Of a stretch of 64,000 nt of DNA, positions 1 to 64,000 are shown one piece after another. The stretch covers positions 3,393,401 through 3,457,400 of the forward strand of contig NZ_CP075187.1 in NCBI RefSeq assembly GCF_020510665.1. The letters run 5' to 3'. The position numbers and the translations under genes are program-made. The notes under the pieces are model-generated. The model was not told the origin of the DNA. It worked only from the letters and a program-made list of their open reading frames with translations, and made no database searches. Every line of letters begins with the position of its first letter. Within the stretch, counting starts at the first letter, position 1. The stretch comes from Dechloromonas denitrificans (GTDB taxonomy: Bacteria > Pseudomonadota > Gammaproteobacteria > Burkholderiales > Rhodocyclaceae).

Positions 1-132
1 GTCAAGAAAGTCATGAGCAATGCGGTTTATTACTCGGCCCTGTTCAATGGCAAGCCGGATTCGCTGAAAGCCCGGCTGGGTGTCGTCGGCGCGCGCACAT
101 CGGATGCGCCAAAAGACGCAGATTTGCCTTAA
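1..132 (+). CDS. slt: soluble lytic murein transglycosylase, C-terminal end (partial)
   Basis: Reading frame 1 is open from the first base to a TAA at 130-132 and encodes the last 43 residues of a longer protein. The segment VKKVMSNAVYYSALF resembles the C-terminal tail of Slt-type periplasmic transglycosylases, which cleave the glycan strands of peptidoglycan. The position just before an NDUFA9-like gene and cca fits the usual betaproteobacterial order slt - NDUFA9-like - cca. The catalytic domain lies outside the window, so the call rests on a short tail plus gene order. Confidence 0.6.
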   Translation, partial: VKKVMSNAVYYSALFNGKPDSLKARLGVVGARTSDAPKDADLP

Positions 133-169
133 AATTCAAGTTTTTCGAGTTTCGACTTCGGGGTTCCAG

Positions 170-1132
170 ATGGCCATCAAAAAAGTCTTGTTGCTGGGGG
201 GTAGCGGATTCATCGGTACCTATATCGCCAATCGCCTGTCGCAACGCGGTATCGAAGTCACGATTCCGACCCGTCGTCGCGAGCGCACCAAGGCGCTGAT
301 CATCCAGCCGAACATCGAGATGCCGGAAGCCAACATCCACTGCGAGCAAACGCTGGCCGCGTTGATGCAGGGTCAGGATGCCGTGATCAACCTGGTCGGC
401 ATCCTGCACAGCCGTGACGTCCAGCTGCCGTACAGCCGCGACTTCGCACAGGCGCACGTCGAACTGCCGAAGAAAATCATTGCGGCCTGCAAAACAGCCG
501 GCGTCCGTCGTCTGGTGCACATGAGCGCCCTGCAGGCCGACTCGAAAGGCCCGTCCGAATACCTCTGCTCCAAGGGTGATGGTGAAGCCCTCGTGCTCGC
601 CGCCAAGAACGAACTCGATGTCACGGTTTTCCGTCCGTCGGTCATTTTCGGCCTCGGCGACTCCTTCCTGAACACCTTTGCTTCCGCCCTGAAGAAGCTG
701 CCGATCTTCCCGCTCGGTTTCGGCCATGCCCGCTTCCAGCCTGTCTGGGCGGCAGACGTAGCCGATGCTTTCGTCGACAGCCTGAGCGACGAAGCCACTT
801 TCGGCCAGACCTACGAACTGGTCGGCCCCAAGGTTTACACGCTACGCGAACTGGTGGACTACACCGCTGAGCTGACTGGCAGCAATGCCACCATTCTGCC
901 CCTGTCGGAAGGCTGGGCCTATCTGCAGGCCGGGTTGATGTGGCTGGCACCGAATCCGCTGCTTTCGCCGGACAACCTGCGCTCGATGCAGGTCGACAGC
1001 GTCGGCCAGCCGGGTGCCACGGTATTGGCCCACTGGCAGCCGACGGCCCTCGAAGCCATCGCCCCGTCCTACATCGCGCTCAACACGCCGAAGGGCAAGC
1101 TCGACAGCTTCCGCTTCCGCGCCGGGCGCTAA
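170..1132 (+). CDS. NAD(P)-binding epimerase/reductase, complex I NDUFA9-like family
   Basis: A 320-residue protein with an N-terminal Rossmann fold: GGSGFIG at about residues 10-16 is the nucleotide-binding loop. It belongs to the extended short-chain dehydrogenase group close to the NDUFA9 accessory subunit of complex I. The substrate in bacteria is not established. ATG at 170 is preferred over the in-frame ATG at 80 because the fold starts right after it and because 80 lies inside the preceding slt reading frame. cca follows 16 bases after the stop, suggesting cotranscription. Confidence 0.85.
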   Translation: MAIKKVLLLGGSGFIGTYIANRLSQRGIEVTIPTRRRERTKALIIQPNIEMPEANIHCEQTLAALMQGQDAVINLVGILHSRDVQLPYSRDFAQAHVELPKKIIAACKTAGVRRLVHMSALQADSKGPSEYLCSKGDGEALVLAAKNELDVTVFRPSVIFGLGDSFLNTFASALKKLPIFPLGFGHARFQPVWAADVADAFVDSLSDEATFGQTYELVGPKVYTLRELVDYTAELTGSNATILPLSEGWAYLQAGLMWLAPNPLLSPDNLRSMQVDSVGQPGATVLAHWQPTALEAIAPSYIALNTPKGKLDSFRFRAGR

Positions 1133-1148
1133 GCCCGCCGGCCCGACC

Positions 1149-2387
1149 GTGCAGATTTACATCGTCGGCGGCGCTGTCCGCGACGAATTGCTCGGACGGG
1201 CCAATGCCGACCGCGATTACGTCGTCGTCGGCGCCACCCCGGAAACCATGCAGGCCCATGGTTTCCGTCCGGTCGGCAAGGATTTCCCGGTGTTTCTCCA
1301 TCCCAAAACGCAGGAGGAGTACGCACTGGCCCGCACCGAACGCAAGTCCGGTCACGGTTACCACGGTTTCACCTTCCACGCGGCGGCCGATGTCACGCTT
1401 GAAGAAGATCTCGCCCGGCGCGATCTGACGATCAATGCCATGGCCAAGGGCGATGATGGCCAGTTGGTCGACCCTTTTCACGGTCAACGCGACTTGGCGG
1501 CCAAAATCCTGCGCCATGTCGGTCCGGCTTTTGCCGAAGATCCGGTACGCATCCTGCGCATTGCCCGTTTTGCCGCTCGTTTCAGCGACTTTAGCGTTGC
1601 CCCGGAAACAATGGGGCTGATGCGCCAGATGGTCGATTGCGGCGAGGTCGATCACCTTGTTGCCGAACGTGTCTGGCAGGAAGTGGCCAAAGGCCTGATG
1701 GAAGACCAGCCATCGCGCATGTTCGAAGTGCTGCGCGAGTGTGGTGCGCTGCTGCGCCTGATGCCGGAACTCGACAAGCTGTTCGGTGTGCCTCAGCGCC
1801 CCGACTACCACCCTGAAGTCGATACCGGCATACACACGCTGATGGTCATCGACCAATCGGCCCGGCGCGGTTTCGGGCTGGCCGTGCGCTATGCGGCGCT
1901 GACCCACGATCTCGGCAAGGGTGAAACGCCGGCCGACATCCTGCCGCGCCACATTGGTCACGAAGAACGCAGCGTTCGCCTGGCCGAACAACTGGGCGCT
2001 CGCCTCAAGGTCCCGAACGACTGCCGTGACCTGGCTTTCCTGATGGCGCGCTACCACGGCAACGTGCATCGCTCTGCCGACCTGAAAGCCAGCACCATCG
2101 TCACGCTTTTCGAGAAAACCGACGCGCTGCGTCGCCCGGAGCGTTTCAAGCAATTGCTCGACACCTGCCTGTGTGACTACACCGGTCGGCTGGGTTGGGA
2201 AAACCGGCCTTACCACAGCCCGCAACGGCTGCTGGACGCCCTTGCTGCGGTCAACCGGGTCGAAGCCGGGAAAATCGCGGCCGCCTGCAGCGATAAGGGG
2301 AGCATTCCCGAACGCATTCATCAGGCACGGGTCAAGGCCGTCCAGGCGCTCTCAGATGATGCGGGAAACCAGCCAGAGCAGCAGTGA
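1149..2387 (+). CDS. cca: multifunctional CCA tRNA nucleotidyltransferase
   Basis: This 412-residue enzyme adds or repairs the 3'-CCA of tRNAs. The GGAVRD nucleotide-binding motif is at residues 7-12, the catalytic DxD pair (DRD) at 21-23 and an RRDLTINAMA motif near residue 93. A C-terminal HD phosphohydrolase domain is visible around HDLGKG (about residues 253-258). Length equals that of E. coli Cca, which also has the HD domain. The start is a GTG at 1149; the open frame reaches back to 1014 but overlaps the preceding gene, and the family always begins right before the GGxVRD motif. The 3' end overlaps a convergent small gene. Confidence 0.95.
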   Translation: MQIYIVGGAVRDELLGRANADRDYVVVGATPETMQAHGFRPVGKDFPVFLHPKTQEEYALARTERKSGHGYHGFTFHAAADVTLEEDLARRDLTINAMAKGDDGQLVDPFHGQRDLAAKILRHVGPAFAEDPVRILRIARFAARFSDFSVAPETMGLMRQMVDCGEVDHLVAERVWQEVAKGLMEDQPSRMFEVLRECGALLRLMPELDKLFGVPQRPDYHPEVDTGIHTLMVIDQSARRGFGLAVRYAALTHDLGKGETPADILPRHIGHEERSVRLAEQLGARLKVPNDCRDLAFLMARYHGNVHRSADLKASTIVTLFEKTDALRRPERFKQLLDTCLCDYTGRLGWENRPYHSPQRLLDALAAVNRVEAGKIAAACSDKGSIPERIHQARVKAVQALSDDAGNQPEQQ

Positions 2388-2549
2388 GAAAATCAGGGTC
2401 GAAGCAAACGGAAAAGCGTAAGTCCGGCCCCTAAAGCGAAAAGCCGTATCACCCGGCAGCTTGCCGAAGCGAATAAAGCGCGCCAGATGCGGGCTGATGA
2501 TGCCCAGCAGAAAAATCGCGATAACCAGCGTCAAGATCCATTTCAACAT
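2352..2549 (-). CDS. DUF2905 family small membrane protein
   Basis: A 65-residue protein with two hydrophobic segments (about residues 3-21 and 46-63) around a basic stretch containing FIRFGKLPGD, which is typical of the DUF2905 family of unknown function. The ATG at 2549 was chosen over an in-frame ATG 39 bases upstream because the family begins at the first membrane segment. Its last 36 bases overlap the 3' end of cca on the opposite strand, so the two genes converge without a terminator. Likely an inner-membrane protein; no function is proposed. Confidence 0.8.
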   Translation of the reverse strand: MLKWILTLVIAIFLLGIISPHLARFIRFGKLPGDTAFRFRGRTYAFPFASTLIFSLLLWLVSRII

Positions 2550-2608
2550 TTTGCCTTGCACAGCAGGGTGAAAGTCGCATTTAATCACGCTTCACCCAAC
2601 GGATTCCC

Positions 2609-3415
2609 ATGCTCAAAAATCAAATCGTTGAAGGGCTAGAAGTTTTTTCCTGCCTGCCTGCCAAGAAAACAAAACGTCCGCCCGTCCTCTTCGTGCACGG
2701 CGCTTTTGCCGGCGGCTGGATGTGGACCGAAACCTTCATGCCGTTTCTCGCCAAGGCCGGCTATCCCTGTTACGCCGTGTCGCTGCGCGGTCACGGTGGC
2801 AGCCATGGCCGCGACCAGATCGACTGGCATTCGGTCACCGATTACGTCGACGACATCGGCACGGTGGTCGACTGGCTGGGCGAAACGCCGGTCCTGGTCG
2901 GACACTCGATGGGCGGCTTCATCGTCCAGAAATACCTTGAGCGTCATCAAGTACCGGGCGCCGCACTGGTCTGCTCGGTGCCGCCGCAGGGCCTGATTGC
3001 CGCACAATTCCACCTGATGTTCCAGAAACCGCAATTGTTCATGGACATCAACCGGATCATGAGCGGCAATTACCCGGATACCGAAATCCTGCGCGAAGCG
3101 CTGTTTGCCGGTGAAATCGACGAAACCATGCTGGCCGCCTGGCTCGACCGGATGCAGCCGGAATCGCACCGTGCGCTGTGGGACATGTCGATGTTCAATC
3201 TGCCCAATCTGCACGCCATGCATCGTCCGCCCATGCTGATCCTGGGAGCCGAACTTGATGTACTGGTTCCCGCCTTCCTGGTCCAGACCACTGGGCAGAC
3301 CTATGGATTGCCGGCCCATATTTTCCGCGGCATGGGCCATGCCGTCACCCATGAAAAGGAATGGCCGCTCGTTGCCGCCGCCTTGCAGGACTGGCTGGCC
3401 GAAATCAGGCCTTGA
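2609..3415 (+). CDS. alpha/beta hydrolase
   Basis: A 268-residue alpha/beta-hydrolase-fold protein. The oxyanion HG appears in VLFVHGAFAGG near residue 30, the nucleophile elbow GHSMGG near residue 98, an acid candidate in AELDVLVP and the catalytic His in GMGHAV near the C-terminus, so the Ser-Asp-His triad looks complete. No signal peptide is present, so it is probably cytoplasmic. The substrate cannot be told from sequence; esterases, lipases and lactonases share this pattern. Its stop codon overlaps the end of the convergent YjfB-like gene. Confidence 0.85.
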   Translation: MLKNQIVEGLEVFSCLPAKKTKRPPVLFVHGAFAGGWMWTETFMPFLAKAGYPCYAVSLRGHGGSHGRDQIDWHSVTDYVDDIGTVVDWLGETPVLVGHSMGGFIVQKYLERHQVPGAALVCSVPPQGLIAAQFHLMFQKPQLFMDINRIMSGNYPDTEILREALFAGEIDETMLAAWLDRMQPESHRALWDMSMFNLPNLHAMHRPPMLILGAELDVLVPAFLVQTTGQTYGLPAHIFRGMGHAVTHEKEWPLVAAALQDWLAEIRP

Positions 3416-3596
3416 TATCGACGCTGTTACCCAGATTCGGTGGATTGTTCGGCACATCGGGTAGTGCAGCAATCAATTGCATGGCACTTTGCGCCTGAAT
3501 ATCCATCGCTTTCTTGAGCACCAGCGTCCCGACCGCATCTCCGGTCTGGGCTTGTGCGAGGGCAGAAGAAAGACTGCCGAGTGAGGAAATATCCAT
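3405..3596 (-). CDS. YjfB-like putative motility protein
   Basis: A 63-residue protein beginning MDISSLGSLSSALAQ, with a central amphipathic segment (LVLKKAMDIQAQSAMQLI) and a proline/asparagine-rich tail. This matches the small YjfB family, which is called putative motility protein from its association with flagellated bacteria; its role is unknown. The ATG at 3596 has a GGAG ribosome site about 10 bases upstream; the longer frame to 3671 runs through the promoter region. The 3' end overlaps the convergent hydrolase by 11 bases. Confidence 0.75.
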   Translation of the reverse strand: MDISSLGSLSSALAQAQTGDAVGTLVLKKAMDIQAQSAMQLIAALPDVPNNPPNLGNSVDIKA

Positions 3597-3627
3597 GTTG
3601 CTCTTGCTCCAATCCGGAGAAAATACT

Positions 3628-3655
3628 ACTTTAGTACAGTTATAAAACCTGTCAA
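3628..3655 (-). promoter_or_regulatory. sigma-70-type promoter of the YjfB-like gene
   Basis: Read on the minus strand, TTGACA (3655-3650) and TAAAGT (3633-3628) are separated by 16 bases. Transcription would start near 3621, giving a leader of about 25 bases before the ATG at 3596. The -35 is a perfect consensus match. Inferred from sequence only. Confidence 0.5.
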
Positions 3656-3659
3656 AGCA

Positions 3660-4622
3660 ATGAGCCAGCACGACGCACCTGACACCTCTTCTGCCATTCT
3701 TCGGGCCATCCAGGCCAAACGGGATCGCAGCACGGAGCGCACCACCGATATCGCCGCATTTGAATCATCATTGCTCGCCGATATTGCGACATTTGATCTC
3801 GATGCTGCCGAGAAACGTGCCCAACAAGAGCATGTTGCTGCGTCAAGAGCTGGCATGAGCGATCCGCAACTGGTTTTCCCTGCGCTCGCCCCAAACCGCA
3901 CCAGTGCCTCCCCAGCAACGGCCAAGCCGCAAGCAAAATCAGCCGATCAGGCTGCGTTGACCGTGGAAAAGCGCGGCGGTCTGCTCGACCAGCTACGTCA
4001 GCAGGCGGATGTTCGGCAGCGTGAACTGCATTCCGCCCTGGCCCAGCGCACGTCCTCGAACGTCGCCATCGACCAGGCATTGAACTATCTGTTTTTCTAT
4101 CTGCACGACTTTGTCCAGCAACTCAATGTCGTCAAACCAGAAATCCCGCGCGAATACGTTCTGCTGGATACGATCAAGCTCAACCGGCTCAACTGGCAGG
4201 AAGGTTTTTCGGATTACCGCAAGCAATCGCAGGGTGACGGCGCCCTGATCGAACTGGTGACTTTTTCATACTCGCTGAGCAGCCCCGGAACGATCATCGT
4301 CGAACGCGAGGGACTGGCGATCGAGCGTTTCCGTACACAACTCTTCGATTTCGGCCTGCAGTTCACCTGCAAGGAATTCCGCAACCAGCGCCGCTTTGTC
4401 GAACGTGCAGAATTCGAAATTCAGCCTCAAATCAGTGTCAATGCACGCTGGAAGGCTGATTTCGACAAAGGCGTCCTAATCCTCGAAACACGCAATCTGG
4501 AACGCCTGGGCAGCGCCATTTTCACCATTTCGCCGCTGCAGCTCGATGATGCGCTGCTCGATGAATTCGGCCGACTGATTCTTGGTCAGCCGAATCAATT
4601 CCGCGAGCTGGCCAGACGCTGA
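3660..4622 (+). CDS. hypothetical protein, unrecognised
   Basis: I do not recognise this 320-residue protein. No signal peptide or membrane segment is visible. The first 110 residues are polar and Ala/Gln-rich, probably disordered or coiled coil. The rest (about 120-320) looks like a globular mixed alpha/beta domain with aromatic-rich stretches such as YLFFYLHDF and a C-terminal part ending LILGQPNQFRELARR. It sits between a divergent small motility-type gene and a convergent MidA-like gene. It may be a lineage-specific cytoplasmic protein. Confidence 0.7.
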   Translation: MSQHDAPDTSSAILRAIQAKRDRSTERTTDIAAFESSLLADIATFDLDAAEKRAQQEHVAASRAGMSDPQLVFPALAPNRTSASPATAKPQAKSADQAALTVEKRGGLLDQLRQQADVRQRELHSALAQRTSSNVAIDQALNYLFFYLHDFVQQLNVVKPEIPREYVLLDTIKLNRLNWQEGFSDYRKQSQGDGALIELVTFSYSLSSPGTIIVEREGLAIERFRTQLFDFGLQFTCKEFRNQRRFVERAEFEIQPQISVNARWKADFDKGVLILETRNLERLGSAIFTISPLQLDDALLDEFGRLILGQPNQFRELARR

Positions 4623-4625
4623 AGA

Positions 4626-5786
4626 TCAGAGACGGTGACTCTGGTCGCCACTCTTGAAGCCGCACAGGCTGTCTTCGATATTTCGCCCGATGGCGATCAC
4701 TTTGAACAGCTCGCCCATCTCGTGCGGCATCAGCAGTTTGTTCACCGCTCCGCTCGCCCGGATGTATGTCGGCGTCGCCTGGGGCAGAGCCGCCAGGCAC
4801 TCGAGAATGCCGCAATTGAGCAAAAACTGGCCCTGACTGGTATAGCCAAGAAGCTCCAGGCCGGCACCATGGGCAGCCGCGATAATCGCCGTGAAATCGA
4901 CGTGGACCGTGACATCCTGCAAACCGGGCAGATAAAACGGATCCGGATGCGCATGATGACGGTAGTGGCACATCAAGGTCCCGCGCCCGCGTTGCTGGTG
5001 ATAAAACTCACGCCTTGGGAACCCGTAGTCGATCAATAGCAACGCACCGCACTGCAAGCGATGTCCCCATTCTGCCGCCCAGGCGCCCGCCGCCAGACTG
5101 ATTTCACTTTCGAAACCCGGCGGCAGGTGACATTGCTCGCCAATTTTTTCTGCCGCGGCCAAGAGCGCACCGGTTGCGGGTCGTTCGATCCACGTGAAAC
5201 ATCCCTCTGGGGAAATGCCGACACAGCGTTCGGCGATAGCCGGGTCGCGCCACGCGACAATATCGGCCGGCATGGCATCGAGTAGCTCGTTGGCCAGGAC
5301 AACACCGGAAAACTGATCGGGCAGGGCATCCAGCCAGGTCACCCGTGAAAGCAGGTGAGGGGCGGCTTGAGCCAGCGTTTCCTGCTGCCGTTGCCGCAGG
5401 TCAGCCGATAAATCAAGAATCAGGTACTGGGTTGGCAGCGCATTGATTTGTTCAAGAGCCAGCAGCAAATCGGCCGCCAGGCGACCGGAGCCGGCCCCCA
5501 CTTCGAGGATGACCGGCGCTGACAGTTGCATGATCTGTGCAACCTGATGCGCCACTGCCTGGCCGAAAAGAGGCGTCATTTCCGGAGAAGTGACAAAATC
5601 ACCAGCCGCGCCAAACTTGCGTGCCCCCGCGGTGTAGTAGCCAAGACCCGGCGCATAGAGGACCAACTCCATGAAACGGCTGAACGAAATTTGGCCGGAA
5701 TTCCTGGATATTTCGTCTGAAATCAATTGCTTCAAAGACTCGCTATGGGCGAGAGCGTCTGGATCCGGCACGGGAAGATTCATCAT
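4626..5786 (-). CDS. SAM-dependent methyltransferase, MidA/NDUFAF7 family
   Basis: A 386-residue class I methyltransferase of the COG1565 (MidA) family. The N-terminal signature with YYTAGARKFGAAGDFVTSPE (about residues 50-69) and the SAM-binding motif EVGAGSGRLAADLL (about 96-109) are characteristic. The mitochondrial homologue NDUFAF7 methylates an arginine of a complex I subunit; the bacterial substrate is unproven. It ends 3 bases beyond the stop of the preceding convergent gene. The initiation ATG could be either of two adjacent Met codons at 5786 and 5783. Confidence 0.88.
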   Translation of the reverse strand: MMNLPVPDPDALAHSESLKQLISDEISRNSGQISFSRFMELVLYAPGLGYYTAGARKFGAAGDFVTSPEMTPLFGQAVAHQVAQIMQLSAPVILEVGAGSGRLAADLLLALEQINALPTQYLILDLSADLRQRQQETLAQAAPHLLSRVTWLDALPDQFSGVVLANELLDAMPADIVAWRDPAIAERCVGISPEGCFTWIERPATGALLAAAEKIGEQCHLPPGFESEISLAAGAWAAEWGHRLQCGALLLIDYGFPRREFYHQQRGRGTLMCHYRHHAHPDPFYLPGLQDVTVHVDFTAIIAAAHGAGLELLGYTSQGQFLLNCGILECLAALPQATPTYIRASGAVNKLLMPHEMGELFKVIAIGRNIEDSLCGFKSGDQSHRL

Positions 5787-5882
5787 GATGTCACTGTTTT
5801 AGTCAGATTTAAGCCGCAAAATTACAAAAACCGGCCTTATTTGTGATATTTTTGTCATAAATACACGCCAAAGGGAAGCGTC

Positions 5883-7025
5883 ATGCACATCAAACAGATT
5901 GTCATTCGGAAAGCAGCCGAGCTGAACAGCAAACTCGCTTCTTTATCGCTGGCCGATCCCGATCTGCTGCTTCTTTTCGGCTCCGTACCCCAAATGACCG
6001 AACCCGGTCTGTCCGATACATTGCGTGCCGCATTCCCCAAAGCCCGACAACTCGGTTGTTCAACGGCAGGGGAAATCACTTCTGACGGTGTCGATGATGG
6101 AAGCTGCACGATCACCGCTGTCAAATTTGCCACTACACGCTTACTTGCGGCCAGCACGCAGCTTACCGGAATGGCCGACTCCTTTGGGGCCGGCGAACGC
6201 ATTGGCCGGCAACTTGCTGCGGTCGACCTGAAAACCGTGCTGATTTTCGGCCCGGGGGTCAATATCAATGGCAGCGCCCTGGTTGACGGACTGACCAGCA
6301 TCATCGGCAATGCAGTGCCGATCACCGGCGGTTTGGCCGGCGATGGTGGTGCATTCAAGCAGACATTCACGCTTGGCCAGGAAGGCGTTTCCGAACATGG
6401 GGTCGTCGCTATCGGTCTGTGCGGCAACGCTCTGTCCTTCGGCCATGGCTCCTTCGGCGGCTGGGAACCCTTCGGCCCGGCCCGCAAGGTGACGCGCTGC
6501 GAGGGTAATATTCTTTACGAACTCGATGGCGAGCCGGCGCTCGACATCTACAAACGCTATCTTGGCGAACACGCCCAGGACCTGCCGGCCTCTGGCCTGT
6601 TGTTTCCTTTTGCGATGCTCGGCGAGGATCACAACGCCATCGGTCTGATTCGCACCATCCTGGGCGTCGATGAAACCAGCGGCAGCCTGACCCTTGCTGG
6701 AGAAATCAACGTTAATGGTTATCTCAAGCTGATGCACGCCAGTACGGATAAACTGGTCAACGGGGCCGAGGCAGCTGCTGAAGCAGCCAAATCCTTGCTC
6801 GAAGCACCCGGAGAATCACTGGCCATCCTGGTCAGCTGCGTTGGCCGCAAATTGGTCATGGGTACCCGCGTTGATGAGGAAGTCGAAGCCGTTGCCGAGA
6901 TTTTCGGCAGCAAAGCCGTCCTCACCGGGTTTTATTCTTATGGTGAAATCAGCCCATTCACACCGGGCACATCCTGCAAGCTGCATAATCAGACAATGAC
7001 CATCACCTACCTCGGAGAAGTCTGA
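5883..7025 (+). CDS. FIST domain sensory protein
   Basis: A 380-residue protein with FIST N-terminal (about residues 30-220) and FIST C-terminal (about 220-360) domains. The stretch LGCSTAGEI near residue 58 and the late VLTGFYSYGEISP segment are typical. FIST modules are predicted input domains that bind small ligands, perhaps amino acids, and are found beside kinases and chemoreceptors. No membrane segment is visible. An AGGGAAG ribosome site precedes the ATG. The hybrid kinase gene starts 11 bases after the stop, so the two are very probably cotranscribed and FIST may supply input to the kinase. Confidence 0.88.
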   Translation: MHIKQIVIRKAAELNSKLASLSLADPDLLLLFGSVPQMTEPGLSDTLRAAFPKARQLGCSTAGEITSDGVDDGSCTITAVKFATTRLLAASTQLTGMADSFGAGERIGRQLAAVDLKTVLIFGPGVNINGSALVDGLTSIIGNAVPITGGLAGDGGAFKQTFTLGQEGVSEHGVVAIGLCGNALSFGHGSFGGWEPFGPARKVTRCEGNILYELDGEPALDIYKRYLGEHAQDLPASGLLFPFAMLGEDHNAIGLIRTILGVDETSGSLTLAGEINVNGYLKLMHASTDKLVNGAEAAAEAAKSLLEAPGESLAILVSCVGRKLVMGTRVDEEVEAVAEIFGSKAVLTGFYSYGEISPFTPGTSCKLHNQTMTITYLGEV

Positions 7026-7036
7026 ACCGACAAGCC

Positions 7037-10000
7037 ATGCAAAAGACCCTTCTGCGCCAGCTTAAACGCAGCATCGGCGTCGCCGATGAGACGGAACTCG
7101 CTCGTTTGCTGGCCACCCTGCAGGCGGCAGCTGAAACGGCTGATCCGGCGTTGCAGGGGCTGCTGGCCGGATTTGGGGATTTGCTTGAGCGGGTCGGCAG
7201 TTGCTACGATCAATACGAGCGTGACCTTGAGTTGCGCACGCGCAGCCTTGAAATCTCATCAGGCGAACTGTCGGCAACCAACGACAAGCTGCGCAACGAA
7301 CTGGCCGGGCGTGAAAGTGCACTCAAATCGCTGCGCGCAGTTGCCCGGGATTTGCTGCCGCAAAGCGATCCGCTTGAAAATGAGCAGGCGCTGGCCGATG
7401 ACGATATCGCTGTCCTGTCGCAAAAAATCGGGGAGCTGGTCGCTGAAAGTGAGCAAGGTCGCCGCCAGTTGGCCAACCAGAAATTTGCCCTCGACCAGCA
7501 CGCCATCGTCAGCATCACCGATGCCAACGGTACCATTCTTTACGCCAACGATCGGTTTTGTGCGATCAGTGGCTACACGCTTGAAGAACTGATCGGGCAG
7601 AACCATCGCATCGTCAATTCAGGCATGCATCCGACGTCGCTGTTCCGCGACATGTGGGGCACGATCAGCCTCGGTCAGGTGTGGCATGGCGAAATGTGCA
7701 ACCGGGCCCGGAACGGCGACCTTTACTGGGTCAATGCGACCATCGTTCCCTTGCTCGATGAAGCCGGGCAGCCGGAGCAATATATCGGCATCCGGACCGA
7801 AATCACCGACCGAAAACTGATGGAAAGCCAGTTGTCAGAACAACTGCACCTGGTCGAGGAGTTGATCGAAGCCATCCCGCTGCCGGTCTACATGAAGAAT
7901 ACCGCCGGACGTTACATGCGGCTCAACCGCGCCTTCGAGTTGATGTTCAATGTCCGCCGCGAGGATTTCATCGGACGCACACTGTTCGATGTGCTTTCGC
8001 CGGAAGATGCCCGTATCCATGCCGAGAAGGACGCCGAACTCTTCGCCGTCAAAGGCACCCAGATTTACGAGGCATCGGTGCACAACCAGGACGGCCTGCG
8101 CTTTGACACGATTTATCGCAAAGCGTCGCTCAACCGGCGGGATGGCAGCCCTTACGGTCTGCTTGGCACGATCATCGACATTACCGAGCGCAAACAGGCC
8201 GAAGCCGCCAGCCTGCTCGCCAAGGAGGCGGCCGAAGCGGCCAGCCGGGCAAAGAGCGATTTTCTGGCCAATATGAGTCATGAAATCCGTACGCCGATGA
8301 ACGGCATCATCGGCATGACGGATTTGGCCCTGGATACGGCGTTGACCGAAGAACAGCGCGAATTCCTGAGCATCGTCAAATCATCGTCCGAAGCCTTGCT
8401 GACGATCATCAACGATATCCTCGATTTTTCAAAAATCGAAGCCGGCAAACTGTTGGTCGAGCATATTTCCTTCGATCTCCATCGTGTCATTGCCGATACC
8501 TTGAAGACGCTGGCCCTGCGCGCCCATGAGAAAAACATCGAGCTGGTTTGCGAGATCCAGCATGATGTTCCGCGCCAGGTCATCGGTGATCCCAGCCGGA
8601 TTCGTCAGGTTCTGCTCAATCTCATCGGCAACGCGATCAAGTTTACCGAAAAGGGCGAAATTGCCCTCAAAACCTCGTTGACCGCAAAACTCGACCCGCA
8701 GGCCACGATCCAGTTTTCCGTCCGCGACACCGGCATCGGCATCAGCCAGGACAAGCAGCTGCTGATCTTCGACGCCTTCTCGCAGGAAGACACCTCGACA
8801 ACCCGCAAATACGGCGGTACCGGCCTCGGCCTGTCGATCTCACGTCGCCTTGTCGAACTGATGGGCGGAGAAATGGGCTTGATCAGCGAGCCGGGGAAGG
8901 GCAGCACCTTCCATTTCGCCATCCCGCTGGAGATCGATGCCCAACCGGCCCCCATGCCCGCCTGCCAGATTGATCTACGCGGGCGACGGATGCTGATCGT
9001 CGATGACAACGCAACGAACCGTCGCGTCCTGTGCGGCATGCTTGCCGCCTGGAACGTGATCACCGAAGACGTCGATTCAGGCAGCGCAGCGCTGGTCCTG
9101 ATGCGCAATGACACCCGCGGCTTCGACTGCATCATCCTTGATGCCCACATGCCGGAGATGGATGGCTATGCACTGGCCAGTTGTCTGCGCAGCGAACATG
9201 CCGATTTGCCCCCGATGCTGATGCTCTCATCCGGTGCCATGCGCGGCGATGGCCAACGATGCCAGGAAGCCGGTATCGCCGGCTTCTTCTCGAAGCCGAT
9301 CGCCTCGGAAGAACTGCTTGCCGCACTCTGTCGGGTTTTCGACAACGCAAGCCGCGAACCATCGGCACCGCCAACCCAGTTGGTCACACGCCATGCACTG
9401 CGCGAATTGCAGCGTACGCTGGATATCCTGCTGGTCGAAGATCATCCGACCAATCAGAAACTGGCTCTCGGCCTGCTGGAAAAATGGGGACATCGGACCA
9501 CCCTGGCCAAACACGGCCAGGAAGCGCTGGATATTCTCGATCACCAATCGTTCGACCTGATCCTGATGGATATGCAGATGCCGGTCATGGGCGGGCTAGA
9601 TGCAACACGCCTGTTCCGCGAGCGCGAGGCCATCAAACAACAGGTGCGGACACCGATCATTGCCATGACGGCGGCAGCAATGCAGGGCGACAGGGAAGCC
9701 TGTTTCCGGGCAGGCATGGATGACTACATCTCGAAGCCGATCAAGACCAAGGAGCTGCTTGAGAAACTGCTCGGTTTCGGGGCACGAATCGACCCGCCGG
9801 ACGAGGAACCCGGTGCCTTCGACTATGCCGCAGCACTGCGCAGCGCAGACCGCGAGACTGTCGAAATCATTGCCGACGTTTTTCTCGACACCTGGGAGCG
9901 CGATCTCGCTCGCATGCGTGATGCGCTAACCGACAACGATGCTGCAACGCTCGAACGACTGGCCCACAGTTTTCGGGGATCGCTCGCCTGTTTTGCAGCA

Positions 10001-10150
10001 GAGCCCGCCGTACGGGTCGCCAGTAGCCTTGAAGTACGGGCCAAAAATGTTCAACTCGACGGTATTGCGCAGGAAATCGATTCGCTGGAAACAGAAATTC
10101 GTGCGATCTCACGTCATCTAGTCGCTATCAGCAAGCACCCGGCAAGGTAA
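7037..10150 (+). CDS. hybrid sensor histidine kinase with two PAS, two receiver and one HPt domain
   Basis: A 1037-residue cytoplasmic phosphorelay kinase. In order: helical N-terminus (1-150), two PAS domains (about 150-255 and 275-390), HisKA with phospho-acceptor His in MSHEIRTPMNG (about residue 415), HATPase with a GTGLGLSIS lid (about 595), receiver 1 with VDDN and phospho-Asp in ILDAHMPEMDG (about 701), receiver 2 with VEDH and Asp in LMDMQMPVMGG (about 844) and a C-terminal HPt with His in LAHSFRG (about 976). No membrane segment was found, so the signal is probably intracellular or arrives through the cotranscribed FIST protein. No DNA-binding partner is adjacent. Confidence 0.95.
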   Translation: MQKTLLRQLKRSIGVADETELARLLATLQAAAETADPALQGLLAGFGDLLERVGSCYDQYERDLELRTRSLEISSGELSATNDKLRNELAGRESALKSLRAVARDLLPQSDPLENEQALADDDIAVLSQKIGELVAESEQGRRQLANQKFALDQHAIVSITDANGTILYANDRFCAISGYTLEELIGQNHRIVNSGMHPTSLFRDMWGTISLGQVWHGEMCNRARNGDLYWVNATIVPLLDEAGQPEQYIGIRTEITDRKLMESQLSEQLHLVEELIEAIPLPVYMKNTAGRYMRLNRAFELMFNVRREDFIGRTLFDVLSPEDARIHAEKDAELFAVKGTQIYEASVHNQDGLRFDTIYRKASLNRRDGSPYGLLGTIIDITERKQAEAASLLAKEAAEAASRAKSDFLANMSHEIRTPMNGIIGMTDLALDTALTEEQREFLSIVKSSSEALLTIINDILDFSKIEAGKLLVEHISFDLHRVIADTLKTLALRAHEKNIELVCEIQHDVPRQVIGDPSRIRQVLLNLIGNAIKFTEKGEIALKTSLTAKLDPQATIQFSVRDTGIGISQDKQLLIFDAFSQEDTSTTRKYGGTGLGLSISRRLVELMGGEMGLISEPGKGSTFHFAIPLEIDAQPAPMPACQIDLRGRRMLIVDDNATNRRVLCGMLAAWNVITEDVDSGSAALVLMRNDTRGFDCIILDAHMPEMDGYALASCLRSEHADLPPMLMLSSGAMRGDGQRCQEAGIAGFFSKPIASEELLAALCRVFDNASREPSAPPTQLVTRHALRELQRTLDILLVEDHPTNQKLALGLLEKWGHRTTLAKHGQEALDILDHQSFDLILMDMQMPVMGGLDATRLFREREAIKQQVRTPIIAMTAAAMQGDREACFRAGMDDYISKPIKTKELLEKLLGFGARIDPPDEEPGAFDYAAALRSADRETVEIIADVFLDTWERDLARMRDALTDNDAATLERLAHSFRGSLACFAAEPAVRVASSLEVRAKNVQLDGIAQEIDSLETEIRAISRHLVAISKHPAR

Positions 10151-10168
10151 ACTCGCCCCTTTTTCACG

Positions 10169-10179
10169 GTCGACCGCAG
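10169..10179 (+). repeat. intergenic copy of the GTCGACCGCAG word
   Basis: Exact 11-base copy in the short gap between the hybrid kinase and ttcA. The same word occurs ten times in the window on either strand (see findings). Function unknown. Confidence 0.6.
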
Positions 10180-10212
10180 TCTTTTGTCTGATTTCCGGCA
10201 AGCAGACGGCAA

Positions 10213-11091
10213 ATGCGCAAATTCATCATGACGATCTCAAACACTCTGCAAAAACTCCGCAAATCCCTCGAAAGCCGCACCGGCAAAGCCATTGCCGACT
10301 ACAACATGATCGAGGATGGTGACACCGTACTCGTCTGCCTGTCTGGCGGGAAAGACTCCTACACGCTGCTCTCCGTCCTGATGGCCTTGCAACAACGCGC
10401 ACCGATCAAGTTCCGCCTGATCGCCATGAATCTCGACCAGAAGCAGCCCGGCTTTCCGGCCGATGTCTTGCCGCGCTATCTCGATTCGGTGGGGATTGAG
10501 TATCGGATTGTCGAATCCGACACCTATTCGATCGTCAAAGACAAGATTCCGGAAGGTAAAACCACCTGTTCGCTCTGTTCCCGCCTGCGTCGCGGCATCA
10601 TTTACCGTACCGCCAAAGAGTTGGGGGCCAACAAGATCGCCCTCGGCCACCACCGTGACGACATGGTGCACACGCTGTTCCTGAACCTGCTGTTTGGTGG
10701 CAAGCTGAAAGCCATGCCCCCAAAACTGGTCACTGACGACAAGGCACACATCGTGATTCGTCCGCTGGCCTATTGTGCCGAGAGCGATATTGCCAAATTT
10801 GCCCGCGGCATGGAGTTCCCGATCATTCCTTGCAACCTCTGCGGCTCGCAGGAAAATCTGCAGCGCCAGAAAATCAAGGAAATGATGGCCGACTGGGACA
10901 AACGTTTTCCGGGCCGGACCGAATCGGTGCTCACCGCAATGCAGAATGTCGTGCCATCCCATCTCGCCGACAACCGGTTTTTCGACTTCAAAGGCCAGAC
11001 GCTGGACACCGCCATCGAAGAAGGCGATATTGCTTTTGATGCCCCGGAAATGCCATTGTCAGGTAGCATTCCAATCAACCTGTCATTTTAA
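10213..11091 (+). CDS. ttcA: tRNA 2-thiocytidine(32) synthetase TtcA
   Basis: A 292-residue ATP-dependent tRNA thiolase that converts cytidine 32 to 2-thiocytidine. The PP-loop SGGKDSY lies near residue 44. The CxxC pair in TTCSLCSR (about 117-120) and a further Cys in IPCNLCGS (about 203-206) are the usual [4Fe-4S] cluster and sulfur-transfer ligands. The family length is about 290-310 residues. The ATG at 10228 (MTISN) is an alternative start five codons downstream. It is separated from the kinase by 62 bases that carry one copy of the repeated 11-base word. Confidence 0.95.
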
Positions 11092-11129
11092 TCCGAACTC
11101 CCTTTCGCCACTTCCGCCACTGATCCGGT

Positions 11130-12011
11130 ATGAGCCAAGCGCAACAAAGACGAGTCATCATGTTTGCCGACATATCGGGCAGTGCCGGGCTGTTCGAGCA
11201 TCTCGGCCAGGCCGAGGCGGCCTATGCCATCGAACGTTGCGTCAACCGGATGTCCCGCTCGATCGAAGGCTATGGCGGACTGATTGGTGAAATGGTCGGT
11301 GACGAATTACTCGCCAGTTTCGAAACCGCGGCAGAAGCCTGCCTTGCCGCCATCGACATGCAGCAGCGCATCGCCGATCTGCCCGCGGTGTCGGGGCACA
11401 AACTGAGTATTCGTATCGGCATTCATGCGGGCCAGGTCAGTTTCAACGGACAAAAACCGGTGGGCGAAACAGTCACCACGACCGCTCGGATTGCCGGCAT
11501 CGCCGGTGGCGACCAGATTCTCGCCAGTTCGGTCATTCAGGCTGAAATCATCGATCATCCGGCCATCATCCTGCAGGCCCAACCCGGCCGTGGGACGATC
11601 CGCGAGTCGACCGCCTCGGTCAGCCTGTTTCTGGTTCGGAATCCGGCCCCCAAGGAAGATGCCGCTGCCGCACCAGCGGCTGCTCAAGCGGCAAAACTGA
11701 CAATTCGCTATCGTGGTAAATCGTTCCTGATGGACGAAAAAAGTCAGACGCTCACCTTTGGCCGCGATCTGGGATGCAAGATTCTGGTTGAAGATCGCAA
11801 AGCCTCTCGTCAGCATGCCCGGATCGAACTTCGGCCAGAGGGATTCTTTCTGGTCGACACAAGCACCAATGGCAGTTTTGTCAGCTTCGGAAAACATCGG
11901 GAAGTCATGGTCAGGCACCATGAAATGCGCCTCGAAGGTGAGGGCTGGATCGCCTTTGGCAACTCCGGCAACGACCCTTCGGCAGACAAGGCCGAATTCA
12001 GCCTGCAGTAA
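11130..12011 (+). CDS. class III adenylate/guanylate cyclase-type domain fused to an FHA domain
   Basis: A 293-residue protein. Residues 1-170 form a class III cyclase homology domain with the two expected metal aspartates (FADISG, D12; VGDELLASF, D56). The usual N of the NxxAR motif reads Thr here (GETVTTTARIAG), so cyclase activity is uncertain. After an Ala-rich linker, residues about 190-290 form an FHA phosphothreonine-binding domain with GRDLG, SRQHARIEL and STNGSF. No membrane segment is visible. It could make a cyclic nucleotide or act as an adaptor responding to Thr phosphorylation. A terminator hairpin follows within 5 bases of the stop. Confidence 0.88.
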   Translation: MSQAQQRRVIMFADISGSAGLFEHLGQAEAAYAIERCVNRMSRSIEGYGGLIGEMVGDELLASFETAAEACLAAIDMQQRIADLPAVSGHKLSIRIGIHAGQVSFNGQKPVGETVTTTARIAGIAGGDQILASSVIQAEIIDHPAIILQAQPGRGTIRESTASVSLFLVRNPAPKEDAAAAPAAAQAAKLTIRYRGKSFLMDEKSQTLTFGRDLGCKILVEDRKASRQHARIELRPEGFFLVDTSTNGSFVSFGKHREVMVRHHEMRLEGEGWIAFGNSGNDPSADKAEFSLQ

Positions 12012-12013
12012 AT

Positions 12014-12039
12014 AAAAAGGCCATCCGAAGATGGCCTTT
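12014..12039. terminator. rho-independent terminator, left copy (left target duplication of the insertion sequence)
   Basis: The stem AAAGGCCATC / GATGGCCTTT with a CGAA tetraloop has A-rich sequence on its left and Ts at the end, so it works in either direction. The 24 bases 12016-12039 recur exactly at 13641-13664 on the other side of the insertion sequence. Confidence 0.85.
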
Positions 12040-12052
12040 CAGACTGCTGACG

Positions 12053-12082
12053 AACCCCCGATTTTTCGGGGGTTTTGTTTTT
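12053..12082 (+). terminator. terminator hairpin inside the left end of the insertion sequence
   Basis: The stem AACCCCCGA / TCGGGGGTT with a TTTT loop is followed by a T-rich tail (12073-12082). It would stop plus-strand transcription entering the element from the left, antisense to the transposase. Confidence 0.7.
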
Positions 12083-12111
12083 CTGGTTGGAAATCAGGGA
12101 GACTCCTGGCT

Positions 12112-13584
12112 TCAAGCCGAAGCGAGGCGGATTCTGAAATTCAGGTTAGGAACCCCGATCTGCCAAAGATGGCGGGCGAATGGGGCGGCAAAACGGGTTC
12201 GTGCGAGGATTTTGGCCAATAAGGCTGCCGCCTTGCGGGCCAGCAACAGGGCCATCTTCTTCATGTTCTGACAGGCCGCCGAGAGCAGGCACTGCGCTTG
12301 CACCTTGGCCAAGCCACGGAAACGGGCGTAACGGTGGCCGTGCAACTCCTTGGCATCGGCAAAACTGCGCTCCACCGTTTCCTTGCGCCGGGCGTACAGC
12401 CGTTTGCCCAGGTCGCTCAGGCGATTGGCGTTGATCGCTTCCTTGAAACCTTCCCAGAGATGCCGGGTCACGAGCTTCTGATGGTTCCGGCTCTGCGTGC
12501 ATTGCCCGCGCACGCCGCAATCGGCACACCGCGCCGGGTTCGAGGCGTATTCGCGATAACCCAGCCGGTTGGTCGTCCGGTACGGTAGAACCTCCCCGGC
12601 CGGGCAGCGGTAGCAGTCCTGGACCGCATCGTAGAGATAGTCCCGTTTGTAGAAATAGCCATCGCGGTGTGTGGGTCGCTTGTAGCCCATCACCCCGAAC
12701 AGTGCCCGCTCGAGAATGCCCTTGCAGACTTGCGGGGTGAAATACCCGGCATCCAGCCCGACGGCGCCCACGGCCAGATCAAAGCGCTCCATGACCCGAT
12801 CCAGGCGGGCAAGGTAGGGCTGGCTGTCATGGACATTGCCCGGCGTGACATGGGTATCGACGATCAAAGCATGCACGCCATCGACAGTCCGGTGATCCAG
12901 ATAGAAGAAGCCGGTCGGCTTGTTGTCGCGGGCCATGAAACCTGCGTCGGGATCGACCGTGCTGACCTTGACCTCCTTCATCGGCGGTGTCGAATCATCG
13001 TCATCACGCTTGAGCGACTTCTTGCCCGCGGCGGCTCGGTCCGTTTCGATGGCTGCATCCAGTTCGGCCAGGTAGGCCGCAGGGGTTTGCTCGACCTGAT
13101 GCACTTCAAAGTGCCGCTTGTTCGCGTTCGCCTTCAGGTGGGTACTGTCGGTGTACAGCACCCGCCCGCCAATCAGCTTGTGCTCAATGGCTTGCTCGAC
13201 AATCCCGTCAAAGATGCGTTGCTCAATGTCCGTCCCGACAAAGCGGCGACGGCGATTCTGCGACAGCGTCGAGGCATCCGGCACTTTGTCCGTCAGTCGA
13301 AAGCCGAGAAACCAGCGGTAAGCCACATTGACCTCTATTTCCTTCACCAGCCGTCGCTCGGAGCGAATCCCGAACAAGTAGCCAATGAACAACATCTTGA
13401 ACAACACCACCGGATCAATCGCTGGTCGGCCATTGTTCTCGCAATACAGGTGCTGGGTCGCTTCACGAATGAAATCAAACCGGATGTGCTGGTCGAGCAG
13501 CCGGAGCAAGTGGTCTTTCGGGACCAATTGCTCCAACGTCACCATCTCCAGTTCCGTTTGGGCGGGGTAGACAGGCTTGAGCAT
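12112..13584 (-). CDS. IS1182-family transposase
   Basis: A 490-residue DDE transposase. The N-terminal helical region (MLKPVYPAQTELEMVTLEQLVP) is followed by a DDE-type core with Asp candidates in LYTDSTH (about residue 147) and VGLDAGYF (about 278) and a Glu candidate in ETVERSFADAKELHGHRYAR (about 417). A cysteine cluster (CYRCPAGE; CADCGVRGQC) lies at about 330-365. This architecture and the surrounding ends fit IS1182. The frame is full length and undamaged. A TATAAT hexamer sits only 7 bases before the ATG, so the mRNA may be leaderless. Confidence 0.93.
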   Translation of the reverse strand: MLKPVYPAQTELEMVTLEQLVPKDHLLRLLDQHIRFDFIREATQHLYCENNGRPAIDPVVLFKMLFIGYLFGIRSERRLVKEIEVNVAYRWFLGFRLTDKVPDASTLSQNRRRRFVGTDIEQRIFDGIVEQAIEHKLIGGRVLYTDSTHLKANANKRHFEVHQVEQTPAAYLAELDAAIETDRAAAGKKSLKRDDDDSTPPMKEVKVSTVDPDAGFMARDNKPTGFFYLDHRTVDGVHALIVDTHVTPGNVHDSQPYLARLDRVMERFDLAVGAVGLDAGYFTPQVCKGILERALFGVMGYKRPTHRDGYFYKRDYLYDAVQDCYRCPAGEVLPYRTTNRLGYREYASNPARCADCGVRGQCTQSRNHQKLVTRHLWEGFKEAINANRLSDLGKRLYARRKETVERSFADAKELHGHRYARFRGLAKVQAQCLLSAACQNMKKMALLLARKAAALLAKILARTRFAAPFARHLWQIGVPNLNFRIRLASA

Positions 13585-13590
13585 GCCTGC

Positions 13591-13628
13591 ATTATAAAAA
13601 ATAAAGCCCCCAATCGCTTGGAGGCTTT
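13591..13628 (-). terminator. hairpin with T-rich tail at the right end of the insertion sequence
   Basis: Stem 13603-13613 pairs with 13618-13628 (10 pairs, one C-A mismatch, loop TCGC). Read on the minus strand it is followed by a T-rich run that merges into TATAAT (13596-13591). It would block outside transcription from reading into the transposase gene. Confidence 0.55.
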
Positions 13629-13640
13629 GTCAGCAGTCTG

Positions 13641-13665
13641 AAAGGCCATCCGAAGATGGCCTTTT
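13641..13665. terminator. rho-independent terminator, right copy (right target duplication)
   Basis: Same 10-bp stem and CGAA loop as at 12016-12039, followed by TTTTT-like sequence. It lies just beyond the stop of psiF, so before the insertion one hairpin served both the cyclase-FHA gene and psiF. Confidence 0.85.
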
Positions 13666-13681
13666 TCAATGGTCGACCGCG

Positions 13682-13945
13682 TTACTTCGCGCCACCGGCC
13701 TGAGCATCAGCAACACATTTTTTCACGAAGCTGTTCTTTGCAGCTCCAGCCAGTTTCTTTTCCTTGGCCGTCGCATTGCAGGTTGCAGCAGCCGGACCTT
13801 GTGCGTCGGCTTCGCATTTTTTCATGAAGCTGTTCTTGGCGGCACCTGCCAGTTTCTTTTCGGCAGCACGCGAAGCGCAATCATCGGCGGCATAAACGGA
13901 TGAAGCGGCAAAAGCAACGAGCAGCAGGCTAATCAGTTTTTTCAT
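13682..13945 (-). CDS. psiF: PsiF repeat protein
   Basis: An 87-residue secreted protein: a signal peptide (MKKLISLLLVAFAASSVYA) and then two tandem PsiF repeats, each with the form C-x(6-8)-EKKLAGAAKNSF-(M/V)KKC. The family is named after a phosphate-starvation-induced E. coli gene of unknown function. The four Cys could form two disulfides in the periplasm. A GAGG ribosome site lies 9 bases before the ATG. No Pho box was recognised. It is transcribed separately from the hprK operon, after a gap of 50 bases. Confidence 0.9.
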   Translation of the reverse strand: MKKLISLLLVAFAASSVYAADDCASRAAEKKLAGAAKNSFMKKCEADAQGPAAATCNATAKEKKLAGAAKNSFVKKCVADAQAGGAK

Positions 13946-13995
13946 CGTTCAGTCCCTCGGGGTTGGTTGATAGTAGCCGGGCAACTATCGATCAT

Positions 13996-14931
13996 TCATG
14001 CATCATCGTCAAGCATCATGCGCTGCTGACGATCCATGAAGTCCTGCATGCTGTCGATCCCCCGCAGCTGCAGAATCGTGTTGCGCACGGCCGCCTCCAG
14101 CAAGACCGCCAGATTACGGCCTGCAGCAACCGGAATCACAACCTTCCTGACCGGCACTCCCAGCACTTCCTGGGTTTGGGCATCGAGCGGCAAACGGGGG
14201 GCATCACCGGCAGAGACCGTCTTTTGCAGATGCACGATCAGTTTGAGTTTCATTTTCCGGCGGGAAGCCGTTTCGCCGAAAATGGTCCGGATATTCAGCA
14301 AGCCCAGACCGCGCACCTCCAGGAAGTCGCGCAACATGCCGGGGCAGCGCCCTTCGATCGTGGCCGGTGCAATACGGGCCATTTCGACCACATCGTCAGC
14401 GACCAGACCGTGGCCACGCGAAATGAGCTCAAGTGCCAGTTCGGATTTGCCAACCCCGGAATCACCGGTAATCAGCACGCCCATGCCCAGCACATCCATG
14501 AATACGCCATGCAGATTGACCGTATCAGCCAGTCGGGCAGACAGGTAAATGCGCAGCAGGTCAATCACTGCCGAGCACGGCTTGGGGGACAGGAGCAACG
14601 GCGTATTCGTCTGCTTGCAGGCGTCGATCAGGATATCCGGAGGTGTCAGACCATCGGCAACGATGACTGCTGGCGGCAAGGCCGCAAGCAGGTCGAGAAA
14701 CATCTGCGCGAAGCGACGCTCTCCGATGCGGAAAGCCCAGTCATATTCGGCCTGCCCCATGACCTGCAGTCGTTCTGGGTGAATGATGTTGATGTGCCCA
14801 ACCACATCGGCACCATAGTTGTTCGACAACTTGATCTCGATGTTGCGTTCGGCCTGCTGCGCCATCATCCAGCTGAGCAGCAGCTTTTCCCGATTATCTT
14901 CGTAGAGCTGGGTCAGGCTGATGTGACGCAC
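13996..14931 (-). CDS. hprK: HPr kinase/phosphorylase
   Basis: A 311-residue bifunctional enzyme that phosphorylates and dephosphorylates a serine on HPr. The Walker A motif GDSGVGKS lies at about residues 153-160, followed by the HprK-typical ELISRGHGLVADD. The C-terminal signature near RGLGLLNIR is present. In proteobacteria it works within a regulatory nitrogen PTS rather than for sugar uptake, and the adjacent ptsN and rpoN support that. It is the last gene of the recA-recX-lptB-rpoN-hpf-ptsN-hprK run. Confidence 0.95.
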   Translation of the reverse strand: MRHISLTQLYEDNREKLLLSWMMAQQAERNIEIKLSNNYGADVVGHINIIHPERLQVMGQAEYDWAFRIGERRFAQMFLDLLAALPPAVIVADGLTPPDILIDACKQTNTPLLLSPKPCSAVIDLLRIYLSARLADTVNLHGVFMDVLGMGVLITGDSGVGKSELALELISRGHGLVADDVVEMARIAPATIEGRCPGMLRDFLEVRGLGLLNIRTIFGETASRRKMKLKLIVHLQKTVSAGDAPRLPLDAQTQEVLGVPVRKVVIPVAAGRNLAVLLEAAVRNTILQLRGIDSMQDFMDRQQRMMLDDDA

Positions 14932-14940
14932 GTAACTGGC

Positions 14941-15387
14941 TCAGGCCTGAAACAGGGTAACCACAGCGGCAGGATCGCTTGCCGCAAGCAAGGCTTCCCG
15001 GAATGGTTTTTCGGCAAAGCGCTGGGCCAGTTCGGAAAGAATCTGGAGATGTTGCTCGGTCGCCTGCTCTGGAACCAGCAGCACGAACAGGAGATTGACC
15101 GGACGCCCATCCGGCGAGTCGAACGGTACGGGAGTTGCCAGACGCAAGAAAGCACCGGCAGCCTGCTTGAGGCCCTTGATCCGACCGTGCGGAATGGCAA
15201 TACCTTGCCCAAGACCGGTCGAACCCAGTTTTTCACGGGCAAAGAGGCTTTCGAAGACAACCGCACGGGCAAGCCCGAGATGACTCTCGAAAAGCATGCC
15301 GGCCTGTTCGAAGACCCGCTTTTTGCTGCCGGCCTCAAGATCAAGAATGACCTGGGTGGCTGACAGAATATTGGCTAAGGGGTTCAT
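14941..15387 (-). CDS. ptsN: PTS IIA-like nitrogen regulatory protein
   Basis: A 148-residue EIIA-Ntr protein with the phosphorylation-site histidine in GIAIPHGRIKG (H67). It receives phosphate from the nitrogen PTS and regulates by protein contact rather than by transporting sugar. The start ATG at 15387 gives the family length; the open frame to 15441 adds an unrelated extension. hprK begins 9 bases downstream. Confidence 0.95.
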   Translation of the reverse strand: MNPLANILSATQVILDLEAGSKKRVFEQAGMLFESHLGLARAVVFESLFAREKLGSTGLGQGIAIPHGRIKGLKQAAGAFLRLATPVPFDSPDGRPVNLLFVLLVPEQATEQHLQILSELAQRFAEKPFREALLAASDPAAVVTLFQA

Positions 15388-15441
15388 AGGAAAATTCAGT
15401 GATGCATGGGCCGCAGCGCGGTGGCTGCGGCCGAACGGCAA

Positions 15442-15765
15442 TTATTCAGCCGCGAGAATGACAGGCTTTTCACCGCGATGGTGATCCTGAACTTTTTGCT
15501 TGTATTTCTGGACCTGGCGATCAAGCTTGTCGAACATCGAGTCAATCGCTGCGTAGAGGTCGTCACCGGACTCTTCGACATGCATGTCCTTGCCCGGAAC
15601 GTGGACGGTCACTTCTGCTTTCTGCTTGAGCTTCTCGACAGACAAAATCACGTTAACGCCGGTGACTTTATCGAAATGGCGAACAACAGGGTCAAGTTTG
15701 TTTTCAACGTACTCGCGCAAAGCAGGGGTAACGTCGATATGGTGACCAGTGATCTGCAGATTCAT
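15442..15765 (-). CDS. hpf: ribosome hibernation promoting factor (short HPF/RaiA family)
   Basis: A 107-residue protein beginning MNLQITGHHIDVTPALREYVE, the beta-alpha-beta-beta-beta-alpha fold of the HPF/YfiA family. It binds the 30S decoding region and helps form inactive ribosomes in stationary phase. The long C-terminal extension of long-HPF is absent, as usual in proteobacteria. It sits directly after rpoN (15-base gap), the standard position. Confidence 0.93.
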   Translation of the reverse strand: MNLQITGHHIDVTPALREYVENKLDPVVRHFDKVTGVNVILSVEKLKQKAEVTVHVPGKDMHVEESGDDLYAAIDSMFDKLDRQVQKYKQKVQDHHRGEKPVILAAE

Positions 15766-15780
15766 GCTTTTCTCCTCTCT

Positions 15781-17250
15781 CTACAGGGTCTTGCGTAAAT
15801 TGACCGGCGGGATGTTAAGCGATTCACGGTATTTGGCTACTGTGCGTCGGGCTACAACGATTCCCTGCTGGCCTAGTATTTCGGATAATTGGCTATCCGA
15901 CAAGGGCTTCTTGCCATCTTCTGCGCCGATCAGTTGTTTGATCAGTGCCCGGATGGCCGTTGCAGAACACGCACCACCGGTATCGGTGGCAACGTGACTG
16001 CCAAAAAAGTATTTCAATTCAAAGATACCGCGCGGCGTGGCCATGTATTTCTGGCTGGTAACGCGTGACACGGTCGACTCGTGCAAACCGAGAATATCGG
16101 CAATCTCGCGCAGCACGAGCGGACGCATCGCCACTTCGCCATGCTCGAAAAACTGGCGCTGACGATCGACGATCGCCTGGGTAACACGGTGAATCGTTTC
16201 AAACCGTTGCTGAACATTCTTGATCAGCCAGCGTGCTTCCTGCAGCTGGCCGGTCATGTTGCCGTTTCCTCGACGCTGGCGTGACAGGATTTCAGCGTAC
16301 AACCGATTGATCCGCAAACGCGGATAGGCATCCGGATTGATATAAGCCGTCCACTTTCCCTTGAGCTTGCGAACCATCACGTCCGGGGTGATATAGCGCG
16401 CTTCAATGGCTGCAAAACGTGCGCCTGGGCGAGGATCAAGGCTGACGATCAAGCTGTGTGCCGCTTTCAGGGCGGGATCTTCGCAATCCGTCAGACGACG
16501 GATTTTGGCAAAGTCGCGGGCAGCGAGTAATTCAAGGTGTTGCTCGACAATGGTCAGCGCCAGGTTGCGCACCGGGTTTTCCGGCAAAACCTTCAGTTGC
16601 AGGGCGAGGCATTCTTTCGGCCCACGCGCACCGATACCTGTCGGATCGAAACTCTGGATATGGCGAAGCGCAATTTCCAGCTCCTCCAGCTCGATTTCAT
16701 ACTCGGGCGGCAGGGTTTCCCACAGCTCGTCGAGAGACGCCGAGAGATAGCCATCATCATCAAGCGCTTCGATCAGGAAACGCACCAGGCTGCGATCCCG
16801 GTCCGACAGCTGGGTCATGCCCAATTGCCAGCCAAGGTGATCGCGCAAACTGGTTGTTGCGGCATGGATGTCGTGGCTGTCGCTGTCATCGTCCTCATCG
16901 CGACCAGCCCCGGTATAGGTACCGGCATCGGATGACCAGCGATCGTCATCGACGTCGGATGGCGCACTCGGGATATCCTGCTCGCGCTCTTCACGCGCAT
17001 CCCGTTCATCGCGCTCAGCCCGCTGTTCGCGCTCCCCTTCGTCGCTCTTTGGCGCATCGAATTGCTGGGCCGAAGAATAAGACTCCGTTCCGGCATCATC
17101 ATCCCGTTCGAGCATCGGATTTTCAAGCAGATAGCGCTCGATTTCCTGCTGCATCTCGATCGTCGATAGTTGCAGCAATTTGATTGATTGCTGCAACTGT
17201 GGCGTCAGGGCCAGATGCTGGGAAAGCTTGAGTTGAAGAGCCGGTTTCAT
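15781..17250 (-). CDS. rpoN: RNA polymerase sigma-54 factor
   Basis: A 489-residue sigma-54. The N-terminal Gln/Leu-rich activator-interaction region (LKLSQHLALTPQLQQSIKLL) is followed by an acidic region (about 50-130), the core-binding domain, a helix-turn-helix (LHESTVSRVTSQKYM) and near the C-terminus the RpoN box ARRTVAKYRE, which contacts the -24 element. It directs transcription that depends on enhancer-binding ATPases. It lies 28 bases after lptB. Confidence 0.97.
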   Translation of the reverse strand: MKPALQLKLSQHLALTPQLQQSIKLLQLSTIEMQQEIERYLLENPMLERDDDAGTESYSSAQQFDAPKSDEGEREQRAERDERDAREEREQDIPSAPSDVDDDRWSSDAGTYTGAGRDEDDDSDSHDIHAATTSLRDHLGWQLGMTQLSDRDRSLVRFLIEALDDDGYLSASLDELWETLPPEYEIELEELEIALRHIQSFDPTGIGARGPKECLALQLKVLPENPVRNLALTIVEQHLELLAARDFAKIRRLTDCEDPALKAAHSLIVSLDPRPGARFAAIEARYITPDVMVRKLKGKWTAYINPDAYPRLRINRLYAEILSRQRRGNGNMTGQLQEARWLIKNVQQRFETIHRVTQAIVDRQRQFFEHGEVAMRPLVLREIADILGLHESTVSRVTSQKYMATPRGIFELKYFFGSHVATDTGGACSATAIRALIKQLIGAEDGKKPLSDSQLSEILGQQGIVVARRTVAKYRESLNIPPVNLRKTL

Positions 17251-17278
17251 CGAATGGGGTAGGGACGCTGCTTATCGG

Positions 17279-18012
<734 letters not shown>

Positions 18013-18016
<4 letters not shown>

Positions 18017-18456
18017 TCTTCGGCTCCGCGCATCACTCGGCGTATGGCGTCGCCGGAAAAACCTCGATATTGCAAAAATCGCATCTGTTTGCCGCGCTCT
18101 TCAGCCGATTGCGGCAACTGCTTGAACTTTCTCGCCCAAACCTGACGACAACGCTCGGTCTCGTCCCCTGCTTCCGGCAAGGCGGCTGCAATTTCATCGT
18201 CGCTCACGCCGGTCTGGCGCAATTCCTGGCGCAACCGGGCGTTGCCGTAACGTCCGGCCCGGGCAACGACGCGCTGAGTGGCAAAACGGGAATCCGAGAG
18301 CAGGCGCTCCGTCTGCAGTCTTTCGAGGACAGCATCGAGCTGTTCCTCGGATTCTGCCTGCGCGGCGAGTTTGGTCTTCAACTCCGCCCGGCTGTGATCA
18401 CGCCGGGTCAGAAGTCGAAGAGCCGCAACACGCAGCGCAACAACCGGATCAGGCAT
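18013..18456 (-). CDS. recX: regulatory protein RecX
   Basis: A 147-residue all-helical RecX, an inhibitor or modulator of RecA filaments. Typical segments are [19 protein letters not shown] and [15 protein letters not shown]. The ATG at 18456 lies inside the last codons of recA (8-base overlap), the standard recA-recX coupling; the longer open frame to 18657 is inside recA and is rejected. Its stop overlaps the lptB start by 4 bases. Confidence 0.93.
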
Positions 18457-19477
18457 CAGCCTTGGCAGCCTTGACCGGCTTGATGACGTTGGTACTGGCT
18501 GCCTCACGAATGCCGGCTTCGATTTCCTGGGCAATTTCGGGGTTGGCACGCAGGAACTCGCGAGCGTTGTCCTTGCCCTGGCCGATTTTTTCGCCTTTAT
18601 AGGCGTACCAAGCACCGGATTTGTCGACCAGCTTGTGGGCGACGCCCATTTCGACAATTTCGCCCTGACGGGAAATGCCTTCGCCGTACAGGATGTCGAA
18701 AATGGCTTCGCGGAAAGGCGGGGAAACCTTGTTCTTGACGACCTTGACCTTGGTTTCGCTGCCGATCACTTCATCGCCCTTCTTGATGCCGCCGATACGG
18801 CGGATGTCGAGGCGGACGGAAGCGTAGAACTTGAGGGCATTGCCGCCGGTGGTGGTTTCCGGCGAACCGAACATGACGCCGATCTTCATCCGGATCTGGT
18901 TGATGAAGATGACCAGCGTGTTGGTCTTCTTGATATTGGCGGTCAGCTTGCGCAGCGCCTGGGACATCAGGCGGGCGTGCAGGCCGACCATCTGGTCGCC
19001 CATCTCGCCTTCGATTTCGGCGCGCGGGGTGAGGGCGGCGACGGAGTCGACGATGATGATGTCGACCGAGCCGGAACGCACCAGCATGTCGGCGATTTCC
19101 AGCGCCTGTTCGCCGGTATCCGGCTGCGAGATCAGCAGGTCGCCGACATTGACGCCAAGCTTCTGGGCATATTGCGGATCGAGCGCATGTTCGGCATCGA
19201 TGAAGGCCGCAGTACCGCCGAGCTTTTGCATTTCGGCAACGACCTGCAGACACAGCGTCGTCTTGCCTGAGGATTCCGGACCGTAGATTTCAACTACACG
19301 GCCACGCGGCAGACCGCCAACGCCCAATGCGATGTCCAGACCGAGCGAACCGGTCGAGACAACCTGAATGCCTTCGTCAATTTCAGCATCGCCCATCTTC
19401 ATGATGGAACCTTTGCCGAACTGCTTTTCGATCTGTTGCAGCGCTGCGGCGAGCGCCTTTGCCTTGTTGTCGTCCAT
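18449..19477 (-). CDS. recA: recombinase RecA
   Basis: A 342-residue RecA with Walker [10 protein letters not shown] (about 67-75), the Walker B/DNA-binding loop region ([20 protein letters not shown]) and the characteristic N-terminus [20 protein letters not shown]. It catalyses strand exchange and stimulates LexA autocleavage. The start at 19477 is chosen by family; ATG at 19483 is an alternative. A LexA box lies about 175 bases upstream, so it is SOS-regulated, and the compact downstream run may be partly SOS-driven too. Confidence 0.97.
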
Positions 19478-19651
19478 GGGCATACCTCTAGAATTTGACG
19501 GAATTATGGCACAGGGGCCAAAGATGGAATAGAAATTGCAGTTACCGGGTTCATGATCACTACCGATAGACACCGCCGACGGTGAATGCGTATGCTCCAC
19601 ACCTTTCGTCGAAGCTTTGCGTATAGCGAGCAGCGCACGACACACAATATA

Positions 19652-19667
19652 CTGTGTATATTTACAG
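19652..19667. promoter_or_regulatory. LexA (SOS) box upstream of recA
   Basis: The 16-mer CTGTGTATATTTACAG has the CTG-N10-CAG form with an AT-rich centre, as in gammaproteobacterial and betaproteobacterial LexA boxes. It lies in the 265-base gap between divergent recA and the pseudouridine synthase gene. A TATATT hexamer directly follows it on the recA strand. Confidence 0.85.
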
Positions 19668-19742
19668 TTATACCGTTGGCGCCCTGCGAATGCAAGTCCG
19701 CATTGCTGCCTTGCCATTTCGCCGCCTGCAGATTTTCCGCCA

Positions 19743-20393
19743 ATGACGTATTCACCGCCCCCGCTCGCCCCCCTCGATTATCTTTACACCGACCCGTCGA
19801 TGATCATCGTCAACAAGCCGCATGGCCTGCTGTCGGTGCCGGGGCGCGGCGAAGCGAAGCAGGATTGCCTGCTGACCCGGGTTCAGCGCGATTTTCCCGA
19901 TGCGCTGACCGTCCATCGGCTCGACATGCAAACCTCGGGGCTGCTGGTTTTTGCACGCGGGCCGGAAATGCACCGCCGGCTGTCGCGCCAGTTCCAGGAC
20001 CGCAAGGTGGACAAGCTGTACGTCGCCGTAGTGATCGGCCAGCCGGAAAACAAGAGTGGCGAAATCAACCTGCCGCTGATCGTCGATTGGCCGAACCGGC
20101 CGAAGCAGATGGTCGACTTCGAGCTTGGCCGCCCCTCACTGACGCGCTATCGCGTTGTGTCGACCGCCGCAGATGGCCGCAGCAGCCGCGTCGAACTGGA
20201 GCCGGTGACCGGCCGTTCGCACCAGTTGCGGGTTCATTTATTGTCGATCGGCCACCCCATTCTCGGTGACGATCTTTACGGCGGGGAAGCTGAATTCATG
20301 GCCGACCGCCTGCAATTGCACGCCCGCGATCTGGCGGTCTTTCACCCACTGACCGAAGAGCGCCTGGAATTTCACTGCCCGGTTCCATTCTGA
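19743..20393 (+). CDS. RluA-family rRNA/tRNA pseudouridine synthase
   Basis: A 216-residue RluA-type synthase with the catalytic motif [11 protein letters not shown] (Asp61) and the later [19 protein letters not shown] motif. Length and lack of an S4 domain fit RluA itself, which modifies 23S rRNA U746 and tRNA U32, but the exact target cannot be told. The ATG at 19743 is chosen because the family fold begins there; the open frame reaches back across the LexA box. It is divergent from recA. Confidence 0.88.
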
Positions 20394-20431
20394 ACGCTTC
20401 GGGCAAGCGCAACGACAACCCGCATTGACCG

Positions 20432-20437
20432 TATAAT
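20432..20437 (+). promoter_or_regulatory. possible -10 element for the symporter gene
   Basis: A perfect TATAAT lies 42 bases before the symporter ATG, in an 85-base gap. No good -35 hexamer is seen at 16-18 bases, so the call is tentative. Confidence 0.35.
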
Positions 20438-20478
20438 TCCCGCGTTTTCAACCTCTTGCCACGGTCGACCGCGCAAAA

Positions 20479-21975
20479 ATGCTGATTTGGTTCGTCGTCC
20501 TTTACCTGCTCGTTTCCATCGGCATCGGCCTGTTTGCGGCAACCCGCGTTCATAGCGCCAAAGACTTTGCCGTCGCCGGACGCCACCTGCCGCTGCCGGT
20601 CGTGACCGCAACCGTATTTGCCACCTGGTTTGGTGCCGAAGCTGTCTTCGGCGTTTCCGCCACCTTCGTCAAGGAGGGCTTGCGCGGCGTCGTTGCCGAC
20701 CCATTCGGCTCGGCCATGTGCCTGATCATCGCCGGCTTCTTTTTCGCCAATAAACTCTACAAGCTGAATATCCTGACGCTCGGCGATTATTTCCGGATGC
20801 GTTACAACCGCAGCGTCGAAGTCCTCACCACGCTCTGCATCGTGGCCAGCTATCTCGGCTGGGTGTCGGCCCAGATCAAGGCGCTCGGCCTGGTGTTCAA
20901 TGTCGTGACCAGCGGCTACATCAGCCAGAGCGCCGGCATGATCCTCGGCGCCGCCATCGTGCTGACCTACACCACCTTCGGCGGCATGCTCTCGGTCGCC
21001 ATTCTCGATTTCGTCCAGATGGGCGTCATCATGGGCGGCATGCTGTACATCGGCTATATCGTCTCCGGCCTGACCGGCGGCGTCGAATTGGTCATCAATC
21101 ACGCGTCGACCGCAGGCAAGCTCGATTTCTTTCCGCCGCCCGACCCCTGGCAATGGCTGACCTTTCTCGGCGCCTGGATGACGATGATGCTCGGCTCGAT
21201 TCCGCAACAGGATGTCTTCCAGCGCATCACCTCCGCCAAGAGCCAGAAAATTGCGCTCTGGGGTTCGGTGCTCGGTGCCTCGATCTACTTCTGCTTCACC
21301 TTTGTGCCAATGTTCATCGCCTATTCGGCAACGCTGATCGACCCTGAACTTTTCAACGGCCTGCTGCAGACCGATTCGCAGCTCGTCCTGCCAACCCTTG
21401 TCCTGCAACACACCCCGGTCTTTGCCCAAGCCATTTTCTTCGGCGCCGTGCTATCGGCCATCATGAGTTGCTCGTCGGCCACCTTGCTGGCACCTTCGGT
21501 CGCTTTTTCGGAAAACATCATCCGCGGCTTTTTTCCACACATGGATGACCGTCGCTTCCTGATGGTCATGCGAGCTTCGATCGTCGTCTTTGCCTGCATC
21601 GTCCTGAGCTTTGCGCTCAACTCCAACGCCAGCATTTTCAAGATGGTTGAAAATGCCTACAAAGTCACGCTGGCCGGTGCTTTCGTTCCCTTGTTCTTCG
21701 GTGCTTTCTGGCGGCGCGCCAGCACGCAGGGTGCGCTCTGTGCCATTTTCGGCGGCCTCGTTTCATGGCTGCTGATCGAACTGCTGGTCGGCGAAGCCAG
21801 TCTTGTCCCGCCGCAACTGATCGGCCTGGCCGTCAGCATGACGGGCATGGTCGCCGGATCCTTGCTGCCGCAATGGGTCGGCCATGCCATGCCGCTCGAA
21901 GACATGCACAGCGCCTTGCACCATCGCGCCGCAGCGGAAACCCACCACACGGCAGAACATCCGCACCGCCATTAA
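20479..21975 (+). CDS. sodium:solute symporter family protein
   Basis: A 498-residue integral membrane protein with about 13 hydrophobic segments, of the SSS family. The N-terminal VHSAKDFAVAGRHLP and the region TWFGAEAVFG and TLGDYF are characteristic of SSS permeases. It should couple uptake of a solute to sodium entry at the inner membrane; the substrate is not evident. The C-terminus is His-rich (HHRAAAETHHTAEHPHRH), which could bind metal or be incidental. Confidence 0.88.
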   Translation: MLIWFVVLYLLVSIGIGLFAATRVHSAKDFAVAGRHLPLPVVTATVFATWFGAEAVFGVSATFVKEGLRGVVADPFGSAMCLIIAGFFFANKLYKLNILTLGDYFRMRYNRSVEVLTTLCIVASYLGWVSAQIKALGLVFNVVTSGYISQSAGMILGAAIVLTYTTFGGMLSVAILDFVQMGVIMGGMLYIGYIVSGLTGGVELVINHASTAGKLDFFPPPDPWQWLTFLGAWMTMMLGSIPQQDVFQRITSAKSQKIALWGSVLGASIYFCFTFVPMFIAYSATLIDPELFNGLLQTDSQLVLPTLVLQHTPVFAQAIFFGAVLSAIMSCSSATLLAPSVAFSENIIRGFFPHMDDRRFLMVMRASIVVFACIVLSFALNSNASIFKMVENAYKVTLAGAFVPLFFGAFWRRASTQGALCAIFGGLVSWLLIELLVGEASLVPPQLIGLAVSMTGMVAGSLLPQWVGHAMPLEDMHSALHHRAAAETHHTAEHPHRH

Positions 21976-22104
21976 AACGGGTTCAAATGGCCCGATAAGT
22001 CACGATCACCTGACATTGAGTCGGAAGCGGGGCGCGCTGCAACCAAAACAGAATGATTGTTACCAAAGATAAGGGCTGACGGCACCGTCGATAGTCCATA
22101 AAAT

Positions 22105-22118
22105 TGGGACATGTCCCA
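22105..22118. repeat. 14-bp perfect palindrome over the VanZ start codon
   Basis: TGGGACATGTCCCA is self-complementary and contains the ATG at 22111-22113 at its centre. It could be an operator or a dimer-forming RNA site, or chance. Confidence 0.4.
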
Positions 22119-23169
22119 GTTTTCCCGCGGCCCCATCCTGCTTTCCCGCTACCTTGCACTCGCCTGGCTCGGGTTGGTCATCTACGGCAGCCTGCACCCG
22201 TTTACCGGCTGGCGCGACACCGGCATTTCACCTTTTGCCTTTCTCGAAGGCGGCCTGCCGCGCTATTGGACCTTCTTTGACCTGGCCGCCAATGTCGCGG
22301 TCTACCTGCCACTCGGCTTCTTTTTGACCCTGGCGCTTTATGGTCTGCCGGGACGGCTGACCGCACTTGTACTCGCCGTGCTGCTAGCCGGCGGCGTCAG
22401 TTTTGGCATGGAAGCCATACAAAGCTGGCTTCCGTCGCGCGTCCCGTCCAATCTTGATCTGGCCTGCAACAGTCTGGGCGGATTATTCGGTGCGATGTGG
22501 GCCCAAAGCGTCGGGCCACGCGTTTTTGCGCGGATTTCAGCCTGGCAGGATGAGGTCATCGCCCCGATTCCACACGCCGAACTCGGCCTGACCCTGCTTG
22601 GCCTCTGGCTGCTCGTCCCGCTGTCGCCGGAAACCCTGCTGTTCGGTGCAGGTGATTTGCGTCAGACGCTCGGTTTGAGCGGCGCGGTGCCTTTTGCTGC
22701 CGAAAGCTTCATGTTGATCGATGCCAGCATCACCGCCTTCAATGCCCTGGCGGTCGGGCTGATTGTCCGGATGTTGTGCGCCCGCCTGATCGTCGCCTAT
22801 CTGATCGTGCCGCTTTTTCTGCTGCTCGGACTGGCCATCCGGACACTGGCCGCAGCCATCCTGATCAGCCCGGGCGAAGCACTGGCCTGGCTGACCCCTG
22901 GAGCCCAGACCGGTCTGGGACTCGCTGCCATCACCCTCGCACTGACCCTGCTGCTACCCGCCACGCCGCGCCTGATGATCGCGGCCATGGCCTTGATGGC
23001 CGGTACCGTGCTGGTCAATCTGGCGCCACCCAACCCGTACTCGACCGCCGCTCTGGCCACTTGGCGGCAGGGTCACTTTCTCAATTTCAACGGCCTCACC
23101 CGACTCGTGGGTACGCTATGGCCTTTCCTGACCCTGCCATTTCTGCTCCTGACAACACGTCGACCGTAA
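22111..23169 (+). CDS. VanZ family membrane protein
   Basis: A 352-residue protein whose N-terminal half is a VanZ-like domain (YGSLHPFTGWRD near residue 22; NVAVYLPLGFFL; GVSFGMEAIQSWLPSRVPSNLDLACNSLGG in pieces), with further membrane helices after it (about 9-10 in all). VanZ domains are membrane modules of unknown biochemistry, named for teicoplanin resistance in one operon. The initiator ATG lies within a palindrome and lacks a good ribosome site. The ATPase gene that follows starts 52 bases before this gene ends. Confidence 0.82.
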   Translation: MSQFSRGPILLSRYLALAWLGLVIYGSLHPFTGWRDTGISPFAFLEGGLPRYWTFFDLAANVAVYLPLGFFLTLALYGLPGRLTALVLAVLLAGGVSFGMEAIQSWLPSRVPSNLDLACNSLGGLFGAMWAQSVGPRVFARISAWQDEVIAPIPHAELGLTLLGLWLLVPLSPETLLFGAGDLRQTLGLSGAVPFAAESFMLIDASITAFNALAVGLIVRMLCARLIVAYLIVPLFLLLGLAIRTLAAAILISPGEALAWLTPGAQTGLGLAAITLALTLLLPATPRLMIAAMALMAGTVLVNLAPPNPYSTAALATWRQGHFLNFNGLTRLVGTLWPFLTLPFLLLTTRRP

Positions 23170-25832
23170 GCTGGCATGCGGAAACGGCCGAAAATGCCGC
23201 CCGGCGCCTGTCGACCGACCTGCAGCGCGGTCTCGACGCGATCGAGGCCGATGCGCGGCTCACCCGGTACGGCCCCAATCAATTAAGCCGGAGCAGTGCG
23301 ACTCCGGGCTGGAAACGGTTTATCAGCCAGCTTTCCCAGCCGCTCGTCATCGTCCTCCTCGGGGCCGGCAGCATCACCGCCGGACTGGGTGAGTGGATCG
23401 ACAGCAGCGTCATTTTCGGCGTCGTTCTGGTCAACGCTGTCATCGGCTACTGGCAGGAAGCGCAAGCCGAAGGCGCCCTGGCCGCCCTGGCCCGGACCGT
23501 CAGCACCCCGGTAACCGTCTTGCGCAGCGGCCAGCATCAGCAACTCGACGCCCGCCAACTCGTTCCCGGCGACATCGTGCAACTTGCCGCCGGCGACCGC
23601 ACCCCGGCCGACCTGCGTATTTTTCATCAGCGCGAATTGCACACGGATGACTCGATGCTGACCGGCGAATCACTGCCGGTCAGCAAACACAGCGAAATCA
23701 TCGGGCAGGAAACAATGCTGGCCGAACGCCACAACATGGCCTACGCCGGCACCACCGTGGTGGCGGGTCAGGGCAGTGGCATCGTGATTGCCACCGGCGA
23801 TACCACGGAGACCGGGCGCATTGCCGGCCTGATCGCCGCGGCAGATGAACTCGCCACACCATTGACCCGCAAGATGACAGCCTTCTCGAACTGGCTGCTT
23901 TGGGCGATCGGCGGGCTCGCGCTGCTCACTTTCGGAATCGGGCTGGCGCGCGGCGAAAGCGCCTTCGAGATGTTCATGGCCGCGGTTGCCCTGGCCGTCG
24001 GCGCGATTCCGGAAGGACTGCCGGCGGCCGTCACCGTCACCCTGGCCATCGGCGTTGCCCGCATGGCACGCCGCCGGGCGATCATCCGGCACTTGCCGGC
24101 CGTCGAAACACTGGGCAGCACCACCATTATCTGCTCGGACAAAACCGGCACCCTGACCGAAAATGCCATGACCGTTCGCGCCCTTTGGGTGGCCGGCCAA
24201 AATTTTGCGGTCAGCGGCCACGGCTACGCACCGGAAGGCACGATCAGCCAACAGGAAAATCCCGCCGGGATCACCGGCGCCTTGCGGGAAATGCTCGTTG
24301 CCGGCGCCCTGTGCAACGATGCCCACCTGAATCGCAGCGGCCCGCACTGGAAAATCACCGGCGACCCAACTGAAGCGGCCTTGCTGGTCGTCGCCCGCAA
24401 AGGCGGCCTGGACGAACAGACGCTCAGGACCTTGCTGCCACGCCATGACGAGCTCCCGTTCGATGCCTGCCGCCAATACATGGCCACGGCGCACCGGACG
24501 GATCGCGGGCAACAGCTTTACCTGAAAGGCGCAGTGGAAAAGCTGCTGCCGCTTTGCCGCGGTCAACTGCAACAAGAGGGTCAAATCGCTCCATTCAAGC
24601 CGAGCGATGTCGAGCAGGCCGCACACGCGTTGGCCGGGCAGGGAATGCGCGTCCTGCTGCTGGCCAGCCGACAATGCCCGGGCAACGCACCGCTCGACGA
24701 TGCCACCGTCGCCGACCTGACGCTGCTCGGCCTGGTCGGCATGATCGATCCGCCACGCAAGGCGGCGATCGGCGCCATCCGCCACTGCCACTCGGCCGGC
24801 ATCCGGGTCAAGATGATCACCGGCGACCATGCCGTCACGGCACAAGCCATTGCGCGCCAAATCGGCCTGAACAGCGAACGGGTGATAACCGGCCGGGAAC
24901 TGGCCCGACTCGATGAACCGGCATTGGCCGCCGCCGCTCACGAGGCCGATGTCTTTGCCCGCGTGGAACCCGAGCAAAAACTGCGTCTCGTCCGCGCCTT
25001 GCAGGGCCGTGGCGAAGTGGTGGCGATGACCGGCGACGGCGTCAACGACGCCCCTGCCCTGAAACAAGCCGATATCGGCATTGCCATGGGCCAGGGGGGC
25101 ACCGAAGTGGCCAAGGCCGCCGCCGACATGGTGCTGACCGACGACAATTTCGCCAGTATCGAAGCCGCTGTCGAAGAAGGGCGGGGCGTCTGGGACAATC
25201 TGGTCAAATTCATCACCTGGACACTGCCGACCAATTTTGGCGAAGGCCTGGTCATCGTTGCCGCCATCATTTTCGGCGCAACATTGCCGATCACGCCGCT
25301 GCAGATTCTCTGGATCAACATGACCACCGCCGTGCTGCTCGGCCTGACGCTGGCCTTCGAGCCGATCGAGCGTGGCATCATGCAACGACCACCACGCCGA
25401 CTCGACACACCGGTCCTCGACCGCGCCCTGATCCGGCGCATCACGCTGGTTTCACTGTTGCTGCTCGCCGGTTCATTCGGCCTTTTCCTGCGCCAACTCG
25501 ATCAGGGCCACACCCTTGCCGAAGCTCGCACTGTCGCGGTCAACGTCTTCGTCATGGTCGAAATCTTCTACCTGTTCAACTGCCGCTCACTGACTGTCGG
25601 ATTCTGGAAACAGGGGCTTTTTTCCAATCCCTGGATCTGGGGCGGCGTCGCCAGCATGCTTGCCCTGCAGTTGCTGCTGACTTACTGGCCGCCCCTCAAC
25701 ACACTGTTCCAGACCGCACCGATCGGCTGGACCGAATGGGCTGAAATCACGCTTTTCGCATGGTTCTGCGCGCTGCTGATCGGCCTCGAAAAACGCTGGA
25801 CGACGTTTCACGTGAAACGGGACAGCCTATAA
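23118..25832 (+). CDS. cation-transporting P-type ATPase (P2, Ca2+/Na+-type)
   Basis: A 904-residue P2-type ATPase. It has an N-terminal cation-ATPase domain (WHAETAENAARRL), actuator loop with TGES, membrane motif PEGLP in IPEGLPAAVTVTLAIG, phosphorylation site DKTGTLT (Asp341) and hinge TGDGVNDAP (near 637), then four to six C-terminal helices. The motif PEGLP and overall form fit bacterial SERCA-like pumps for Ca2+, Na+ or Mn2+; the ion is not certain. The ATG at 23118 overlaps the VanZ gene by 52 bases; the long open frame to 22776 is a shadow of VanZ. Confidence 0.93.
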   Translation: MAFPDPAISAPDNTSTVSWHAETAENAARRLSTDLQRGLDAIEADARLTRYGPNQLSRSSATPGWKRFISQLSQPLVIVLLGAGSITAGLGEWIDSSVIFGVVLVNAVIGYWQEAQAEGALAALARTVSTPVTVLRSGQHQQLDARQLVPGDIVQLAAGDRTPADLRIFHQRELHTDDSMLTGESLPVSKHSEIIGQETMLAERHNMAYAGTTVVAGQGSGIVIATGDTTETGRIAGLIAAADELATPLTRKMTAFSNWLLWAIGGLALLTFGIGLARGESAFEMFMAAVALAVGAIPEGLPAAVTVTLAIGVARMARRRAIIRHLPAVETLGSTTIICSDKTGTLTENAMTVRALWVAGQNFAVSGHGYAPEGTISQQENPAGITGALREMLVAGALCNDAHLNRSGPHWKITGDPTEAALLVVARKGGLDEQTLRTLLPRHDELPFDACRQYMATAHRTDRGQQLYLKGAVEKLLPLCRGQLQQEGQIAPFKPSDVEQAAHALAGQGMRVLLLASRQCPGNAPLDDATVADLTLLGLVGMIDPPRKAAIGAIRHCHSAGIRVKMITGDHAVTAQAIARQIGLNSERVITGRELARLDEPALAAAAHEADVFARVEPEQKLRLVRALQGRGEVVAMTGDGVNDAPALKQADIGIAMGQGGTEVAKAAADMVLTDDNFASIEAAVEEGRGVWDNLVKFITWTLPTNFGEGLVIVAAIIFGATLPITPLQILWINMTTAVLLGLTLAFEPIERGIMQRPPRRLDTPVLDRALIRRITLVSLLLLAGSFGLFLRQLDQGHTLAEARTVAVNVFVMVEIFYLFNCRSLTVGFWKQGLFSNPWIWGGVASMLALQLLLTYWPPLNTLFQTAPIGWTEWAEITLFAWFCALLIGLEKRWTTFHVKRDSL
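25804..25819. other. parS-like ParB-binding palindrome
   Basis: CGTTTCACGTGAAACG is a perfect 16-bp palindrome whose central 14 bases, GTTTCACGTGAAAC, match the conserved chromosomal parS core. It lies in the last codons of the P-type ATPase gene. Same 14-mer recurs at 50015-50028. parS sites cluster near replication origins, and this window ends at one. Confidence 0.85.
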
Positions 25833-25833
25833 T
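25828..25833 (+). promoter_or_regulatory. possible -10 element for the ferredoxin gene
   Basis: TATAAT overlaps the stop codon of the P-type ATPase gene, 24 bases before the ferredoxin ATG; the -35 zone would lie inside the parS palindrome. Tentative. Confidence 0.35.
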
Positions 25834-25857
25834 CCACCCTCCCACAGGAGATTCCCG

Positions 25858-26166
25858 ATGAGCTATTTCAAGCACCACGTATTTTTCTGCACCAACCAGC
25901 GCGAAGCTGGCGAACCGTGTTGCAACAACCTTGGCGGCTCTACGGCCTTCGCCTACGCCAAGGACCGTATCGGCGCGCTCAAGCAGAACGGTGCCGGTGC
26001 CGTCCGCATCAACAAGGCTGGCTGCCTCGGTCGCTGCGACCAGGGCCCGGTTCTGGTCGTGTACCCGGAAGAAACCTGGTACAACTATGTCGACAACGAA
26101 GATGTTGAAGAAATCATCCAGGAACACCTGATCAAGGGCAACGTTGTGGAACGTCTCAAGCTATGA
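25858..26166 (+). CDS. thioredoxin-like [2Fe-2S] ferredoxin
   Basis: A 102-residue ferredoxin of the Shethna/NuoE-like thioredoxin-fold type. Cluster ligand candidates are Cys11, Cys21 or Cys22, Cys56 and Cys60 (C-x9/10-C ... C-x3-C, with KAGCLGRCDQGP). It carries one [2Fe-2S] centre and shuttles electrons; the partner is unknown. A perfect AGGAG ribosome site lies ahead of the ATG. It overlaps the next hydrolase gene by 4 bases, so the two are translationally coupled. Confidence 0.9.
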   Translation: MSYFKHHVFFCTNQREAGEPCCNNLGGSTAFAYAKDRIGALKQNGAGAVRINKAGCLGRCDQGPVLVVYPEETWYNYVDNEDVEEIIQEHLIKGNVVERLKL

Positions 26167-26801
26167 AGGCGCCCGAAGAAAAATTCCTCGTTGATGGCCC
26201 GGTCGGCAAGATCGACGTCATCATGGAACGCCCGGACGCACCACGCGGCATCGCGCTGATCGCCCACCCACACCCGATGGGCGGCGGCGCCAATACCAAC
26301 AAGGTCGCCTACACGCTGGCCCGTACCTTCGTCAGCCTCGGCTACGCCGCCTTCCGGCCGAATTTCCGCGGCGTCGGCGCGACCGAAGGCGAACATGACG
26401 AAGGTCGCGGCGAAACCGACGACCTGCTCGCCGTGCTCGAAGAAGCCAAGCGTCGCTGCGGCGACCTGCCGGTGGCGCTCGCTGGTTTCTCGTTCGGCGC
26501 CTATTGCCAGACCCGGGTCGCCAAGCGCTTGCAAGATGCCGGCCACCCGGCCCAGCGTCTGGTTCTCGTCGGCACCGCCGCCGGTCATGTCGAAGGTAGC
26601 CGCCAGTACGACACCGAAGCCGTGCCGCACGACACCATCGTCATCCACGGCTCGGCCGACGAAACCGTGCCGCTGGCCAATGTCTTCGACTGGGCCCTGC
26701 CACTCGACCTGCCGGTCGTCGTCGTCCCCGGGGCCGACCACTTTTTCCATCGTCGCCTGCACCAGATCCGCGACATCATCACCCGCGCATGGCGGCACTA
26801 G
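26163..26801 (+). CDS. alpha/beta hydrolase (dienelactone-hydrolase/COG2945-like)
   Basis: A 212-residue cytoplasmic alpha/beta hydrolase with [14 protein letters not shown] near residue 35, nucleophile elbow AGFSFGAYC near residue 108, acid candidate in [10 protein letters not shown] and His in [11 protein letters not shown] near residue 194. This pattern fits COG2945. The substrate is unknown. It overlaps the ferredoxin gene upstream by 4 bases and the ABC ATPase downstream by 13 bases, so the three are read as one operon. Confidence 0.85.
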
Positions 26802-27706
26802 TCGTCGACGCGCTGCGCAAGACGTATGCCGGCAACGAAGTGGTTGCCGGCCTGTCCTTCGCGGTTGAACCTGGCACCTGCTTCGGCCTGCTTGGCCCGA
26901 ACGGTGCCGGCAAGACAACGACTTTGCGCCTTTGTCTCGGGTTGACCGCGCCAGACAGCGGCAACATCGCGCTGAACGGCCACGCCATTCCGGCCGACGC
27001 CCAAAAAGCGAGGGCACGCATCGGGGTCGTTCCGCAATTCGACAATCTCGATCCGGACTTTACCGCCAGCGAGAACCTGCTCGTTTTCGGCCGCTATTTC
27101 GGGCTGAAGGACGCCGAAGTCAAGGCGCGCATTCCACAGCTGCTCGAATTCGCCGGTCTGACCGGCAAGGCCGACGCACGCATCGCCACGCTCTCGGGTG
27201 GCATGAAACGCCGCCTGACGATGGCCCGCGCCCTGGTCAACAACCCCGACATCATCTTCCTCGACGAGCCAACCACCGGCCTCGACCCGCAAGCCCGTCA
27301 CCTGATCTGGGACCGCCTGAAACAGCTCAAATCAGCCGGCAAGACGCTGATCCTGACGACGCATTTCATGGATGAAGCCGAGCGTCTGTGCGACCGCCTG
27401 ATCGTCATCGACCACGGCCGGAAAATCACCGAAGGCAGCCCGCGCCAGCTGATTACCGAGCACATCGAACCACAAGTCATTGAAGTTTTCGACGAATCCG
27501 GCGGTCAACTGGCCAATTTTGTCGAAAACCACCGAGCCCTGGCCGAGCGCGTCGAAACCAGCGGCGAAACCGCCTTCTTCTACTGCCGCGAACCGCGCGA
27601 CCTGCTGGCCCGGCTGGCCGAAGCCGATGGCCTGCGCTACGTGCATCGTGCCTCCAACCTCGAAGACGTATTCATCAAGCTGACCGGGCGGGAATTGCGC
27701 GATTAG
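26789..27706 (+). CDS. ABC transporter ATP-binding protein, NodI-like
   Basis: A 305-residue ABC ATPase with Walker [11 protein letters not shown] (about residues 34-43), signature LSGGMKRRL (about 134-142), Walker [13 protein letters not shown] and switch His in [12 protein letters not shown]. The C-terminal extension ending [10 protein letters not shown] is typical of NodI/CcmA-like export ATPases. The natural partner is an ABC-2 permease. A NodJ-like permease gene lies 3.1 kb downstream at 30833, separated by two unrelated genes, which suggests the pair was split. Confidence 0.9.
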
Positions 27707-27756
27707 GGCGCCGGAGATGATCTTCGGTCGAAGATTTTCTTCCTGCACACTTCCAG

Positions 27757-27762
27757 TACAAT
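27757..27762 (+). promoter_or_regulatory. possible -10 element for the binding-protein gene
   Basis: TACAAT, about 100 bases before the ATG at 27864, in a 157-base gap. The -35 zone is poor (ATTTTC). Tentative; nothing else is evident in this gap. Confidence 0.25.
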
Positions 27763-27863
27763 TCCACGCCTTGAATCACGGCATGCAGCGCCAGAAAACA
27801 GGCGCCGGATGCACACAGGCCCCTGCGCCGGCAGGGCATCGGTTCCTCTACCAAGGATAATCC

Positions 27864-28985
27864 ATGAAAAAAATCGCACTCGCCATTGCCTGCCTCGGCA
27901 CCCTGGCTGCTCCCTTGGCCGTCCAGGCCCAAACGGTCGTCAAGATCGCCTTTGCCGGGCCGCTCACCGGCCCCGTCGCTCACGTCGGCAAGGACGAAGA
28001 ATTCGGCACGCTCCTCGCGCTCGATGATGCCAACGCCAAAGGGCTGACCATCGGTGGACAGAAAGTCCGCTTCGAACTGATGGCCGAAGATGACCAAGGC
28101 GATCCGCGCCAGGCAACCGTCGTCGCCCAGCGCATCGTTGATGCCGGTGCCAAAGGCGTCGTCGGCCACGTGACCTCGGGCGCCGCCATTCCGGCCGCCG
28201 CAATTTACGAACAAGGCGGCGTTCCGGCCATCACGCCGTCGGCGACCAGCCCGAAACTGACACAACAGGGCTTCAAGGTTGCCTACCGCGTTATCGCCAA
28301 CGACTTCCAGCAGGGCGAAGCGATGGCCAAGTACGCGGTCGACGCACTCAAAGCCAAGAAAATCGCCATCGTCGACGATCGCACCGCCTACGGTCAGGGG
28401 CTCGGCGATGCACTGGCCGACAACCTGAAGAAACTCGGCGTACAAGTCATCGCCCGCGAATACACGACCGACAAAGCCGTCGACTTCACCGCCTTGCTGA
28501 CCCGCCTCAAGAGCAAGCAACCGGATGCCATCTTCTACGGCGGCATGGATGCCCAGGGCGCACCGATGCTCAAGCAGATCAAGCAGCTCGGCATCAACAC
28601 CAAGTTCCTGGCCGGCGACGGTGTCTGTACCGGCGAAATGCTCAAGCTTGCCGCCCAGGCCATGTCACCGGACGTTTATTGCACCCAGGCCGGCCTGCCG
28701 GCCGAGAAAATGCCGGGTGGCACCGAGTTCAAGAAACGCTTCAAGCAGCGCTTCAACACCGATGTCCAACTCTACGCACCTTATGCCTACGACGCCGCCA
28801 ACGCGCTGATCGAAGCCATGAAGCTGGCCAACTCGGTTGATCCGGCCAAGTACCTGCCGCTGCTGCAGAAGGTGAACTTCAAGGGCGTCACCGGCACCGT
28901 GGCTTTCGACCCGAAGGGCGACAACCGCTTTGGTGGCATCTCGCTGTATCAGTTCAAGGACGGCAAGTGGGCGGTCATTAACTGA
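27864..28985 (+). CDS. branched-chain amino acid ABC transporter substrate-binding protein
   Basis: A 373-residue periplasmic binding protein of the Leu/Ile/Val type: signal peptide (MKKIALAIACLGTLAAPLAVQAQ), then VVKIAFAGPLTGPVAHVGKD and the family segments GVVGHVTSGAAIPAAAIYEQ (in part) and RTAYGQGLGDALADNL. An AAGGA ribosome site precedes the ATG. No permease or ATPase for this family is adjacent, so it is an orphan that must use components encoded elsewhere. A clear terminator follows. Confidence 0.93.
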   Translation: MKKIALAIACLGTLAAPLAVQAQTVVKIAFAGPLTGPVAHVGKDEEFGTLLALDDANAKGLTIGGQKVRFELMAEDDQGDPRQATVVAQRIVDAGAKGVVGHVTSGAAIPAAAIYEQGGVPAITPSATSPKLTQQGFKVAYRVIANDFQQGEAMAKYAVDALKAKKIAIVDDRTAYGQGLGDALADNLKKLGVQVIAREYTTDKAVDFTALLTRLKSKQPDAIFYGGMDAQGAPMLKQIKQLGINTKFLAGDGVCTGEMLKLAAQAMSPDVYCTQAGLPAEKMPGGTEFKKRFKQRFNTDVQLYAPYAYDAANALIEAMKLANSVDPAKYLPLLQKVNFKGVTGTVAFDPKGDNRFGGISLYQFKDGKWAVIN

Positions 28986-29004
28986 ACGTCAGCAACACCG
29001 ATCG

Positions 29005-29035
29005 ATGCCCTCCGCTGGCCGGAGGGCATTTTTTT
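29005..29035 (+). terminator. rho-independent terminator after the binding-protein gene
   Basis: The stem ATGCCCTCCG / CGGAGGGCAT with a CTGGC loop is followed by seven Ts. It lies 20 bases after the stop codon. Confidence 0.92.
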
Positions 29036-29095
29036 GCCCGGACAATAGCGCCCGATCGCACTTCAACAATGGCAAAGACGATCAGCGCTGCGGCC

Positions 29096-30664
29096 TCAGT
29101 CCCGACCGCCATGCCGTTCCTGCCGCTGAACCAGGGCGCTTGAAGCCTTGGGCAGCGGTTTTTCCCTATCCTTCAGCAAACCGGCCAGACAGGCTGGATT
29201 GGATCGGGCGCCGCTGGCCTGATAGTCAGCCAGAAGCATCGGGCGGACCGCCTCTCCGGGCTGGCCGAGTACGCTGGTCAGGTAGTCGAACAGGCCATCG
29301 AGCAGCATTTCCGGACTCAAGCCGCTGGTTTTCTGCCGAGTCTCCCAGAGCCAGTCGCTGAAAGCGAGAAAAGCATAGAACGGAGAGGGCGCCTCAAGCA
29401 GGCTTGCCAGCGTTGCCGGGAAACGGCCTGAATTGGCGATCAGATCCCAGTAACGGGCAAAACGGGTGAAGCGTTGCACGGTCGACGCATCGATAACGCC
29501 GGTTTGGGTGATGGTGTAGGGCGGCTGGGTGTCATAGACCATGCCGTATTCAAGCGTATGCCGGGCAATCGGCGTGCCGCGCAGGCGTTTCAGGATACCC
29601 AGCTGGATTTCGTCAGGCTTCAGCGCATACAGGCGGTCAAAGCCCGCCGCAAAACTGGACAGCGTTTCACCGGGCAGGCCGAAGATCAGGTCGGTGTGCA
29701 GGTGAGCATGACTGTGCCTGACCAGCCAGTCGAGATTGGTGCAGGTCCTGTCATTGTCCTGACGACGCGAGATGCCTTGCTGGACGGCCGGATTGAAGCT
29801 CTGGATGCCAATTTCAAACTGCAGTACGCCAGGCGGGAAGCGAGCGATCATTGCTTTCAGGCGATCCGGCAAATGGTCGGGAACCACCTCGAAATGCAGG
29901 AAAAGGTCGGGCGTCAGACGATCGATGAAGAATTCCAGGATGCGTAGCGAACTGTCGATCTTGAGATTGAAGGTACGATCGACAAATTTGAAGTTGCGCG
30001 CTCCGCGCTGGTAGAGCGTTTCCAGGGCAGAGAGAAAGCGGGCTTCATCAAAGGCCCAGGCCGTTTTGTCGAGTGCGCTGAGGCAGAACTCGCATTTGAA
30101 CGGGCAGCCGCGCGACGCTTCGACATAAAGCAGGCGATGCGCCAGATCATCGGCACTCAATTCGGCATAGGGCAATTCGATCTCGGCCAGGCTGGCCTGC
30201 TCGCCAGCGATCACTTTCATCAAGGGTTGCGGCCCATGCAGCAAGGCGCGGCATAACTTGGGGAAACTGACGTCACCCCAGCCGGTAACCAGATAATCAG
30301 CTAGCCGGACGATTTCCTGCTCGTCCCATTCGTGGCTCACTTCCGGCCCACCCAGAACGATGATCAACGCGGGCCGCCGGGCCTTCAATTGACGAATGAC
30401 ATCGGTCGTCTGCCGCACATTCCAGATATAAACCCCGAAACCGACGATCTGGCGGACGCCATCACGAGCTTCGCCAAGTTCGGCGAGCAGCGCATCGACA
30501 ATTTCGGCGATCGGGCGGGCGATCGTGAATTCGCGCAACACCGTTGCGGCGCGCAGTTCAGCGCCGCCATGGCGGGCCATATTGGCCAGCAGATAGCGCA
30601 ATCCCAGCGAAGCATGGATGTATTTGGCGTTAAGGGTCGAAAGCAGAATGGCAGGCGGTGTCAT
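29096..30664 (-). CDS. B12-binding domain radical SAM protein (DUF4080-type)
   Basis: A 522-residue enzyme with an N-terminal cobalamin-binding-like Rossmann domain (about 1-150), a radical SAM core with the cluster motif in SRGCPFKCEFC (about residues 190-200) and a C-terminal DUF4080-type region. Members of this group are poorly characterised; some methylate unactivated carbons. It lies on the opposite strand to its neighbours, between a binding-protein gene and the permease gene, and is part of the insert dividing the NodI/NodJ-like pair. Confidence 0.88.
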   Translation of the reverse strand: MTPPAILLSTLNAKYIHASLGLRYLLANMARHGGAELRAATVLREFTIARPIAEIVDALLAELGEARDGVRQIVGFGVYIWNVRQTTDVIRQLKARRPALIIVLGGPEVSHEWDEQEIVRLADYLVTGWGDVSFPKLCRALLHGPQPLMKVIAGEQASLAEIELPYAELSADDLAHRLLYVEASRGCPFKCEFCLSALDKTAWAFDEARFLSALETLYQRGARNFKFVDRTFNLKIDSSLRILEFFIDRLTPDLFLHFEVVPDHLPDRLKAMIARFPPGVLQFEIGIQSFNPAVQQGISRRQDNDRTCTNLDWLVRHSHAHLHTDLIFGLPGETLSSFAAGFDRLYALKPDEIQLGILKRLRGTPIARHTLEYGMVYDTQPPYTITQTGVIDASTVQRFTRFARYWDLIANSGRFPATLASLLEAPSPFYAFLAFSDWLWETRQKTSGLSPEMLLDGLFDYLTSVLGQPGEAVRPMLLADYQASGARSNPACLAGLLKDREKPLPKASSALVQRQERHGGRD

Positions 30665-30703
30665 GTTGCTATTTTGACATCCCGGCCAGCCATTCCGCGA
30701 TGA

Positions 30704-30714
30704 CTGCGGTCGAC
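30704..30714 (-). repeat. intergenic copy of the GTCGACCGCAG word
   Basis: Exact copy on the minus strand in the 168-base gap between the divergent radical SAM and permease genes. One of ten copies in the window. Confidence 0.6.
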
Positions 30715-30832
30715 CTTCGACTCGGGGCCAAATTGGCTGCCCGGCTTCTCGGCACCATCAACTTGCCAGGATTGTGCGGCACGACTTCACAGTAAAATGG
30801 CAGCCTTATTTCATTTTGCCGGGAGCGCACGC

Positions 30833-31603
30833 ATGCCGCCCATATCGCTGAGTATTGGCTGGCGCCCTGTCTGGCAGCGCAATTTTCTCGTCTGGCGCAA
30901 ACTCGCCCTGCCATCGATTCTGGGCAATCTGGCCGATCCGCTGATCTACCTGCTGGGGCTGGGTTACGGCCTGGGCGCCATGCTGCCCAGCGTCGACGGC
31001 CGGCCATATGTCGCGTTTCTGGCAGCCGGCACCGTTTGTGCGTCAACCATGAACTCGGCAACCTTCGAAGCCCTGTACTCGTCCTTCTCGCGCATGCACG
31101 TCCAGAAAACCTGGGATGCCATTCTCAACACGCCGCTCGGCCTAAACGATGTCGTCGCCGGCGAACTGTTCTGGGCCGCGACCAAATCGCTCTTCTCCGG
31201 GGCGGCCATCCTGGTCGTGATCAGCGCCATGGGGCTGACCAGCGGCAACCTCGTTCTCTGGGCGCTGCCGGCGATTGTCCTGACTGGACTGGCTTTCGCG
31301 GCACTGGGGCTGATCTGGAATGCGCTGGCGCCGTCCTACGATTTCTTCATGTACTACTTCACGCTGTTCATCACGCCGATGACGCTGATTTCCGGCGTTT
31401 TCTTCCCGACCGAGCAATTGCCCGGCTGGCTTGCCGCCATCGGTGGCTGGCTACCGCTGGCTCAAGGCGTTGCCCTGGTCCGGCCACTGCTTGCCGGACA
31501 ATTCCCGGACAACGCCCTGATCCATATCGGCGTACTGCTGGCCACGACGGCCATCGCCTTTGCCATTGCACTGCGCCTGACCCGGCGGCGCCTGCTCAAG
31601 TAG
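30833..31603 (+). CDS. ABC-2 type transporter permease, NodJ-like
   Basis: A 256-residue membrane protein with six hydrophobic helices of the ABC-2 type. Segments such as ILGNLADPLIYLLGLGYGLG, TMNSATFEALYSSFSRM and the C-terminal FFPTEQLPGWLAAIGGWLPL are characteristic of NodJ-like exporters. It should pair with the ATPase at 26789-27706. The ATG at 30833 follows a GGGAG ribosome site; the ATG at 30797 would add 12 unrelated residues. The exported substrate is unknown. Confidence 0.88.
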   Translation: MPPISLSIGWRPVWQRNFLVWRKLALPSILGNLADPLIYLLGLGYGLGAMLPSVDGRPYVAFLAAGTVCASTMNSATFEALYSSFSRMHVQKTWDAILNTPLGLNDVVAGELFWAATKSLFSGAAILVVISAMGLTSGNLVLWALPAIVLTGLAFAALGLIWNALAPSYDFFMYYFTLFITPMTLISGVFFPTEQLPGWLAAIGGWLPLAQGVALVRPLLAGQFPDNALIHIGVLLATTAIAFAIALRLTRRRLLK

Positions 31604-31612
31604 AATCAGGCC

Positions 31613-31933
31613 ATGGAACCCTTGCTGATCCTCACCAACTGCCCGGACGAAAGTGTCGCCAACACGATTGCGCTGGCGGTCGTCGAAAGCGGCCTGGCAG
31701 CTTGCGTCAACATCCTGCCGCGTGTCGAATCGATCTACCGCTGGCAGGGCGCCGTCGAATCGGCCAGCGAAATCCCCCTGTTGATCAAGTCGACCGCAGC
31801 AAACTACGCGGCGCTTGAAACCACCATTCGCCAACGCCACCCCTACGAAGTGCCGGAAATCATCGCGCTGCCGATCACGCATGGTTTACCGGCCTATTTA
31901 AACTGGGTCAGCGCAGAAACACTCCAATCATGA
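31613..31933 (+). CDS. cutA: divalent cation tolerance protein CutA
   Basis: A 106-residue CutA1. The core is recognisable: TNCPDESVANTIALAVVESGLAACVNI in pieces, then RVESIYRWQGAVE and a C-terminal YEVPEIIALPITHG. It forms stable trimers of ferredoxin-like folds and has been linked to copper tolerance in E. coli, though its molecular role is unclear. Placement directly before dsbD (4-base overlap) matches the classic cutA-dsbD arrangement. Confidence 0.95.
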   Translation: MEPLLILTNCPDESVANTIALAVVESGLAACVNILPRVESIYRWQGAVESASEIPLLIKSTAANYAALETTIRQRHPYEVPEIIALPITHGLPAYLNWVSAETLQS

Positions 31934-33696
31934 TGCGCACACTTTTCCTGCTTCTTGCCTTCCTGACCTCACTGGTTCACGCTCAGGAATTTCTCGACCC
32001 GGCCGTTGCCTTCAAACCAACAGCCCGAGCGATCGACGGGCAGACGGTCGAAATCAGCTTCGAGATCGCCAAAGGCTATTACCTCTACCGCGACAAGTTC
32101 CGCTTCAGCATCGAGGCGGAGGGAGCCACCGCGGGCAACCCGGTTTTACCCAAGGGCAAGGAAAAGAACGACGAAAATTTCGGCAAGGTCGAGGTTTATT
32201 ACAAGAGCGCGGTCGTCCGCCTGCCTGTTGAACGCAGCGTTTCCGGGGCGTTGCCGATCAAGCTGAATGTCACCTCGCAAGGCTGTGCCGACGCTGGCGT
32301 CTGTTACCCGCCGCAAACCCAGGCACTGAACTTGACCCTGCCCGACCCGGGCAGTGCTCCCGCCACGATTGCTGCGGTCGACGGCGACGAAAGCGGCACA
32401 ATTGCCGCGACCCTGAAAAATGCCGGTTTCCTGGCCAACCTTGCCTTCTTCTTTCTGGCCGGACTGGGCTTGTCGCTGACGCCTTGCGTCTTTCCGATGA
32501 TTCCCATCCTGTCCGGCATCATCGCCGGTCAGGGCCACCGGATTTCGCGCAGCCGCGGCTTTGCCCTGTCTCTCGCCTACGTGCTCGGCATGGCGGTGAC
32601 TTATTCAGCCGTCGGCATTGCGGCAGGACTAACCGGCACGCTGCTGTCCACCGCCCTGCAAAACCCGTGGGTACTGGGTGGCTTTGCGACGGTTTTCGTC
32701 ATTCTTTCGTTCTCGATGTTCGGCTTCTACGAACTGCAACTACCGACTGCGCTGCAAAGCAAATTGTCGGAAGAATCCGGCCATCTGCAAGGCGGGCGCG
32801 GTATCGGCGTCTTCATCATGGGCGCACTCTCGGCCCTGATCGTCGGCCCCTGCGTCGCGGCCCCGCTGGCCGGCGCGCTGCTTTACATCGGCCAGACCGG
32901 CGATGCCGTCCTCGGCGGCATGGCGCTCTTCCTGATGGCACTCGGCATGGGCGTACCGCTGCTCATCGTCGGTCTATCGGCCGGCACGCTGCTGCCCAAA
33001 GCCGGCGCATGGATGGAAGCGGTCAAGAAAAGCTTCGGCGTTCTGCTGCTGGCCACGGCCGTCTGGCTGGTTTCACCGGTGATTCCGGCGGTTGCCCAGA
33101 TGCTCGCCTGGGCGGCGCTGCTGATCATCCCGGCCATTTTCCTGCACGCACTCGACCCGCTGCCGCCACATGCCAAAGGCTGGCACCGTTTCTGGAAAGG
33201 CATCGGCATCGTCATGTTGCTGACCGGTGCGGCCCTGTTGATCGGTGCGCTGGCCGGCAATCGCGATCCGCTGCAACCGCTCGCCGGCCTGCGCGGGCAA
33301 GCCCTGGCCGCAGAAAGCCCGAAACTGGCGTTCGAGAAAGTCAGCAGCGTCAGCGAACTCGAACAAGCTGTCCGCGCAGCCGGCAAACCGGTGATGCTCG
33401 ATTTTTATGCCGACTGGTGCGTTTCCTGCAAGGAAATGGAGCGTTTTACCTTTGCCGATCCGGGCGTACAGGCCCAATTGGCCGGTTTCAAACTGCTCAA
33501 GGCGGATGTCACGGCCAATACGGCCGACGACAAGGCGCTACTCGCCCGTTTTGGCTTGTTCGGACCGCCCGGCATCCTGTTCTTCGATGCCACCGGCAAG
33601 GAAATAAAGACTATTCGCGTTGTCGGTTTCCAGGATACGGCGGCCTTCCTTCAAAGCCTGAGCAAGATTCGGTCGTCACCCGGCAAAAGTGCCTGA
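31930..33696 (+). CDS. dsbD: thiol:disulfide interchange protein DsbD
   Basis: A 588-residue transmembrane reductant conduit. It has a signal peptide, an N-terminal periplasmic domain with the paired Cys in GCADAGVCYP (about 115-122), a central eight-helix domain with Cys in LTPCVFP and VGPCVAAP, and a C-terminal thioredoxin domain with WCVSC (about 497-501). It passes electrons from cytoplasmic thioredoxin to periplasmic DsbC/CcmG. It overlaps cutA by 4 bases. The aryl-polyene-type cluster starts 43 bases after its stop. Confidence 0.96.
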   Translation: MMRTLFLLLAFLTSLVHAQEFLDPAVAFKPTARAIDGQTVEISFEIAKGYYLYRDKFRFSIEAEGATAGNPVLPKGKEKNDENFGKVEVYYKSAVVRLPVERSVSGALPIKLNVTSQGCADAGVCYPPQTQALNLTLPDPGSAPATIAAVDGDESGTIAATLKNAGFLANLAFFFLAGLGLSLTPCVFPMIPILSGIIAGQGHRISRSRGFALSLAYVLGMAVTYSAVGIAAGLTGTLLSTALQNPWVLGGFATVFVILSFSMFGFYELQLPTALQSKLSEESGHLQGGRGIGVFIMGALSALIVGPCVAAPLAGALLYIGQTGDAVLGGMALFLMALGMGVPLLIVGLSAGTLLPKAGAWMEAVKKSFGVLLLATAVWLVSPVIPAVAQMLAWAALLIIPAIFLHALDPLPPHAKGWHRFWKGIGIVMLLTGAALLIGALAGNRDPLQPLAGLRGQALAAESPKLAFEKVSSVSELEQAVRAAGKPVMLDFYADWCVSCKEMERFTFADPGVQAQLAGFKLLKADVTANTADDKALLARFGLFGPPGILFFDATGKEIKTIRVVGFQDTAAFLQSLSKIRSSPGKSA

Positions 33697-33700
33697 TTTT

Positions 33701-33728
33701 TTGTAAATACCGTCTATTCGGCTAAAAT
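33701..33728 (+). promoter_or_regulatory. probable promoter of the aryl-polyene plus arm
   Basis: TTGTAA (33701-33706) and TAAAAT (33723-33728) are 16 bases apart. The predicted start near 33735 is only about four bases before the ACP ATG at 33739, and no ribosome site is seen, so the mRNA may be nearly leaderless. Confidence 0.45.
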
Positions 33729-33738
33729 ATTGCCCACT

Positions 33739-33975
33739 ATGGATTCTCTTGGCCTGATCCGCGAATTTCTTCATGACCGACTGGGGATTGCCCCGGATAC
33801 GGTTGTTCCCGATGCCCCCCTGGATGATCTTGGGGTCGATTCGCTGATGCTGCTCGAATTGATGTTCGAGTTTGAAGACCGTTTCGGCATCACCCTTTCC
33901 AAAGATCTGAAAAGCCCGAAAACCGTTGGCGAAATGGCGACGCTGATGGATCAACTACGCAGCGAACAGAGCTGA
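33739..33975 (+). CDS. acyl carrier protein (aryl-polyene cluster ACP 1)
   Basis: A 78-residue ACP. The phosphopantetheine attachment serine is Ser35 in LGVDSLMLLEL. It is a likely carrier for the aryl starter or growing polyene chain. The ATG at 33739 is preferred to an upstream TTG at 33730. No Shine-Dalgarno is visible. It is the first gene of a long, tightly packed run to 48196; the ketosynthase starts 3 bases after its stop. The phosphopantetheinyl transferase that must activate it is not in the window. Confidence 0.92.
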   Translation: MDSLGLIREFLHDRLGIAPDTVVPDAPLDDLGVDSLMLLELMFEFEDRFGITLSKDLKSPKTVGEMATLMDQLRSEQS

Positions 33976-33978
33976 GCG

Positions 33979-35229
33979 ATGAGCCAGCGGCGGGTAGCAA
34001 TCACCGGGCTGGGTCTGATCAGCCCCTACGGCGGCGACCTGTCCGATTTCTTTGCGCGCCTGCTCGCCGGTGAATCTGCCGTACGGCATTTGCTGACCGA
34101 CGATATTCCCCGCCCCCTGAGCATTCCTTTTGTCAGTTGCCCGGCTTTCGACGCCGATGCGACGCTCGGTCGGCCGCTGGCCGGCACCATGGATCGCTTC
34201 GCCCAGCTCGGCACCGCAGCCGCTTTCGATGCCTGGCAAGATGCCGGCCTGTTGCGCGGTCAACCTGCCGAAAACCGTGAAAACTGGGGCGTTGCCTGGG
34301 GCACCGCACTGGGCGGCACGCTGGCTTATGAAAAGGGCTATCGCGAACTGTGGCAGAAGGGGCGCGAGCGCGTCTCGCCGCTCTCGGTCATCCTCGGCAT
34401 GAACAACGCGGCCAATGCCCATATTTCGATCCAGCTCGGGCTGGGCGGTGTCAGCATGAGCCATACCGTTGCCTGTGCCTCGTCAGCCATCGCCATCGGA
34501 GAAGCTTTCCGTCGCGTACGCAGCGGTGAGGCAACGATCATGCTGACCGGCGGCTCCGATGTCCCGCAAGCCTACGGCGTGGCCCGTGCCTGGGAAGCGC
34601 TGCGCGTCATGGCCAGCGGCGATGAAACAAGCTCACCGACCGCCTGCCGGCCCTTCAGTGCCGACCGGACCGGGCTGGTGCTCGGCGAGGGTGGGGCGGC
34701 GCTGGTGCTCGAAGACTGGGAACACGCCGTGGCACGCGGAGCGCGCATCCACGCCGAACTGGTCGGCTATGGCACAAGCTGCGACCACAGCCACCTGGTT
34801 CGCCCGGAAGCAGCCGGCCAGGTTCGCGCATTGCATGCAGCCCTGGCTGACGGCGGCCTGCTGGCCGACGAAATCGATTACGTCAATGCGCACGGCACGG
34901 CCACCGCCGAAGGCGACCCGGTCGAAATCTCGGCCCTGAAAGCCGTTTTTGGCGAGCGTGCCAGCCGCCTGGCCGTCAGCGCCACCAAGTCGATGCACGG
35001 CCACCAGCTTGGCGCAGCCGGTGCGATCGAAGCGATCATCACGGTCCTTGCCCTGCGCGAACAGGCCATTCCGCCGACCGCACACCTGAACCAGGCTGAC
35101 CCGGCCTGCCTTGGCGTCGACCACGTTACGACGGCGCGGTGCGGCAAGCCCCTGCGCGCCGCCTTGTCCAATTCCTTCGCTTTTGGCGGCAGCAACGCGG
35201 TGCTCGCGTTTCGCAGCGTCAATGCCTAG
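33979..35229 (+). CDS. beta-ketoacyl-ACP synthase (aryl-polyene cluster KS 1)
   Basis: A 416-residue FabF-like ketosynthase with a complete triad: Cys166 in TVACASSA, His about 311 in HGTATAEGD and His about 344 in MHGHQLGAAGA. It condenses an acyl chain with malonyl-ACP. It starts 3 bases after ACP 1 and is followed by ACP 2. In E. coli-type aryl-polyene clusters a separate ketosynthase also accompanies the elongating KS/CLF pair; this copy may serve initiation or supply a second acyl chain. Confidence 0.93.
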   Translation: MSQRRVAITGLGLISPYGGDLSDFFARLLAGESAVRHLLTDDIPRPLSIPFVSCPAFDADATLGRPLAGTMDRFAQLGTAAAFDAWQDAGLLRGQPAENRENWGVAWGTALGGTLAYEKGYRELWQKGRERVSPLSVILGMNNAANAHISIQLGLGGVSMSHTVACASSAIAIGEAFRRVRSGEATIMLTGGSDVPQAYGVARAWEALRVMASGDETSSPTACRPFSADRTGLVLGEGGAALVLEDWEHAVARGARIHAELVGYGTSCDHSHLVRPEAAGQVRALHAALADGGLLADEIDYVNAHGTATAEGDPVEISALKAVFGERASRLAVSATKSMHGHQLGAAGAIEAIITVLALREQAIPPTAHLNQADPACLGVDHVTTARCGKPLRAALSNSFAFGGSNAVLAFRSVNA

Positions 35230-35247
35230 TTCCCGGAAATCACTGCG

Positions 35248-35532
35248 ATGACCCAAGACTCCGCCCAACAAGCCATCGAAGCACTTTTGCCGGAAGTGGC
35301 CGAACTGATCATTTCAGCGCTCAACCTCGACCTGGCCGCCGATGAAATCGAAGCCGATGCCCCGCTGTTCGGCGATGGCCTGGGGCTGGATTCAATCGAC
35401 ATTCTTGAACTGGCGCTGGTTATTTCGAAACGCTATGGTTTCCAGTTGCGCTCGGACAACGAAGACAATATTCGTATTTTCTCGTCACTGCGCGCCCTGG
35501 CAACCCATATCGCCAGCCAGCGAACGAAATGA
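35248..35532 (+). CDS. acyl carrier protein (aryl-polyene cluster ACP 2)
   Basis: A 94-residue ACP with the modified serine Ser49 in GLGLDSIDILEL. Its sequence is distinct from ACP 1. Two ACPs are usual in aryl-polyene clusters. It overlaps the following membrane protein gene by 4 bases. Confidence 0.92.
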   Translation: MTQDSAQQAIEALLPEVAELIISALNLDLAADEIEADAPLFGDGLGLDSIDILELALVISKRYGFQLRSDNEDNIRIFSSLRALATHIASQRTK

Positions 35533-36191
35533 CCGGGTTGGGCCCGACCGCCATTCTGCGCGGTCTTGCGGTCGGCCTGCTGGTCGTCGCCTGGGCTGTG
35601 CTAGCCCACTACGGCAGCGCCGGCGACAGCCCCTCCGATCTCTCTGCCGCACTGGCCTGTGCGCCACTCCTGGCGATTGTCGTCATCGTCCTCTGGCGCG
35701 TCGGCAGTCCCCTCCGGGTCGCACTCGGCGGCCTGGTCGTGCTTGCCGTGCTGGTCTGGCAGTGGCCGCTGCTGCGCCAGAACATCGCGCTGCTCTACTT
35801 TATCCAGCACGTCGGGACGAATCTGGCACTCGGCGCCCTGTTCGGCCGTACCCTGCTCAAGGGACGCGTGCCGCTCGTCACCCATTTCGCCCGGCTGGCC
35901 CACGATGGCATCATTTCGCCACTCAAGGAAAAATACACGCGGCGCGTGACGATCGCCTGGGCAAGCTATTTCATGTTGACGGCGCTGATCTCCACCATCC
36001 TGTTCGTCTTCGCCCCGGCGAGCGTGTGGTCGACCTTCGCTAACCTGCTTGGCACCGTATTGATCGCCCTGATGTTCGTCATCGAACACCTTGTCCGACT
36101 GCGTGCGCTGCCGCCGGAAGATCAGTCGAGCATCGCTGACACCATCCGCGGCTATCGCCTTTCCACCCGTCAAAAGACAGAAAGTTCATGA
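35529..36191 (+). CDS. COG4648-like membrane protein of the aryl-polyene cluster
   Basis: A 220-residue protein with about six hydrophobic segments (near 12-30, 42-58, 65-85, 90-105, 140-160 and 165-185). Similar uncharacterised membrane proteins (COG4648) accompany aryl-polyene and related fatty-acid-like clusters. It may hold the soluble synthase enzymes at the membrane, but that is inference. It overlaps genes on both sides by 4 bases. Confidence 0.7.
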   Translation: MTGLGPTAILRGLAVGLLVVAWAVLAHYGSAGDSPSDLSAALACAPLLAIVVIVLWRVGSPLRVALGGLVVLAVLVWQWPLLRQNIALLYFIQHVGTNLALGALFGRTLLKGRVPLVTHFARLAHDGIISPLKEKYTRRVTIAWASYFMLTALISTILFVFAPASVWSTFANLLGTVLIALMFVIEHLVRLRALPPEDQSSIADTIRGYRLSTRQKTESS

Positions 36192-37531
36192 GCCTGGTTC
36201 CGCTCCTCGCCCCCGCGCCACTCGATGACATTTTTGCCTGGCGGCAGAACGGCCCGGTCAGCATTGCCGATTTTCTGGCCGACACCTTCGCCCTGGCCGC
36301 CCGGTTGCCGGCCGGCCGGCACATGCTCAACCTGTGCCAGGACCGCTATCGTTTCACGGTCGGTCTGGCAGCCGGCCTGGTCAGCGACCGGATCAGCCTG
36401 CAGCCGGCCTCGCAATCGCCCGAAACACTGCGCCAGATTCAAGCGACCAGCCCCGATGTTTTCTGCCTGTGCGACAACGATTTCGACAGCCTCGATCTGC
36501 CGCGTCTCGATTTTCCCGAATTTAGCGCGGTCGACCGCGAAAATATCGATGAAATCCCGCTCATTCCGGCCAACCGGACTGCCGTCCGGCTGTACACCTC
36601 CGGCTCGACCGGAACGCCGGTTGCCCACGACAAGACCTGGGGTTTCATCGTCCAGAGCGCCTATGCCGAAGCCGAGCGGCTAGGCATCAACCGGCAAGTG
36701 CATCACGTTGTCGGCACCGTTCCCGCCCAGCACAGCTTCGGTTTCGAATCGACCGTACTGCTGGCGATGCACGCCCAAGCCCCATTCTGGGCCGGCAAAC
36801 CGTTTTATCCGCAGGATATCGTTGCAGCACTGAACGCCGTACCGCAACCCCGGATGCTGGTCACCACACCGTTCCATCTCTCCGCGCTGCTCGCCGCCGG
36901 CCTTGAACTGCCGCCGGTCGCACTGATCCTCTCGGCCACGGCACCGCTGTCCGCACAACTGGCCCGGGATGCCGAGGCAAGCTTTGGCGCGCCGCTCTAC
37001 GAAATCTATGGTTCGACAGAGACGGGGCAGGTCGCCAGCCGCCAGACAACGGCCGATCAAGCCTGGAAATTGCTGCCCGGCGTGCGTTTGCGCCAGGAAG
37101 AGGACGTCACGTTTGCCTCGGGTGGTCATATCGAGCGTGAAATTGCCTTGTCCGACGTCATCGAGATCCTGCCTGACGGCCGTTTCATCCTGCATGGCCG
37201 CCATGCCGACCTGATCAACATCGCCGGCAAACGTACCTCGCTGGCCTACCTCAATCACCAGATCTGCGCCGTGCCCGGCGTCTCCGACGCGGCTTTTTTC
37301 CTGCCCGACGAAGTGAACCCGGACGGCATCACCCGGCTCTGCGCCTTCGTCGTCGCTCCCGGCCTGAACAGCCGCCAGTTGCAGGCTGAACTGCGCCAGC
37401 GTGTCGATCCGATTTTCCTGCCGCGCCCGGTCGTCTTCATGGATGTACTGCCGCGCAACAGCACCGGCAAGCTGCCGCGCAAGCAGTTGCTCGAACTGTT
37501 CAACGAAAAGGTCGGACATGTCGAGCGTTGA
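36188..37531 (+). CDS. AMP-forming acyl/aryl ligase (aryl-polyene cluster)
   Basis: A 447-residue ANL-family adenylating enzyme. The P-loop is LYTSGSTGTP (about residues 136-145), the core motif YGSTETGQ near 276 and the C-terminal catalytic lysine in NSTGKLPRKQL near residue 435. It should activate an aromatic acid, presumably the hydroxybenzoate made by the chorismatase at 53849, and load it on an ACP, as XanA2 does in xanthomonadin synthesis. It is shorter than typical acyl-CoA synthetases (about 500-550). It overlaps both neighbours. Confidence 0.88.
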   Translation: MSLVPLLAPAPLDDIFAWRQNGPVSIADFLADTFALAARLPAGRHMLNLCQDRYRFTVGLAAGLVSDRISLQPASQSPETLRQIQATSPDVFCLCDNDFDSLDLPRLDFPEFSAVDRENIDEIPLIPANRTAVRLYTSGSTGTPVAHDKTWGFIVQSAYAEAERLGINRQVHHVVGTVPAQHSFGFESTVLLAMHAQAPFWAGKPFYPQDIVAALNAVPQPRMLVTTPFHLSALLAAGLELPPVALILSATAPLSAQLARDAEASFGAPLYEIYGSTETGQVASRQTTADQAWKLLPGVRLRQEEDVTFASGGHIEREIALSDVIEILPDGRFILHGRHADLINIAGKRTSLAYLNHQICAVPGVSDAAFFLPDEVNPDGITRLCAFVVAPGLNSRQLQAELRQRVDPIFLPRPVVFMDVLPRNSTGKLPRKQLLELFNEKVGHVER

Positions 37532-37820
37532 TTACCACTGGTCCGTACCGGCTGATCATCCGAGCTTTGCCGGCCATTTCCCCGGTCGTCCGATCGTGCC
37601 CGGCGTCGTGCTGCTTGATCAGGCCATCCGGTTCGCCGAGCAGTTGCTCGAACGTCCGGTATCCGGCTGGCAAATCGGCAACGCCAAATTTCTCAGCCCG
37701 GTCGCCCCGCAGGAAGAACTGACCTTCAGCCTGCTGTCCAAGCCGAGTGGTGCCATCGCCTTTACCGTCCGCGCCGCCGGACGTGACGTTGCCTCCGGCA
37801 GCCTGACCCCGGCGCCATGA
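37518..37820 (+). CDS. hotdog-fold FabZ/FabA-like dehydratase (aryl-polyene cluster DH 1)
   Basis: A 100-residue hotdog protein with the dehydratase motif GHFPGRPIVPGVVLLDQA (His20, acidic Asp near 34). It probably dehydrates 3-hydroxyacyl-ACP to build the polyene double bonds, like the ApeI-type enzyme. The ATG at 37518 overlaps the ligase gene by 14 bases; the longer open frame to 37401 is inside that gene. It is short compared with FabZ (about 150), as expected for the ApeI type. Confidence 0.85.
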   Translation: MSSVDYHWSVPADHPSFAGHFPGRPIVPGVVLLDQAIRFAEQLLERPVSGWQIGNAKFLSPVAPQEELTFSLLSKPSGAIAFTVRAAGRDVASGSLTPAP

Positions 37821-38722
37821 CCCGGCCGGCCACGCCAAGCTGGCTGCGTCAGCAGGAACGCAGCAACCTCGCCATCCTCCGCCTGATGGTTTGGATTTCG
37901 CTGACCTTCGGCCGGGCTATCGGCCGCGTCGTGCTCTATGGCATCACCGCCTATTACGTGCTTTTTGCGCCGCGCGCCCGCCACTTCAGCCGTGAATACC
38001 TGCACCGTGCACTTGGCCGCTGGGCGGAATGGTCGGACGGCTTTCGTCACGTCTTCAGCTTCGCCAGCACCATTCACGACCGTATCTACCTGCTCAACGA
38101 CCGTTTCGACCTGTTCGACATCGAAGTCATCGGGGCCGATCCGGTGCATGAGCTGGCTGCCGCCCAAAGCGGGGCGGTATTGATCGGCGCCCATCTCGGC
38201 AGCTTTGAAGTATTGCGCGCCGTCGGCCGGGGCAGGGCGGGGCTCAAGGTCGCCATGCTGATGTACGAGGAAAATGCCCGCAAGATCAACGCCACGCTGG
38301 AAGCGATCAACCCGGCGGCAACCCAGGACATCATCTCGCTCGGCCGCATGGAATCGATGCTCGAAGCCCGCGACAAGCTCGACCAGGGCTACCTCGTCGG
38401 GATTCTTGCCGACCGCAGCCTGAGTGACGATCCCACGGTCGACTGCGAATTTCTCGGCGAAATGGCCCCGTTTCCGGTCGGTCCCTTCCGCCTCGCCGCG
38501 ATGCTGCGCCGCCCGGTGTTCTTCATGACCGGCCTGTACCTGGGCGGCAACCGCTACCGGATACACTTCGAGGCGCTGGCCGATTTCACCAACACACCGC
38601 GCAGCGAACGCGACGCAGCGATTCGCGCCGCCCAGCAGCATTACGCCGAGCGACTCAGCCACTATTGCCGCCTGGCGCCTTACAACTGGTTCAACTTCTT
38701 CGATTTCTGGCAGAAAAAATGA
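37817..38722 (+). CDS. LpxL/HtrB-like lipid acyltransferase (aryl-polyene cluster)
   Basis: A 301-residue membrane-associated acyltransferase of the lipid A late-acyltransferase family. It has a hydrophobic N-terminus (about 20-50) and the catalytic HxxxxE-type motif in GAHLGSFEVLR (about 133). A member of this family in aryl-polyene clusters is thought to join the polyene carboxylate to a lipid or glycerol carrier. Its stop overlaps the next ATG (ATGA). Confidence 0.87.
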   Translation: MTRPATPSWLRQQERSNLAILRLMVWISLTFGRAIGRVVLYGITAYYVLFAPRARHFSREYLHRALGRWAEWSDGFRHVFSFASTIHDRIYLLNDRFDLFDIEVIGADPVHELAAAQSGAVLIGAHLGSFEVLRAVGRGRAGLKVAMLMYEENARKINATLEAINPAATQDIISLGRMESMLEARDKLDQGYLVGILADRSLSDDPTVDCEFLGEMAPFPVGPFRLAAMLRRPVFFMTGLYLGGNRYRIHFEALADFTNTPRSERDAAIRAAQQHYAERLSHYCRLAPYNWFNFFDFWQKK

Positions 38723-39288
38723 TCAAGCGACTTTTTGCCGGCCTCATTCTCGCGGCACTCACCATCCCGGCCCTGGCCGCCTTCGACCTCGGCCAGCTGA
38801 TGGGCGAACTGGCCCGCCACAAAGGCGGCAAGGCCCGTTTCGTCGAGAAGAAATACCTTGCCGTACTCGACAAGCCGGTCGTCTCCAGCGGCGAAATGAG
38901 CTACACCGCACCCGACCGGCTGGAAAAACGCACGCTGATGCCCAAGGTCGAAACCCTGCTGCTCGACAAGGACATGCTCAGCATCGAGCGCGAAAAACAG
39001 AAGCTGACGATCAACCTGAGCAACCAGCCGGAAGCGCTGGCCTTCATCGACAGCATTCGCGGCACGCTGACCGGCAACCGCGCCGCGCTGGAGAAAAACT
39101 ACGCGCTTTTCCTGAGTGGCAATCTGGATAAATGGACGCTGACGCTGTTGCCGAGCGATCAGAAAATTGCCGCCCTGGTGCAGCGCATTACCGTCAGCGG
39201 CAGCAAGAACCAGATCCGCAGCATTGAATACCTGCAGGCCGACGGCGACCGTTCGGTGATGAGCATCGAACCGATCGACAACCGATGA
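38719..39288 (+). CDS. LolA-like outer-membrane lipoprotein/lipid carrier
   Basis: A 189-residue periplasmic protein with a signal peptide (MIKRLFAGLILAALTIPALA) and a LolA-type fold (segments GGKARFVEKKYLAVLDKPVVSSGEM in pieces and RITVSGSKNQIRSIEYLQADGD). LolA shuttles lipoproteins; here it probably carries the lipid-linked polyene across the periplasm with the MMPL pump encoded next. The ATG at 38719 overlaps the previous stop; the frame back to 38665 lies in that gene. Confidence 0.85.
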   Translation: MIKRLFAGLILAALTIPALAAFDLGQLMGELARHKGGKARFVEKKYLAVLDKPVVSSGEMSYTAPDRLEKRTLMPKVETLLLDKDMLSIEREKQKLTINLSNQPEALAFIDSIRGTLTGNRAALEKNYALFLSGNLDKWTLTLLPSDQKIAALVQRITVSGSKNQIRSIEYLQADGDRSVMSIEPIDNR

Positions 39289-41627
39289 GCCCCGCCCGCC
39301 GCAGCTTTCTGCTCTGGCTGCTGGCCATGCTGGCCGGCGCTGCAATCGTCTGGCACAGCCGGTTTACCGCCGACATGTCGTTCTTCCTGCCGTCCAAGCC
39401 GACGGCCGAGCAGCAGGTGCTGGTCGATCAGCTCAAGGAAGGCGCGGTTGCCCGATTGCTGATGGTCGCGATCAGCGGCGGCAATGTTGAGCAACGTGCC
39501 ACCCTGTCACGCGATTTGCGCGGTCGACTCGGCAAAATGCCCGAATTCACTTCGGTCCAGAACGGTCAAAGCGGCAGCGAATCGGCCGACCGCGACTTTC
39601 TGTTCAAGCACCGCTATCTGCTCAGCCCGAGCGTCCGGCCCGAACGTTTCACGGTCGACGGCCTGAAAGATGCCATTTCCAACAGCATCGACCTGCTCGC
39701 CTCGCCAGCCGGCATGATGCTCAAGCCGCTACTGACCAGCGACCCGACCGGAGAACTGGTCGCCATCCTGAGCCAGCTCAATGCCGGCGCTCAGCCCGAT
39801 AGCCGGGCCGGCGTCTGGGCTTCGCGCGACGGCGAACGCGCCATGCTGCTGATCCAGACGCATGCCCTGGGCTCCGATACCGATGGCCAGGAAACCGCCA
39901 TCCAGCTGATTCGCCAGCAGTTCGCCGAAAGTCGCGCGGCAAGCGGCCTGAGCGATGCCCGCCTGACGCTATCCGGCCCCGGCCTGTTCGCGGTCAATTC
40001 GCGGGCCACGATCAAGGACGAAGTCAGCCAGCTGTCGCTGATCAGCAGCATCGCAATCATTGCCGTGCTGTTCTTCGTCTATCGCTCCTTGCGCTTGCTG
40101 ACGCTCGGCCTGCTGCCCGTCGTTTCCGGCGCACTGGCCGGTGTCGTCGCAGTCAGCCTGGCTTACGGCACGGTTTTCGGCATCACCGTCGGCTTCGGCT
40201 CGGCGCTGATCGGCGAGGCCGTCGATTATTCGATCTACTACTTCGTGCAATCCAGCCGAATGGGCGTCGATGCCTGGCGCGAACGTTTCTGGCCAACTAT
40301 CCGGCTTGGCGTGCTGACCTCGATCTCCGGCTTTGCCGCCTTGCTCTTTTCCGGCTTTCCCGGCCTGGCACAACTCGGTTTGTATTCGCTGGCCGGCGTG
40401 CTGACTGCCGCACTGGTCACGCGCTTCGTATTACCGCAACTGGCCGGCACAACGATAGAACGCCGCGATCTGACGCCACTCGGCCATCTGCTGGAACGCA
40501 GCATCGGACAAGTCCAGCGACTGCGCTGGCCAATGCTTGTGCTGGCAATCGCGGCAGCCACGACGCTTTATCTCGACCGCGATTCGCTGTGGAACCCCGA
40601 ATTGTCGGCCCTCAGCCCGGTCAGCCAGGCCGATCAGCAAGTCGATCTCGCGCTGCGCGCCGACATGGCCGCGCCGGATTCACGCTACCTTGTCGTGATC
40701 AATGCCGCGGACCAGGAAACAGCCCTGCAGATGGCCGAACGTACCGGCTTGCAGTTGGACCGCCTGGTCGAAAGCGGGCAGCTCGGCGGCTACGACAGCC
40801 CAACCCGTTTCCTGCCGAGCCAGCTGAGCCAGGCCCAGCGGCAAGCCAGTCTGCCATCGAGCGATGAGCTTGCCCCCCGGCTCAAGACTGCGCTGCAGGA
40901 TGCGCCACTGGCCGCCAGCAAACTCGATCGCTTTCTTGCCGATATCGAATCGGCCCGTCGACAACCGGAAATCACGCCGGCCTCGCTGGCCGGTACGCAG
41001 CTCGCCCTCGCGGTCGATGCCATGCTGCTCAAGCATGCCCAGGGCTGGAGTGTGCTGCTGCCATTGCGCCCGCCACAAGACGGAAGCGCAATGATCGATG
41101 CCGCGGCCGTGCGTGCCGCGCTGACAGGAGACACCGCCGGGCAGGTACTGTTCATCGACATGAAGGGCGAGTTCGACAAGCTTTACAACGATTACCTGCA
41201 CGAGGCATCGCAGCTTTCGCTGGCCGGTTTGGCCATCATTGTGCTGTTGCTCGCCATCACCCTGCGTTCGCCGCGCCGCCTCGGGCGTGTCCTGCTGCCG
41301 CTGATTCTTGCCGTATTGATCGTCATTGGCGGCTTGCACCTGCTCGGCGAACGCCTGCACCTGCTGCACCTGATCGGCATGCTGCTGATTGTCGCGGTCG
41401 GTTCCAATTACGCCCTGTTTTTCGACCGGGCCGATGAGGCGACAGGCCCCGATCCGGAAACACTGGCTTCGATGCTGGTCGCCAACCTGACCACGGCGAT
41501 CGGTTTCGGCACGCTCGGCCTGTCCAACGTACCGATCCTGCACGCTGTCGGCGTCACCGTCGGCCCCGGCGCCGTGCTGGCATTGCTGCTGGCGGCGATA
41601 TTCGCCCCACGTGGAACAGCCGGATGA
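39285..41627 (+). CDS. MMPL/RND-family exporter (aryl-polyene cluster)
   Basis: A 780-residue inner-membrane protein of the MMPL/RND superfamily. The layout is the usual 1+5 plus 1+5 helices with two periplasmic loops; a helix block at 245-390 includes TVGFGSALIGEAVDYSIYY, and a second block at 640-780 includes LLIVAVGSNYALFFDRADEAT. Acidic residues in those helices are the expected proton path. It likely extracts the polyene lipid from the inner membrane for handover to the LolA-like protein. Overlaps neighbours by 4 bases. Confidence 0.9.
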   Translation: MSPARRSFLLWLLAMLAGAAIVWHSRFTADMSFFLPSKPTAEQQVLVDQLKEGAVARLLMVAISGGNVEQRATLSRDLRGRLGKMPEFTSVQNGQSGSESADRDFLFKHRYLLSPSVRPERFTVDGLKDAISNSIDLLASPAGMMLKPLLTSDPTGELVAILSQLNAGAQPDSRAGVWASRDGERAMLLIQTHALGSDTDGQETAIQLIRQQFAESRAASGLSDARLTLSGPGLFAVNSRATIKDEVSQLSLISSIAIIAVLFFVYRSLRLLTLGLLPVVSGALAGVVAVSLAYGTVFGITVGFGSALIGEAVDYSIYYFVQSSRMGVDAWRERFWPTIRLGVLTSISGFAALLFSGFPGLAQLGLYSLAGVLTAALVTRFVLPQLAGTTIERRDLTPLGHLLERSIGQVQRLRWPMLVLAIAAATTLYLDRDSLWNPELSALSPVSQADQQVDLALRADMAAPDSRYLVVINAADQETALQMAERTGLQLDRLVESGQLGGYDSPTRFLPSQLSQAQRQASLPSSDELAPRLKTALQDAPLAASKLDRFLADIESARRQPEITPASLAGTQLALAVDAMLLKHAQGWSVLLPLRPPQDGSAMIDAAAVRAALTGDTAGQVLFIDMKGEFDKLYNDYLHEASQLSLAGLAIIVLLLAITLRSPRRLGRVLLPLILAVLIVIGGLHLLGERLHLLHLIGMLLIVAVGSNYALFFDRADEATGPDPETLASMLVANLTTAIGFGTLGLSNVPILHAVGVTVGPGAVLALLLAAIFAPRGTAG

Positions 41628-42271
41628 GCCCGACGCTACGGACCATCCAACAGTGTTCAGGCGCATCGACACTGATGGTGCTGTTGCCCGGCGCCTACAT
41701 GAAGCCGGAAGATTACGTCGCGGCCGGCTTTTTCAGCCGCATCACGGATCTCGGCCTGAAACTCGACCTTGTCGCGGTCGACCTCGATCTGGCGCAAATT
41801 TCCAGTGGCGCGGCACTACCAGCGCTCCAGGCGCAGATCATCGCCCCGGCCCGAGAGCAGGGCTACTGTCAAATCTGGCTCGGCGGCATTTCGCTCGGCG
41901 GCCTGCTGACGCTGTGCCACAACGCCGATACACCCGGCAGCTTCGATGGTCTGTGCCTGCTCGCGCCTTACCCCGGCTCCCGCCTGACAACCAATGCGAT
42001 TGTCCGGGCCGGCGGCCTGGCGCAATGGCAGGCAACACCCGAGCAACTCGATGACCCTGAATTTCGCGCCTGGCAGTGGCTGAAAAACCCGCCGGCCGGA
42101 CTTCCCGTATTCGTCGGCTACGGCAGCGAAGACCGCTTTGCCGACGGGATGCGCCAGATTGCCGAATGCTTCCCCGATCACGCTTCGCTGGCCGTTCCCG
42201 GCGGTCATGAATGGCCGGTATGGCAGGTTTTGTGGGAACATTTCCTGCACAGTGACTTATTCCCCAGATAA
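41624..42271 (+). CDS. alpha/beta hydrolase within the aryl-polyene cluster
   Basis: A 215-residue hydrolase-fold protein with nucleophile elbow GGISLGGLLT (about 89-98), acid candidate in YGSEDRFADG and His in PGGHEWPVW. No signal peptide was found. It is translationally coupled to the MMPL gene. It could act as a thioesterase releasing a product from the ACP, since no hotdog thioesterase of the ApeK type is present in the cluster; that role is inference. Confidence 0.75.
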   Translation: MSPTLRTIQQCSGASTLMVLLPGAYMKPEDYVAAGFFSRITDLGLKLDLVAVDLDLAQISSGAALPALQAQIIAPAREQGYCQIWLGGISLGGLLTLCHNADTPGSFDGLCLLAPYPGSRLTTNAIVRAGGLAQWQATPEQLDDPEFRAWQWLKNPPAGLPVFVGYGSEDRFADGMRQIAECFPDHASLAVPGGHEWPVWQVLWEHFLHSDLFPR

Positions 42272-42274
42272 ACG

Positions 42275-43075
42275 ATGCCCCGTTCCTGGTCGCCCAATCT
42301 CACCCTCAAACTGACGCTGGTCACCCATCTGGCGGCCATATTCAGCCTGTTCGCCCTGCCTGCCGGCTGGCCATGGGCGGTTGCCGCACTTATTGCCAAT
42401 CACGCCATCATCACCTTGGCCGGTCTGCTGCCACGCTGCAACTGGCTCGGTCCGACCCTGACCCAGCTGCCGGAAAGTGCCTGCCGGCGCGGTGAAATTG
42501 CCTTGACCATCGACGATGGCCCCGACCCCGAGGTCACCCCCCAAGTGCTCGACATGCTCGATGGCGCCGGCGTCAAAGCCAGTTTCTTCTGCATCGGGCG
42601 GCATGCCCGGCAATATCCGGCCCTGTGCCGGGAAATCGTGGCACGCGGCCACAGCATCGAAAATCATGGCGAGGCTCACGCCTGGCACTTTTCCCTGTTC
42701 GGCTACCGGCGCATGAAGGCGGATATTTCAAGCGCCCAGGCCATCCTCGGCGAACTGGCCGGCCAGCCGCCGCGCTTTTTCCGACCGACCGCCGGCTTGC
42801 GCAACCCCTTTCTCGACCCGGTCCTGACCCATCTCGGCTTGCAACTGGCCGCCTGGACACGGCGCGGCTACGACACATGCGAGGCAGATCCGGCAATCGT
42901 GCTTGGCCGGCTCTGCCAAAACCTCGCCGCCGGCGATATTCTGCTCATTCACGATGGCAACAGCGCACGCAACAGCGCCGGCCAGCCCGTCATCCTTTCC
43001 GTTCTGCCCAAGCTGCTGCATGAAATCCGCGCAGCCGGACTGACCCCCGTAACCCTTTCCGCCGCCCTGAAATGA
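42275..43075 (+). CDS. polysaccharide deacetylase family protein (NodB domain)
   Basis: A 266-residue protein with two hydrophobic segments at the N-terminus (about 10-55) and a NodB-fold carbohydrate esterase 4 domain: TIDDGPDP (metal Asp), HSIENH (metal His pair), FFRPTAG and a late LLIHDG. It should remove an acetyl group from an N-acetyl sugar, at the membrane. In this cluster it may prepare a sugar to which the polyene is attached. It overlaps the methyltransferase gene by 4 bases. Confidence 0.87.
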   Translation: MPRSWSPNLTLKLTLVTHLAAIFSLFALPAGWPWAVAALIANHAIITLAGLLPRCNWLGPTLTQLPESACRRGEIALTIDDGPDPEVTPQVLDMLDGAGVKASFFCIGRHARQYPALCREIVARGHSIENHGEAHAWHFSLFGYRRMKADISSAQAILGELAGQPPRFFRPTAGLRNPFLDPVLTHLGLQLAAWTRRGYDTCEADPAIVLGRLCQNLAAGDILLIHDGNSARNSAGQPVILSVLPKLLHEIRAAGLTPVTLSAALK

Positions 43076-43797
43076 CCTCCCGCTTCCTGCAAACCCTGCT
43101 CGACGATGCCAGTCGCCCCTTTCGCAACGGTAGCCGCTTCGCCTACCACTACGCACGCGGCAAGCTTTCCTCCGATTGCATCTTCCGCGAACTGCTCAAG
43201 CGCGGCATTTTCCCGGCTCAAGGGCGTTTTCTCGACCTCGGCTGCGGCCAGGGCAGTTTGTTTGCCTGGCTGCTGGCCGCCCGCAAGCTCTACGAACAGG
43301 GCAACTGGCCGGGTGATTGGGCACCGGCGCCGCAGCCGCTGGCGCTGCTCGGCTACGAATTGATGCAAAAGGATGTCGACCGCGCCAGCCAGGCTTTCGG
43401 GCAGGATCACCCGATTGTCAGCATTCGCCAGGGCGACATGTGCAAGGTCGATTTCGGCCAGGCCGATGTCGTGACCATCCTCGACGCCCTGCATTACGTC
43501 GATCACGCACGCCAGAAAGATGTACTCAAGCGCATCCGTGCCGCCCTGCCGCCGGGCGGTCTGTTCCTGACCCGCGTCGGCGACAAGGGCGCCGGCCTGC
43601 CGTACCACATCTGCAACTGGGTCGATCATGCCGTGACCTTCGTGCGCGGCCATCGCCTGCCGACCCTGTATGGCCGCAAGCTGGTCGAATGGGTTGAACT
43701 GCTGAAAAGCCTCGGCTTTGTCGTCGAAACGCTGCCGATGAATGAAGGCAAACCTTTCGCCAACATCATGCTGATCTGCCGCGTTCCCGCCGCCTGA
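43072..43797 (+). CDS. class I SAM-dependent methyltransferase
   Basis: A 241-residue methyltransferase with the SAM motif FLDLGCGQGSLFAWLL (about 44-59) and post-I motif around VSIRQGDM and VVTILDALHYVDHA. The cytoplasmic enzyme may O-methylate the aryl head group or polyene; the known E. coli aryl polyene and many xanthomonadins carry such methyl groups. It starts 4 bases inside the deacetylase gene. Confidence 0.85.
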   Translation: MTSRFLQTLLDDASRPFRNGSRFAYHYARGKLSSDCIFRELLKRGIFPAQGRFLDLGCGQGSLFAWLLAARKLYEQGNWPGDWAPAPQPLALLGYELMQKDVDRASQAFGQDHPIVSIRQGDMCKVDFGQADVVTILDALHYVDHARQKDVLKRIRAALPPGGLFLTRVGDKGAGLPYHICNWVDHAVTFVRGHRLPTLYGRKLVEWVELLKSLGFVVETLPMNEGKPFANIMLICRVPAA

Positions 43798-43805
43798 TCC
43801 CCGGC

Positions 43806-44972
43806 ATGCGCCCGATGCTTTTCCGATGGCTGCCGCTGCTTGTGCTGGCTGGCTGTACATCGATCGACAATCCGCCTGGGCCGGTTCTGCCCGGCGACAT
43901 GGCGACACCCAGCGGGCAAGCACGCACCATTCCGTGGTCCGAATTGCCGGAAGCCGAACTGCGCCAGCGCATCGCCCGGCTGATTCCGGCCAACGTCAAG
44001 GATAGGGCCGGCTGGGCCGGCGATCTGCACACCGCCTACACGCACCTGAATATTCCGGCCGCTGCGCAAACCTACTGCGCCAGCATTGCCGTGATCGAGC
44101 AGGAATCGACTTTCCAGGCCGACCCGGTCGTCCCCGGATTGCCCGATATCGTCTGGCGAGGCCTGGAAGAGCGCGTCGGCAAATTCGGCATGCCCAAATT
44201 CGTGCTCCGGGCGGCGCTGCAAAAGACCTCGCCGGATGGCAAAACCTATGCCGACCGGATCAATGCGCTGAAAACCGAAAAACAGCTCAACGCGCTGTAC
44301 GAAGACATGATTGCCGAACTGCCTTTCGGCCAGCGCTGGCTGAAAGACTACAACCCGGTACACACCGCCGGGCCGATGCAGGTCAGCATCGCCTTCGCCG
44401 AGGAACATGCGCGGGAAAAACCTTATCCCTATCCCCTCGGCAAAAACATCCGCGATGAGGTGTTCACCCGGCGCGGTGGCGTTTATTTCGGTGCCGCCAT
44501 CCTGCTCGATTATCCGGCCCCCTACGACGATGTGCTTTACCGCTTCGCCGATTTCAACGCCGGTCGCTACAGCAGCCGGAATGCCGCCTTCCAGGCCGCC
44601 TTGAATCGCTTGACCAGGCAAACGCTCAGCCTGGATGGCGACCTGCTACGCTATGAAAAGGGCAGGGCAAGCGCCACCCCGAGCAGCGTCGAAGCCGCAC
44701 TGGGCGACCTGGCTGCGCGCCTGCAAATGAATCGGGCCGAAATCCGGCGCGACCTGCTCCTCGAAAAATCAGCCGGTTTCGGCGACAGCCCGCTGTTCAA
44801 CCGGCTGTTCCGGCTGGCCGAAGTTTCGGCCGGGCGCTTGCTGCCGCGCCAACAAATGCCACAGATCGATCTCAAAAGCCCGAAAATCAGCCGTCAGCTG
44901 ACCACCGAATGGTTTGCCCGGCGCGTCGAAGGGCGTTACCGCACTTGCCTGGGCCGGGCCGAGACGAACTGA
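43806..44972 (+). CDS. DUF1615 lipoprotein
   Basis: A 388-residue lipoprotein: signal sequence with lipobox LVLAGC (Cys17). The remaining part matches DUF1615 and has a region with IAVIEQESTFQADP (about 96-109) and TAGPMQVSIAFAEEH (about 179-193), which resembles lytic transglycosylase catalytic neighbourhoods with a Glu candidate in EQES. It may therefore act on peptidoglycan, but the family is uncharacterised. It is 8 bases downstream of the methyltransferase gene and before the second ketosynthase. Confidence 0.8.
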   Translation: MRPMLFRWLPLLVLAGCTSIDNPPGPVLPGDMATPSGQARTIPWSELPEAELRQRIARLIPANVKDRAGWAGDLHTAYTHLNIPAAAQTYCASIAVIEQESTFQADPVVPGLPDIVWRGLEERVGKFGMPKFVLRAALQKTSPDGKTYADRINALKTEKQLNALYEDMIAELPFGQRWLKDYNPVHTAGPMQVSIAFAEEHAREKPYPYPLGKNIRDEVFTRRGGVYFGAAILLDYPAPYDDVLYRFADFNAGRYSSRNAAFQAALNRLTRQTLSLDGDLLRYEKGRASATPSSVEAALGDLAARLQMNRAEIRRDLLLEKSAGFGDSPLFNRLFRLAEVSAGRLLPRQQMPQIDLKSPKISRQLTTEWFARRVEGRYRTCLGRAETN

Positions 44973-45004
44973 ACGGGCAGCCAACCGGGGGCAGGCCCCT
45001 CTGA

Positions 45005-45010
45005 TAAAAT
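45005..45010 (+). promoter_or_regulatory. possible internal -10 element before ketosynthase 2
   Basis: TAAAAT, with 9 bases to the ATG at 45020 and 27 to the GTG at 45038. The 65-base gap is the largest within the plus arm, so a second promoter is plausible. Confidence 0.35.
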
Positions 45011-45037
45011 TCACTGTTCATGAATTCGAGGTCCGCC

Positions 45038-46231
45038 GTGTCCCCGCTCCTTCTTTCCTGCTACACCGCAACCACCACGCTCGGCCACGGGCTTGATGCA
45101 ACGCTGGCTGGCCTGCGCGATGGCCGCAGCGGCCTGAAACCCTGCGATTTCGAAACCGTCGATCTCGATACCTGGATCGGCGAAGTCACTGCGGTCGACG
45201 CCCAGAAACTGCCCAAATCGCTCACCCGCTACGATTGCCGCAACAACCGCCTGGCCCAGTTGGCACTGGAACAGGATGGCTTCGCAAGCCGTGTCCGGGC
45301 CGCCATTGCCCGCTACGGCAAGACCCGCGTCGGCATTTTCCTCGGCACCAGCACGGCCGGCATCCTGCAAACCGAGCAGGCCTATCGCCGGCGCGATCCG
45401 GTCAGCGGCGCCCTGCCGGAAGATTTCATCTATCGCACGACACACAATGCCTTTTCGGTCGCCGAATTCACCCGCGACTATTTCGCGCTCGAAGGCCCGG
45501 CCCTGGCGATTTCAACGGCTTGCTCATCGAGCGCCAAGGTCTTTGCTGCAGCGGCCCGTCAATTGGCGCTGGGGACCATCGATGCGGCCATCGTCGGCGG
45601 CGTGGACAGCCTGTGCCTGACGACATTGCACGGCTTTGCCTCGCTGCAACTGACTTCGTCGGCACCATGCCGGCCTTACGACGCGACGCGCAACGGCATT
45701 TCGGTCGGTGAGGGTGCCGCCTTTGCGCTGCTCGAACGCTTGCCGGCCGATACGCCGTCGGGCGCCGTCCTGCTGCTCGGCACCGGCGAATCAAGCGACG
45801 CCTATCACATGTCCTCACCGCACCCGGAAGGACTGGGCGCACGCCTGGCCATGGAAGCGGCGTTGCGCTCGGCCGGCCTGCAGACCGGCGATATTGATTA
45901 CATCAATCTGCACGGCACCGCCACGCCGGCCAACGATGCAGCAGAAGGCAAGGCCGTTGCCGCACTGTTCGGCAATCGCGTTCCTTGCAGCTCGATCAAG
46001 GGCGCGACCGGCCATACGCTGGGCGCGGCCGGTGCAGTCGAAGCGATTGTCTGCGCCCTGGCACTGACCCACGATCTGCTGCCGGGCAGCCCGAATACCG
46101 AAACGCCGGACCCGGCCATTCCCATCGACTACCTGCTGAAGAGCCGCCCGGCCAAGGTTCGTCATGCGCTGACCAATTCCTTCGGCTTCGGCGGCAGCAA
46201 TTGCAGCCTTGTTTTTGGAGTCGCACCATGA
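45038..46231 (+). CDS. beta-ketoacyl-ACP synthase (aryl-polyene cluster KS 2)
   Basis: A FabF-like ketosynthase of 397 residues from GTG 45038, which has a GAGG ribosome site six bases upstream; an in-frame ATG at 45020 would add six residues without a ribosome site. The active Cys is in AISTACSSSAK and the two His in LHGTATPAND and GATGHTLGAAG. It overlaps a KS-like gene lacking the Cys by 4 bases, the arrangement of the elongating KS/CLF pair (ApeO/ApeC type). Confidence 0.92.
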   Translation: MSPLLLSCYTATTTLGHGLDATLAGLRDGRSGLKPCDFETVDLDTWIGEVTAVDAQKLPKSLTRYDCRNNRLAQLALEQDGFASRVRAAIARYGKTRVGIFLGTSTAGILQTEQAYRRRDPVSGALPEDFIYRTTHNAFSVAEFTRDYFALEGPALAISTACSSSAKVFAAAARQLALGTIDAAIVGGVDSLCLTTLHGFASLQLTSSAPCRPYDATRNGISVGEGAAFALLERLPADTPSGAVLLLGTGESSDAYHMSSPHPEGLGARLAMEAALRSAGLQTGDIDYINLHGTATPANDAAEGKAVAALFGNRVPCSSIKGATGHTLGAAGAVEAIVCALALTHDLLPGSPNTETPDPAIPIDYLLKSRPAKVRHALTNSFGFGGSNCSLVFGVAP

Positions 46232-47031
46232 CCCCGACCCCCTTGACTGCCTGGATCGAAGGTATCGGCCTGCTCGCTCCCGGCCTGCCCGACTGGGCAA
46301 GCGCCTGCACCATTTTGCGCGGCGCGGCACCGTACACCGCAGCACCGTCGATCCTGCCGGTACCAACCATCCTGCCGCCGGCCGAACGTCGGCGGGCCAG
46401 TCGCCTGGTCAAGCTGACCCTGGCCATCGGCCTTGAAACCGCCGCCAATGCTGGCGCTGATGTCAGCCAGCTGGCCACCGTGTTTGCCGCTTCCGGCGCT
46501 GATGGCCACAACTGCCACGCCTTGTGCGAGCAACTGGCCAGCGCCGACCGCCAGGTCTCGCCGACCCGCTTCCATAACTCGGTACATAACGCCGGCGCCG
46601 GCTACTGGGGAATTGCCACCCAATCGATGGCCCCCAGTCAGGTGATCGGCGCCTTCGATGCCGGCTTCGGTGCCGGGCTGCTCGATACGCTCGGCCAGGT
46701 GATTGTCGACCGGCAAGCCACCATGCTCGTCGCCTACGACAGCGAATATCCGGAACCCTTGTTCAGCAAACGCGACACCCCCGATTGTGCCGGCCTCGGC
46801 CTGTTGCTGACGCCGGAGAAAACCGGGCGCTCGGTGGCCCGGATCACGGTCACCCCGAGTACCGACGCAGCCGAAAAGATGGCCGATGCCGGGCTGGAAA
46901 ACCTGCGCACCAGCATCCCCGCATTACGCTGCCTGCCACTGTTGCAAAAGCTGGCCCGTGGCGAATACGGTCCGGTTTGCATCGATTATCTGCCGCCGAT
47001 GCAGTTGTGCATCGACCTGCAGCCATGCTGA
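46228..47031 (+). CDS. ketosynthase-like chain-length-factor protein
   Basis: A 267-residue protein resembling the N-terminal half of a ketosynthase but without an active cysteine: the expected nucleophile region reads VIGAFDAGFGAGL. It keeps an HNSVHNAGAGYWG stretch. It is probably the CLF partner that sets polyene length, as the ApeC protein does with ApeO in E. coli-type clusters. A GGAG-like site precedes the ATG at 46228; the frame back to 45985 is inside the previous gene. Confidence 0.82.
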   Translation: MTPTPLTAWIEGIGLLAPGLPDWASACTILRGAAPYTAAPSILPVPTILPPAERRRASRLVKLTLAIGLETAANAGADVSQLATVFAASGADGHNCHALCEQLASADRQVSPTRFHNSVHNAGAGYWGIATQSMAPSQVIGAFDAGFGAGLLDTLGQVIVDRQATMLVAYDSEYPEPLFSKRDTPDCAGLGLLLTPEKTGRSVARITVTPSTDAAEKMADAGLENLRTSIPALRCLPLLQKLARGEYGPVCIDYLPPMQLCIDLQPC

Positions 47032-47480
47032 CACTCGACCACGACTGGATCGCCCGACGCATTCCGCACCATGGCGACATGTGTCTGCTCGATGCCGTGG
47101 TCGACTGGTCGGAAATGGCCATTTCCTGCCGCGCCACCAGCCATGCCGACCCGGCTAACCCGCTACGTGCCGCAGACCGGCTTGGTGCAGCCAACGGCAT
47201 CGAATATGCCGCCCAGGCAATGGCCGTGCACGGCGCTTTGCTCGCCGGTACCAGTGACAGACCGCGCCAGGGTTACCTGACCAGCGTGCGCGGCGTCACC
47301 CTGCATGCCGCCCGGCTCGACGATCTGGCCGGCGAGTTGTGCGTCCAGGCCGAGCGCCTGTCCGGCGACAGCAACCATATCCTCTATCAGTTTTCACTTA
47401 GCCATGACGGCCGCTGCCTGCTTGAAGGCCGTGCCGCTGTCGTGCTCGATGCCGATGCGCTCGGCAAGGAAAATCCATGA
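47025..47480 (+). CDS. hotdog-fold FabZ-like 3-hydroxyacyl-ACP dehydratase (aryl-polyene cluster DH 2)
   Basis: A 151-residue hotdog enzyme with N-terminal IPHHGDMCLLDAVVDW matching the FabZ/ApeP type and a GIEYAAQAMAVHGAL helix carrying the acidic catalytic Glu candidate. With the short hotdog protein at 37518 it may form the heteromeric dehydratase known from aryl-polyene clusters. It overlaps the CLF gene by 7 bases and the ketoreductase by 4. Confidence 0.87.
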   Translation: MLTLDHDWIARRIPHHGDMCLLDAVVDWSEMAISCRATSHADPANPLRAADRLGAANGIEYAAQAMAVHGALLAGTSDRPRQGYLTSVRGVTLHAARLDDLAGELCVQAERLSGDSNHILYQFSLSHDGRCLLEGRAAVVLDADALGKENP

Positions 47481-48196
47481 AACGTGCGCTCGTCACTGGC
47501 GGTAGCGGCGGCATTGGCGCTGCCATCTGCAAACGCCTGGCCAAGGATGGCCTGCATGTCATCGTCCATGCCAACCGCAGTCTCGGCAAGGCAGCCGGCG
47601 TGGTGGCTGAAATCGCCGCGGCCGGCGGTAGCGCCGAAGCCGTGGCCTTCGATGTCACCGATCGCCCGGCCACCGCCACTGCCTTGGCCGCGCTGCTCGA
47701 CGCAGGGAGCATCCAGGTTCTGGTCAACAATGCCGGCATTCACGCCGATGCCGTTTTCCCCGGTATGTCGGGCGAACAATGGGATAGCGTGGTCGACGTC
47801 TCGCTGAACGGCTTTTTCAACGTTACCCAGCCGCTGACCATGCCGATGATTCGCACCCGCTGGGGGCGCATCATCACCATTTCATCAATCGCCGGGATTA
47901 CCGGCAACCGCGGCCAGGTCAATTATTCGGCGGCCAAGGGCGCCTTGCATGCGGCCAGCAAATCGCTGGCGCTTGAGCTGGCCAGCCGTAATGTCACGGT
48001 CAACGCCGTGGCGCCGGGCATTATCGCGACCGACATGATCGCCGACGCATTCGATGCGGAAACGATCAAATCCATCGTCCCGATGAAACGCGCCGGCCGC
48101 CCGGAAGAAGTCGCCGATCTCGTCGCCTTCCTCGCTTCCGAGCATGCAGCCTATATTTCCGGGCAGGTTATCTCGATCAACGGCGCAATGATCTAG
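47477..48196 (+). CDS. 3-oxoacyl-ACP reductase, FabG-type (aryl-polyene cluster KR)
   Basis: A 239-residue short-chain dehydrogenase with the cofactor motif TGGSGGIG (about 7-14), NNAG (about 84-87), catalytic Ser in ISSIAG and YSAAK (Tyr/Lys). It reduces the 3-keto group in each elongation round using NADPH. It is the last gene of the plus arm. Its stop codon shares bases with that of the convergent chemoreceptor gene; no terminator lies between. Confidence 0.93.
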
Positions 48197-49815
48197 CCGA
48201 TGAACTTGAAGTGCTTGACCAGTTCCTTCAGGTCATTCGACGCCGCATTCATTTCACCGGCCTGATCGCGCATCCGGCTGATCGCAGCAACGCTCTGATC
48301 GACACCGGCCACAATCGATTCCGCCTGCCGGACGACATCTTCAGCGGCCACGCTCTGTTCGCGGGTAGCCAGGGCAATATCGCGCGACAAACCCGAGACC
48401 ACACTGCCATGCGTCGTGACTTCCTGCAGGCCCTGCTGAGCCAGCACCATGGCGCGGTCCGTGGTCGACACGAAATTTCCGGCATTTTCCATTTCGCTGA
48501 CGGCCAGTTGAGTAACGCGCTGGATTTCCGAAACGGTCGTGGTGATTTCCTGCGTCTGCTGGCTGGCTCGTTCGGCCAGCTTGCGCACCTCGTCGGCAAC
48601 AACGGCAAATCCACGACCGGCTTCGCCGGCCCGCGCCGCCTCGATCGCCGCATTCAGGGCCAACAGATTGGTCTGATCGGAAATTTCTTCAATAGTCCGG
48701 GTCACCGCACCGATCGCATGAATCGACTTGAACAATTCAGCCATCGTATTGCCGGCCTGGGATACCGTAGCAACCACATTGGCCGAGGCCTGCCGGCTGA
48801 GATCCATCTGGCTGCCGGCATCGCCGACCAGCCGCTGGGAATTGTTCACCGCCTCGGCGGCATGCATCGCACCATTCGACACTTCGGCAATCGATGCGTT
48901 GATCTGCTCGATGGCTGCAGCAATCCGGGTCACTGCCTCCGACTGCACTTCCGATACGGCATGCGTTTCGCTGGCCTGGACCGATAGCTGGTCGCAGTTA
49001 CCGGAAACAATCTCGGCCGCCCCGGCAATCTCGGCAATCATGATTTTCAGATGCGTCTGCATGACGACCAGCGCGTCATTCAACTTGCCCAGTTCATCAA
49101 CGCGATGCAGCGGAATCGTATCGGTCAGATCGCCCTGGGTAATATGGTTCAGGCGACTGGCAATCCGGCCGGTAATGTCGAAAACCTTGTTTTGTATGGC
49201 CATCAACCCCAAACCAACGGCAATGCTGGAGATGCCAAGAAAGCGCAGCAGGTGAGTCGTCGTTTCGTGACTGAAACCGAAATCGGCCCCGAACAGATTG
49301 ATCGCCCCGCCGAGGATATTGGCCAGGACCATGAAGCTGACGGCCCCGAAAAACTTGCTCCGCAGGCTGGTTTTTTGCCACAGGCCCGGCGTCGGCAAGC
49401 GGGCGGCACCGGCATTCAGTTTCTGATATAGCGCATCGGCCTGGGCGATCTGCTCACGGCTCGGTTTATGGCGAACCGACATGTAACCGGTAATCCGGTC
49501 AGCCTGAATCACTGGCACGACCAGTGCATCGACCCAATAAAAATCGCCGTTCTTGCAACGGTTCTTGACGATGCCACGCCACGGCCGACCAGCCTTCACC
49601 GTCGTCCACAGGTCAGCAAAAGCCTGGGGAGGCATGTCGGGATGGCGCACCAGGTTATGGTTCGTCCCGATCAGCTCATCCATGCTGAAGCCGCTCATCT
49701 CAACGAACACACTGTTCGCTGTGGTGATTATTCCCTTGAGATCGGTCCGCGAGACAAGGTATTTGCCGTCAGGAAACGGCCTTTCAATTTGCGTGACCGG
49801 CAGATTCTTTTTCAT
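48193..49815 (-). CDS. methyl-accepting chemotaxis protein with N-terminal PAS domain (Aer-like)
   Basis: A 540-residue chemoreceptor. A PAS domain (about 20-115, with [20 protein letters not shown] in pieces) precedes a basic linker, a hydrophobic membrane region (about 150-205), a HAMP-like stretch and the MCP signalling domain with the hairpin [19 protein letters not shown] (about 375-393). It lacks a large periplasmic ligand domain, like Aer, so it probably senses redox or energy state. It is on the opposite strand to the pigment plus arm and converges on it. Confidence 0.93.
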
Positions 49816-49907
49816 GCGCCCAACCCTCTATTTCTTTTGTCCGGAATAATCCGATATATCTATTACAAAAGGAATATTGCTAAATCAAATTTTGCATATA
49901 ATTTTAA

Positions 49908-50234
49908 TTATTCAATGGATTGGAGCAGCAAGGATCGAATTTGCTGTTCATCGACCGGACGAACCAGACGACCCGTTTCTACCCCCTGCTTGAGCAGCAC
50001 CAGCGTCGGCCAGAGTTTCACGTGAAACGAGCGCCCCAGACGTCGCCCCGGTCCATCTTCGATTTTCAGATGCCGGATAGCCGGAAAACCGTCCATGACG
50101 CCAGCCAGCCAAGGTTGAACGGCGCGGCAGTGACCACACCAGGGCGCACCGAATTCAATCAAAACGGGGCCTTCCAATGCGTCGACCGCAGCACGGGCCG
50201 GCTCGATTTCTACGTACTCGCTGTTCATCCCCAT
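49908..50234 (-). CDS. thioredoxin family protein
   Basis: A 108-residue thioredoxin fold with the active site APWCGHC (about residues 30-36). CGHC instead of CGPC suggests a redox potential nearer to PDI than to classical thioredoxin. No signal peptide, so cytoplasmic. An AGGAG ribosome site lies 6 bases before the ATG. It starts 24 bases after the antiporter gene and may be the last gene of the halogenase-to-antiporter operon. A parS-like palindrome lies within its coding sequence. Confidence 0.88.
   Translation of the reverse strand: MGMNSEYVEIEPARAAVDALEGPVLIEFGAPWCGHCRAVQPWLAGVMDGFPAIRHLKIEDGPGRRLGRSFHVKLWPTLVLLKQGVETGRLVRPVDEQQIRSLLLQSIE
50015..50028. other. parS-like ParB-binding palindrome
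   Basis: GTTTCACGTGAAAC, the same 14-mer as in the site at 25804-25819, flanked A/G on its two sides. It encodes FHVK within the thioredoxin gene. About 14 kb from the DnaA-box region, within the usual ori-proximal zone. Confidence 0.82.
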
Positions 50235-50258
50235 GGCTCGCTCCTGATCGAAAGCCGC

Positions 50259-51458
50259 TCAATTACTGCGAAAGATGATTTCCTTCATGCGCGCCAGCTT
50301 GGGGGCGACAACCGGCACGGTCAGCATCGTGCTGGCCACCGCCATCAGCAACAAGGCGGTGAAGGCTTCGCTGGTGATGATCTGCTTGTCGAGCAGGATA
50401 TTGGCAAAGATGATCATGATCAGCGCCTTGGTTTGCAGCAGCCAACCAATGATGCTGGCTTCGCCGGGTTGCCATTTAAGGATCTTCCCGGCCAGCCGGA
50501 TACCGAGCAACTTGCCGGCAATCGATGCGCAAAGCAGCAAGGCGGCACCGACGAAAACGGCTTCGCCACCCAGCGCCCAATTGGTTCGCAGCCCGGTACT
50601 GAGGAAAAAGACCGGCATGATGACCAGCAAGACGTGATGGCGCATCAAATCCATTTTTTCCTGGTTGAACCATTCCGCCTCGATGATCGCGCCTGCCAGG
50701 AAAGCGCCGACCATGAAATGCAGGCCTGCCCAATCTGCCCCGAAGGAGCAAAGTGCCAGCCAGATCAAGGCGACGTACCAGCGGTCGCGTTCGTTGAGGC
50801 GCATCATCAACTGACGGAAAGCGTAACCGGCGACGGCAAAGGCGATCAGGAAGGCCAGTTGTTTGCCGACCCGCTCCCAGTCCATCAGGATCAGCGCCAG
50901 GACGCCCCAGATGGCGATATCGTCGAGACTGGCATAGCGCAGGATGCGCTGGCCGATCGGCTGACGCAGGACATCGAGCTTCTCCATCAACAGGATCAGG
51001 ATGGGCAGTGCGGTGACGGCACATGCCATGCCAACACCGAGGATGAATTGCCAGGTCAATGCCTGGGGGCCCATCCAGCCGTCGTCAAGCATCAGGATGG
51101 CGGCAGCAAGACAACCGAACAGCAACGGTGTGCCCAACGCCAGCCCCGCCGTGATCGAGCTTTCACGACGATGTGCCCAGGCTTTTTTCAGATCCAGTTC
51201 GATGCCGGCAATCATCACGAACAACATGACCGCCCACCAGGCAATGCCGTTCAACGACTGAACGACCGCCGGGGTAAAGACAAAAGCGTAGTAATCGGGA
51301 AAAGCGCGGCCAAGAACGCCCGGCCCGAGCAGGATACCGGTCATGATCTGGACAACGACCAATGGGGCGTAATAATCGGTCCGCCCGATACGCCAGATCA
51401 GGTAGGGCAGGGTGAAAATGATCGTCATCGCGATCAGGAATATTTCTGTCGTGTTCAT
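50259..51458 (-). CDS. cation:proton antiporter (CPA2-like)
   Basis: A 399-residue membrane protein with 11-12 helices of the Na+/H+ exchanger (KefB/NhaP-like) family. Signature stretches are GRAFPDYYAFVFTPAVVQSL, IAGIELDLKKAW (acidic transport-site region) and YASLDDIAIWGVLALIL. It exchanges protons for Na+ or K+. Its start overlaps the glycosyltransferase stop by 4 bases, so it is cotranscribed with the pigment-tailoring genes. Confidence 0.88.
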   Translation of the reverse strand: MNTTEIFLIAMTIIFTLPYLIWRIGRTDYYAPLVVVQIMTGILLGPGVLGRAFPDYYAFVFTPAVVQSLNGIAWWAVMLFVMIAGIELDLKKAWAHRRESSITAGLALGTPLLFGCLAAAILMLDDGWMGPQALTWQFILGVGMACAVTALPILILLMEKLDVLRQPIGQRILRYASLDDIAIWGVLALILMDWERVGKQLAFLIAFAVAGYAFRQLMMRLNERDRWYVALIWLALCSFGADWAGLHFMVGAFLAGAIIEAEWFNQEKMDLMRHHVLLVIMPVFFLSTGLRTNWALGGEAVFVGAALLLCASIAGKLLGIRLAGKILKWQPGEASIIGWLLQTKALIMIIFANILLDKQIITSEAFTALLLMAVASTMLTVPVVAPKLARMKEIIFRSN

Positions 51459-52210
51459 TGGAACTTGCGAAGTATCAACAGCGGAAGGCGGATCACGAAA
51501 CCGATGAACAGGCGGGTATGCATCCAGGTCAGCAGCGTGTTGTCACGCAAATAACGGAAATGCGAAACGCCGCCTTCATCCGCCCTGAAATAGCGTACCG
51601 GCGCGTCGATATTGACCGGTCTGACACCCGCCCAGCAGAGCCGGACCACCGCTTCCGGATCGAAATCGAAACGCCGCATGAAACGGTTCGATTGCATGAT
51701 CCGCTTCAAGGGGGCAATCGGATAAACCCGAAAGCCATACAAGGAGTCGCCAATCCCCATCCACAGCGTTTCCAGGTTGGCCCAGCCATTCGATACCTTG
51801 CGGCCATTGACCCGCAAGGCAGGCGCATCGGCATCGAATACCGGCTTGCCAAGCACCATCGCCCCAGGTTGCGCCTGCGAGGCGGCCATGAAATCGGGAA
51901 TCAGCTGGGCCGGATGCTGGCCATCCGAATCCATGGTCAACGCATGCGTGAACCCAGCTGCCGCGGCTTGTGAAATACCTTCGAGCACAGCCGAGCCTTT
52001 GCCGCTGTTTTGCGGCAGGACAACAATGCGCAACGCGGTATCGTGCTCGGCCAGAGCCAATAATTGCTCGGTGCTGCCATCAGTGCTGCCATCGACAATC
52101 ACCCAGACAGGCGCCCACTGGGCACGGGCGGCCCGCACAGTATCGAGAACCTTGGGACCGGGGTTGTAACTGGGAATGATGACGAGATGCGTCGCGGAAA
52201 CTTCAGGCAT
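51455..52210 (-). CDS. family 2 glycosyltransferase
   Basis: A 251-residue GT-A glycosyltransferase: nucleotide-binding start LVIIPSYNPG, the VDGSTDGST loop and the metal motif DSDGQHP (about 94-100). One or two hydrophobic stretches lie at the C-terminus (FIGFVIRLPLLIL). It may add a sugar to the polyene or its lipid anchor, consistent with the coupled PlsC-like gene and the polysaccharide deacetylase in the plus arm. The starting Met is 9 bases after the acyltransferase gene. Confidence 0.88.
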   Translation of the reverse strand: MPEVSATHLVIIPSYNPGPKVLDTVRAARAQWAPVWVIVDGSTDGSTEQLLALAEHDTALRIVVLPQNSGKGSAVLEGISQAAAAGFTHALTMDSDGQHPAQLIPDFMAASQAQPGAMVLGKPVFDADAPALRVNGRKVSNGWANLETLWMGIGDSLYGFRVYPIAPLKRIMQSNRFMRRFDFDPEAVVRLCWAGVRPVNIDAPVRYFRADEGGVSHFRYLRDNTLLTWMHTRLFIGFVIRLPLLILRKFQ

Positions 52211-52219
52211 GGAAATCCA

Positions 52220-53008
52220 TCAGGCAACGAATGCTGCGGTCGACAAGCCCTGCGCAGTGATTTTCAATTCACTGCGGAAATAGGCTTCAAGCTCGCGCGT
52301 AAATGCTTCGACATTGCCTGGGGCAGAAAAACGACGGCCCAGGCGAATCGTGCAGTGCAGGGGCAAGATCGGTCGGCGAAACAACGGCCAGGCCTTGCCC
52401 AGATAAGGGGTGGAGAACTCGATCAGCAAGGTTTGCACCGGAACGGCTGTCCGTCCGGCAATCAGCCCGGTGCTGGGCGTGCAAGGATCAACCGGGAAAT
52501 CGCTTGTCCGCGTACCTTCCGGGAAAATGACCAGTTGCGCGCCACTGGCAAGCTCTTCCCGGGCATTGAGGATCATTTCGAGCGGCGCATTGTTGCGAAT
52601 ATAGCGTGCCAACCGAGCCGCCGCACCGAACAGGATATTGTCCATCAGCGCAGCTTTCATGACGCACACCGCATTCGGCAGGCGCGACACGATCATCACG
52701 GCATCGAGCAGGGAAGGGTGATTGGCCGCAAGAATCAACGGGCCTTCATCGCGCAGTTGATCAAGCTCGGAAAGCTCGAAACGACAGGCGCAGAAAAAGG
52801 ACAGGATCGACAAATAAACCCGGAAGCCGCCTGAAATCATGAACCGGCCACAAGGCTGGGCAAAGCGGCGCGGCAAGAGCGGGTACAGGATCATGGCAAA
52901 TGGCAGCCAGCCCAGGCAAATCAGGGCCAGCGCGCCAAGGCCAAGGAACATGGCCAGATATTCGTAGGCAATCCACCACGGCTTGCCTGCCCGACCCTGA
53001 TCAGTCAT
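52220..53008 (-). CDS. PlsC-like lysophospholipid/acyl acyltransferase
   Basis: A 262-residue membrane acyltransferase with N-terminal helices, the catalytic NHPSLLD motif (NHx4D, about residues 95-101) and FPEGTRTS (about 166-173). It belongs to the 1-acylglycerol-3-phosphate acyltransferase superfamily. In this operon it is more likely to acylate the pigment than to serve general phospholipid synthesis. It overlaps the MipA gene by 8 bases. Confidence 0.88.
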   Translation of the reverse strand: MTDQGRAGKPWWIAYEYLAMFLGLGALALICLGWLPFAMILYPLLPRRFAQPCGRFMISGGFRVYLSILSFFCACRFELSELDQLRDEGPLILAANHPSLLDAVMIVSRLPNAVCVMKAALMDNILFGAAARLARYIRNNAPLEMILNAREELASGAQLVIFPEGTRTSDFPVDPCTPSTGLIAGRTAVPVQTLLIEFSTPYLGKAWPLFRRPILPLHCTIRLGRRFSAPGNVEAFTRELEAYFRSELKITAQGLSTAAFVA

Positions 53009-53852
53009 TCACCATCACGCGGGTGGAGGACTCGCCGAGAACCCAGGTAATCGCCGCACCTGCCGCAACGTAATCCTTTTGGCGGACCAGCGGGCTGTCT
53101 TCAAAAACCGATCCGCCGAGATTGTCGTAACGGACAAAGCCGCCCAGCCAATAGCCAGGAAAGCGCTTCGACAGGGCCAGCAGATACTGCATGCCGGCAT
53201 AACCTGCCTTGGCTTCGTAGGCAGGCCGACCTGCCGTGGCATAACGTGGATCGACCGAATAATAGTAGGCATGCTGCTTTTGATCACCGAACAGGGGGCC
53301 GGCCAGCATGCCCAGGTTCCAGCCCGGCATGCCGGGCAAATCGGTGATGTCCATATTCAGCTTGGGATGGAAAACCCAGCCGATTTCCTTGGGCGAGCCT
53401 TCAACGGTAATCGCGGCGCGCAAGGGCATGAGCAGTTTGATGAAGCGGGCCTTGTTGTCCGAACGCCAGAATGTGACATCCATTTCAGGGCCGATTTCAA
53501 AGGTTCCCTTCAGATCTGACATGCCGGCCCGCGCCGTAATGTCCTTGCTGCTGACCGGTGGAGAAAGGGCAACACTGAGCGTCAGGTCAAGACGGTCGGA
53601 ATCGAAGAAACTGCCGCGTATACCGTGACGGTCCGCCTTGAGGAAATCACCGTGATAAGTGAAGTGCGGAACCGGCATCAGGAAATTATTGGTCTGGTCC
53701 GAGCCGCGATAAGACGGGAAGCTGAAGGCAGCGACACCCGCGCCAATTTCCCACAGGGGCTTTTCTTCAACGGCCTGCGTGGCGCCGGAAGAGAGGCCAA
53801 GACACAAGGCGATCAAACGGATAATCCGGCGGTATTGTGGGCTGGTCATCAA
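53001..53852 (-). CDS. MipA/OmpV family outer-membrane protein
   Basis: A 283-residue protein with a signal peptide (about 1-26, ending SSGATQA) and a predicted beta-barrel: alternating aromatic strands such as EIGAGVAAFSFPSYRGSDQ and LALSKRFPGYWLGGFVRYDNL, typical of the MipA/OmpV family. E. coli MipA links murein enzymes; other members are channels. As part of the pigment operon it may help insert or hold the product in the outer membrane (inference). Confidence 0.88.
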   Translation of the reverse strand: MMTSPQYRRIIRLIALCLGLSSGATQAVEEKPLWEIGAGVAAFSFPSYRGSDQTNNFLMPVPHFTYHGDFLKADRHGIRGSFFDSDRLDLTLSVALSPPVSSKDITARAGMSDLKGTFEIGPEMDVTFWRSDNKARFIKLLMPLRAAITVEGSPKEIGWVFHPKLNMDITDLPGMPGWNLGMLAGPLFGDQKQHAYYYSVDPRYATAGRPAYEAKAGYAGMQYLLALSKRFPGYWLGGFVRYDNLGGSVFEDSPLVRQKDYVAAGAAITWVLGESSTRVMVND

Positions 53853-54877
53853 CGATTCCCCAGAAAGTGCAAGGCAAAAGCCTCTATTTCAATCAACAGG
53901 TCGTGTCGGCAGATATCGGCCTGAACAAAGACAATTTCCACGTCGGCACCCATCAGCGGCAGCAAGATATTGCGAGCCGGCAAAAAGTCGGTGGCATGGC
54001 GAATGTAGACACGGAAGGAAAGCTCGGACATGACAAAGGTGTCCGAACAGGCAAGGCGGTTGGCTTCGGCAAGCACCGCTGCAATATTGGCCAGCGATTC
54101 CCGACATTGCCCGGCCAAATCGCCCGGATGAACGGTCTGATGGCCTACAATGCTCGCCGTGCCGGAAATGAACAGGACTTCCTGCGCCGGAAGATAGGCC
54201 AGTACCGCCCGCGAAAAAGTCGGGCTGCGCGGACCATACTCGCTCGGGTAGTTGTAGGCACTGACCTGGCGTGGATTTTCAACAGGTACAGCCGGGTAAA
54301 TGCCAGCCATGAAAGCAATGCTCAGGGGCCCCCCCGCGACACCCAGAGCGCATGCTGCCGGCACATTGCCGGTCGCACCCCGGGAAAATTCGAGGAAGCT
54401 GTCCTGGCGACCGATATTGAACTGGCGATAACGCTCGAGTCCGGCCGTTTCGGTATTGATATCCGACAGATAGTTCCAGACACGCCAAAGATGTGGCCGT
54501 TGCTGCGCATCGAGCAAGGTAAATATCCGGCGGTAAGCTTCGGCACTGGCTTCCTGGAGCGGTGAACTGCCTGCTTGCCCGGCAAAATCAGCTTCATCCA
54601 GTTCAATCACGCCGAACAGCAGCGGGCCGGCACAACGCCAGCTTATCCCTTCAAACTCACCGGACTGGCAAACCACATCGCTCAACCAGGCCTCGTCCAT
54701 CCTCTCGCTGTTACCGCCCAGCAAAGGCGTGACAACCGTCTGGAGCGGCCAGTCCGTTTTTTTGCCGGAACCGGCCGGAAAGCCGATGGCGCTGCCGCCA
54801 AGCACATGGTCTGCCCGTTCGGCCAAGGCCGAAGGCAGATCCTGAATAGCGCAGTCGGAAAGAAACGAGAGATTCAC
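53849..54877 (-). CDS. chorismatase (FkbO/Hyg5/XanB2 type)
   Basis: A 342-residue enzyme that hydrolyses chorismate without an ammonia donor. Members include XanB2, which makes 3- and 4-hydroxybenzoate for xanthomonadin. Recognisable regions are LWRVWNYLSDINTETAGLERYRQFN in pieces, ALGVAGGPLSIAFMAG and the C-terminal SELSFRVYIRHATDFLPAR stretch. It would give the aryl starter that the ligase at 36188 activates. Product choice (3-HBA, 4-HBA or dihydro acids) cannot be told by eye. It overlaps MipA by 4 bases and abuts the halogenase. Confidence 0.85.
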   Translation of the reverse strand: MNLSFLSDCAIQDLPSALAERADHVLGGSAIGFPAGSGKKTDWPLQTVVTPLLGGNSERMDEAWLSDVVCQSGEFEGISWRCAGPLLFGVIELDEADFAGQAGSSPLQEASAEAYRRIFTLLDAQQRPHLWRVWNYLSDINTETAGLERYRQFNIGRQDSFLEFSRGATGNVPAACALGVAGGPLSIAFMAGIYPAVPVENPRQVSAYNYPSEYGPRSPTFSRAVLAYLPAQEVLFISGTASIVGHQTVHPGDLAGQCRESLANIAAVLAEANRLACSDTFVMSELSFRVYIRHATDFLPARNILLPLMGADVEIVFVQADICRHDLLIEIEAFALHFLGNR

Positions 54878-56217
54878 TAGATCGAATTGATGGCCGTGTC
54901 GTCAACCCGGCGAATATTGAAACGCCTACGTTTCCAGCCTGTGAAAGCCCTTCGCGGCTGGATGATGTTGGCAATGTAATAAAGCACTTTGAACATCCCG
55001 ATCGAACGCCAGATCGGTGTCTTGCCGAAAATATCCCCGGCCAGCACGGAGAGCAGGGCTTCCTTGACCCGGAAAATATTCTTCGGATACATGAAGAAGT
55101 CCCGCATGATCGGGTTGGTGACCCGATAAATGAACCAGGAAAACTCCTTGGGGCCATGCTTCATCAGGGCGTCGAAACGCTTGAGTGCCGCCGCAGCCTC
55201 GGCCGGCTTGCGCAGACAGGTATCGATCGCCTCGGCACCGATGACCCCACTGTTCATGGCCAGCAGAACACCGGACGAAAATACCGGATCGATAAAGGCG
55301 TAGGCATCGCCCAGCAACAGATAGTTGGCCCCGTGGTTGCGCTCCGAAACGTAAGAAAAGTTACCGGTCGCCTCAACCTGATTGACCAGGGTTGCCATTT
55401 TCAGCCGTTCAGCCAGCGCCGGGCACATCTCGATCCCATCGCGCAAAAACTGCTCAATATTCCGTTGACCGCGGGTTTTCATGAAATACGGCCAGGTCAC
55501 CATCCCGACACTGGTGACATCGCCCTGCATCGGAATGAACCAGAACCAGCCATGTTCAAACCAGAAAATGGTGATATTGCCTTCCGCTTGCCCCTCGTGT
55601 CGCTTGGCACCCGAGAAATGGCCGTAGATTGCCGAACTATTGTGTTTCGGATTGCGATGCTTGATCTGGAAACGATTGGCAAGAAATGTGTCGCGGCCGG
55701 AAGCATCGACCACGAATCGGGCCTTCCATTCAACCTGGCGACCATCGTCATGCTCGGCCAAAACGTTGGCACCGCTATTGTCCGGCAGAAAATCGACCGC
55801 CCTGGCCTTACAGTTCTCATGGACCTCGACGCCTTTTTTCTCGGCGTTGCGGATCAGGATGGTATCGAACTCAGCCCGCTTGACCTGGTAGGCGTAGGGC
55901 ATCGATTTATCCCAGGCATCGGCAAAGTGAAAACACTGCGACATCTTGTCGTGGCTCGGCGAAACAAACTCGGCGCCCCATTTCTCCATGCCGATCGCCT
56001 TGACCTCGTCGGCAATCCCCATTTTTTCGAAAAGCGGCAGATTCGCCGGCAACAGCGATTCACCAATGTGAAAACGTGGATGACGTGCTTTTTCGAGCAA
56101 AACGACCTTGTAGCCCTTTTCGGCCAGAATCGGCGCAATGGTCGTACCGGCCGGTCCGCCACCGATGACCAGGACATCGCACGTCTGACTCTCCGCTACC
56201 TTGGCTTGTTGTTCCAT
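54877..56217 (-). CDS. FAD-dependent halogenase-like oxidoreductase
   Basis: A 446-residue flavoprotein of the flavin-dependent halogenase group. The FAD motif GGGPAG is at residues 19-24, RFHIGESLLP at about 48-57, Lys79 sits where the family's active-site lysine is expected and the halogenase motif WxWxIP reads WFWFIP (224-229). A halogenase fits xanthomonadin-type pigments, which are brominated. Related enzymes with the same motif are simple oxidoreductases, so halogenation is inferred. It starts the minus arm, abutting the chorismatase gene. Confidence 0.85.
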   Translation of the reverse strand: MEQQAKVAESQTCDVLVIGGGPAGTTIAPILAEKGYKVVLLEKARHPRFHIGESLLPANLPLFEKMGIADEVKAIGMEKWGAEFVSPSHDKMSQCFHFADAWDKSMPYAYQVKRAEFDTILIRNAEKKGVEVHENCKARAVDFLPDNSGANVLAEHDDGRQVEWKARFVVDASGRDTFLANRFQIKHRNPKHNSSAIYGHFSGAKRHEGQAEGNITIFWFEHGWFWFIPMQGDVTSVGMVTWPYFMKTRGQRNIEQFLRDGIEMCPALAERLKMATLVNQVEATGNFSYVSERNHGANYLLLGDAYAFIDPVFSSGVLLAMNSGVIGAEAIDTCLRKPAEAAAALKRFDALMKHGPKEFSWFIYRVTNPIMRDFFMYPKNIFRVKEALLSVLAGDIFGKTPIWRSIGMFKVLYYIANIIQPRRAFTGWKRRRFNIRRVDDTAINSI

Positions 56218-56255
56218 GATTTACTGCCTATTCGACTCTCTGTGGTGGCGAAGAA

Positions 56256-56897
56256 TTATTTTGTTTTGTAGGTCATGTGGGCGACAGTTTCCGAATGGCC
56301 GTCAATTTTTTTGACTTTGTTGCCTGACCAATAAACGTAGTACGGCCCGAAACTCGACCACCAGTAGCGCCAGTAAGGGCCGTCCAGTTTCGGATTTTCA
56401 TTGGTCTGCGGATAGCCGACAGCCATGATGACCTGCTCCTTGCTCATCCCCTTGGTCAGCTTGCCGGCTTCAATCGCTTTGCGGACGACGGGCGAAAACT
56501 TGGCCATCGTCAGTTTTGGATCATTCAACACGACAATTTTGTTGACCCACTGCTCGGTACTTTCCTGCGCCCGTCCATAGTCATGCCCCAAGCGCATGGC
56601 TTTGCCATCAACCTCGACATATGCGCGGTAGCCATCGATTTTCTTGACCTTGATGGGGGTTCCGGCCGGGATGAAAGCGAGTTGGGCGAGATTCGAATCA
56701 CTGATCCAGTCGCCCTCGTAATGCAGGTTGCAGCAGGCGTAACCGCTTCGGGCGTAGGCTTCTTCTTTTTTTGTTTCGGCCACCGGTTTGACCGGATCAT
56801 CCACCTTGTTCTCAGCGTTTTTGCATGCGCTCAACGCAAGTACCGCGATTACTGCGGTCAACCAGTGAAAAACAGTTGATTTTTTCTGATATTTCAT
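56256..56897 (-). CDS. lipoprotein of unknown function
   Basis: A 213-residue lipoprotein; the lipobox LSAC lies at about residues 22-25 and is followed by a polar linker. The mature part has no family I recognise; two adjacent Cys (YACCNLHY) and aromatic-rich WRYWWSSFGPYYVYW are notable. The ATG at 56897 has the run of Gs and TGACG before it; the frame back to 56921 is not supported by a signal sequence. It lies between the halogenase and the radical SAM gene (24-base gap), so it may be part of the same transcript. Confidence 0.75.
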   Translation of the reverse strand: MKYQKKSTVFHWLTAVIAVLALSACKNAENKVDDPVKPVAETKKEEAYARSGYACCNLHYEGDWISDSNLAQLAFIPAGTPIKVKKIDGYRAYVEVDGKAMRLGHDYGRAQESTEQWVNKIVVLNDPKLTMAKFSPVVRKAIEAGKLTKGMSKEQVIMAVGYPQTNENPKLDGPYWRYWWSSFGPYYVYWSGNKVKKIDGHSETVAHMTYKTK

Positions 56898-56902
56898 CGT
56901 CA

Positions 56903-56911
56903 CCCCCCCCC
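56903..56911. repeat. nine-base homopolymer (C9/G9) just before a start codon
   Basis: Nine Cs on the plus strand, reading as nine Gs five bases upstream of the lipoprotein ATG, where the ribosome site should be. Length variation could change translation. Confidence 0.6.
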
Positions 56912-56921
56912 GGGATTCCAA

Positions 56922-58568
56922 TTATACCGCTGCCTTGACGGCCGGCGGCGTGCAACAGGATGTCCCTTCCTCAGCAACGGGAAGAATCGCTTTCATTGCC
57001 TCGCGCCGGGAAATCTTGATCGGCGACATCGAGACGATGTTATCAACCTGCAAATCCGGGCTGAGATAAGGCTTCAAGCCCTGCGGCTGACGAGGATGCA
57101 GCTTGAACTCGCGCTTGGCCTTTTCCAGTTGTTCCTTGTTGGCACTGAAATAACGGGCAGCCGCGATGGTTTCCGGCAAATGCTTGAGGATGTGCCAAAG
57201 ACTCCAGCGATGCGCCCAAAGCCGCTTGGCGAAGCGCCGGCGGTAACCCTTGCTGTCGTAGAAGCGCTTGATATGCCAGTTGTACAGCGCATCCATTTCC
57301 TCGCGCGACTTGAAGTCGTGCGGCAGAAAGACGAAATTCAGGCAGTTCATCAGGCGCCAGTCCTCGATGAAATCGCCAGATACCTGACTGGCGCATTCTT
57401 CCCAGATCGGCGCGCCGTGCAGCGGGCTGAACTTGGTCATGTTCATCTCGTCGAGTTCGAGCGACAGGATGAAATCGCTGGTCACCTTGACGGTTTCCGG
57501 TGTCTCGCCGGGCATGCCGAAAATGAACAAGCCCTTGGCACGCATGCCAGCAGCGTGGATCTGACGCACCGTATCGCGCACCGCCTCCAGCGTGACACCG
57601 GCCTTGTGGCGTTCCATCATGCCCGGATCGGCCGATTCAACCCCCATCGAGACCATCAGCACGCCGGCTTTCTTCAACTGGGCGAGCATTTCGTCCGAGG
57701 TATGGCCGGTACGGATGGCGCAATTCCACTGTACGCCGAGCGGCTTGTCGATCAGCAACTGGCACAGGTCCATGACGCGCTGCTTCTTGGCCGTGAACAG
57801 GTCGTCGTACATGTTGATGTGATAGACCCCGAAGTTGTCCCGCAGGTACTTCATGTGGTCGTAGGTGTATTGCGCCGAGTTGGTCTTGTACAGACGCTCG
57901 AACACCGTGCGGTCGCAGAACGAGCAGGTGTAGGGACAACCGCGCGAGGTGATCATCGTCGCGCCGTAACGCTTTTCGTAGGCAAACAGCGGCAGGTGAT
58001 AGGCATGCGGAAAGCCGGCCAGCTTCTCGTAGGCCGGGAAGGGCAGTTCGTCGAGATCGAGGATGCGGTCGCGGCGCGGGTTGATGTGGATCTTGCCGCT
58101 TTCATCACGATAGATCAGGTTGCCGATGTCCTTGAGCGGCTTGCCATCGGCCAGGTCGAGCAGCGCACCTTCGCCCTCGCCGATCACCAGGTAATCTATT
58201 TCCGGAAACTCTTCGAGAACCGGGGCACCCAGCGAGGAAACATGCACATTGCCAAATACGATCTTGATTTCCGGGCGACGCTGGCGAATGTAGGTGGCGA
58301 TTTCAACGGCATCCATGAAACCTGAAGTCGTCGCTGAAAAACCCACCATCTCAGGTTCTGTCGCAAGAACAATCTCGGCATTTTCAGCAATCGTCGGCGG
58401 CGCATAAGGGCCGAGGCAGTCATGCAATTGCACGCTATGGTCGAATTTTTCCAGCCAGGAAGCCAGTTGCATGATGCCGATGGGCGGCATTCGATTGGCC
58501 AGTACCGAAAAATCAGGTTGTCCCGGTACGAAATTGAACCCGGCAGGGTGAACAAGCGTGATGCGCAT
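56922..58568 (-). CDS. B12-binding domain radical SAM protein next to the pigment cluster
   Basis: A 548-residue enzyme with a cobalamin-binding-like domain (about 1-150), the radical SAM cluster motif in SRGCPYTCSFC (about residues 209-219) and a C-terminal extension ending EEGTSCCTPPAVKAAV. B12-dependent radical SAM enzymes methylate carbon or perform ring chemistry. It is on the same strand as the halogenase arm. Gene order suggests, but does not prove, action on the pigment; homologues also occur elsewhere. Confidence 0.88.
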   Translation of the reverse strand: MRITLVHPAGFNFVPGQPDFSVLANRMPPIGIMQLASWLEKFDHSVQLHDCLGPYAPPTIAENAEIVLATEPEMVGFSATTSGFMDAVEIATYIRQRRPEIKIVFGNVHVSSLGAPVLEEFPEIDYLVIGEGEGALLDLADGKPLKDIGNLIYRDESGKIHINPRRDRILDLDELPFPAYEKLAGFPHAYHLPLFAYEKRYGATMITSRGCPYTCSFCDRTVFERLYKTNSAQYTYDHMKYLRDNFGVYHINMYDDLFTAKKQRVMDLCQLLIDKPLGVQWNCAIRTGHTSDEMLAQLKKAGVLMVSMGVESADPGMMERHKAGVTLEAVRDTVRQIHAAGMRAKGLFIFGMPGETPETVKVTSDFILSLELDEMNMTKFSPLHGAPIWEECASQVSGDFIEDWRLMNCLNFVFLPHDFKSREEMDALYNWHIKRFYDSKGYRRRFAKRLWAHRWSLWHILKHLPETIAAARYFSANKEQLEKAKREFKLHPRQPQGLKPYLSPDLQVDNIVSMSPIKISRREAMKAILPVAEEGTSCCTPPAVKAAV

Positions 58569-58627
58569 AGAATCTTCCTTCGACGAAGTAGCTAATTTTA
58601 TTAGAAAAATCAGCCTTTTGTGACGAA

Positions 58628-59341
58628 CTAGATATGCAGCAAAAGCGCCAGCGTATCCCAGGCAAATTTAATGATCAGTATTCCAACGACAAACAAAAAT
58701 ACCCGGCGGACAAAGCCGCTGCCATATTTCAGCGCAAGGATGGTTCCAGCAAGCGAACCGCAAACATTGGCCAGTGCCATGAGACCGGCAAGCAAGGGCA
58801 GGAAGTAACCGTTCGGCACAAAATAGATGAGGGCAGCCAGGTTGGTTGCCACATTCACGACCTTGGCGCTGGCGGATGCATGCAGAAAATCAAAACCAAA
58901 ATATCGGACAAACAGGAAAATCAGGAAGCTGCCTGTTCCCGGTCCGAAAAAACCATCATAAAACCCGATCACGCCACCCAACAACAGCGAAAAACAAAAC
59001 TCGCGATATCCACTGAGCCCCGGTCGGTGCACCTGGCCGAATTCCTTGCGTTTCAGGGTGTAGACCGCAGCAAGGATGAGTAAAAGCAAAATGAGTGGCC
59101 GGACGGCATCTTTGGGCAACCAGGCAACAGCAGCAGCACCGAGATAGGACAAAGCGAAGGCAGAGAGCGCGGCAGGCAATATGGTTCGCCATGGCATGCG
59201 CACTCTCTGGGCGTAGCGCCAGCTTGCATTTGCCGTTCCGACGACACTGGCGCATTTGTTGGTCCCGAACAAGGTGGCAGGCAACTCGCCAGGCAAGGCG
59301 GCGAATAGGGCTGACATGCCAATTTCAAACAATTCCATCAT
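58628..59341 (-). CDS. TauE/SafE (TSUP) family membrane protein
   Basis: A 237-residue protein with seven or eight hydrophobic segments and the TSUP pattern (FGTNKCASVVGTANASWRY near residue 24 and GGVIGFYDGFFGPGTGSFL in pieces). TSUP proteins carry organosulfonates, sulfite or related anions across the inner membrane; the substrate is not determinable here. It lies 59 bases upstream of the radical SAM gene on the same strand. Confidence 0.88.
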   Translation of the reverse strand: MMELFEIGMSALFAALPGELPATLFGTNKCASVVGTANASWRYAQRVRMPWRTILPAALSAFALSYLGAAAVAWLPKDAVRPLILLLLILAAVYTLKRKEFGQVHRPGLSGYREFCFSLLLGGVIGFYDGFFGPGTGSFLIFLFVRYFGFDFLHASASAKVVNVATNLAALIYFVPNGYFLPLLAGLMALANVCGSLAGTILALKYGSGFVRRVFLFVVGILIIKFAWDTLALLLHI

Positions 59342-59412
59342 TGATCATCCTGACTATCTGCTGGCTTGATATTCATGTCATCATTTCGTTCTGGAAATCT
59401 GGAAATCGAAAA

Positions 59413-60006
59413 ATGGATTTTTTTACGATCGGCATGCTGGTTGCCGCTTTGGGTCTTGGCTTGATCCTGCTTTTGCGCGGCAAGAAAGACAGTGGGCACA
59501 CTGAGCCAAAAATCTCACCTGTCAGCCAGAAAACCGGTCGCAAGGATCGGGCACAACAAGCGCTCAACCTGGATCAGGAAACACGTTTCATCGAAACACC
59601 GAGGCGCAAGTCTTATCGTTTGCTGAATGAAAGCGAGCAGGAACTCTACCATCGCTTGCGCGAGGCCATGCCCAACATGACCATTTTCAGCCAGGTCGGT
59701 GTTGCCCAGCTAGCGCTGCTGCGTGGCCGGAAGGAAGCTCAGCGGCTGAGCGGCATGGCAGGTCGTGGTGTCGATTTCATCGTTTGCGGGGCTGATTTCT
59801 CGATTATCGCCGCCATCGAAATTTCCTGGCCCACCGCTGACGAGAGCGGCCAGATGGCTGAAGAAGAGAAGCGCGATGCCCTGCAAAGCCTGGGTATCCC
59901 GCTCATCGTCTTCCGCCCGAATAATCTGCCGGACGCCGACACGCTGAGTCGTGCAATCGCCGATGCCATCATTCGCCGCAATCGTCTCGAAGCCGAGCGC
60001 GAATAA
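59413..60006 (+). CDS. DUF2726 domain protein
   Basis: A 197-residue protein with one N-terminal membrane helix (MDFFTIGMLVAALGLGLILLL) and a DUF2726 domain (about 65-190: LNESEQELYHRLREA, GVDFIVCGADFSIIAAIEI, ALQSLGIPLIVFRPNNLPDA). DUF2726 is distantly nuclease-like and is common near DNA-transaction genes; the function is unknown. The ATG at 59413 is chosen because the frame before it is a shadow. Confidence 0.82.
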   Translation: MDFFTIGMLVAALGLGLILLLRGKKDSGHTEPKISPVSQKTGRKDRAQQALNLDQETRFIETPRRKSYRLLNESEQELYHRLREAMPNMTIFSQVGVAQLALLRGRKEAQRLSGMAGRGVDFIVCGADFSIIAAIEISWPTADESGQMAEEEKRDALQSLGIPLIVFRPNNLPDADTLSRAIADAIIRRNRLEAERE

Positions 60007-60011
60007 GCGGA

Positions 60012-61358
60012 TTATTTTCCGATGCAAAAACGGCTGAAAATGACCCCCAACAGGTCATCAGCCGTGAATTCACCGGTGATTTCACCGAGCGATTGCTGCG
60101 CCAGACGCAGTTCTTCGGCAAACAGTTCGAGAGCCGGCAAATATCCTTCGACAACATGGCGCGCTGCCGCAATGTGCTCCTGGGCCGAAGCCAGCGCCCG
60201 CAAATGCCGTTCACGAGCAATGAATACATCTTCAGCTTGATGCCAGCCTGCAATACGCAACAATTCCTGACGCAATAGCTCGATGCCGTCGCCAGAACGA
60301 GCCGAAAGGGAAATCGCTGTCGTGTCGGGTTCATCGTGGCGTTCAGCCAGAGCGCCGGACAAATCAATCTTGTTGTAGACCGTAACCCGCTTCAATCTTT
60401 CCGGCAGACGGGCCAGGATTTCACGGTCGGCATCGGTCACACCACTGCGGGCATCGACCAGCAGCAACACCACATCGGAACGCTCGATTTCACGCCAGCT
60501 CCGTTCAATGCCAATTTTTTCGACTTCGTCATCGGTTTCACGCAGCCCGGCAGTATCGATGATGTGAAGCGGAATTCCTTCAATCTGGATGGTCGACCGC
60601 AGCGCATCGCGGGTTGTCCCTGCAATCGGCGTGACAATGGCCAGATCATCACCGGCCAGACGATTGAGCAGCGACGATTTGCCGACGTTAGGCTGTCCGG
60701 CCAGTACAACGTGCAACCCGGATTGCAACAACTTGCCCTGCCCGGCCCGATCGAAAATTTCAGCCAGTTTCAGTTGCAAGCGCTCAAGCCGGCCAAAAGC
60801 ATCGGCCGCCTTGAGAAAGTCAATATCCTCTTCCGGAAAGTCGAGTGTTGCTTCAACCAGCATGCGCAGGTTGATCAATTCATCGGTCAGGCCGTGAATC
60901 GCCTTGGAAAATTCACCCTGCAAGGAACGCACGGCAGAGCGCGCGGCACTGCTTGTTGCGGCATCGATCAGATCGGCAACGGCTTCTGCCTGGGCAAGAT
61001 CCAGTTTTCCATTCAGGAAAGCACGTCGGCTGAATTCACCGGGCTCGGCCAGGCGTGCTCCCAGATCGAGACAACGGGCAAGCAGCATCTGCATGACCAC
61101 CGGACCGCCGTGTCCCTGCAGTTCGAGCACATCTTCACCGGTAAAAGAAGCAGGATTCGGGAAATAGAGAAGCAGGCCACTGTCGATGGTGCTGCCATCA
61201 GCTGCTTTGAAATCGGCCAGCGTGGCATAGCGCGGCCTGGGTTCTTTTGCCGTCAGCGCAAAAGCAAAGGGCAGCAAATCGCTGCCCGAAATGCGGATGA
61301 CGCCAACACCGCCACGACCGGGGGCCGTGGCGATGGCAGCGATTGTGTCCGACTTCAC
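60012..61358 (-). CDS. mnmE: tRNA modification GTPase MnmE (TrmE)
   Basis: A 448-residue GTPase with an N-terminal folate-binding domain ([23 protein letters not shown] start), helical domain, G domain with GQPNVGKSS (about 222-230), G3 DTAG and G4 NKID, and a C-terminal FCIGK motif. With MnmG it forms cmnm5U34 in tRNA. It is the last gene of the rpmH-rnpA-yidD-yidC-mnmE block. Confidence 0.97.
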
Positions 61359-61361
61359 ACT

Positions 61362-63005
61362 TTATGCCTTGGCGTCGTTGGCAGCCTTGCCACCCGCTTC
61401 AAGCATGCGGGTGATCTGCCACTGCTGGGCAATAGAGAGTACGTTGTTCACCACCCAGTAAAGCACCAGACCGGCCGGGAACCAGAAGAACATGACACCA
61501 AAGATCAGCGGCATGGCCATCATCACCTTGGCCTGAATCGGATCCGGCGGCGTCGGGTTGAGCTTGGTCTGCAGGAACATCGAAGCCATCATGATGACCG
61601 GCAGGATGTAGTAGGGATCCGGCGAAGCCAGATCCTTGATCCACAGGATCCACGGTGCATCGCGCATTTCAACCGCACCCAGCAGCACCCAGTAAAGGGC
61701 GATGAAAACCGGAATCTGAACCATGATCGGCAGGCAGCCGCCGAGCGGATTAACCTTTTCGGTCTGATACAGCTTCATCATTTCCTGATTCAGGCGCTGC
61801 TTGTCATCAGCAAACCGTTCTTTCAGTTGCATCAGACGTGGCGTCAGCAACTTCATCTTGCCCATCGACTTGTAGGAAGCGGCGGACAGCGGGAAGAAAA
61901 TGGCCTTGATGATGATGGTCAGCAGGACAATCGCCCAACCCCAGTTACCGACCAGCTTGTGGATTGCTTCCAGTGCCCAGAAAATCGGAGCAGCAACAAC
62001 GGTCAACCAACCGTAATCAACCACCAGATCAAGTCCGGTAGCGATTTGCTTGAGCGCAGATTGTTCCTGCGGGCCAGCAAACAACGTGACCGAGGTTTCC
62101 CCCTTGGCGCCCGGCGCAATCTCGGCAACCGGAACAATCACACCTGCCTGGAAGACATTGCTACCTTCAAGCTTGCGCATGTAGAACTCGCGCGCCGTCT
62201 TGTCCTTCGGTACCCAGGCAGCAACGAAGTAATGCTGAACGATGGCCAGCCAGCCGTTATCAGCCGTCTTGGCGAATTTTGCCTTGTCCTTGCCAATATC
62301 TTCGAAGGTGACTTTTTGATACTTTTCACCGTCGGTATAGATAGCCGGACCGGTAAAAGTGGAAACCATCTTGGTTTCACCTGCAGGCACGACATCGTCA
62401 CGTTGCAACTGGTAATAAGCATGTGGCGCAAAAGGCTTGTCGCTACCGTTGGTAATTTCCCAGGCAACATCAACCGCATAGGAACCACGCTTGAAAGTCA
62501 GGGTTTTGGCGACCTTGATGCCGTCAGTTGTCTCTGCTTCCAGACGCACCTTCAGTTCATCGGAACCCTCAGCCAAGCTGCTTGGCCCCGCAACGCGCTT
62601 GAAGACAGAGCGATGAGACGGCAGGCCATCGGTTAGACCACTCTGGGCAGCATACTTGTGCGTGGCTTCGAAGAGCTGGAAGTTTTTTTCCTTGTCTTCA
62701 TGTGCTTTGTACTTGAGCAGTTCAAGGTTAACCAGATCACCGCCTTGGGCAGAAATGGTTGCCTTAACCAGATCGGTGCTGACCGTAAAGGTTTCAGCAG
62801 CAGAAACGCTTGGTGCAACAACCGGCGCGGCGCCGGAAGCAGTACCAGCCTGCAGATTTGCCGAAGGCTTCGGTGCGGCACCAGCGACAGTAGCTACACC
62901 AGCTTCAGCCGGCGGCTTGGGCTGGTTGTACTTCTGCCAGTTTTCCCACAGCATGAAGCTGGAGAAAGTGAAGATCAAAACCAGAATCAGGCGTCGAGTG
63001 TCCAT
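61362..63005 (-). CDS. yidC: membrane protein insertase YidC
   Basis: A 547-residue YidC: an N-terminal helix (RRLILVLIFTFSSFMLWENW), a large periplasmic beta domain (about 50-330), then five helices with the hydrophilic-groove Arg in the segment MKLLTPRLMQL and a C-terminal region ending before KANDAKA. It inserts inner-membrane proteins alone or with SecYEG. It is 3 bases from mnmE. Confidence 0.96.
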   Translation of the reverse strand: MDTRRLILVLIFTFSSFMLWENWQKYNQPKPPAEAGVATVAGAAPKPSANLQAGTASGAAPVVAPSVSAAETFTVSTDLVKATISAQGGDLVNLELLKYKAHEDKEKNFQLFEATHKYAAQSGLTDGLPSHRSVFKRVAGPSSLAEGSDELKVRLEAETTDGIKVAKTLTFKRGSYAVDVAWEITNGSDKPFAPHAYYQLQRDDVVPAGETKMVSTFTGPAIYTDGEKYQKVTFEDIGKDKAKFAKTADNGWLAIVQHYFVAAWVPKDKTAREFYMRKLEGSNVFQAGVIVPVAEIAPGAKGETSVTLFAGPQEQSALKQIATGLDLVVDYGWLTVVAAPIFWALEAIHKLVGNWGWAIVLLTIIIKAIFFPLSAASYKSMGKMKLLTPRLMQLKERFADDKQRLNQEMMKLYQTEKVNPLGGCLPIMVQIPVFIALYWVLLGAVEMRDAPWILWIKDLASPDPYYILPVIMMASMFLQTKLNPTPPDPIQAKVMMAMPLIFGVMFFWFPAGLVLYWVVNNVLSIAQQWQITRMLEAGGKAANDAKA

Positions 63006-63035
63006 GAACTGCCTACGTAATCAAGCATTCTCAAA

Positions 63036-63245
63036 TCAGGGTACCGGATCGTACCCACCGGGATGCCAGGGATGACAGCGGCAGATGCGCTTCGCACCCA
63101 GCCAGCCACCCTTGATGGCACCGTGTTTCTGTACTGCTTCCACCGTATATTCCGAACAAGTCGGGAAATAGCGGCAGCTTCGTCCTAAAAAAGGACTTAT
63201 TGCATATTGATAGACTCGGACCAGCCCTATCAACAGGTATTTCAT
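63036..63245 (-). CDS. yidD: membrane protein insertion efficiency factor YidD
   Basis: A 69-residue YidD with the signature [25 protein letters not shown] segment and the Cys-rich tail [15 protein letters not shown]. It overlaps rnpA by 4 bases and comes before yidC, the standard arrangement. It aids membrane insertion by YidC. Confidence 0.93.
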
Positions 63246-63613
63246 CGTGCATCCTGCTTTGGCCGTGGCCGCCGCAGTTTATCCAGCAGGACGAGAAAAT
63301 CGCCAGCCAATTGCTTGCCATCCAGTAAGCCAGGCTTTACAGCTAGGCGAACAACTAGATCACAGGCCGGCAGACTCGATTTTTGAACGCGAAACTGCTC
63401 CCGAATGATACGTTTGACTTTGTTACGGTCAACAGCACGTTTTAGGAGTTTTTTGCCAACGACAACACCAAGCCTGGCTTCCGTAAATTCGGCAGCTCTG
63501 GGTTGGTAGTGCAACATCAGCAGTTGTCCGCGAATCGCCCTCCTGAAACCAAAAACGGATGAGAACTCATCCGTTTTTGTCAGGCGATAGCGTCTGGCGA
63601 AGGTTTGTTCCAC
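63242..63613 (-). CDS. rnpA: ribonuclease P protein component
   Basis: A 123-residue basic protein with the RNase P RNR motif ([15 protein letters not shown], about residues 61-75). It binds the catalytic RNA and processes the 5' ends of tRNA precursors. It is 17 bases downstream of rpmH on the same strand. Confidence 0.95.
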
Positions 63614-63630
63614 CTCGCCGAACGTCCGGT

Positions 63631-63765
63631 TTATACGGCCAGACGTGTGCGACCTTTGGCGCGGCGAGCAGCAATAACTGCACGACCACCCTTGGTGCGC
63701 ATACGAACCAGGAAGCCATGGGTGCGCTTGCGGCGCACGACCGACGGTTGATACGTGCGTTTCAT
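63631..63765 (-). CDS. rpmH: 50S ribosomal protein L34
   Basis: A 44-residue L34: [20 protein letters not shown] and the basic [10 protein letters not shown] tail are nearly invariant. The ATG at 63765 fits the family; the frame to 63837 is an upstream extension. It faces away from dnaA, which should lie beyond the window end. Confidence 0.97.
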
Positions 63766-63851
63766 GTTGGTAATCCCTTGATGTGCTAAGAAAAACACGT
63801 GATTACACCGTGCTTTAGGGTGCTCTGTCAAGTTCAATTATTTGTCAACGC

Positions 63852-63860
63852 TGTGGATAA
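63852..63860 (-). other. DnaA box at the origin-proximal edge
   Basis: TGTGGATAA on the plus strand is the reverse complement of the perfect DnaA box TTATCCACA. A one-mismatch TTGTGGATG follows at 63864-63872, and AT-rich sequence runs from about 63912 to 63985. With rpmH nearby this marks the dnaA/oriC region. Confidence 0.8.
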
Positions 63861-63984
63861 CATTGTGGATGAGGGGTAGAATAAGCGCCCTGAAGGCGGC
63901 CAGTGAGCCGCCAATTTTGTTATATATTTACCAATTAAATCAATTAGTTAATACTGCAATTTTTCATTTAATGATTGTGCAGTA

Positions 63985-63989
63985 AGGAG
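63985..63989 (+). promoter_or_regulatory. ribosome-binding-site-like AGGAG near the window end
   Basis: AGGAG in AAGGAG followed five bases later by an in-frame TTG candidate at 63995 or GTG nearby. It may be the translation signal of dnaA, which normally follows rpmH on this strand. Only a few bases remain, so this is a guess. Confidence 0.3.
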
Positions 63990-64000
63990 TGTTGTTGGCA

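Follow-up and report, generated by a model that had tools for sequence, protein, structure and literature searches.

What does the two-armed gene cluster of Dechloromonas denitrificans make, and is it a new kind of aryl-polyene locus? The 64,000 nucleotides of contig NZ_CP075187.1 analysed here (the window) belong to a host of the Dechloromonas/Azonexus group whose genome is one contig of 3.46 Mb, and they hold two convergent arms, at 33739-48196 (+) and 49908-58568 (-). This is a yellow-pigment cluster of a type already known from related soil and water bacteria, and we consider it probable that it is an arc-type (xanthomonadin/arcuflavin-like) aryl-polyene cluster in which a linked cobalamin/radical-SAM protein is an optional arc component. 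Gene classes were assigned by Pfam and NCBIfam profile matches; the arc names used below are given by position relative to the arcuflavin (arc) loci azo3910-3921 and azo0253-0264 of Azoarcus sp. BH72 (PMC3949708).

The plus-strand arm opens with an acyl carrier protein (ACP1, 33739..33975; PF00550, 50 bits; 31% to ApeE), a FabF-like/ApeR-like ketosynthase (KS1, 33979..35229; PF00109/PF02801; 33% over 416 columns to E. coli ApeR) and an ApeE-like second carrier (ACP2, 35248..35532; NF006617, 140 bits, cut-off 70; 52% to ApeE). These are followed by an ApeG/COG4648-like membrane protein, arcU (35529..36191; 27% to ApeG; no Pfam match over cut-off), an ApeH-like ANL-type aryl ligase, arcT (36188..37531; PF00501, PF13193; 27% to ApeH), an ApeI-like hotdog dehydratase (37518..37820; PF22818 over cut-off; 36% to ApeI), an LpxL-like acyltransferase corresponding to one half of ApeJ, arcR (37817..38722; PF03279; 32% to ApeJ), an ApeL-like LolA-type carrier (38719..39288; PF19574, LolA_3; 26% to ApeL) and an ApeM-like MMPL/RND exporter (39285..41627; PF03176; 24% over 759 columns to ApeM). 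The next gene, arcO (41624..42271), is present as originally predicted, its assignment as alpha/beta-hydrolase-like drawing on sub-threshold Pfam matches only. It precedes a NodB-type polysaccharide deacetylase, arcN (42275..43075; PF01522, 93 bits), a SAM-dependent methyltransferase, arcM (43072..43797; PF08242 and others), and a DUF1615 lipoprotein, arcL by position only (43806..44972). The DUF1615 protein may have the fold of lytic transglycosylases, enzymes marked by a conserved Glu and by GxMQ-like and NAG motifs. The arm ends with an ApeO-like elongation ketosynthase (KS2, 45020..46231; NF006618, 552 bits, cut-off 407; 43% to ApeO), an ApeC-like chain-length factor (CLF, 46228..47031; PF13723, scanned over 46228-46785; PDB 7f28_A and 6qsp_B; 28% to ApeC), a second dehydratase, arcI, in the place of ApeP (47025..47480), and an ApeQ-like, FabG-type ketoreductase (47477..48196; NF004200 over cut-off, FlxB below it at 281 bits; 47% to ApeQ). 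Of the two hotdog dehydratases originally named, the first matches the ApeI-like family; for the second, Pfam gives nothing at E<=1, and its name comes from position and homologues only.

The two ACPs carry DSL/DSI serine motifs (DSL in ACP1), and both ketosynthases keep the active Cys (TVACASS in KS1, STACSSS in KS2). The CLF is a short ketosynthase N-domain with no Cys at the active-Cys place, and a ketosynthase with such a neighbour is the arrangement of arc/xanthomonadin-type clusters, as is the full complement found here of ketoreductase, two dehydratases, glycosyltransferase, acyltransferases, LolA and MMPL proteins.

Between the arms lies a PAS/HAMP chemoreceptor (48193..49815, -; PF00015, PF08447), which is outside the pathway and, among the genus regions compared, has an equivalent only in the sister genome G031. 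The minus-strand arm comprises a thioredoxin-like protein (49908..50234; PF00085), a CPA2-type antiporter, arcG (50259..51458; PF00999), a GT2 glycosyltransferase corresponding to the other half of ApeJ, arcE (51455..52210; PF00535; 37% to ApeJ), an ApeD-like PlsC-type acyltransferase, arcD (52220..53008; PF01553; 28% to ApeD), a MipA-family outer-membrane protein, arcC (53001..53849; PF06629, 140 bits), and a Hyg5/XanB2-like chorismatase, arcB, for the putative hydroxybenzoate starter (53849..54877; PF21168; TIGR04444 below cut-off). Gly239 and Cys323 of this FkbO/Hyg5-type enzyme are kept in 96/96 aligned homologues; Gly and Cys at these positions are presumably diagnostic of Hyg5, Ala of FkbO, and the enzyme would hence be hydroxybenzoate-forming. 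Chorismatase, aryl ligase and ACP together make up the starter-unit set of arc/xanthomonadin-type loci. Next is a flavin-dependent halogenase-like protein, arcA (54877..56217; PF04820, Trp_halogenase, 106 bits; PDB halogenases), in which K79 and WxWxIP, which we take to be the catalytic Lys and motif of flavin-dependent halogenases, are kept in 79/79 aligned homologues. The arm closes with a lipoprotein with a weak BamE-like stretch (56256..56897; BamE E 0.0045, below cut-off; matched in 16/20 genus regions) and a cobalamin-binding radical-SAM protein (56922..58568; PF04055, PF02310). Every protein class named in the original prediction was found in place, two of them by the weaker calls noted above; the GT2, ApeG-like, chemoreceptor and thioredoxin-like genes had been overlooked, as had, beyond the interval flagged, the lipoprotein and B12/radical-SAM genes (56256-58568).

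The original reading of the locus as aryl-polyene/xanthomonadin-like is supported by homology to Ape proteins and by the published arc clusters (PMC3949708). Counterparts of ApeC, D, E, G, H, I, J, L, M, O, Q and R, as described for the E. coli CFT073/Xenorhabdus cluster (PMC8253772), occur in the window, with ApeJ split into the GT2 and LpxL-like genes; ApeA, B, F, K, N and P found no window match in the Ape protein comparison. Similarity can be low: the ligase, ACP1 and first dehydratase reach no more than 27-36% against Ape proteins, and for the second dehydratase no Ape match was found. Unlike the ape genes, which all run in one direction, those of the window form convergent arms, with chorismatase, halogenase, deacetylase, MipA and antiporter as extras. 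Xanthomonadin-type clusters of Xanthomonas and Lysobacter share the ketosynthase with a short CLF-like partner, two dehydratases, ketoreductase, ACP, LolA and XanB2-type enzyme; a halogenase is reported in Xanthomonas, as in the window, and as lacking in the Lysobacter cluster, and known xanthomonadins have no dialkylresorcinol (DAR) moiety (PMC3691225, PMC3949708). That the KS/CLF/ACP set might instead make ordinary or polyunsaturated fatty acids is suggested by the FabF-like character of KS1, yet hardly credible, given that KS2 and CLF belong with the ApeO/ApeC and PDB 7f28/6qsp pairs and accompany the chorismatase and aryl ligase across genus regions. By homology, the KS, CLF and ACP proteins do not appear to be of the ordinary fatty-acid kind.

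The closest likeness is to Azoarcus BH72. The window shares with it (azo3910-3921 and azo0253-0262) halogenase, chorismatase, MipA, acyltransferase, glycosyltransferase, antiporter, ketoreductase, dehydratase, CLF and ketosynthase, and also methyltransferase, deacetylase, hypothetical protein, exporter, LolA, acyltransferase, dehydratase, ligase, hypothetical protein and ACP, with gene order kept inside each arm. The two arc loci of BH72 are unlinked whereas the arms of the window are linked; BH72 has arcF (AGPR) among the minus-arm genes, unlike the window, and its Table 1 lists no radical-SAM gene, BamE-like lipoprotein or KS/ACP pair beside the ligase arm (PMC3949708). An arcuflavin-like cluster, with polyene and DAR clusters, is also reported for Dechloromonas aromatica RCB, of the same genus group as the window (PMC3949708). 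It had been proposed that deacetylase, DUF1615, MipA, antiporter and hydrolase define a new subtype, and annotated E. coli CFT073 ape genes indeed include no counterpart of the deacetylase, MipA, antiporter or DUF1615. For three of these five genes the claim is contradicted, since deacetylase, MipA and antiporter are already arcN, arcC and arcG of BH72 (PMC3949708), and in named loci of Hydrogenophaga, Zoogloea and Aquitalea deacetylase matches likewise neighbour arc genes; a new subtype is thus very improbable. The hydrolase and DUF1615 genes fit arcO and arcL by position only. The 27 same-genus regions fetched hold the gene set in the same order, which argues that it is not a chance assembly. 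All 17 plus-arm genes were seen in 12/27 of them, with genes absent at the cut edge of the fetched stretch in 8 others, and DUF1615, hydrolase or methyltransferase was absent inside the stretch in 9 of 27.

From gene identities, residues, synteny and co-occurrence we infer every chemical step of the pathway. The chorismatase would convert chorismate to 3-hydroxybenzoate, perhaps with some 4-hydroxybenzoate, which the ANL ligase would load onto ACP; KS1 is likely an ApeR-like starter ketosynthase, and KS2/CLF, the ketoreductase and the two dehydratases would elongate the starter into the polyene. O-methylation of the aryl hydroxyl is probably the task of the methyltransferase. The flavoprotein may halogenate the aryl unit, or may not, as arcuflavin is reported to be non-brominated although arcA is present (PMC3949708). 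GT2, the LpxL-like and PlsC-like acyltransferases, deacetylase, LolA, MMPL, MipA and DUF1615 proteins would serve anchor building and outer-membrane delivery. Hydroxybenzoate priming, as originally predicted, is supported by the chorismatase residues and the arc clusters, and in BH72 fluorinated 3-HBA is incorporated and insertion mutants of arcK and arcT are colourless (PMC3949708).

The same prediction described a complete pathway for a lipid-anchored polyene. The anchor and export genes are there, but that description is incomplete, because a dialkylresorcinol (dar) operon lies elsewhere, 1.66 Mb away in the same genome (NF005293, StlD/DarB family, 592 bits over a cut-off of 450; NF053539, DarB, 487 below 550; DarA, which has no family match, named from position only). 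A darA/darB operon in the genome is a mark of arcuflavin producers, and BH72 likewise has dar genes. This operon makes a 3-hydroxybenzoate-primed, arcuflavin-like polyene-dialkylresorcinol ester the likeliest predicted product, the polyene acid being esterified to dialkylresorcinol in the way put forward for arcuflavin. A plain lipid-anchored aryl polyene lacking resorcinol would fit the presence of acyltransferases, GT2, deacetylase, LolA and MMPL within the cluster, and no DarB match was found in 18/55 genus genomes that have CLF; we nevertheless regard it as rather unlikely, as the dar operon here resembles that of Azoarcus, which has the same gene set and produces arcuflavin, a proposed polyene-DAR ester (PMC3949708). 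One strain could also make both.

The radical-SAM protein probably modifies the pigment. It combines a B12-binding domain with a radical-SAM domain bearing CxxxCxxC (C211, C215 and C218, invariant in 26 aligned sequences), an architecture common to HpnJ/BchE-type proteins; unlike these, it is linked to aryl-polyene genes, and for each NCBIfam model listed its score falls short of the cut-off, including the best matches HpnJ (177 bits, cut-off 578) and BchE (149, cut-off 481). Across 72 genus genomes, radical-SAM gene and CLF occur together in 50, singly in 5 and 4 and neither in 13 (p = 2e-7), or 50/7/4/11 (p 9e-6) if the weaker matches in G004 (E ~1e-46) and G032 (E ~1e-42) are counted as CLF, these counts and p values being uncorrected for shared ancestry. 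Five genus genomes have CLF without the radical-SAM gene (G001, G020, G021, G040, G057). DarB is likewise correlated with it within the genus (39/1/15/17). Outside the genus, however, CLF is found in 21/23 radical-SAM carriers (all except G944 and G900) and DarB in only 12/23; the genomes in which the gene goes with polyene genes outnumber those in which it goes with dar genes.

Could the radical-SAM and lipoprotein genes be unrelated neighbours, hitchhiking beside the arc arm in one lineage? In 6/23 outside carriers no arc gene lies in the stretch of about 10 kb fetched around the radical-SAM gene, G944 shows no CLF, and a TauE-like gene on the far side of the radical-SAM gene is frequently kept as well. 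Moreover, in G094 the radical-SAM protein reaches 75-76%, against 41% for the nearby chorismatase and 46-47% for CLF, and such stronger conservation could mean another, older function. Against this, the gene lies <10 kb from arc genes in 15/23 outside carriers and its place in the arc neighbourhood differs from family to family: in the window, G440 and G925 it lies upstream of the flavoprotein gene, in G094 and relatives after GT2, in G252 next to GT2 and PlsC, where no lipoprotein was matched, and in G967 between the arc arm and dar genes. The 21/23 carriers with CLF also compare with 12/48 same-order genomes at the same bound, in differing sampling frames, and in 28/29 chorismatase genomes without an adjacent radical-SAM gene the genome search gave no match at all. 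Hitchhiking is therefore unlikely. A role in the arc pathway is preferred, most likely as an optional tailoring enzyme that would C-methylate the aryl polyene or anchor; that cobalamin/radical-SAM enzymes include non-methylases counts against the C-methylase assignment.

What the cluster contributes is an arc set that is linked and genus-wide. If the DUF1615 protein is lytic-transglycosylase-like, its place beside MipA would suggest local cell-wall opening in the pigment route. More tentatively, with chances slightly short of even, the cobalamin-dependent radical-SAM enzyme may be a recurrent tailoring step of betaproteobacterial aryl polyenes, so that polyene or anchor would carry a C-methyl group or some other radical modification, a type of modification that we did not find for arcuflavin or xanthomonadin in the literature searched. 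If so, part of this pigment family would bear an unrecognised modification, and pigment structure would be tied to cobalamin supply.

The aryl-polyene gene set of Dechloromonas denitrificans lies in two convergent arms. The plus arm runs from the gene of the first acyl carrier protein (ACP1, from 33739) to that of the ketoreductase (KR, to 48196), and the minus arm from a gene for a cobalamin-binding (B12) radical-SAM protein (58568) to one for a thioredoxin-like protein (49908). Each of the protein classes listed in the original prediction was borne out by Pfam and NCBIfam. Between the arms sits a PAS/HAMP chemoreceptor gene (48193-49815), an insertion that, across the compared regions of the genus, recurs at this place in sister genome G031 alone. 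Within the minus arm, a lipoprotein with a weak BamE-like stretch (56256-56897) is encoded between the radical-SAM gene (56922-58568) and that of the halogenase-like flavoprotein (54877-56217). The G+C content is 0.63-0.65 at 34-48 kb, in the plus arm (33739-48196), and 0.54-0.59 on the minus-arm side. About 3 kb before the cluster, a second B12/radical-SAM-like protein is encoded on the minus strand (29096-30664), with NCBIfam matches below cut-off, while the product of 12112-13584 is, judged by its start, one we take to be transposase-like. The window spans bases 3393401-3457400 of the source genome, a single contig of 3,457,400 bases, and thus ends with the record; as 63036-63613 has what we take to be the look of yidD and rnpA genes, the replication origin is probably close by.

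The closest published counterpart is the arc gene set of Azoarcus sp. BH72, the source of arcuflavin, proposed to be a polyene-dialkylresorcinol (DAR) hybrid (PMC3949708). Table 1 of that paper lists a first locus encoding, in order, a peptidoglycan-binding protein, ketosynthase (KS), chain-length factor (CLF), dehydratase (DH), KR, Na/H antiporter, AGPR, glycosyltransferase (GT), acyltransferase, MltA-interacting protein (MipA), chorismatase and halogenase, and a second encoding a methyltransferase, polysaccharide deacetylase, hypothetical protein, exporter, LolA, acyltransferase, DH, AMP ligase, hypothetical protein and ACP (PMC3949708). With the exception of AGPR, the window holds the same set in the same within-arm order. 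Deacetylase, MipA and antiporter are therefore standard arc components, and the alpha/beta hydrolase and DUF1615 proteins are inferred from their positions to correspond to ArcO and ArcL. The earlier proposal that such extra genes might mark a distinct subtype thus fails for those that could be compared, and the cluster falls within a type already in print. In the BH72 study, arcK and arcT insertion mutants were colourless, fluorinated 3-hydroxybenzoate and a methionine-derived methyl group were incorporated, ArcB yielded 3- and 4-hydroxybenzoate, and such clusters were also reported from Dechloromonas aromatica RCB (Figure 2C and Table S1; PMC3949708). The DUF1615 sequence returned nothing useful from solved structures (two hits at E ~0.1), and Foldseek gave no match at E<=0.001, the same candidates being re-examined with VIA-align.

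The window proteins were also paired with the aryl-polyene (ape) proteins of E. coli CFT073. KS1 (33979-35229) matched ApeR (33% identity), KS2 (45020-46231) ApeO (43%) and the CLF (46228-47031) ApeC (28%), each KS also matching the other's counterpart more weakly. The remaining pairs were ACP2 with ApeE (52%), KR with ApeQ (47%), the first DH with ApeI (36%), the ligase with ApeH (27%), a membrane protein with ApeG (27%), the PlsC-like acyltransferase with ApeD (28%), LolA with ApeL (26%) and MMPL with ApeM (24%). ApeJ corresponds to two window genes, encoding GT2 (37%) and an LpxL-like protein (32%), and no window counterpart was matched for ApeA, B, F, K, N or P in this protein comparison.

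A dar operon lies 1.66 Mb from the cluster (locus L214, 4689-11691; ~1.757-1.764 Mb of the source genome). Its ketosynthase belongs to the StlD/DarB family (NF005293, 592 bits against a cut-off of 450) and scores 487 bits, under the cut-off of 550, with the narrower DarB model. The adjoining protein occupies the place of DarA and has no family match, and the operon further has genes for an ABC permease and ATPase, for a KS-like protein and for an ACP-like one narrowly short of the Pfam cut-off, a layout resembling that of the Azoarcus dar genes. Because this operon is present in the same genome, an arcuflavin-like polyene-DAR hybrid is the likely product here; since DarB was found in 40 of 72 genus genomes, not every member of the genus need make it. 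In BH72 the resorcinol fragment of arcuflavin has m/z 293.3. A literature search returned no usable account of the lipid structure of aryl polyenes. The chorismatase (53849-54877) carries Gly239 and Cys323 at sites occupied by Gly and Cys in Hyg5 and by Ala in FkbO, residues that presumably steer the reaction towards hydroxybenzoate; both are kept in 96/96 aligned homologues. Likewise, the halogenase Lys and WxWxIP motif are kept in all 79 flavoprotein homologues aligned (both counts on distinct homologues with >=85% query coverage and without internal stops), and the best solved relatives of the flavoprotein are halogenases. Judged by these motifs it is a putative halogenase, halogenation itself being uncertain because arcuflavin was reported as non-brominated (PMC3949708).

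Gene order proved stable across 27 same-genus regions taken around the CLF gene. The complete plus arm, all 17 genes in order, was found in 12 of them, and in eight more genes are missing where the fetched stretch cuts the arm. DUF1615 is missing inside the stretch in 6/27, hence present in 21, and the methyltransferase and hydrolase genes are each missing in three. No rearrangement was seen in the 27 regions; six of them fail a mechanical order test, solely because KS1 is cut off there and its query hits KS2 instead. The arms are directly consecutive in 25 regions and separated by ~15 kb in G053 and ~165 kb in G024. In a second genus set of 20 regions, the radical-SAM and flavoprotein matches always lie 72-774 bases apart, with the lipoprotein matched between them in 16.

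The radical-SAM gene, which the original prediction had left outside its interval, tracks the CLF gene. Among 72 genus genomes, including the source, 50 carry both, five the CLF only and four the radical-SAM gene only, while 13 lack the two (Fisher p 2e-7, uncorrected for shared ancestry), with CLF matches weaker than E 1e-90 (G004, G032 and G041) scored as absent; counting in two weaker matches gives 50/7/4/11 (p 9e-6). The 52 genomes at least 90% complete divide into 40, 2, 2 and 8. Of the genomes with the radical-SAM gene only, G006, G009 and G025 retain parts of an arc arm on the contig that bears it, which G013 does not. The converse is seen in G021, in which locus L052, assigned to this genome by the identical contig position of its CLF, keeps both arms and lacks the radical-SAM gene.

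Searches beyond the genus (E<=1e-120, most taxon groups being samples) found the gene in 15 of 121 genomes of the family, 9 of 399 of the order, 9 of 80 and 1 of 22 in the families of G094 and G252, respectively, and only in the source genome among 369 of the class. All 23 carriers found outside the genus were examined further. A CLF was present in 21 of them (none in G944 or G900) and DarB in 12; at the same bound (1e-20) a CLF was found in 12 of 48 same-order genomes, which were sampled differently. Arc genes lie within 10 kb of the radical-SAM gene in 15 carriers (G925, G954, G967, G1012, G862, G874, G882, G853, G878, G903, G094, G252, G440, G900 and, at ~9 kb, G454). None fell in the stretch fetched from G1007, G985, G947, G1003, G884 or G944, of which G884 and G1003 had one flank of only ~7.5-8 kb, and G1007 and G985 have DarB ~19 and ~23 kb away; in G930 and G966 the neighbourhood is cut by contig ends. 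The gene's place varies: it may precede the flavoprotein gene, follow GT2, adjoin GT2 and PlsC, or stand between an arc arm and dar genes. One 20 kb stretch (L220, G967:C1 3493900-3513899) holds an arc arm, the radical-SAM gene and dar genes together. Accumulibacter loci L055, L056 and L065 carry the gene too, as do 35 of 78 chorismatase loci overall. It is likewise linked in L035 of Dechloromonas denitrificans and L032 of D. agitata. From the 43 chorismatase loci without it, 30 were chosen and, with L076 left out, 29 genomes were searched throughout; it was absent from 28 at E<=1e-120, and in the 29th (L059, the same place as G966) it lies at a contig end with the lipoprotein gene beyond.

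Whether the radical-SAM gene is really partnered by DarB was also considered. Across the 72 genus genomes (DarB at E<=1e-60), 39 have both, one DarB only, 15 the radical-SAM gene only and 17 neither, and a weak prediction remains within CLF-positive genomes (36/1/14/4, p 0.035), so the gene may have some link to the hybrid product. DarB is nevertheless not the preferred partner, because at this bound it is unmatched in 15/54 carriers in the genus and 11/23 outside it, where the CLF is found in 21/23.

The 56922-58568 protein has B12-binding and radical-SAM domains. HpnJ is its best curated family, the HpnJ and BchE scores both falling far below cut-off, and none of its three cluster cysteines varies in an alignment of 26 sequences, whose other members are 66 to 94% identical to the window protein. 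An AlphaFold model built from these 26 had a pLDDT of 61, too low for a fold search. Profile searches of solved structures returned AprD4, TokK, OxsB, CysS, 9ccb and TsrM at E<=1e-6, matches that do not settle what reaction it may catalyse. Cobalamin radical-SAM enzymes are described as mostly methylases, with exceptions including BchE and OxsB (PMC13331322), and a first guess would be putative C-methylation of the polyene or its anchor. Among the titles and abstract openings listed from a mostly open-access literature, none described a radical-SAM gene of this kind within an aryl-polyene cluster, which is no proof of absence in print. The radical-SAM gene is the part of this cluster worth following; since it is linked to the arc genes in several arrangements and lost alone in L052 of G021, its distribution is consistent with tailoring of the polyene or its anchor by an optional step.
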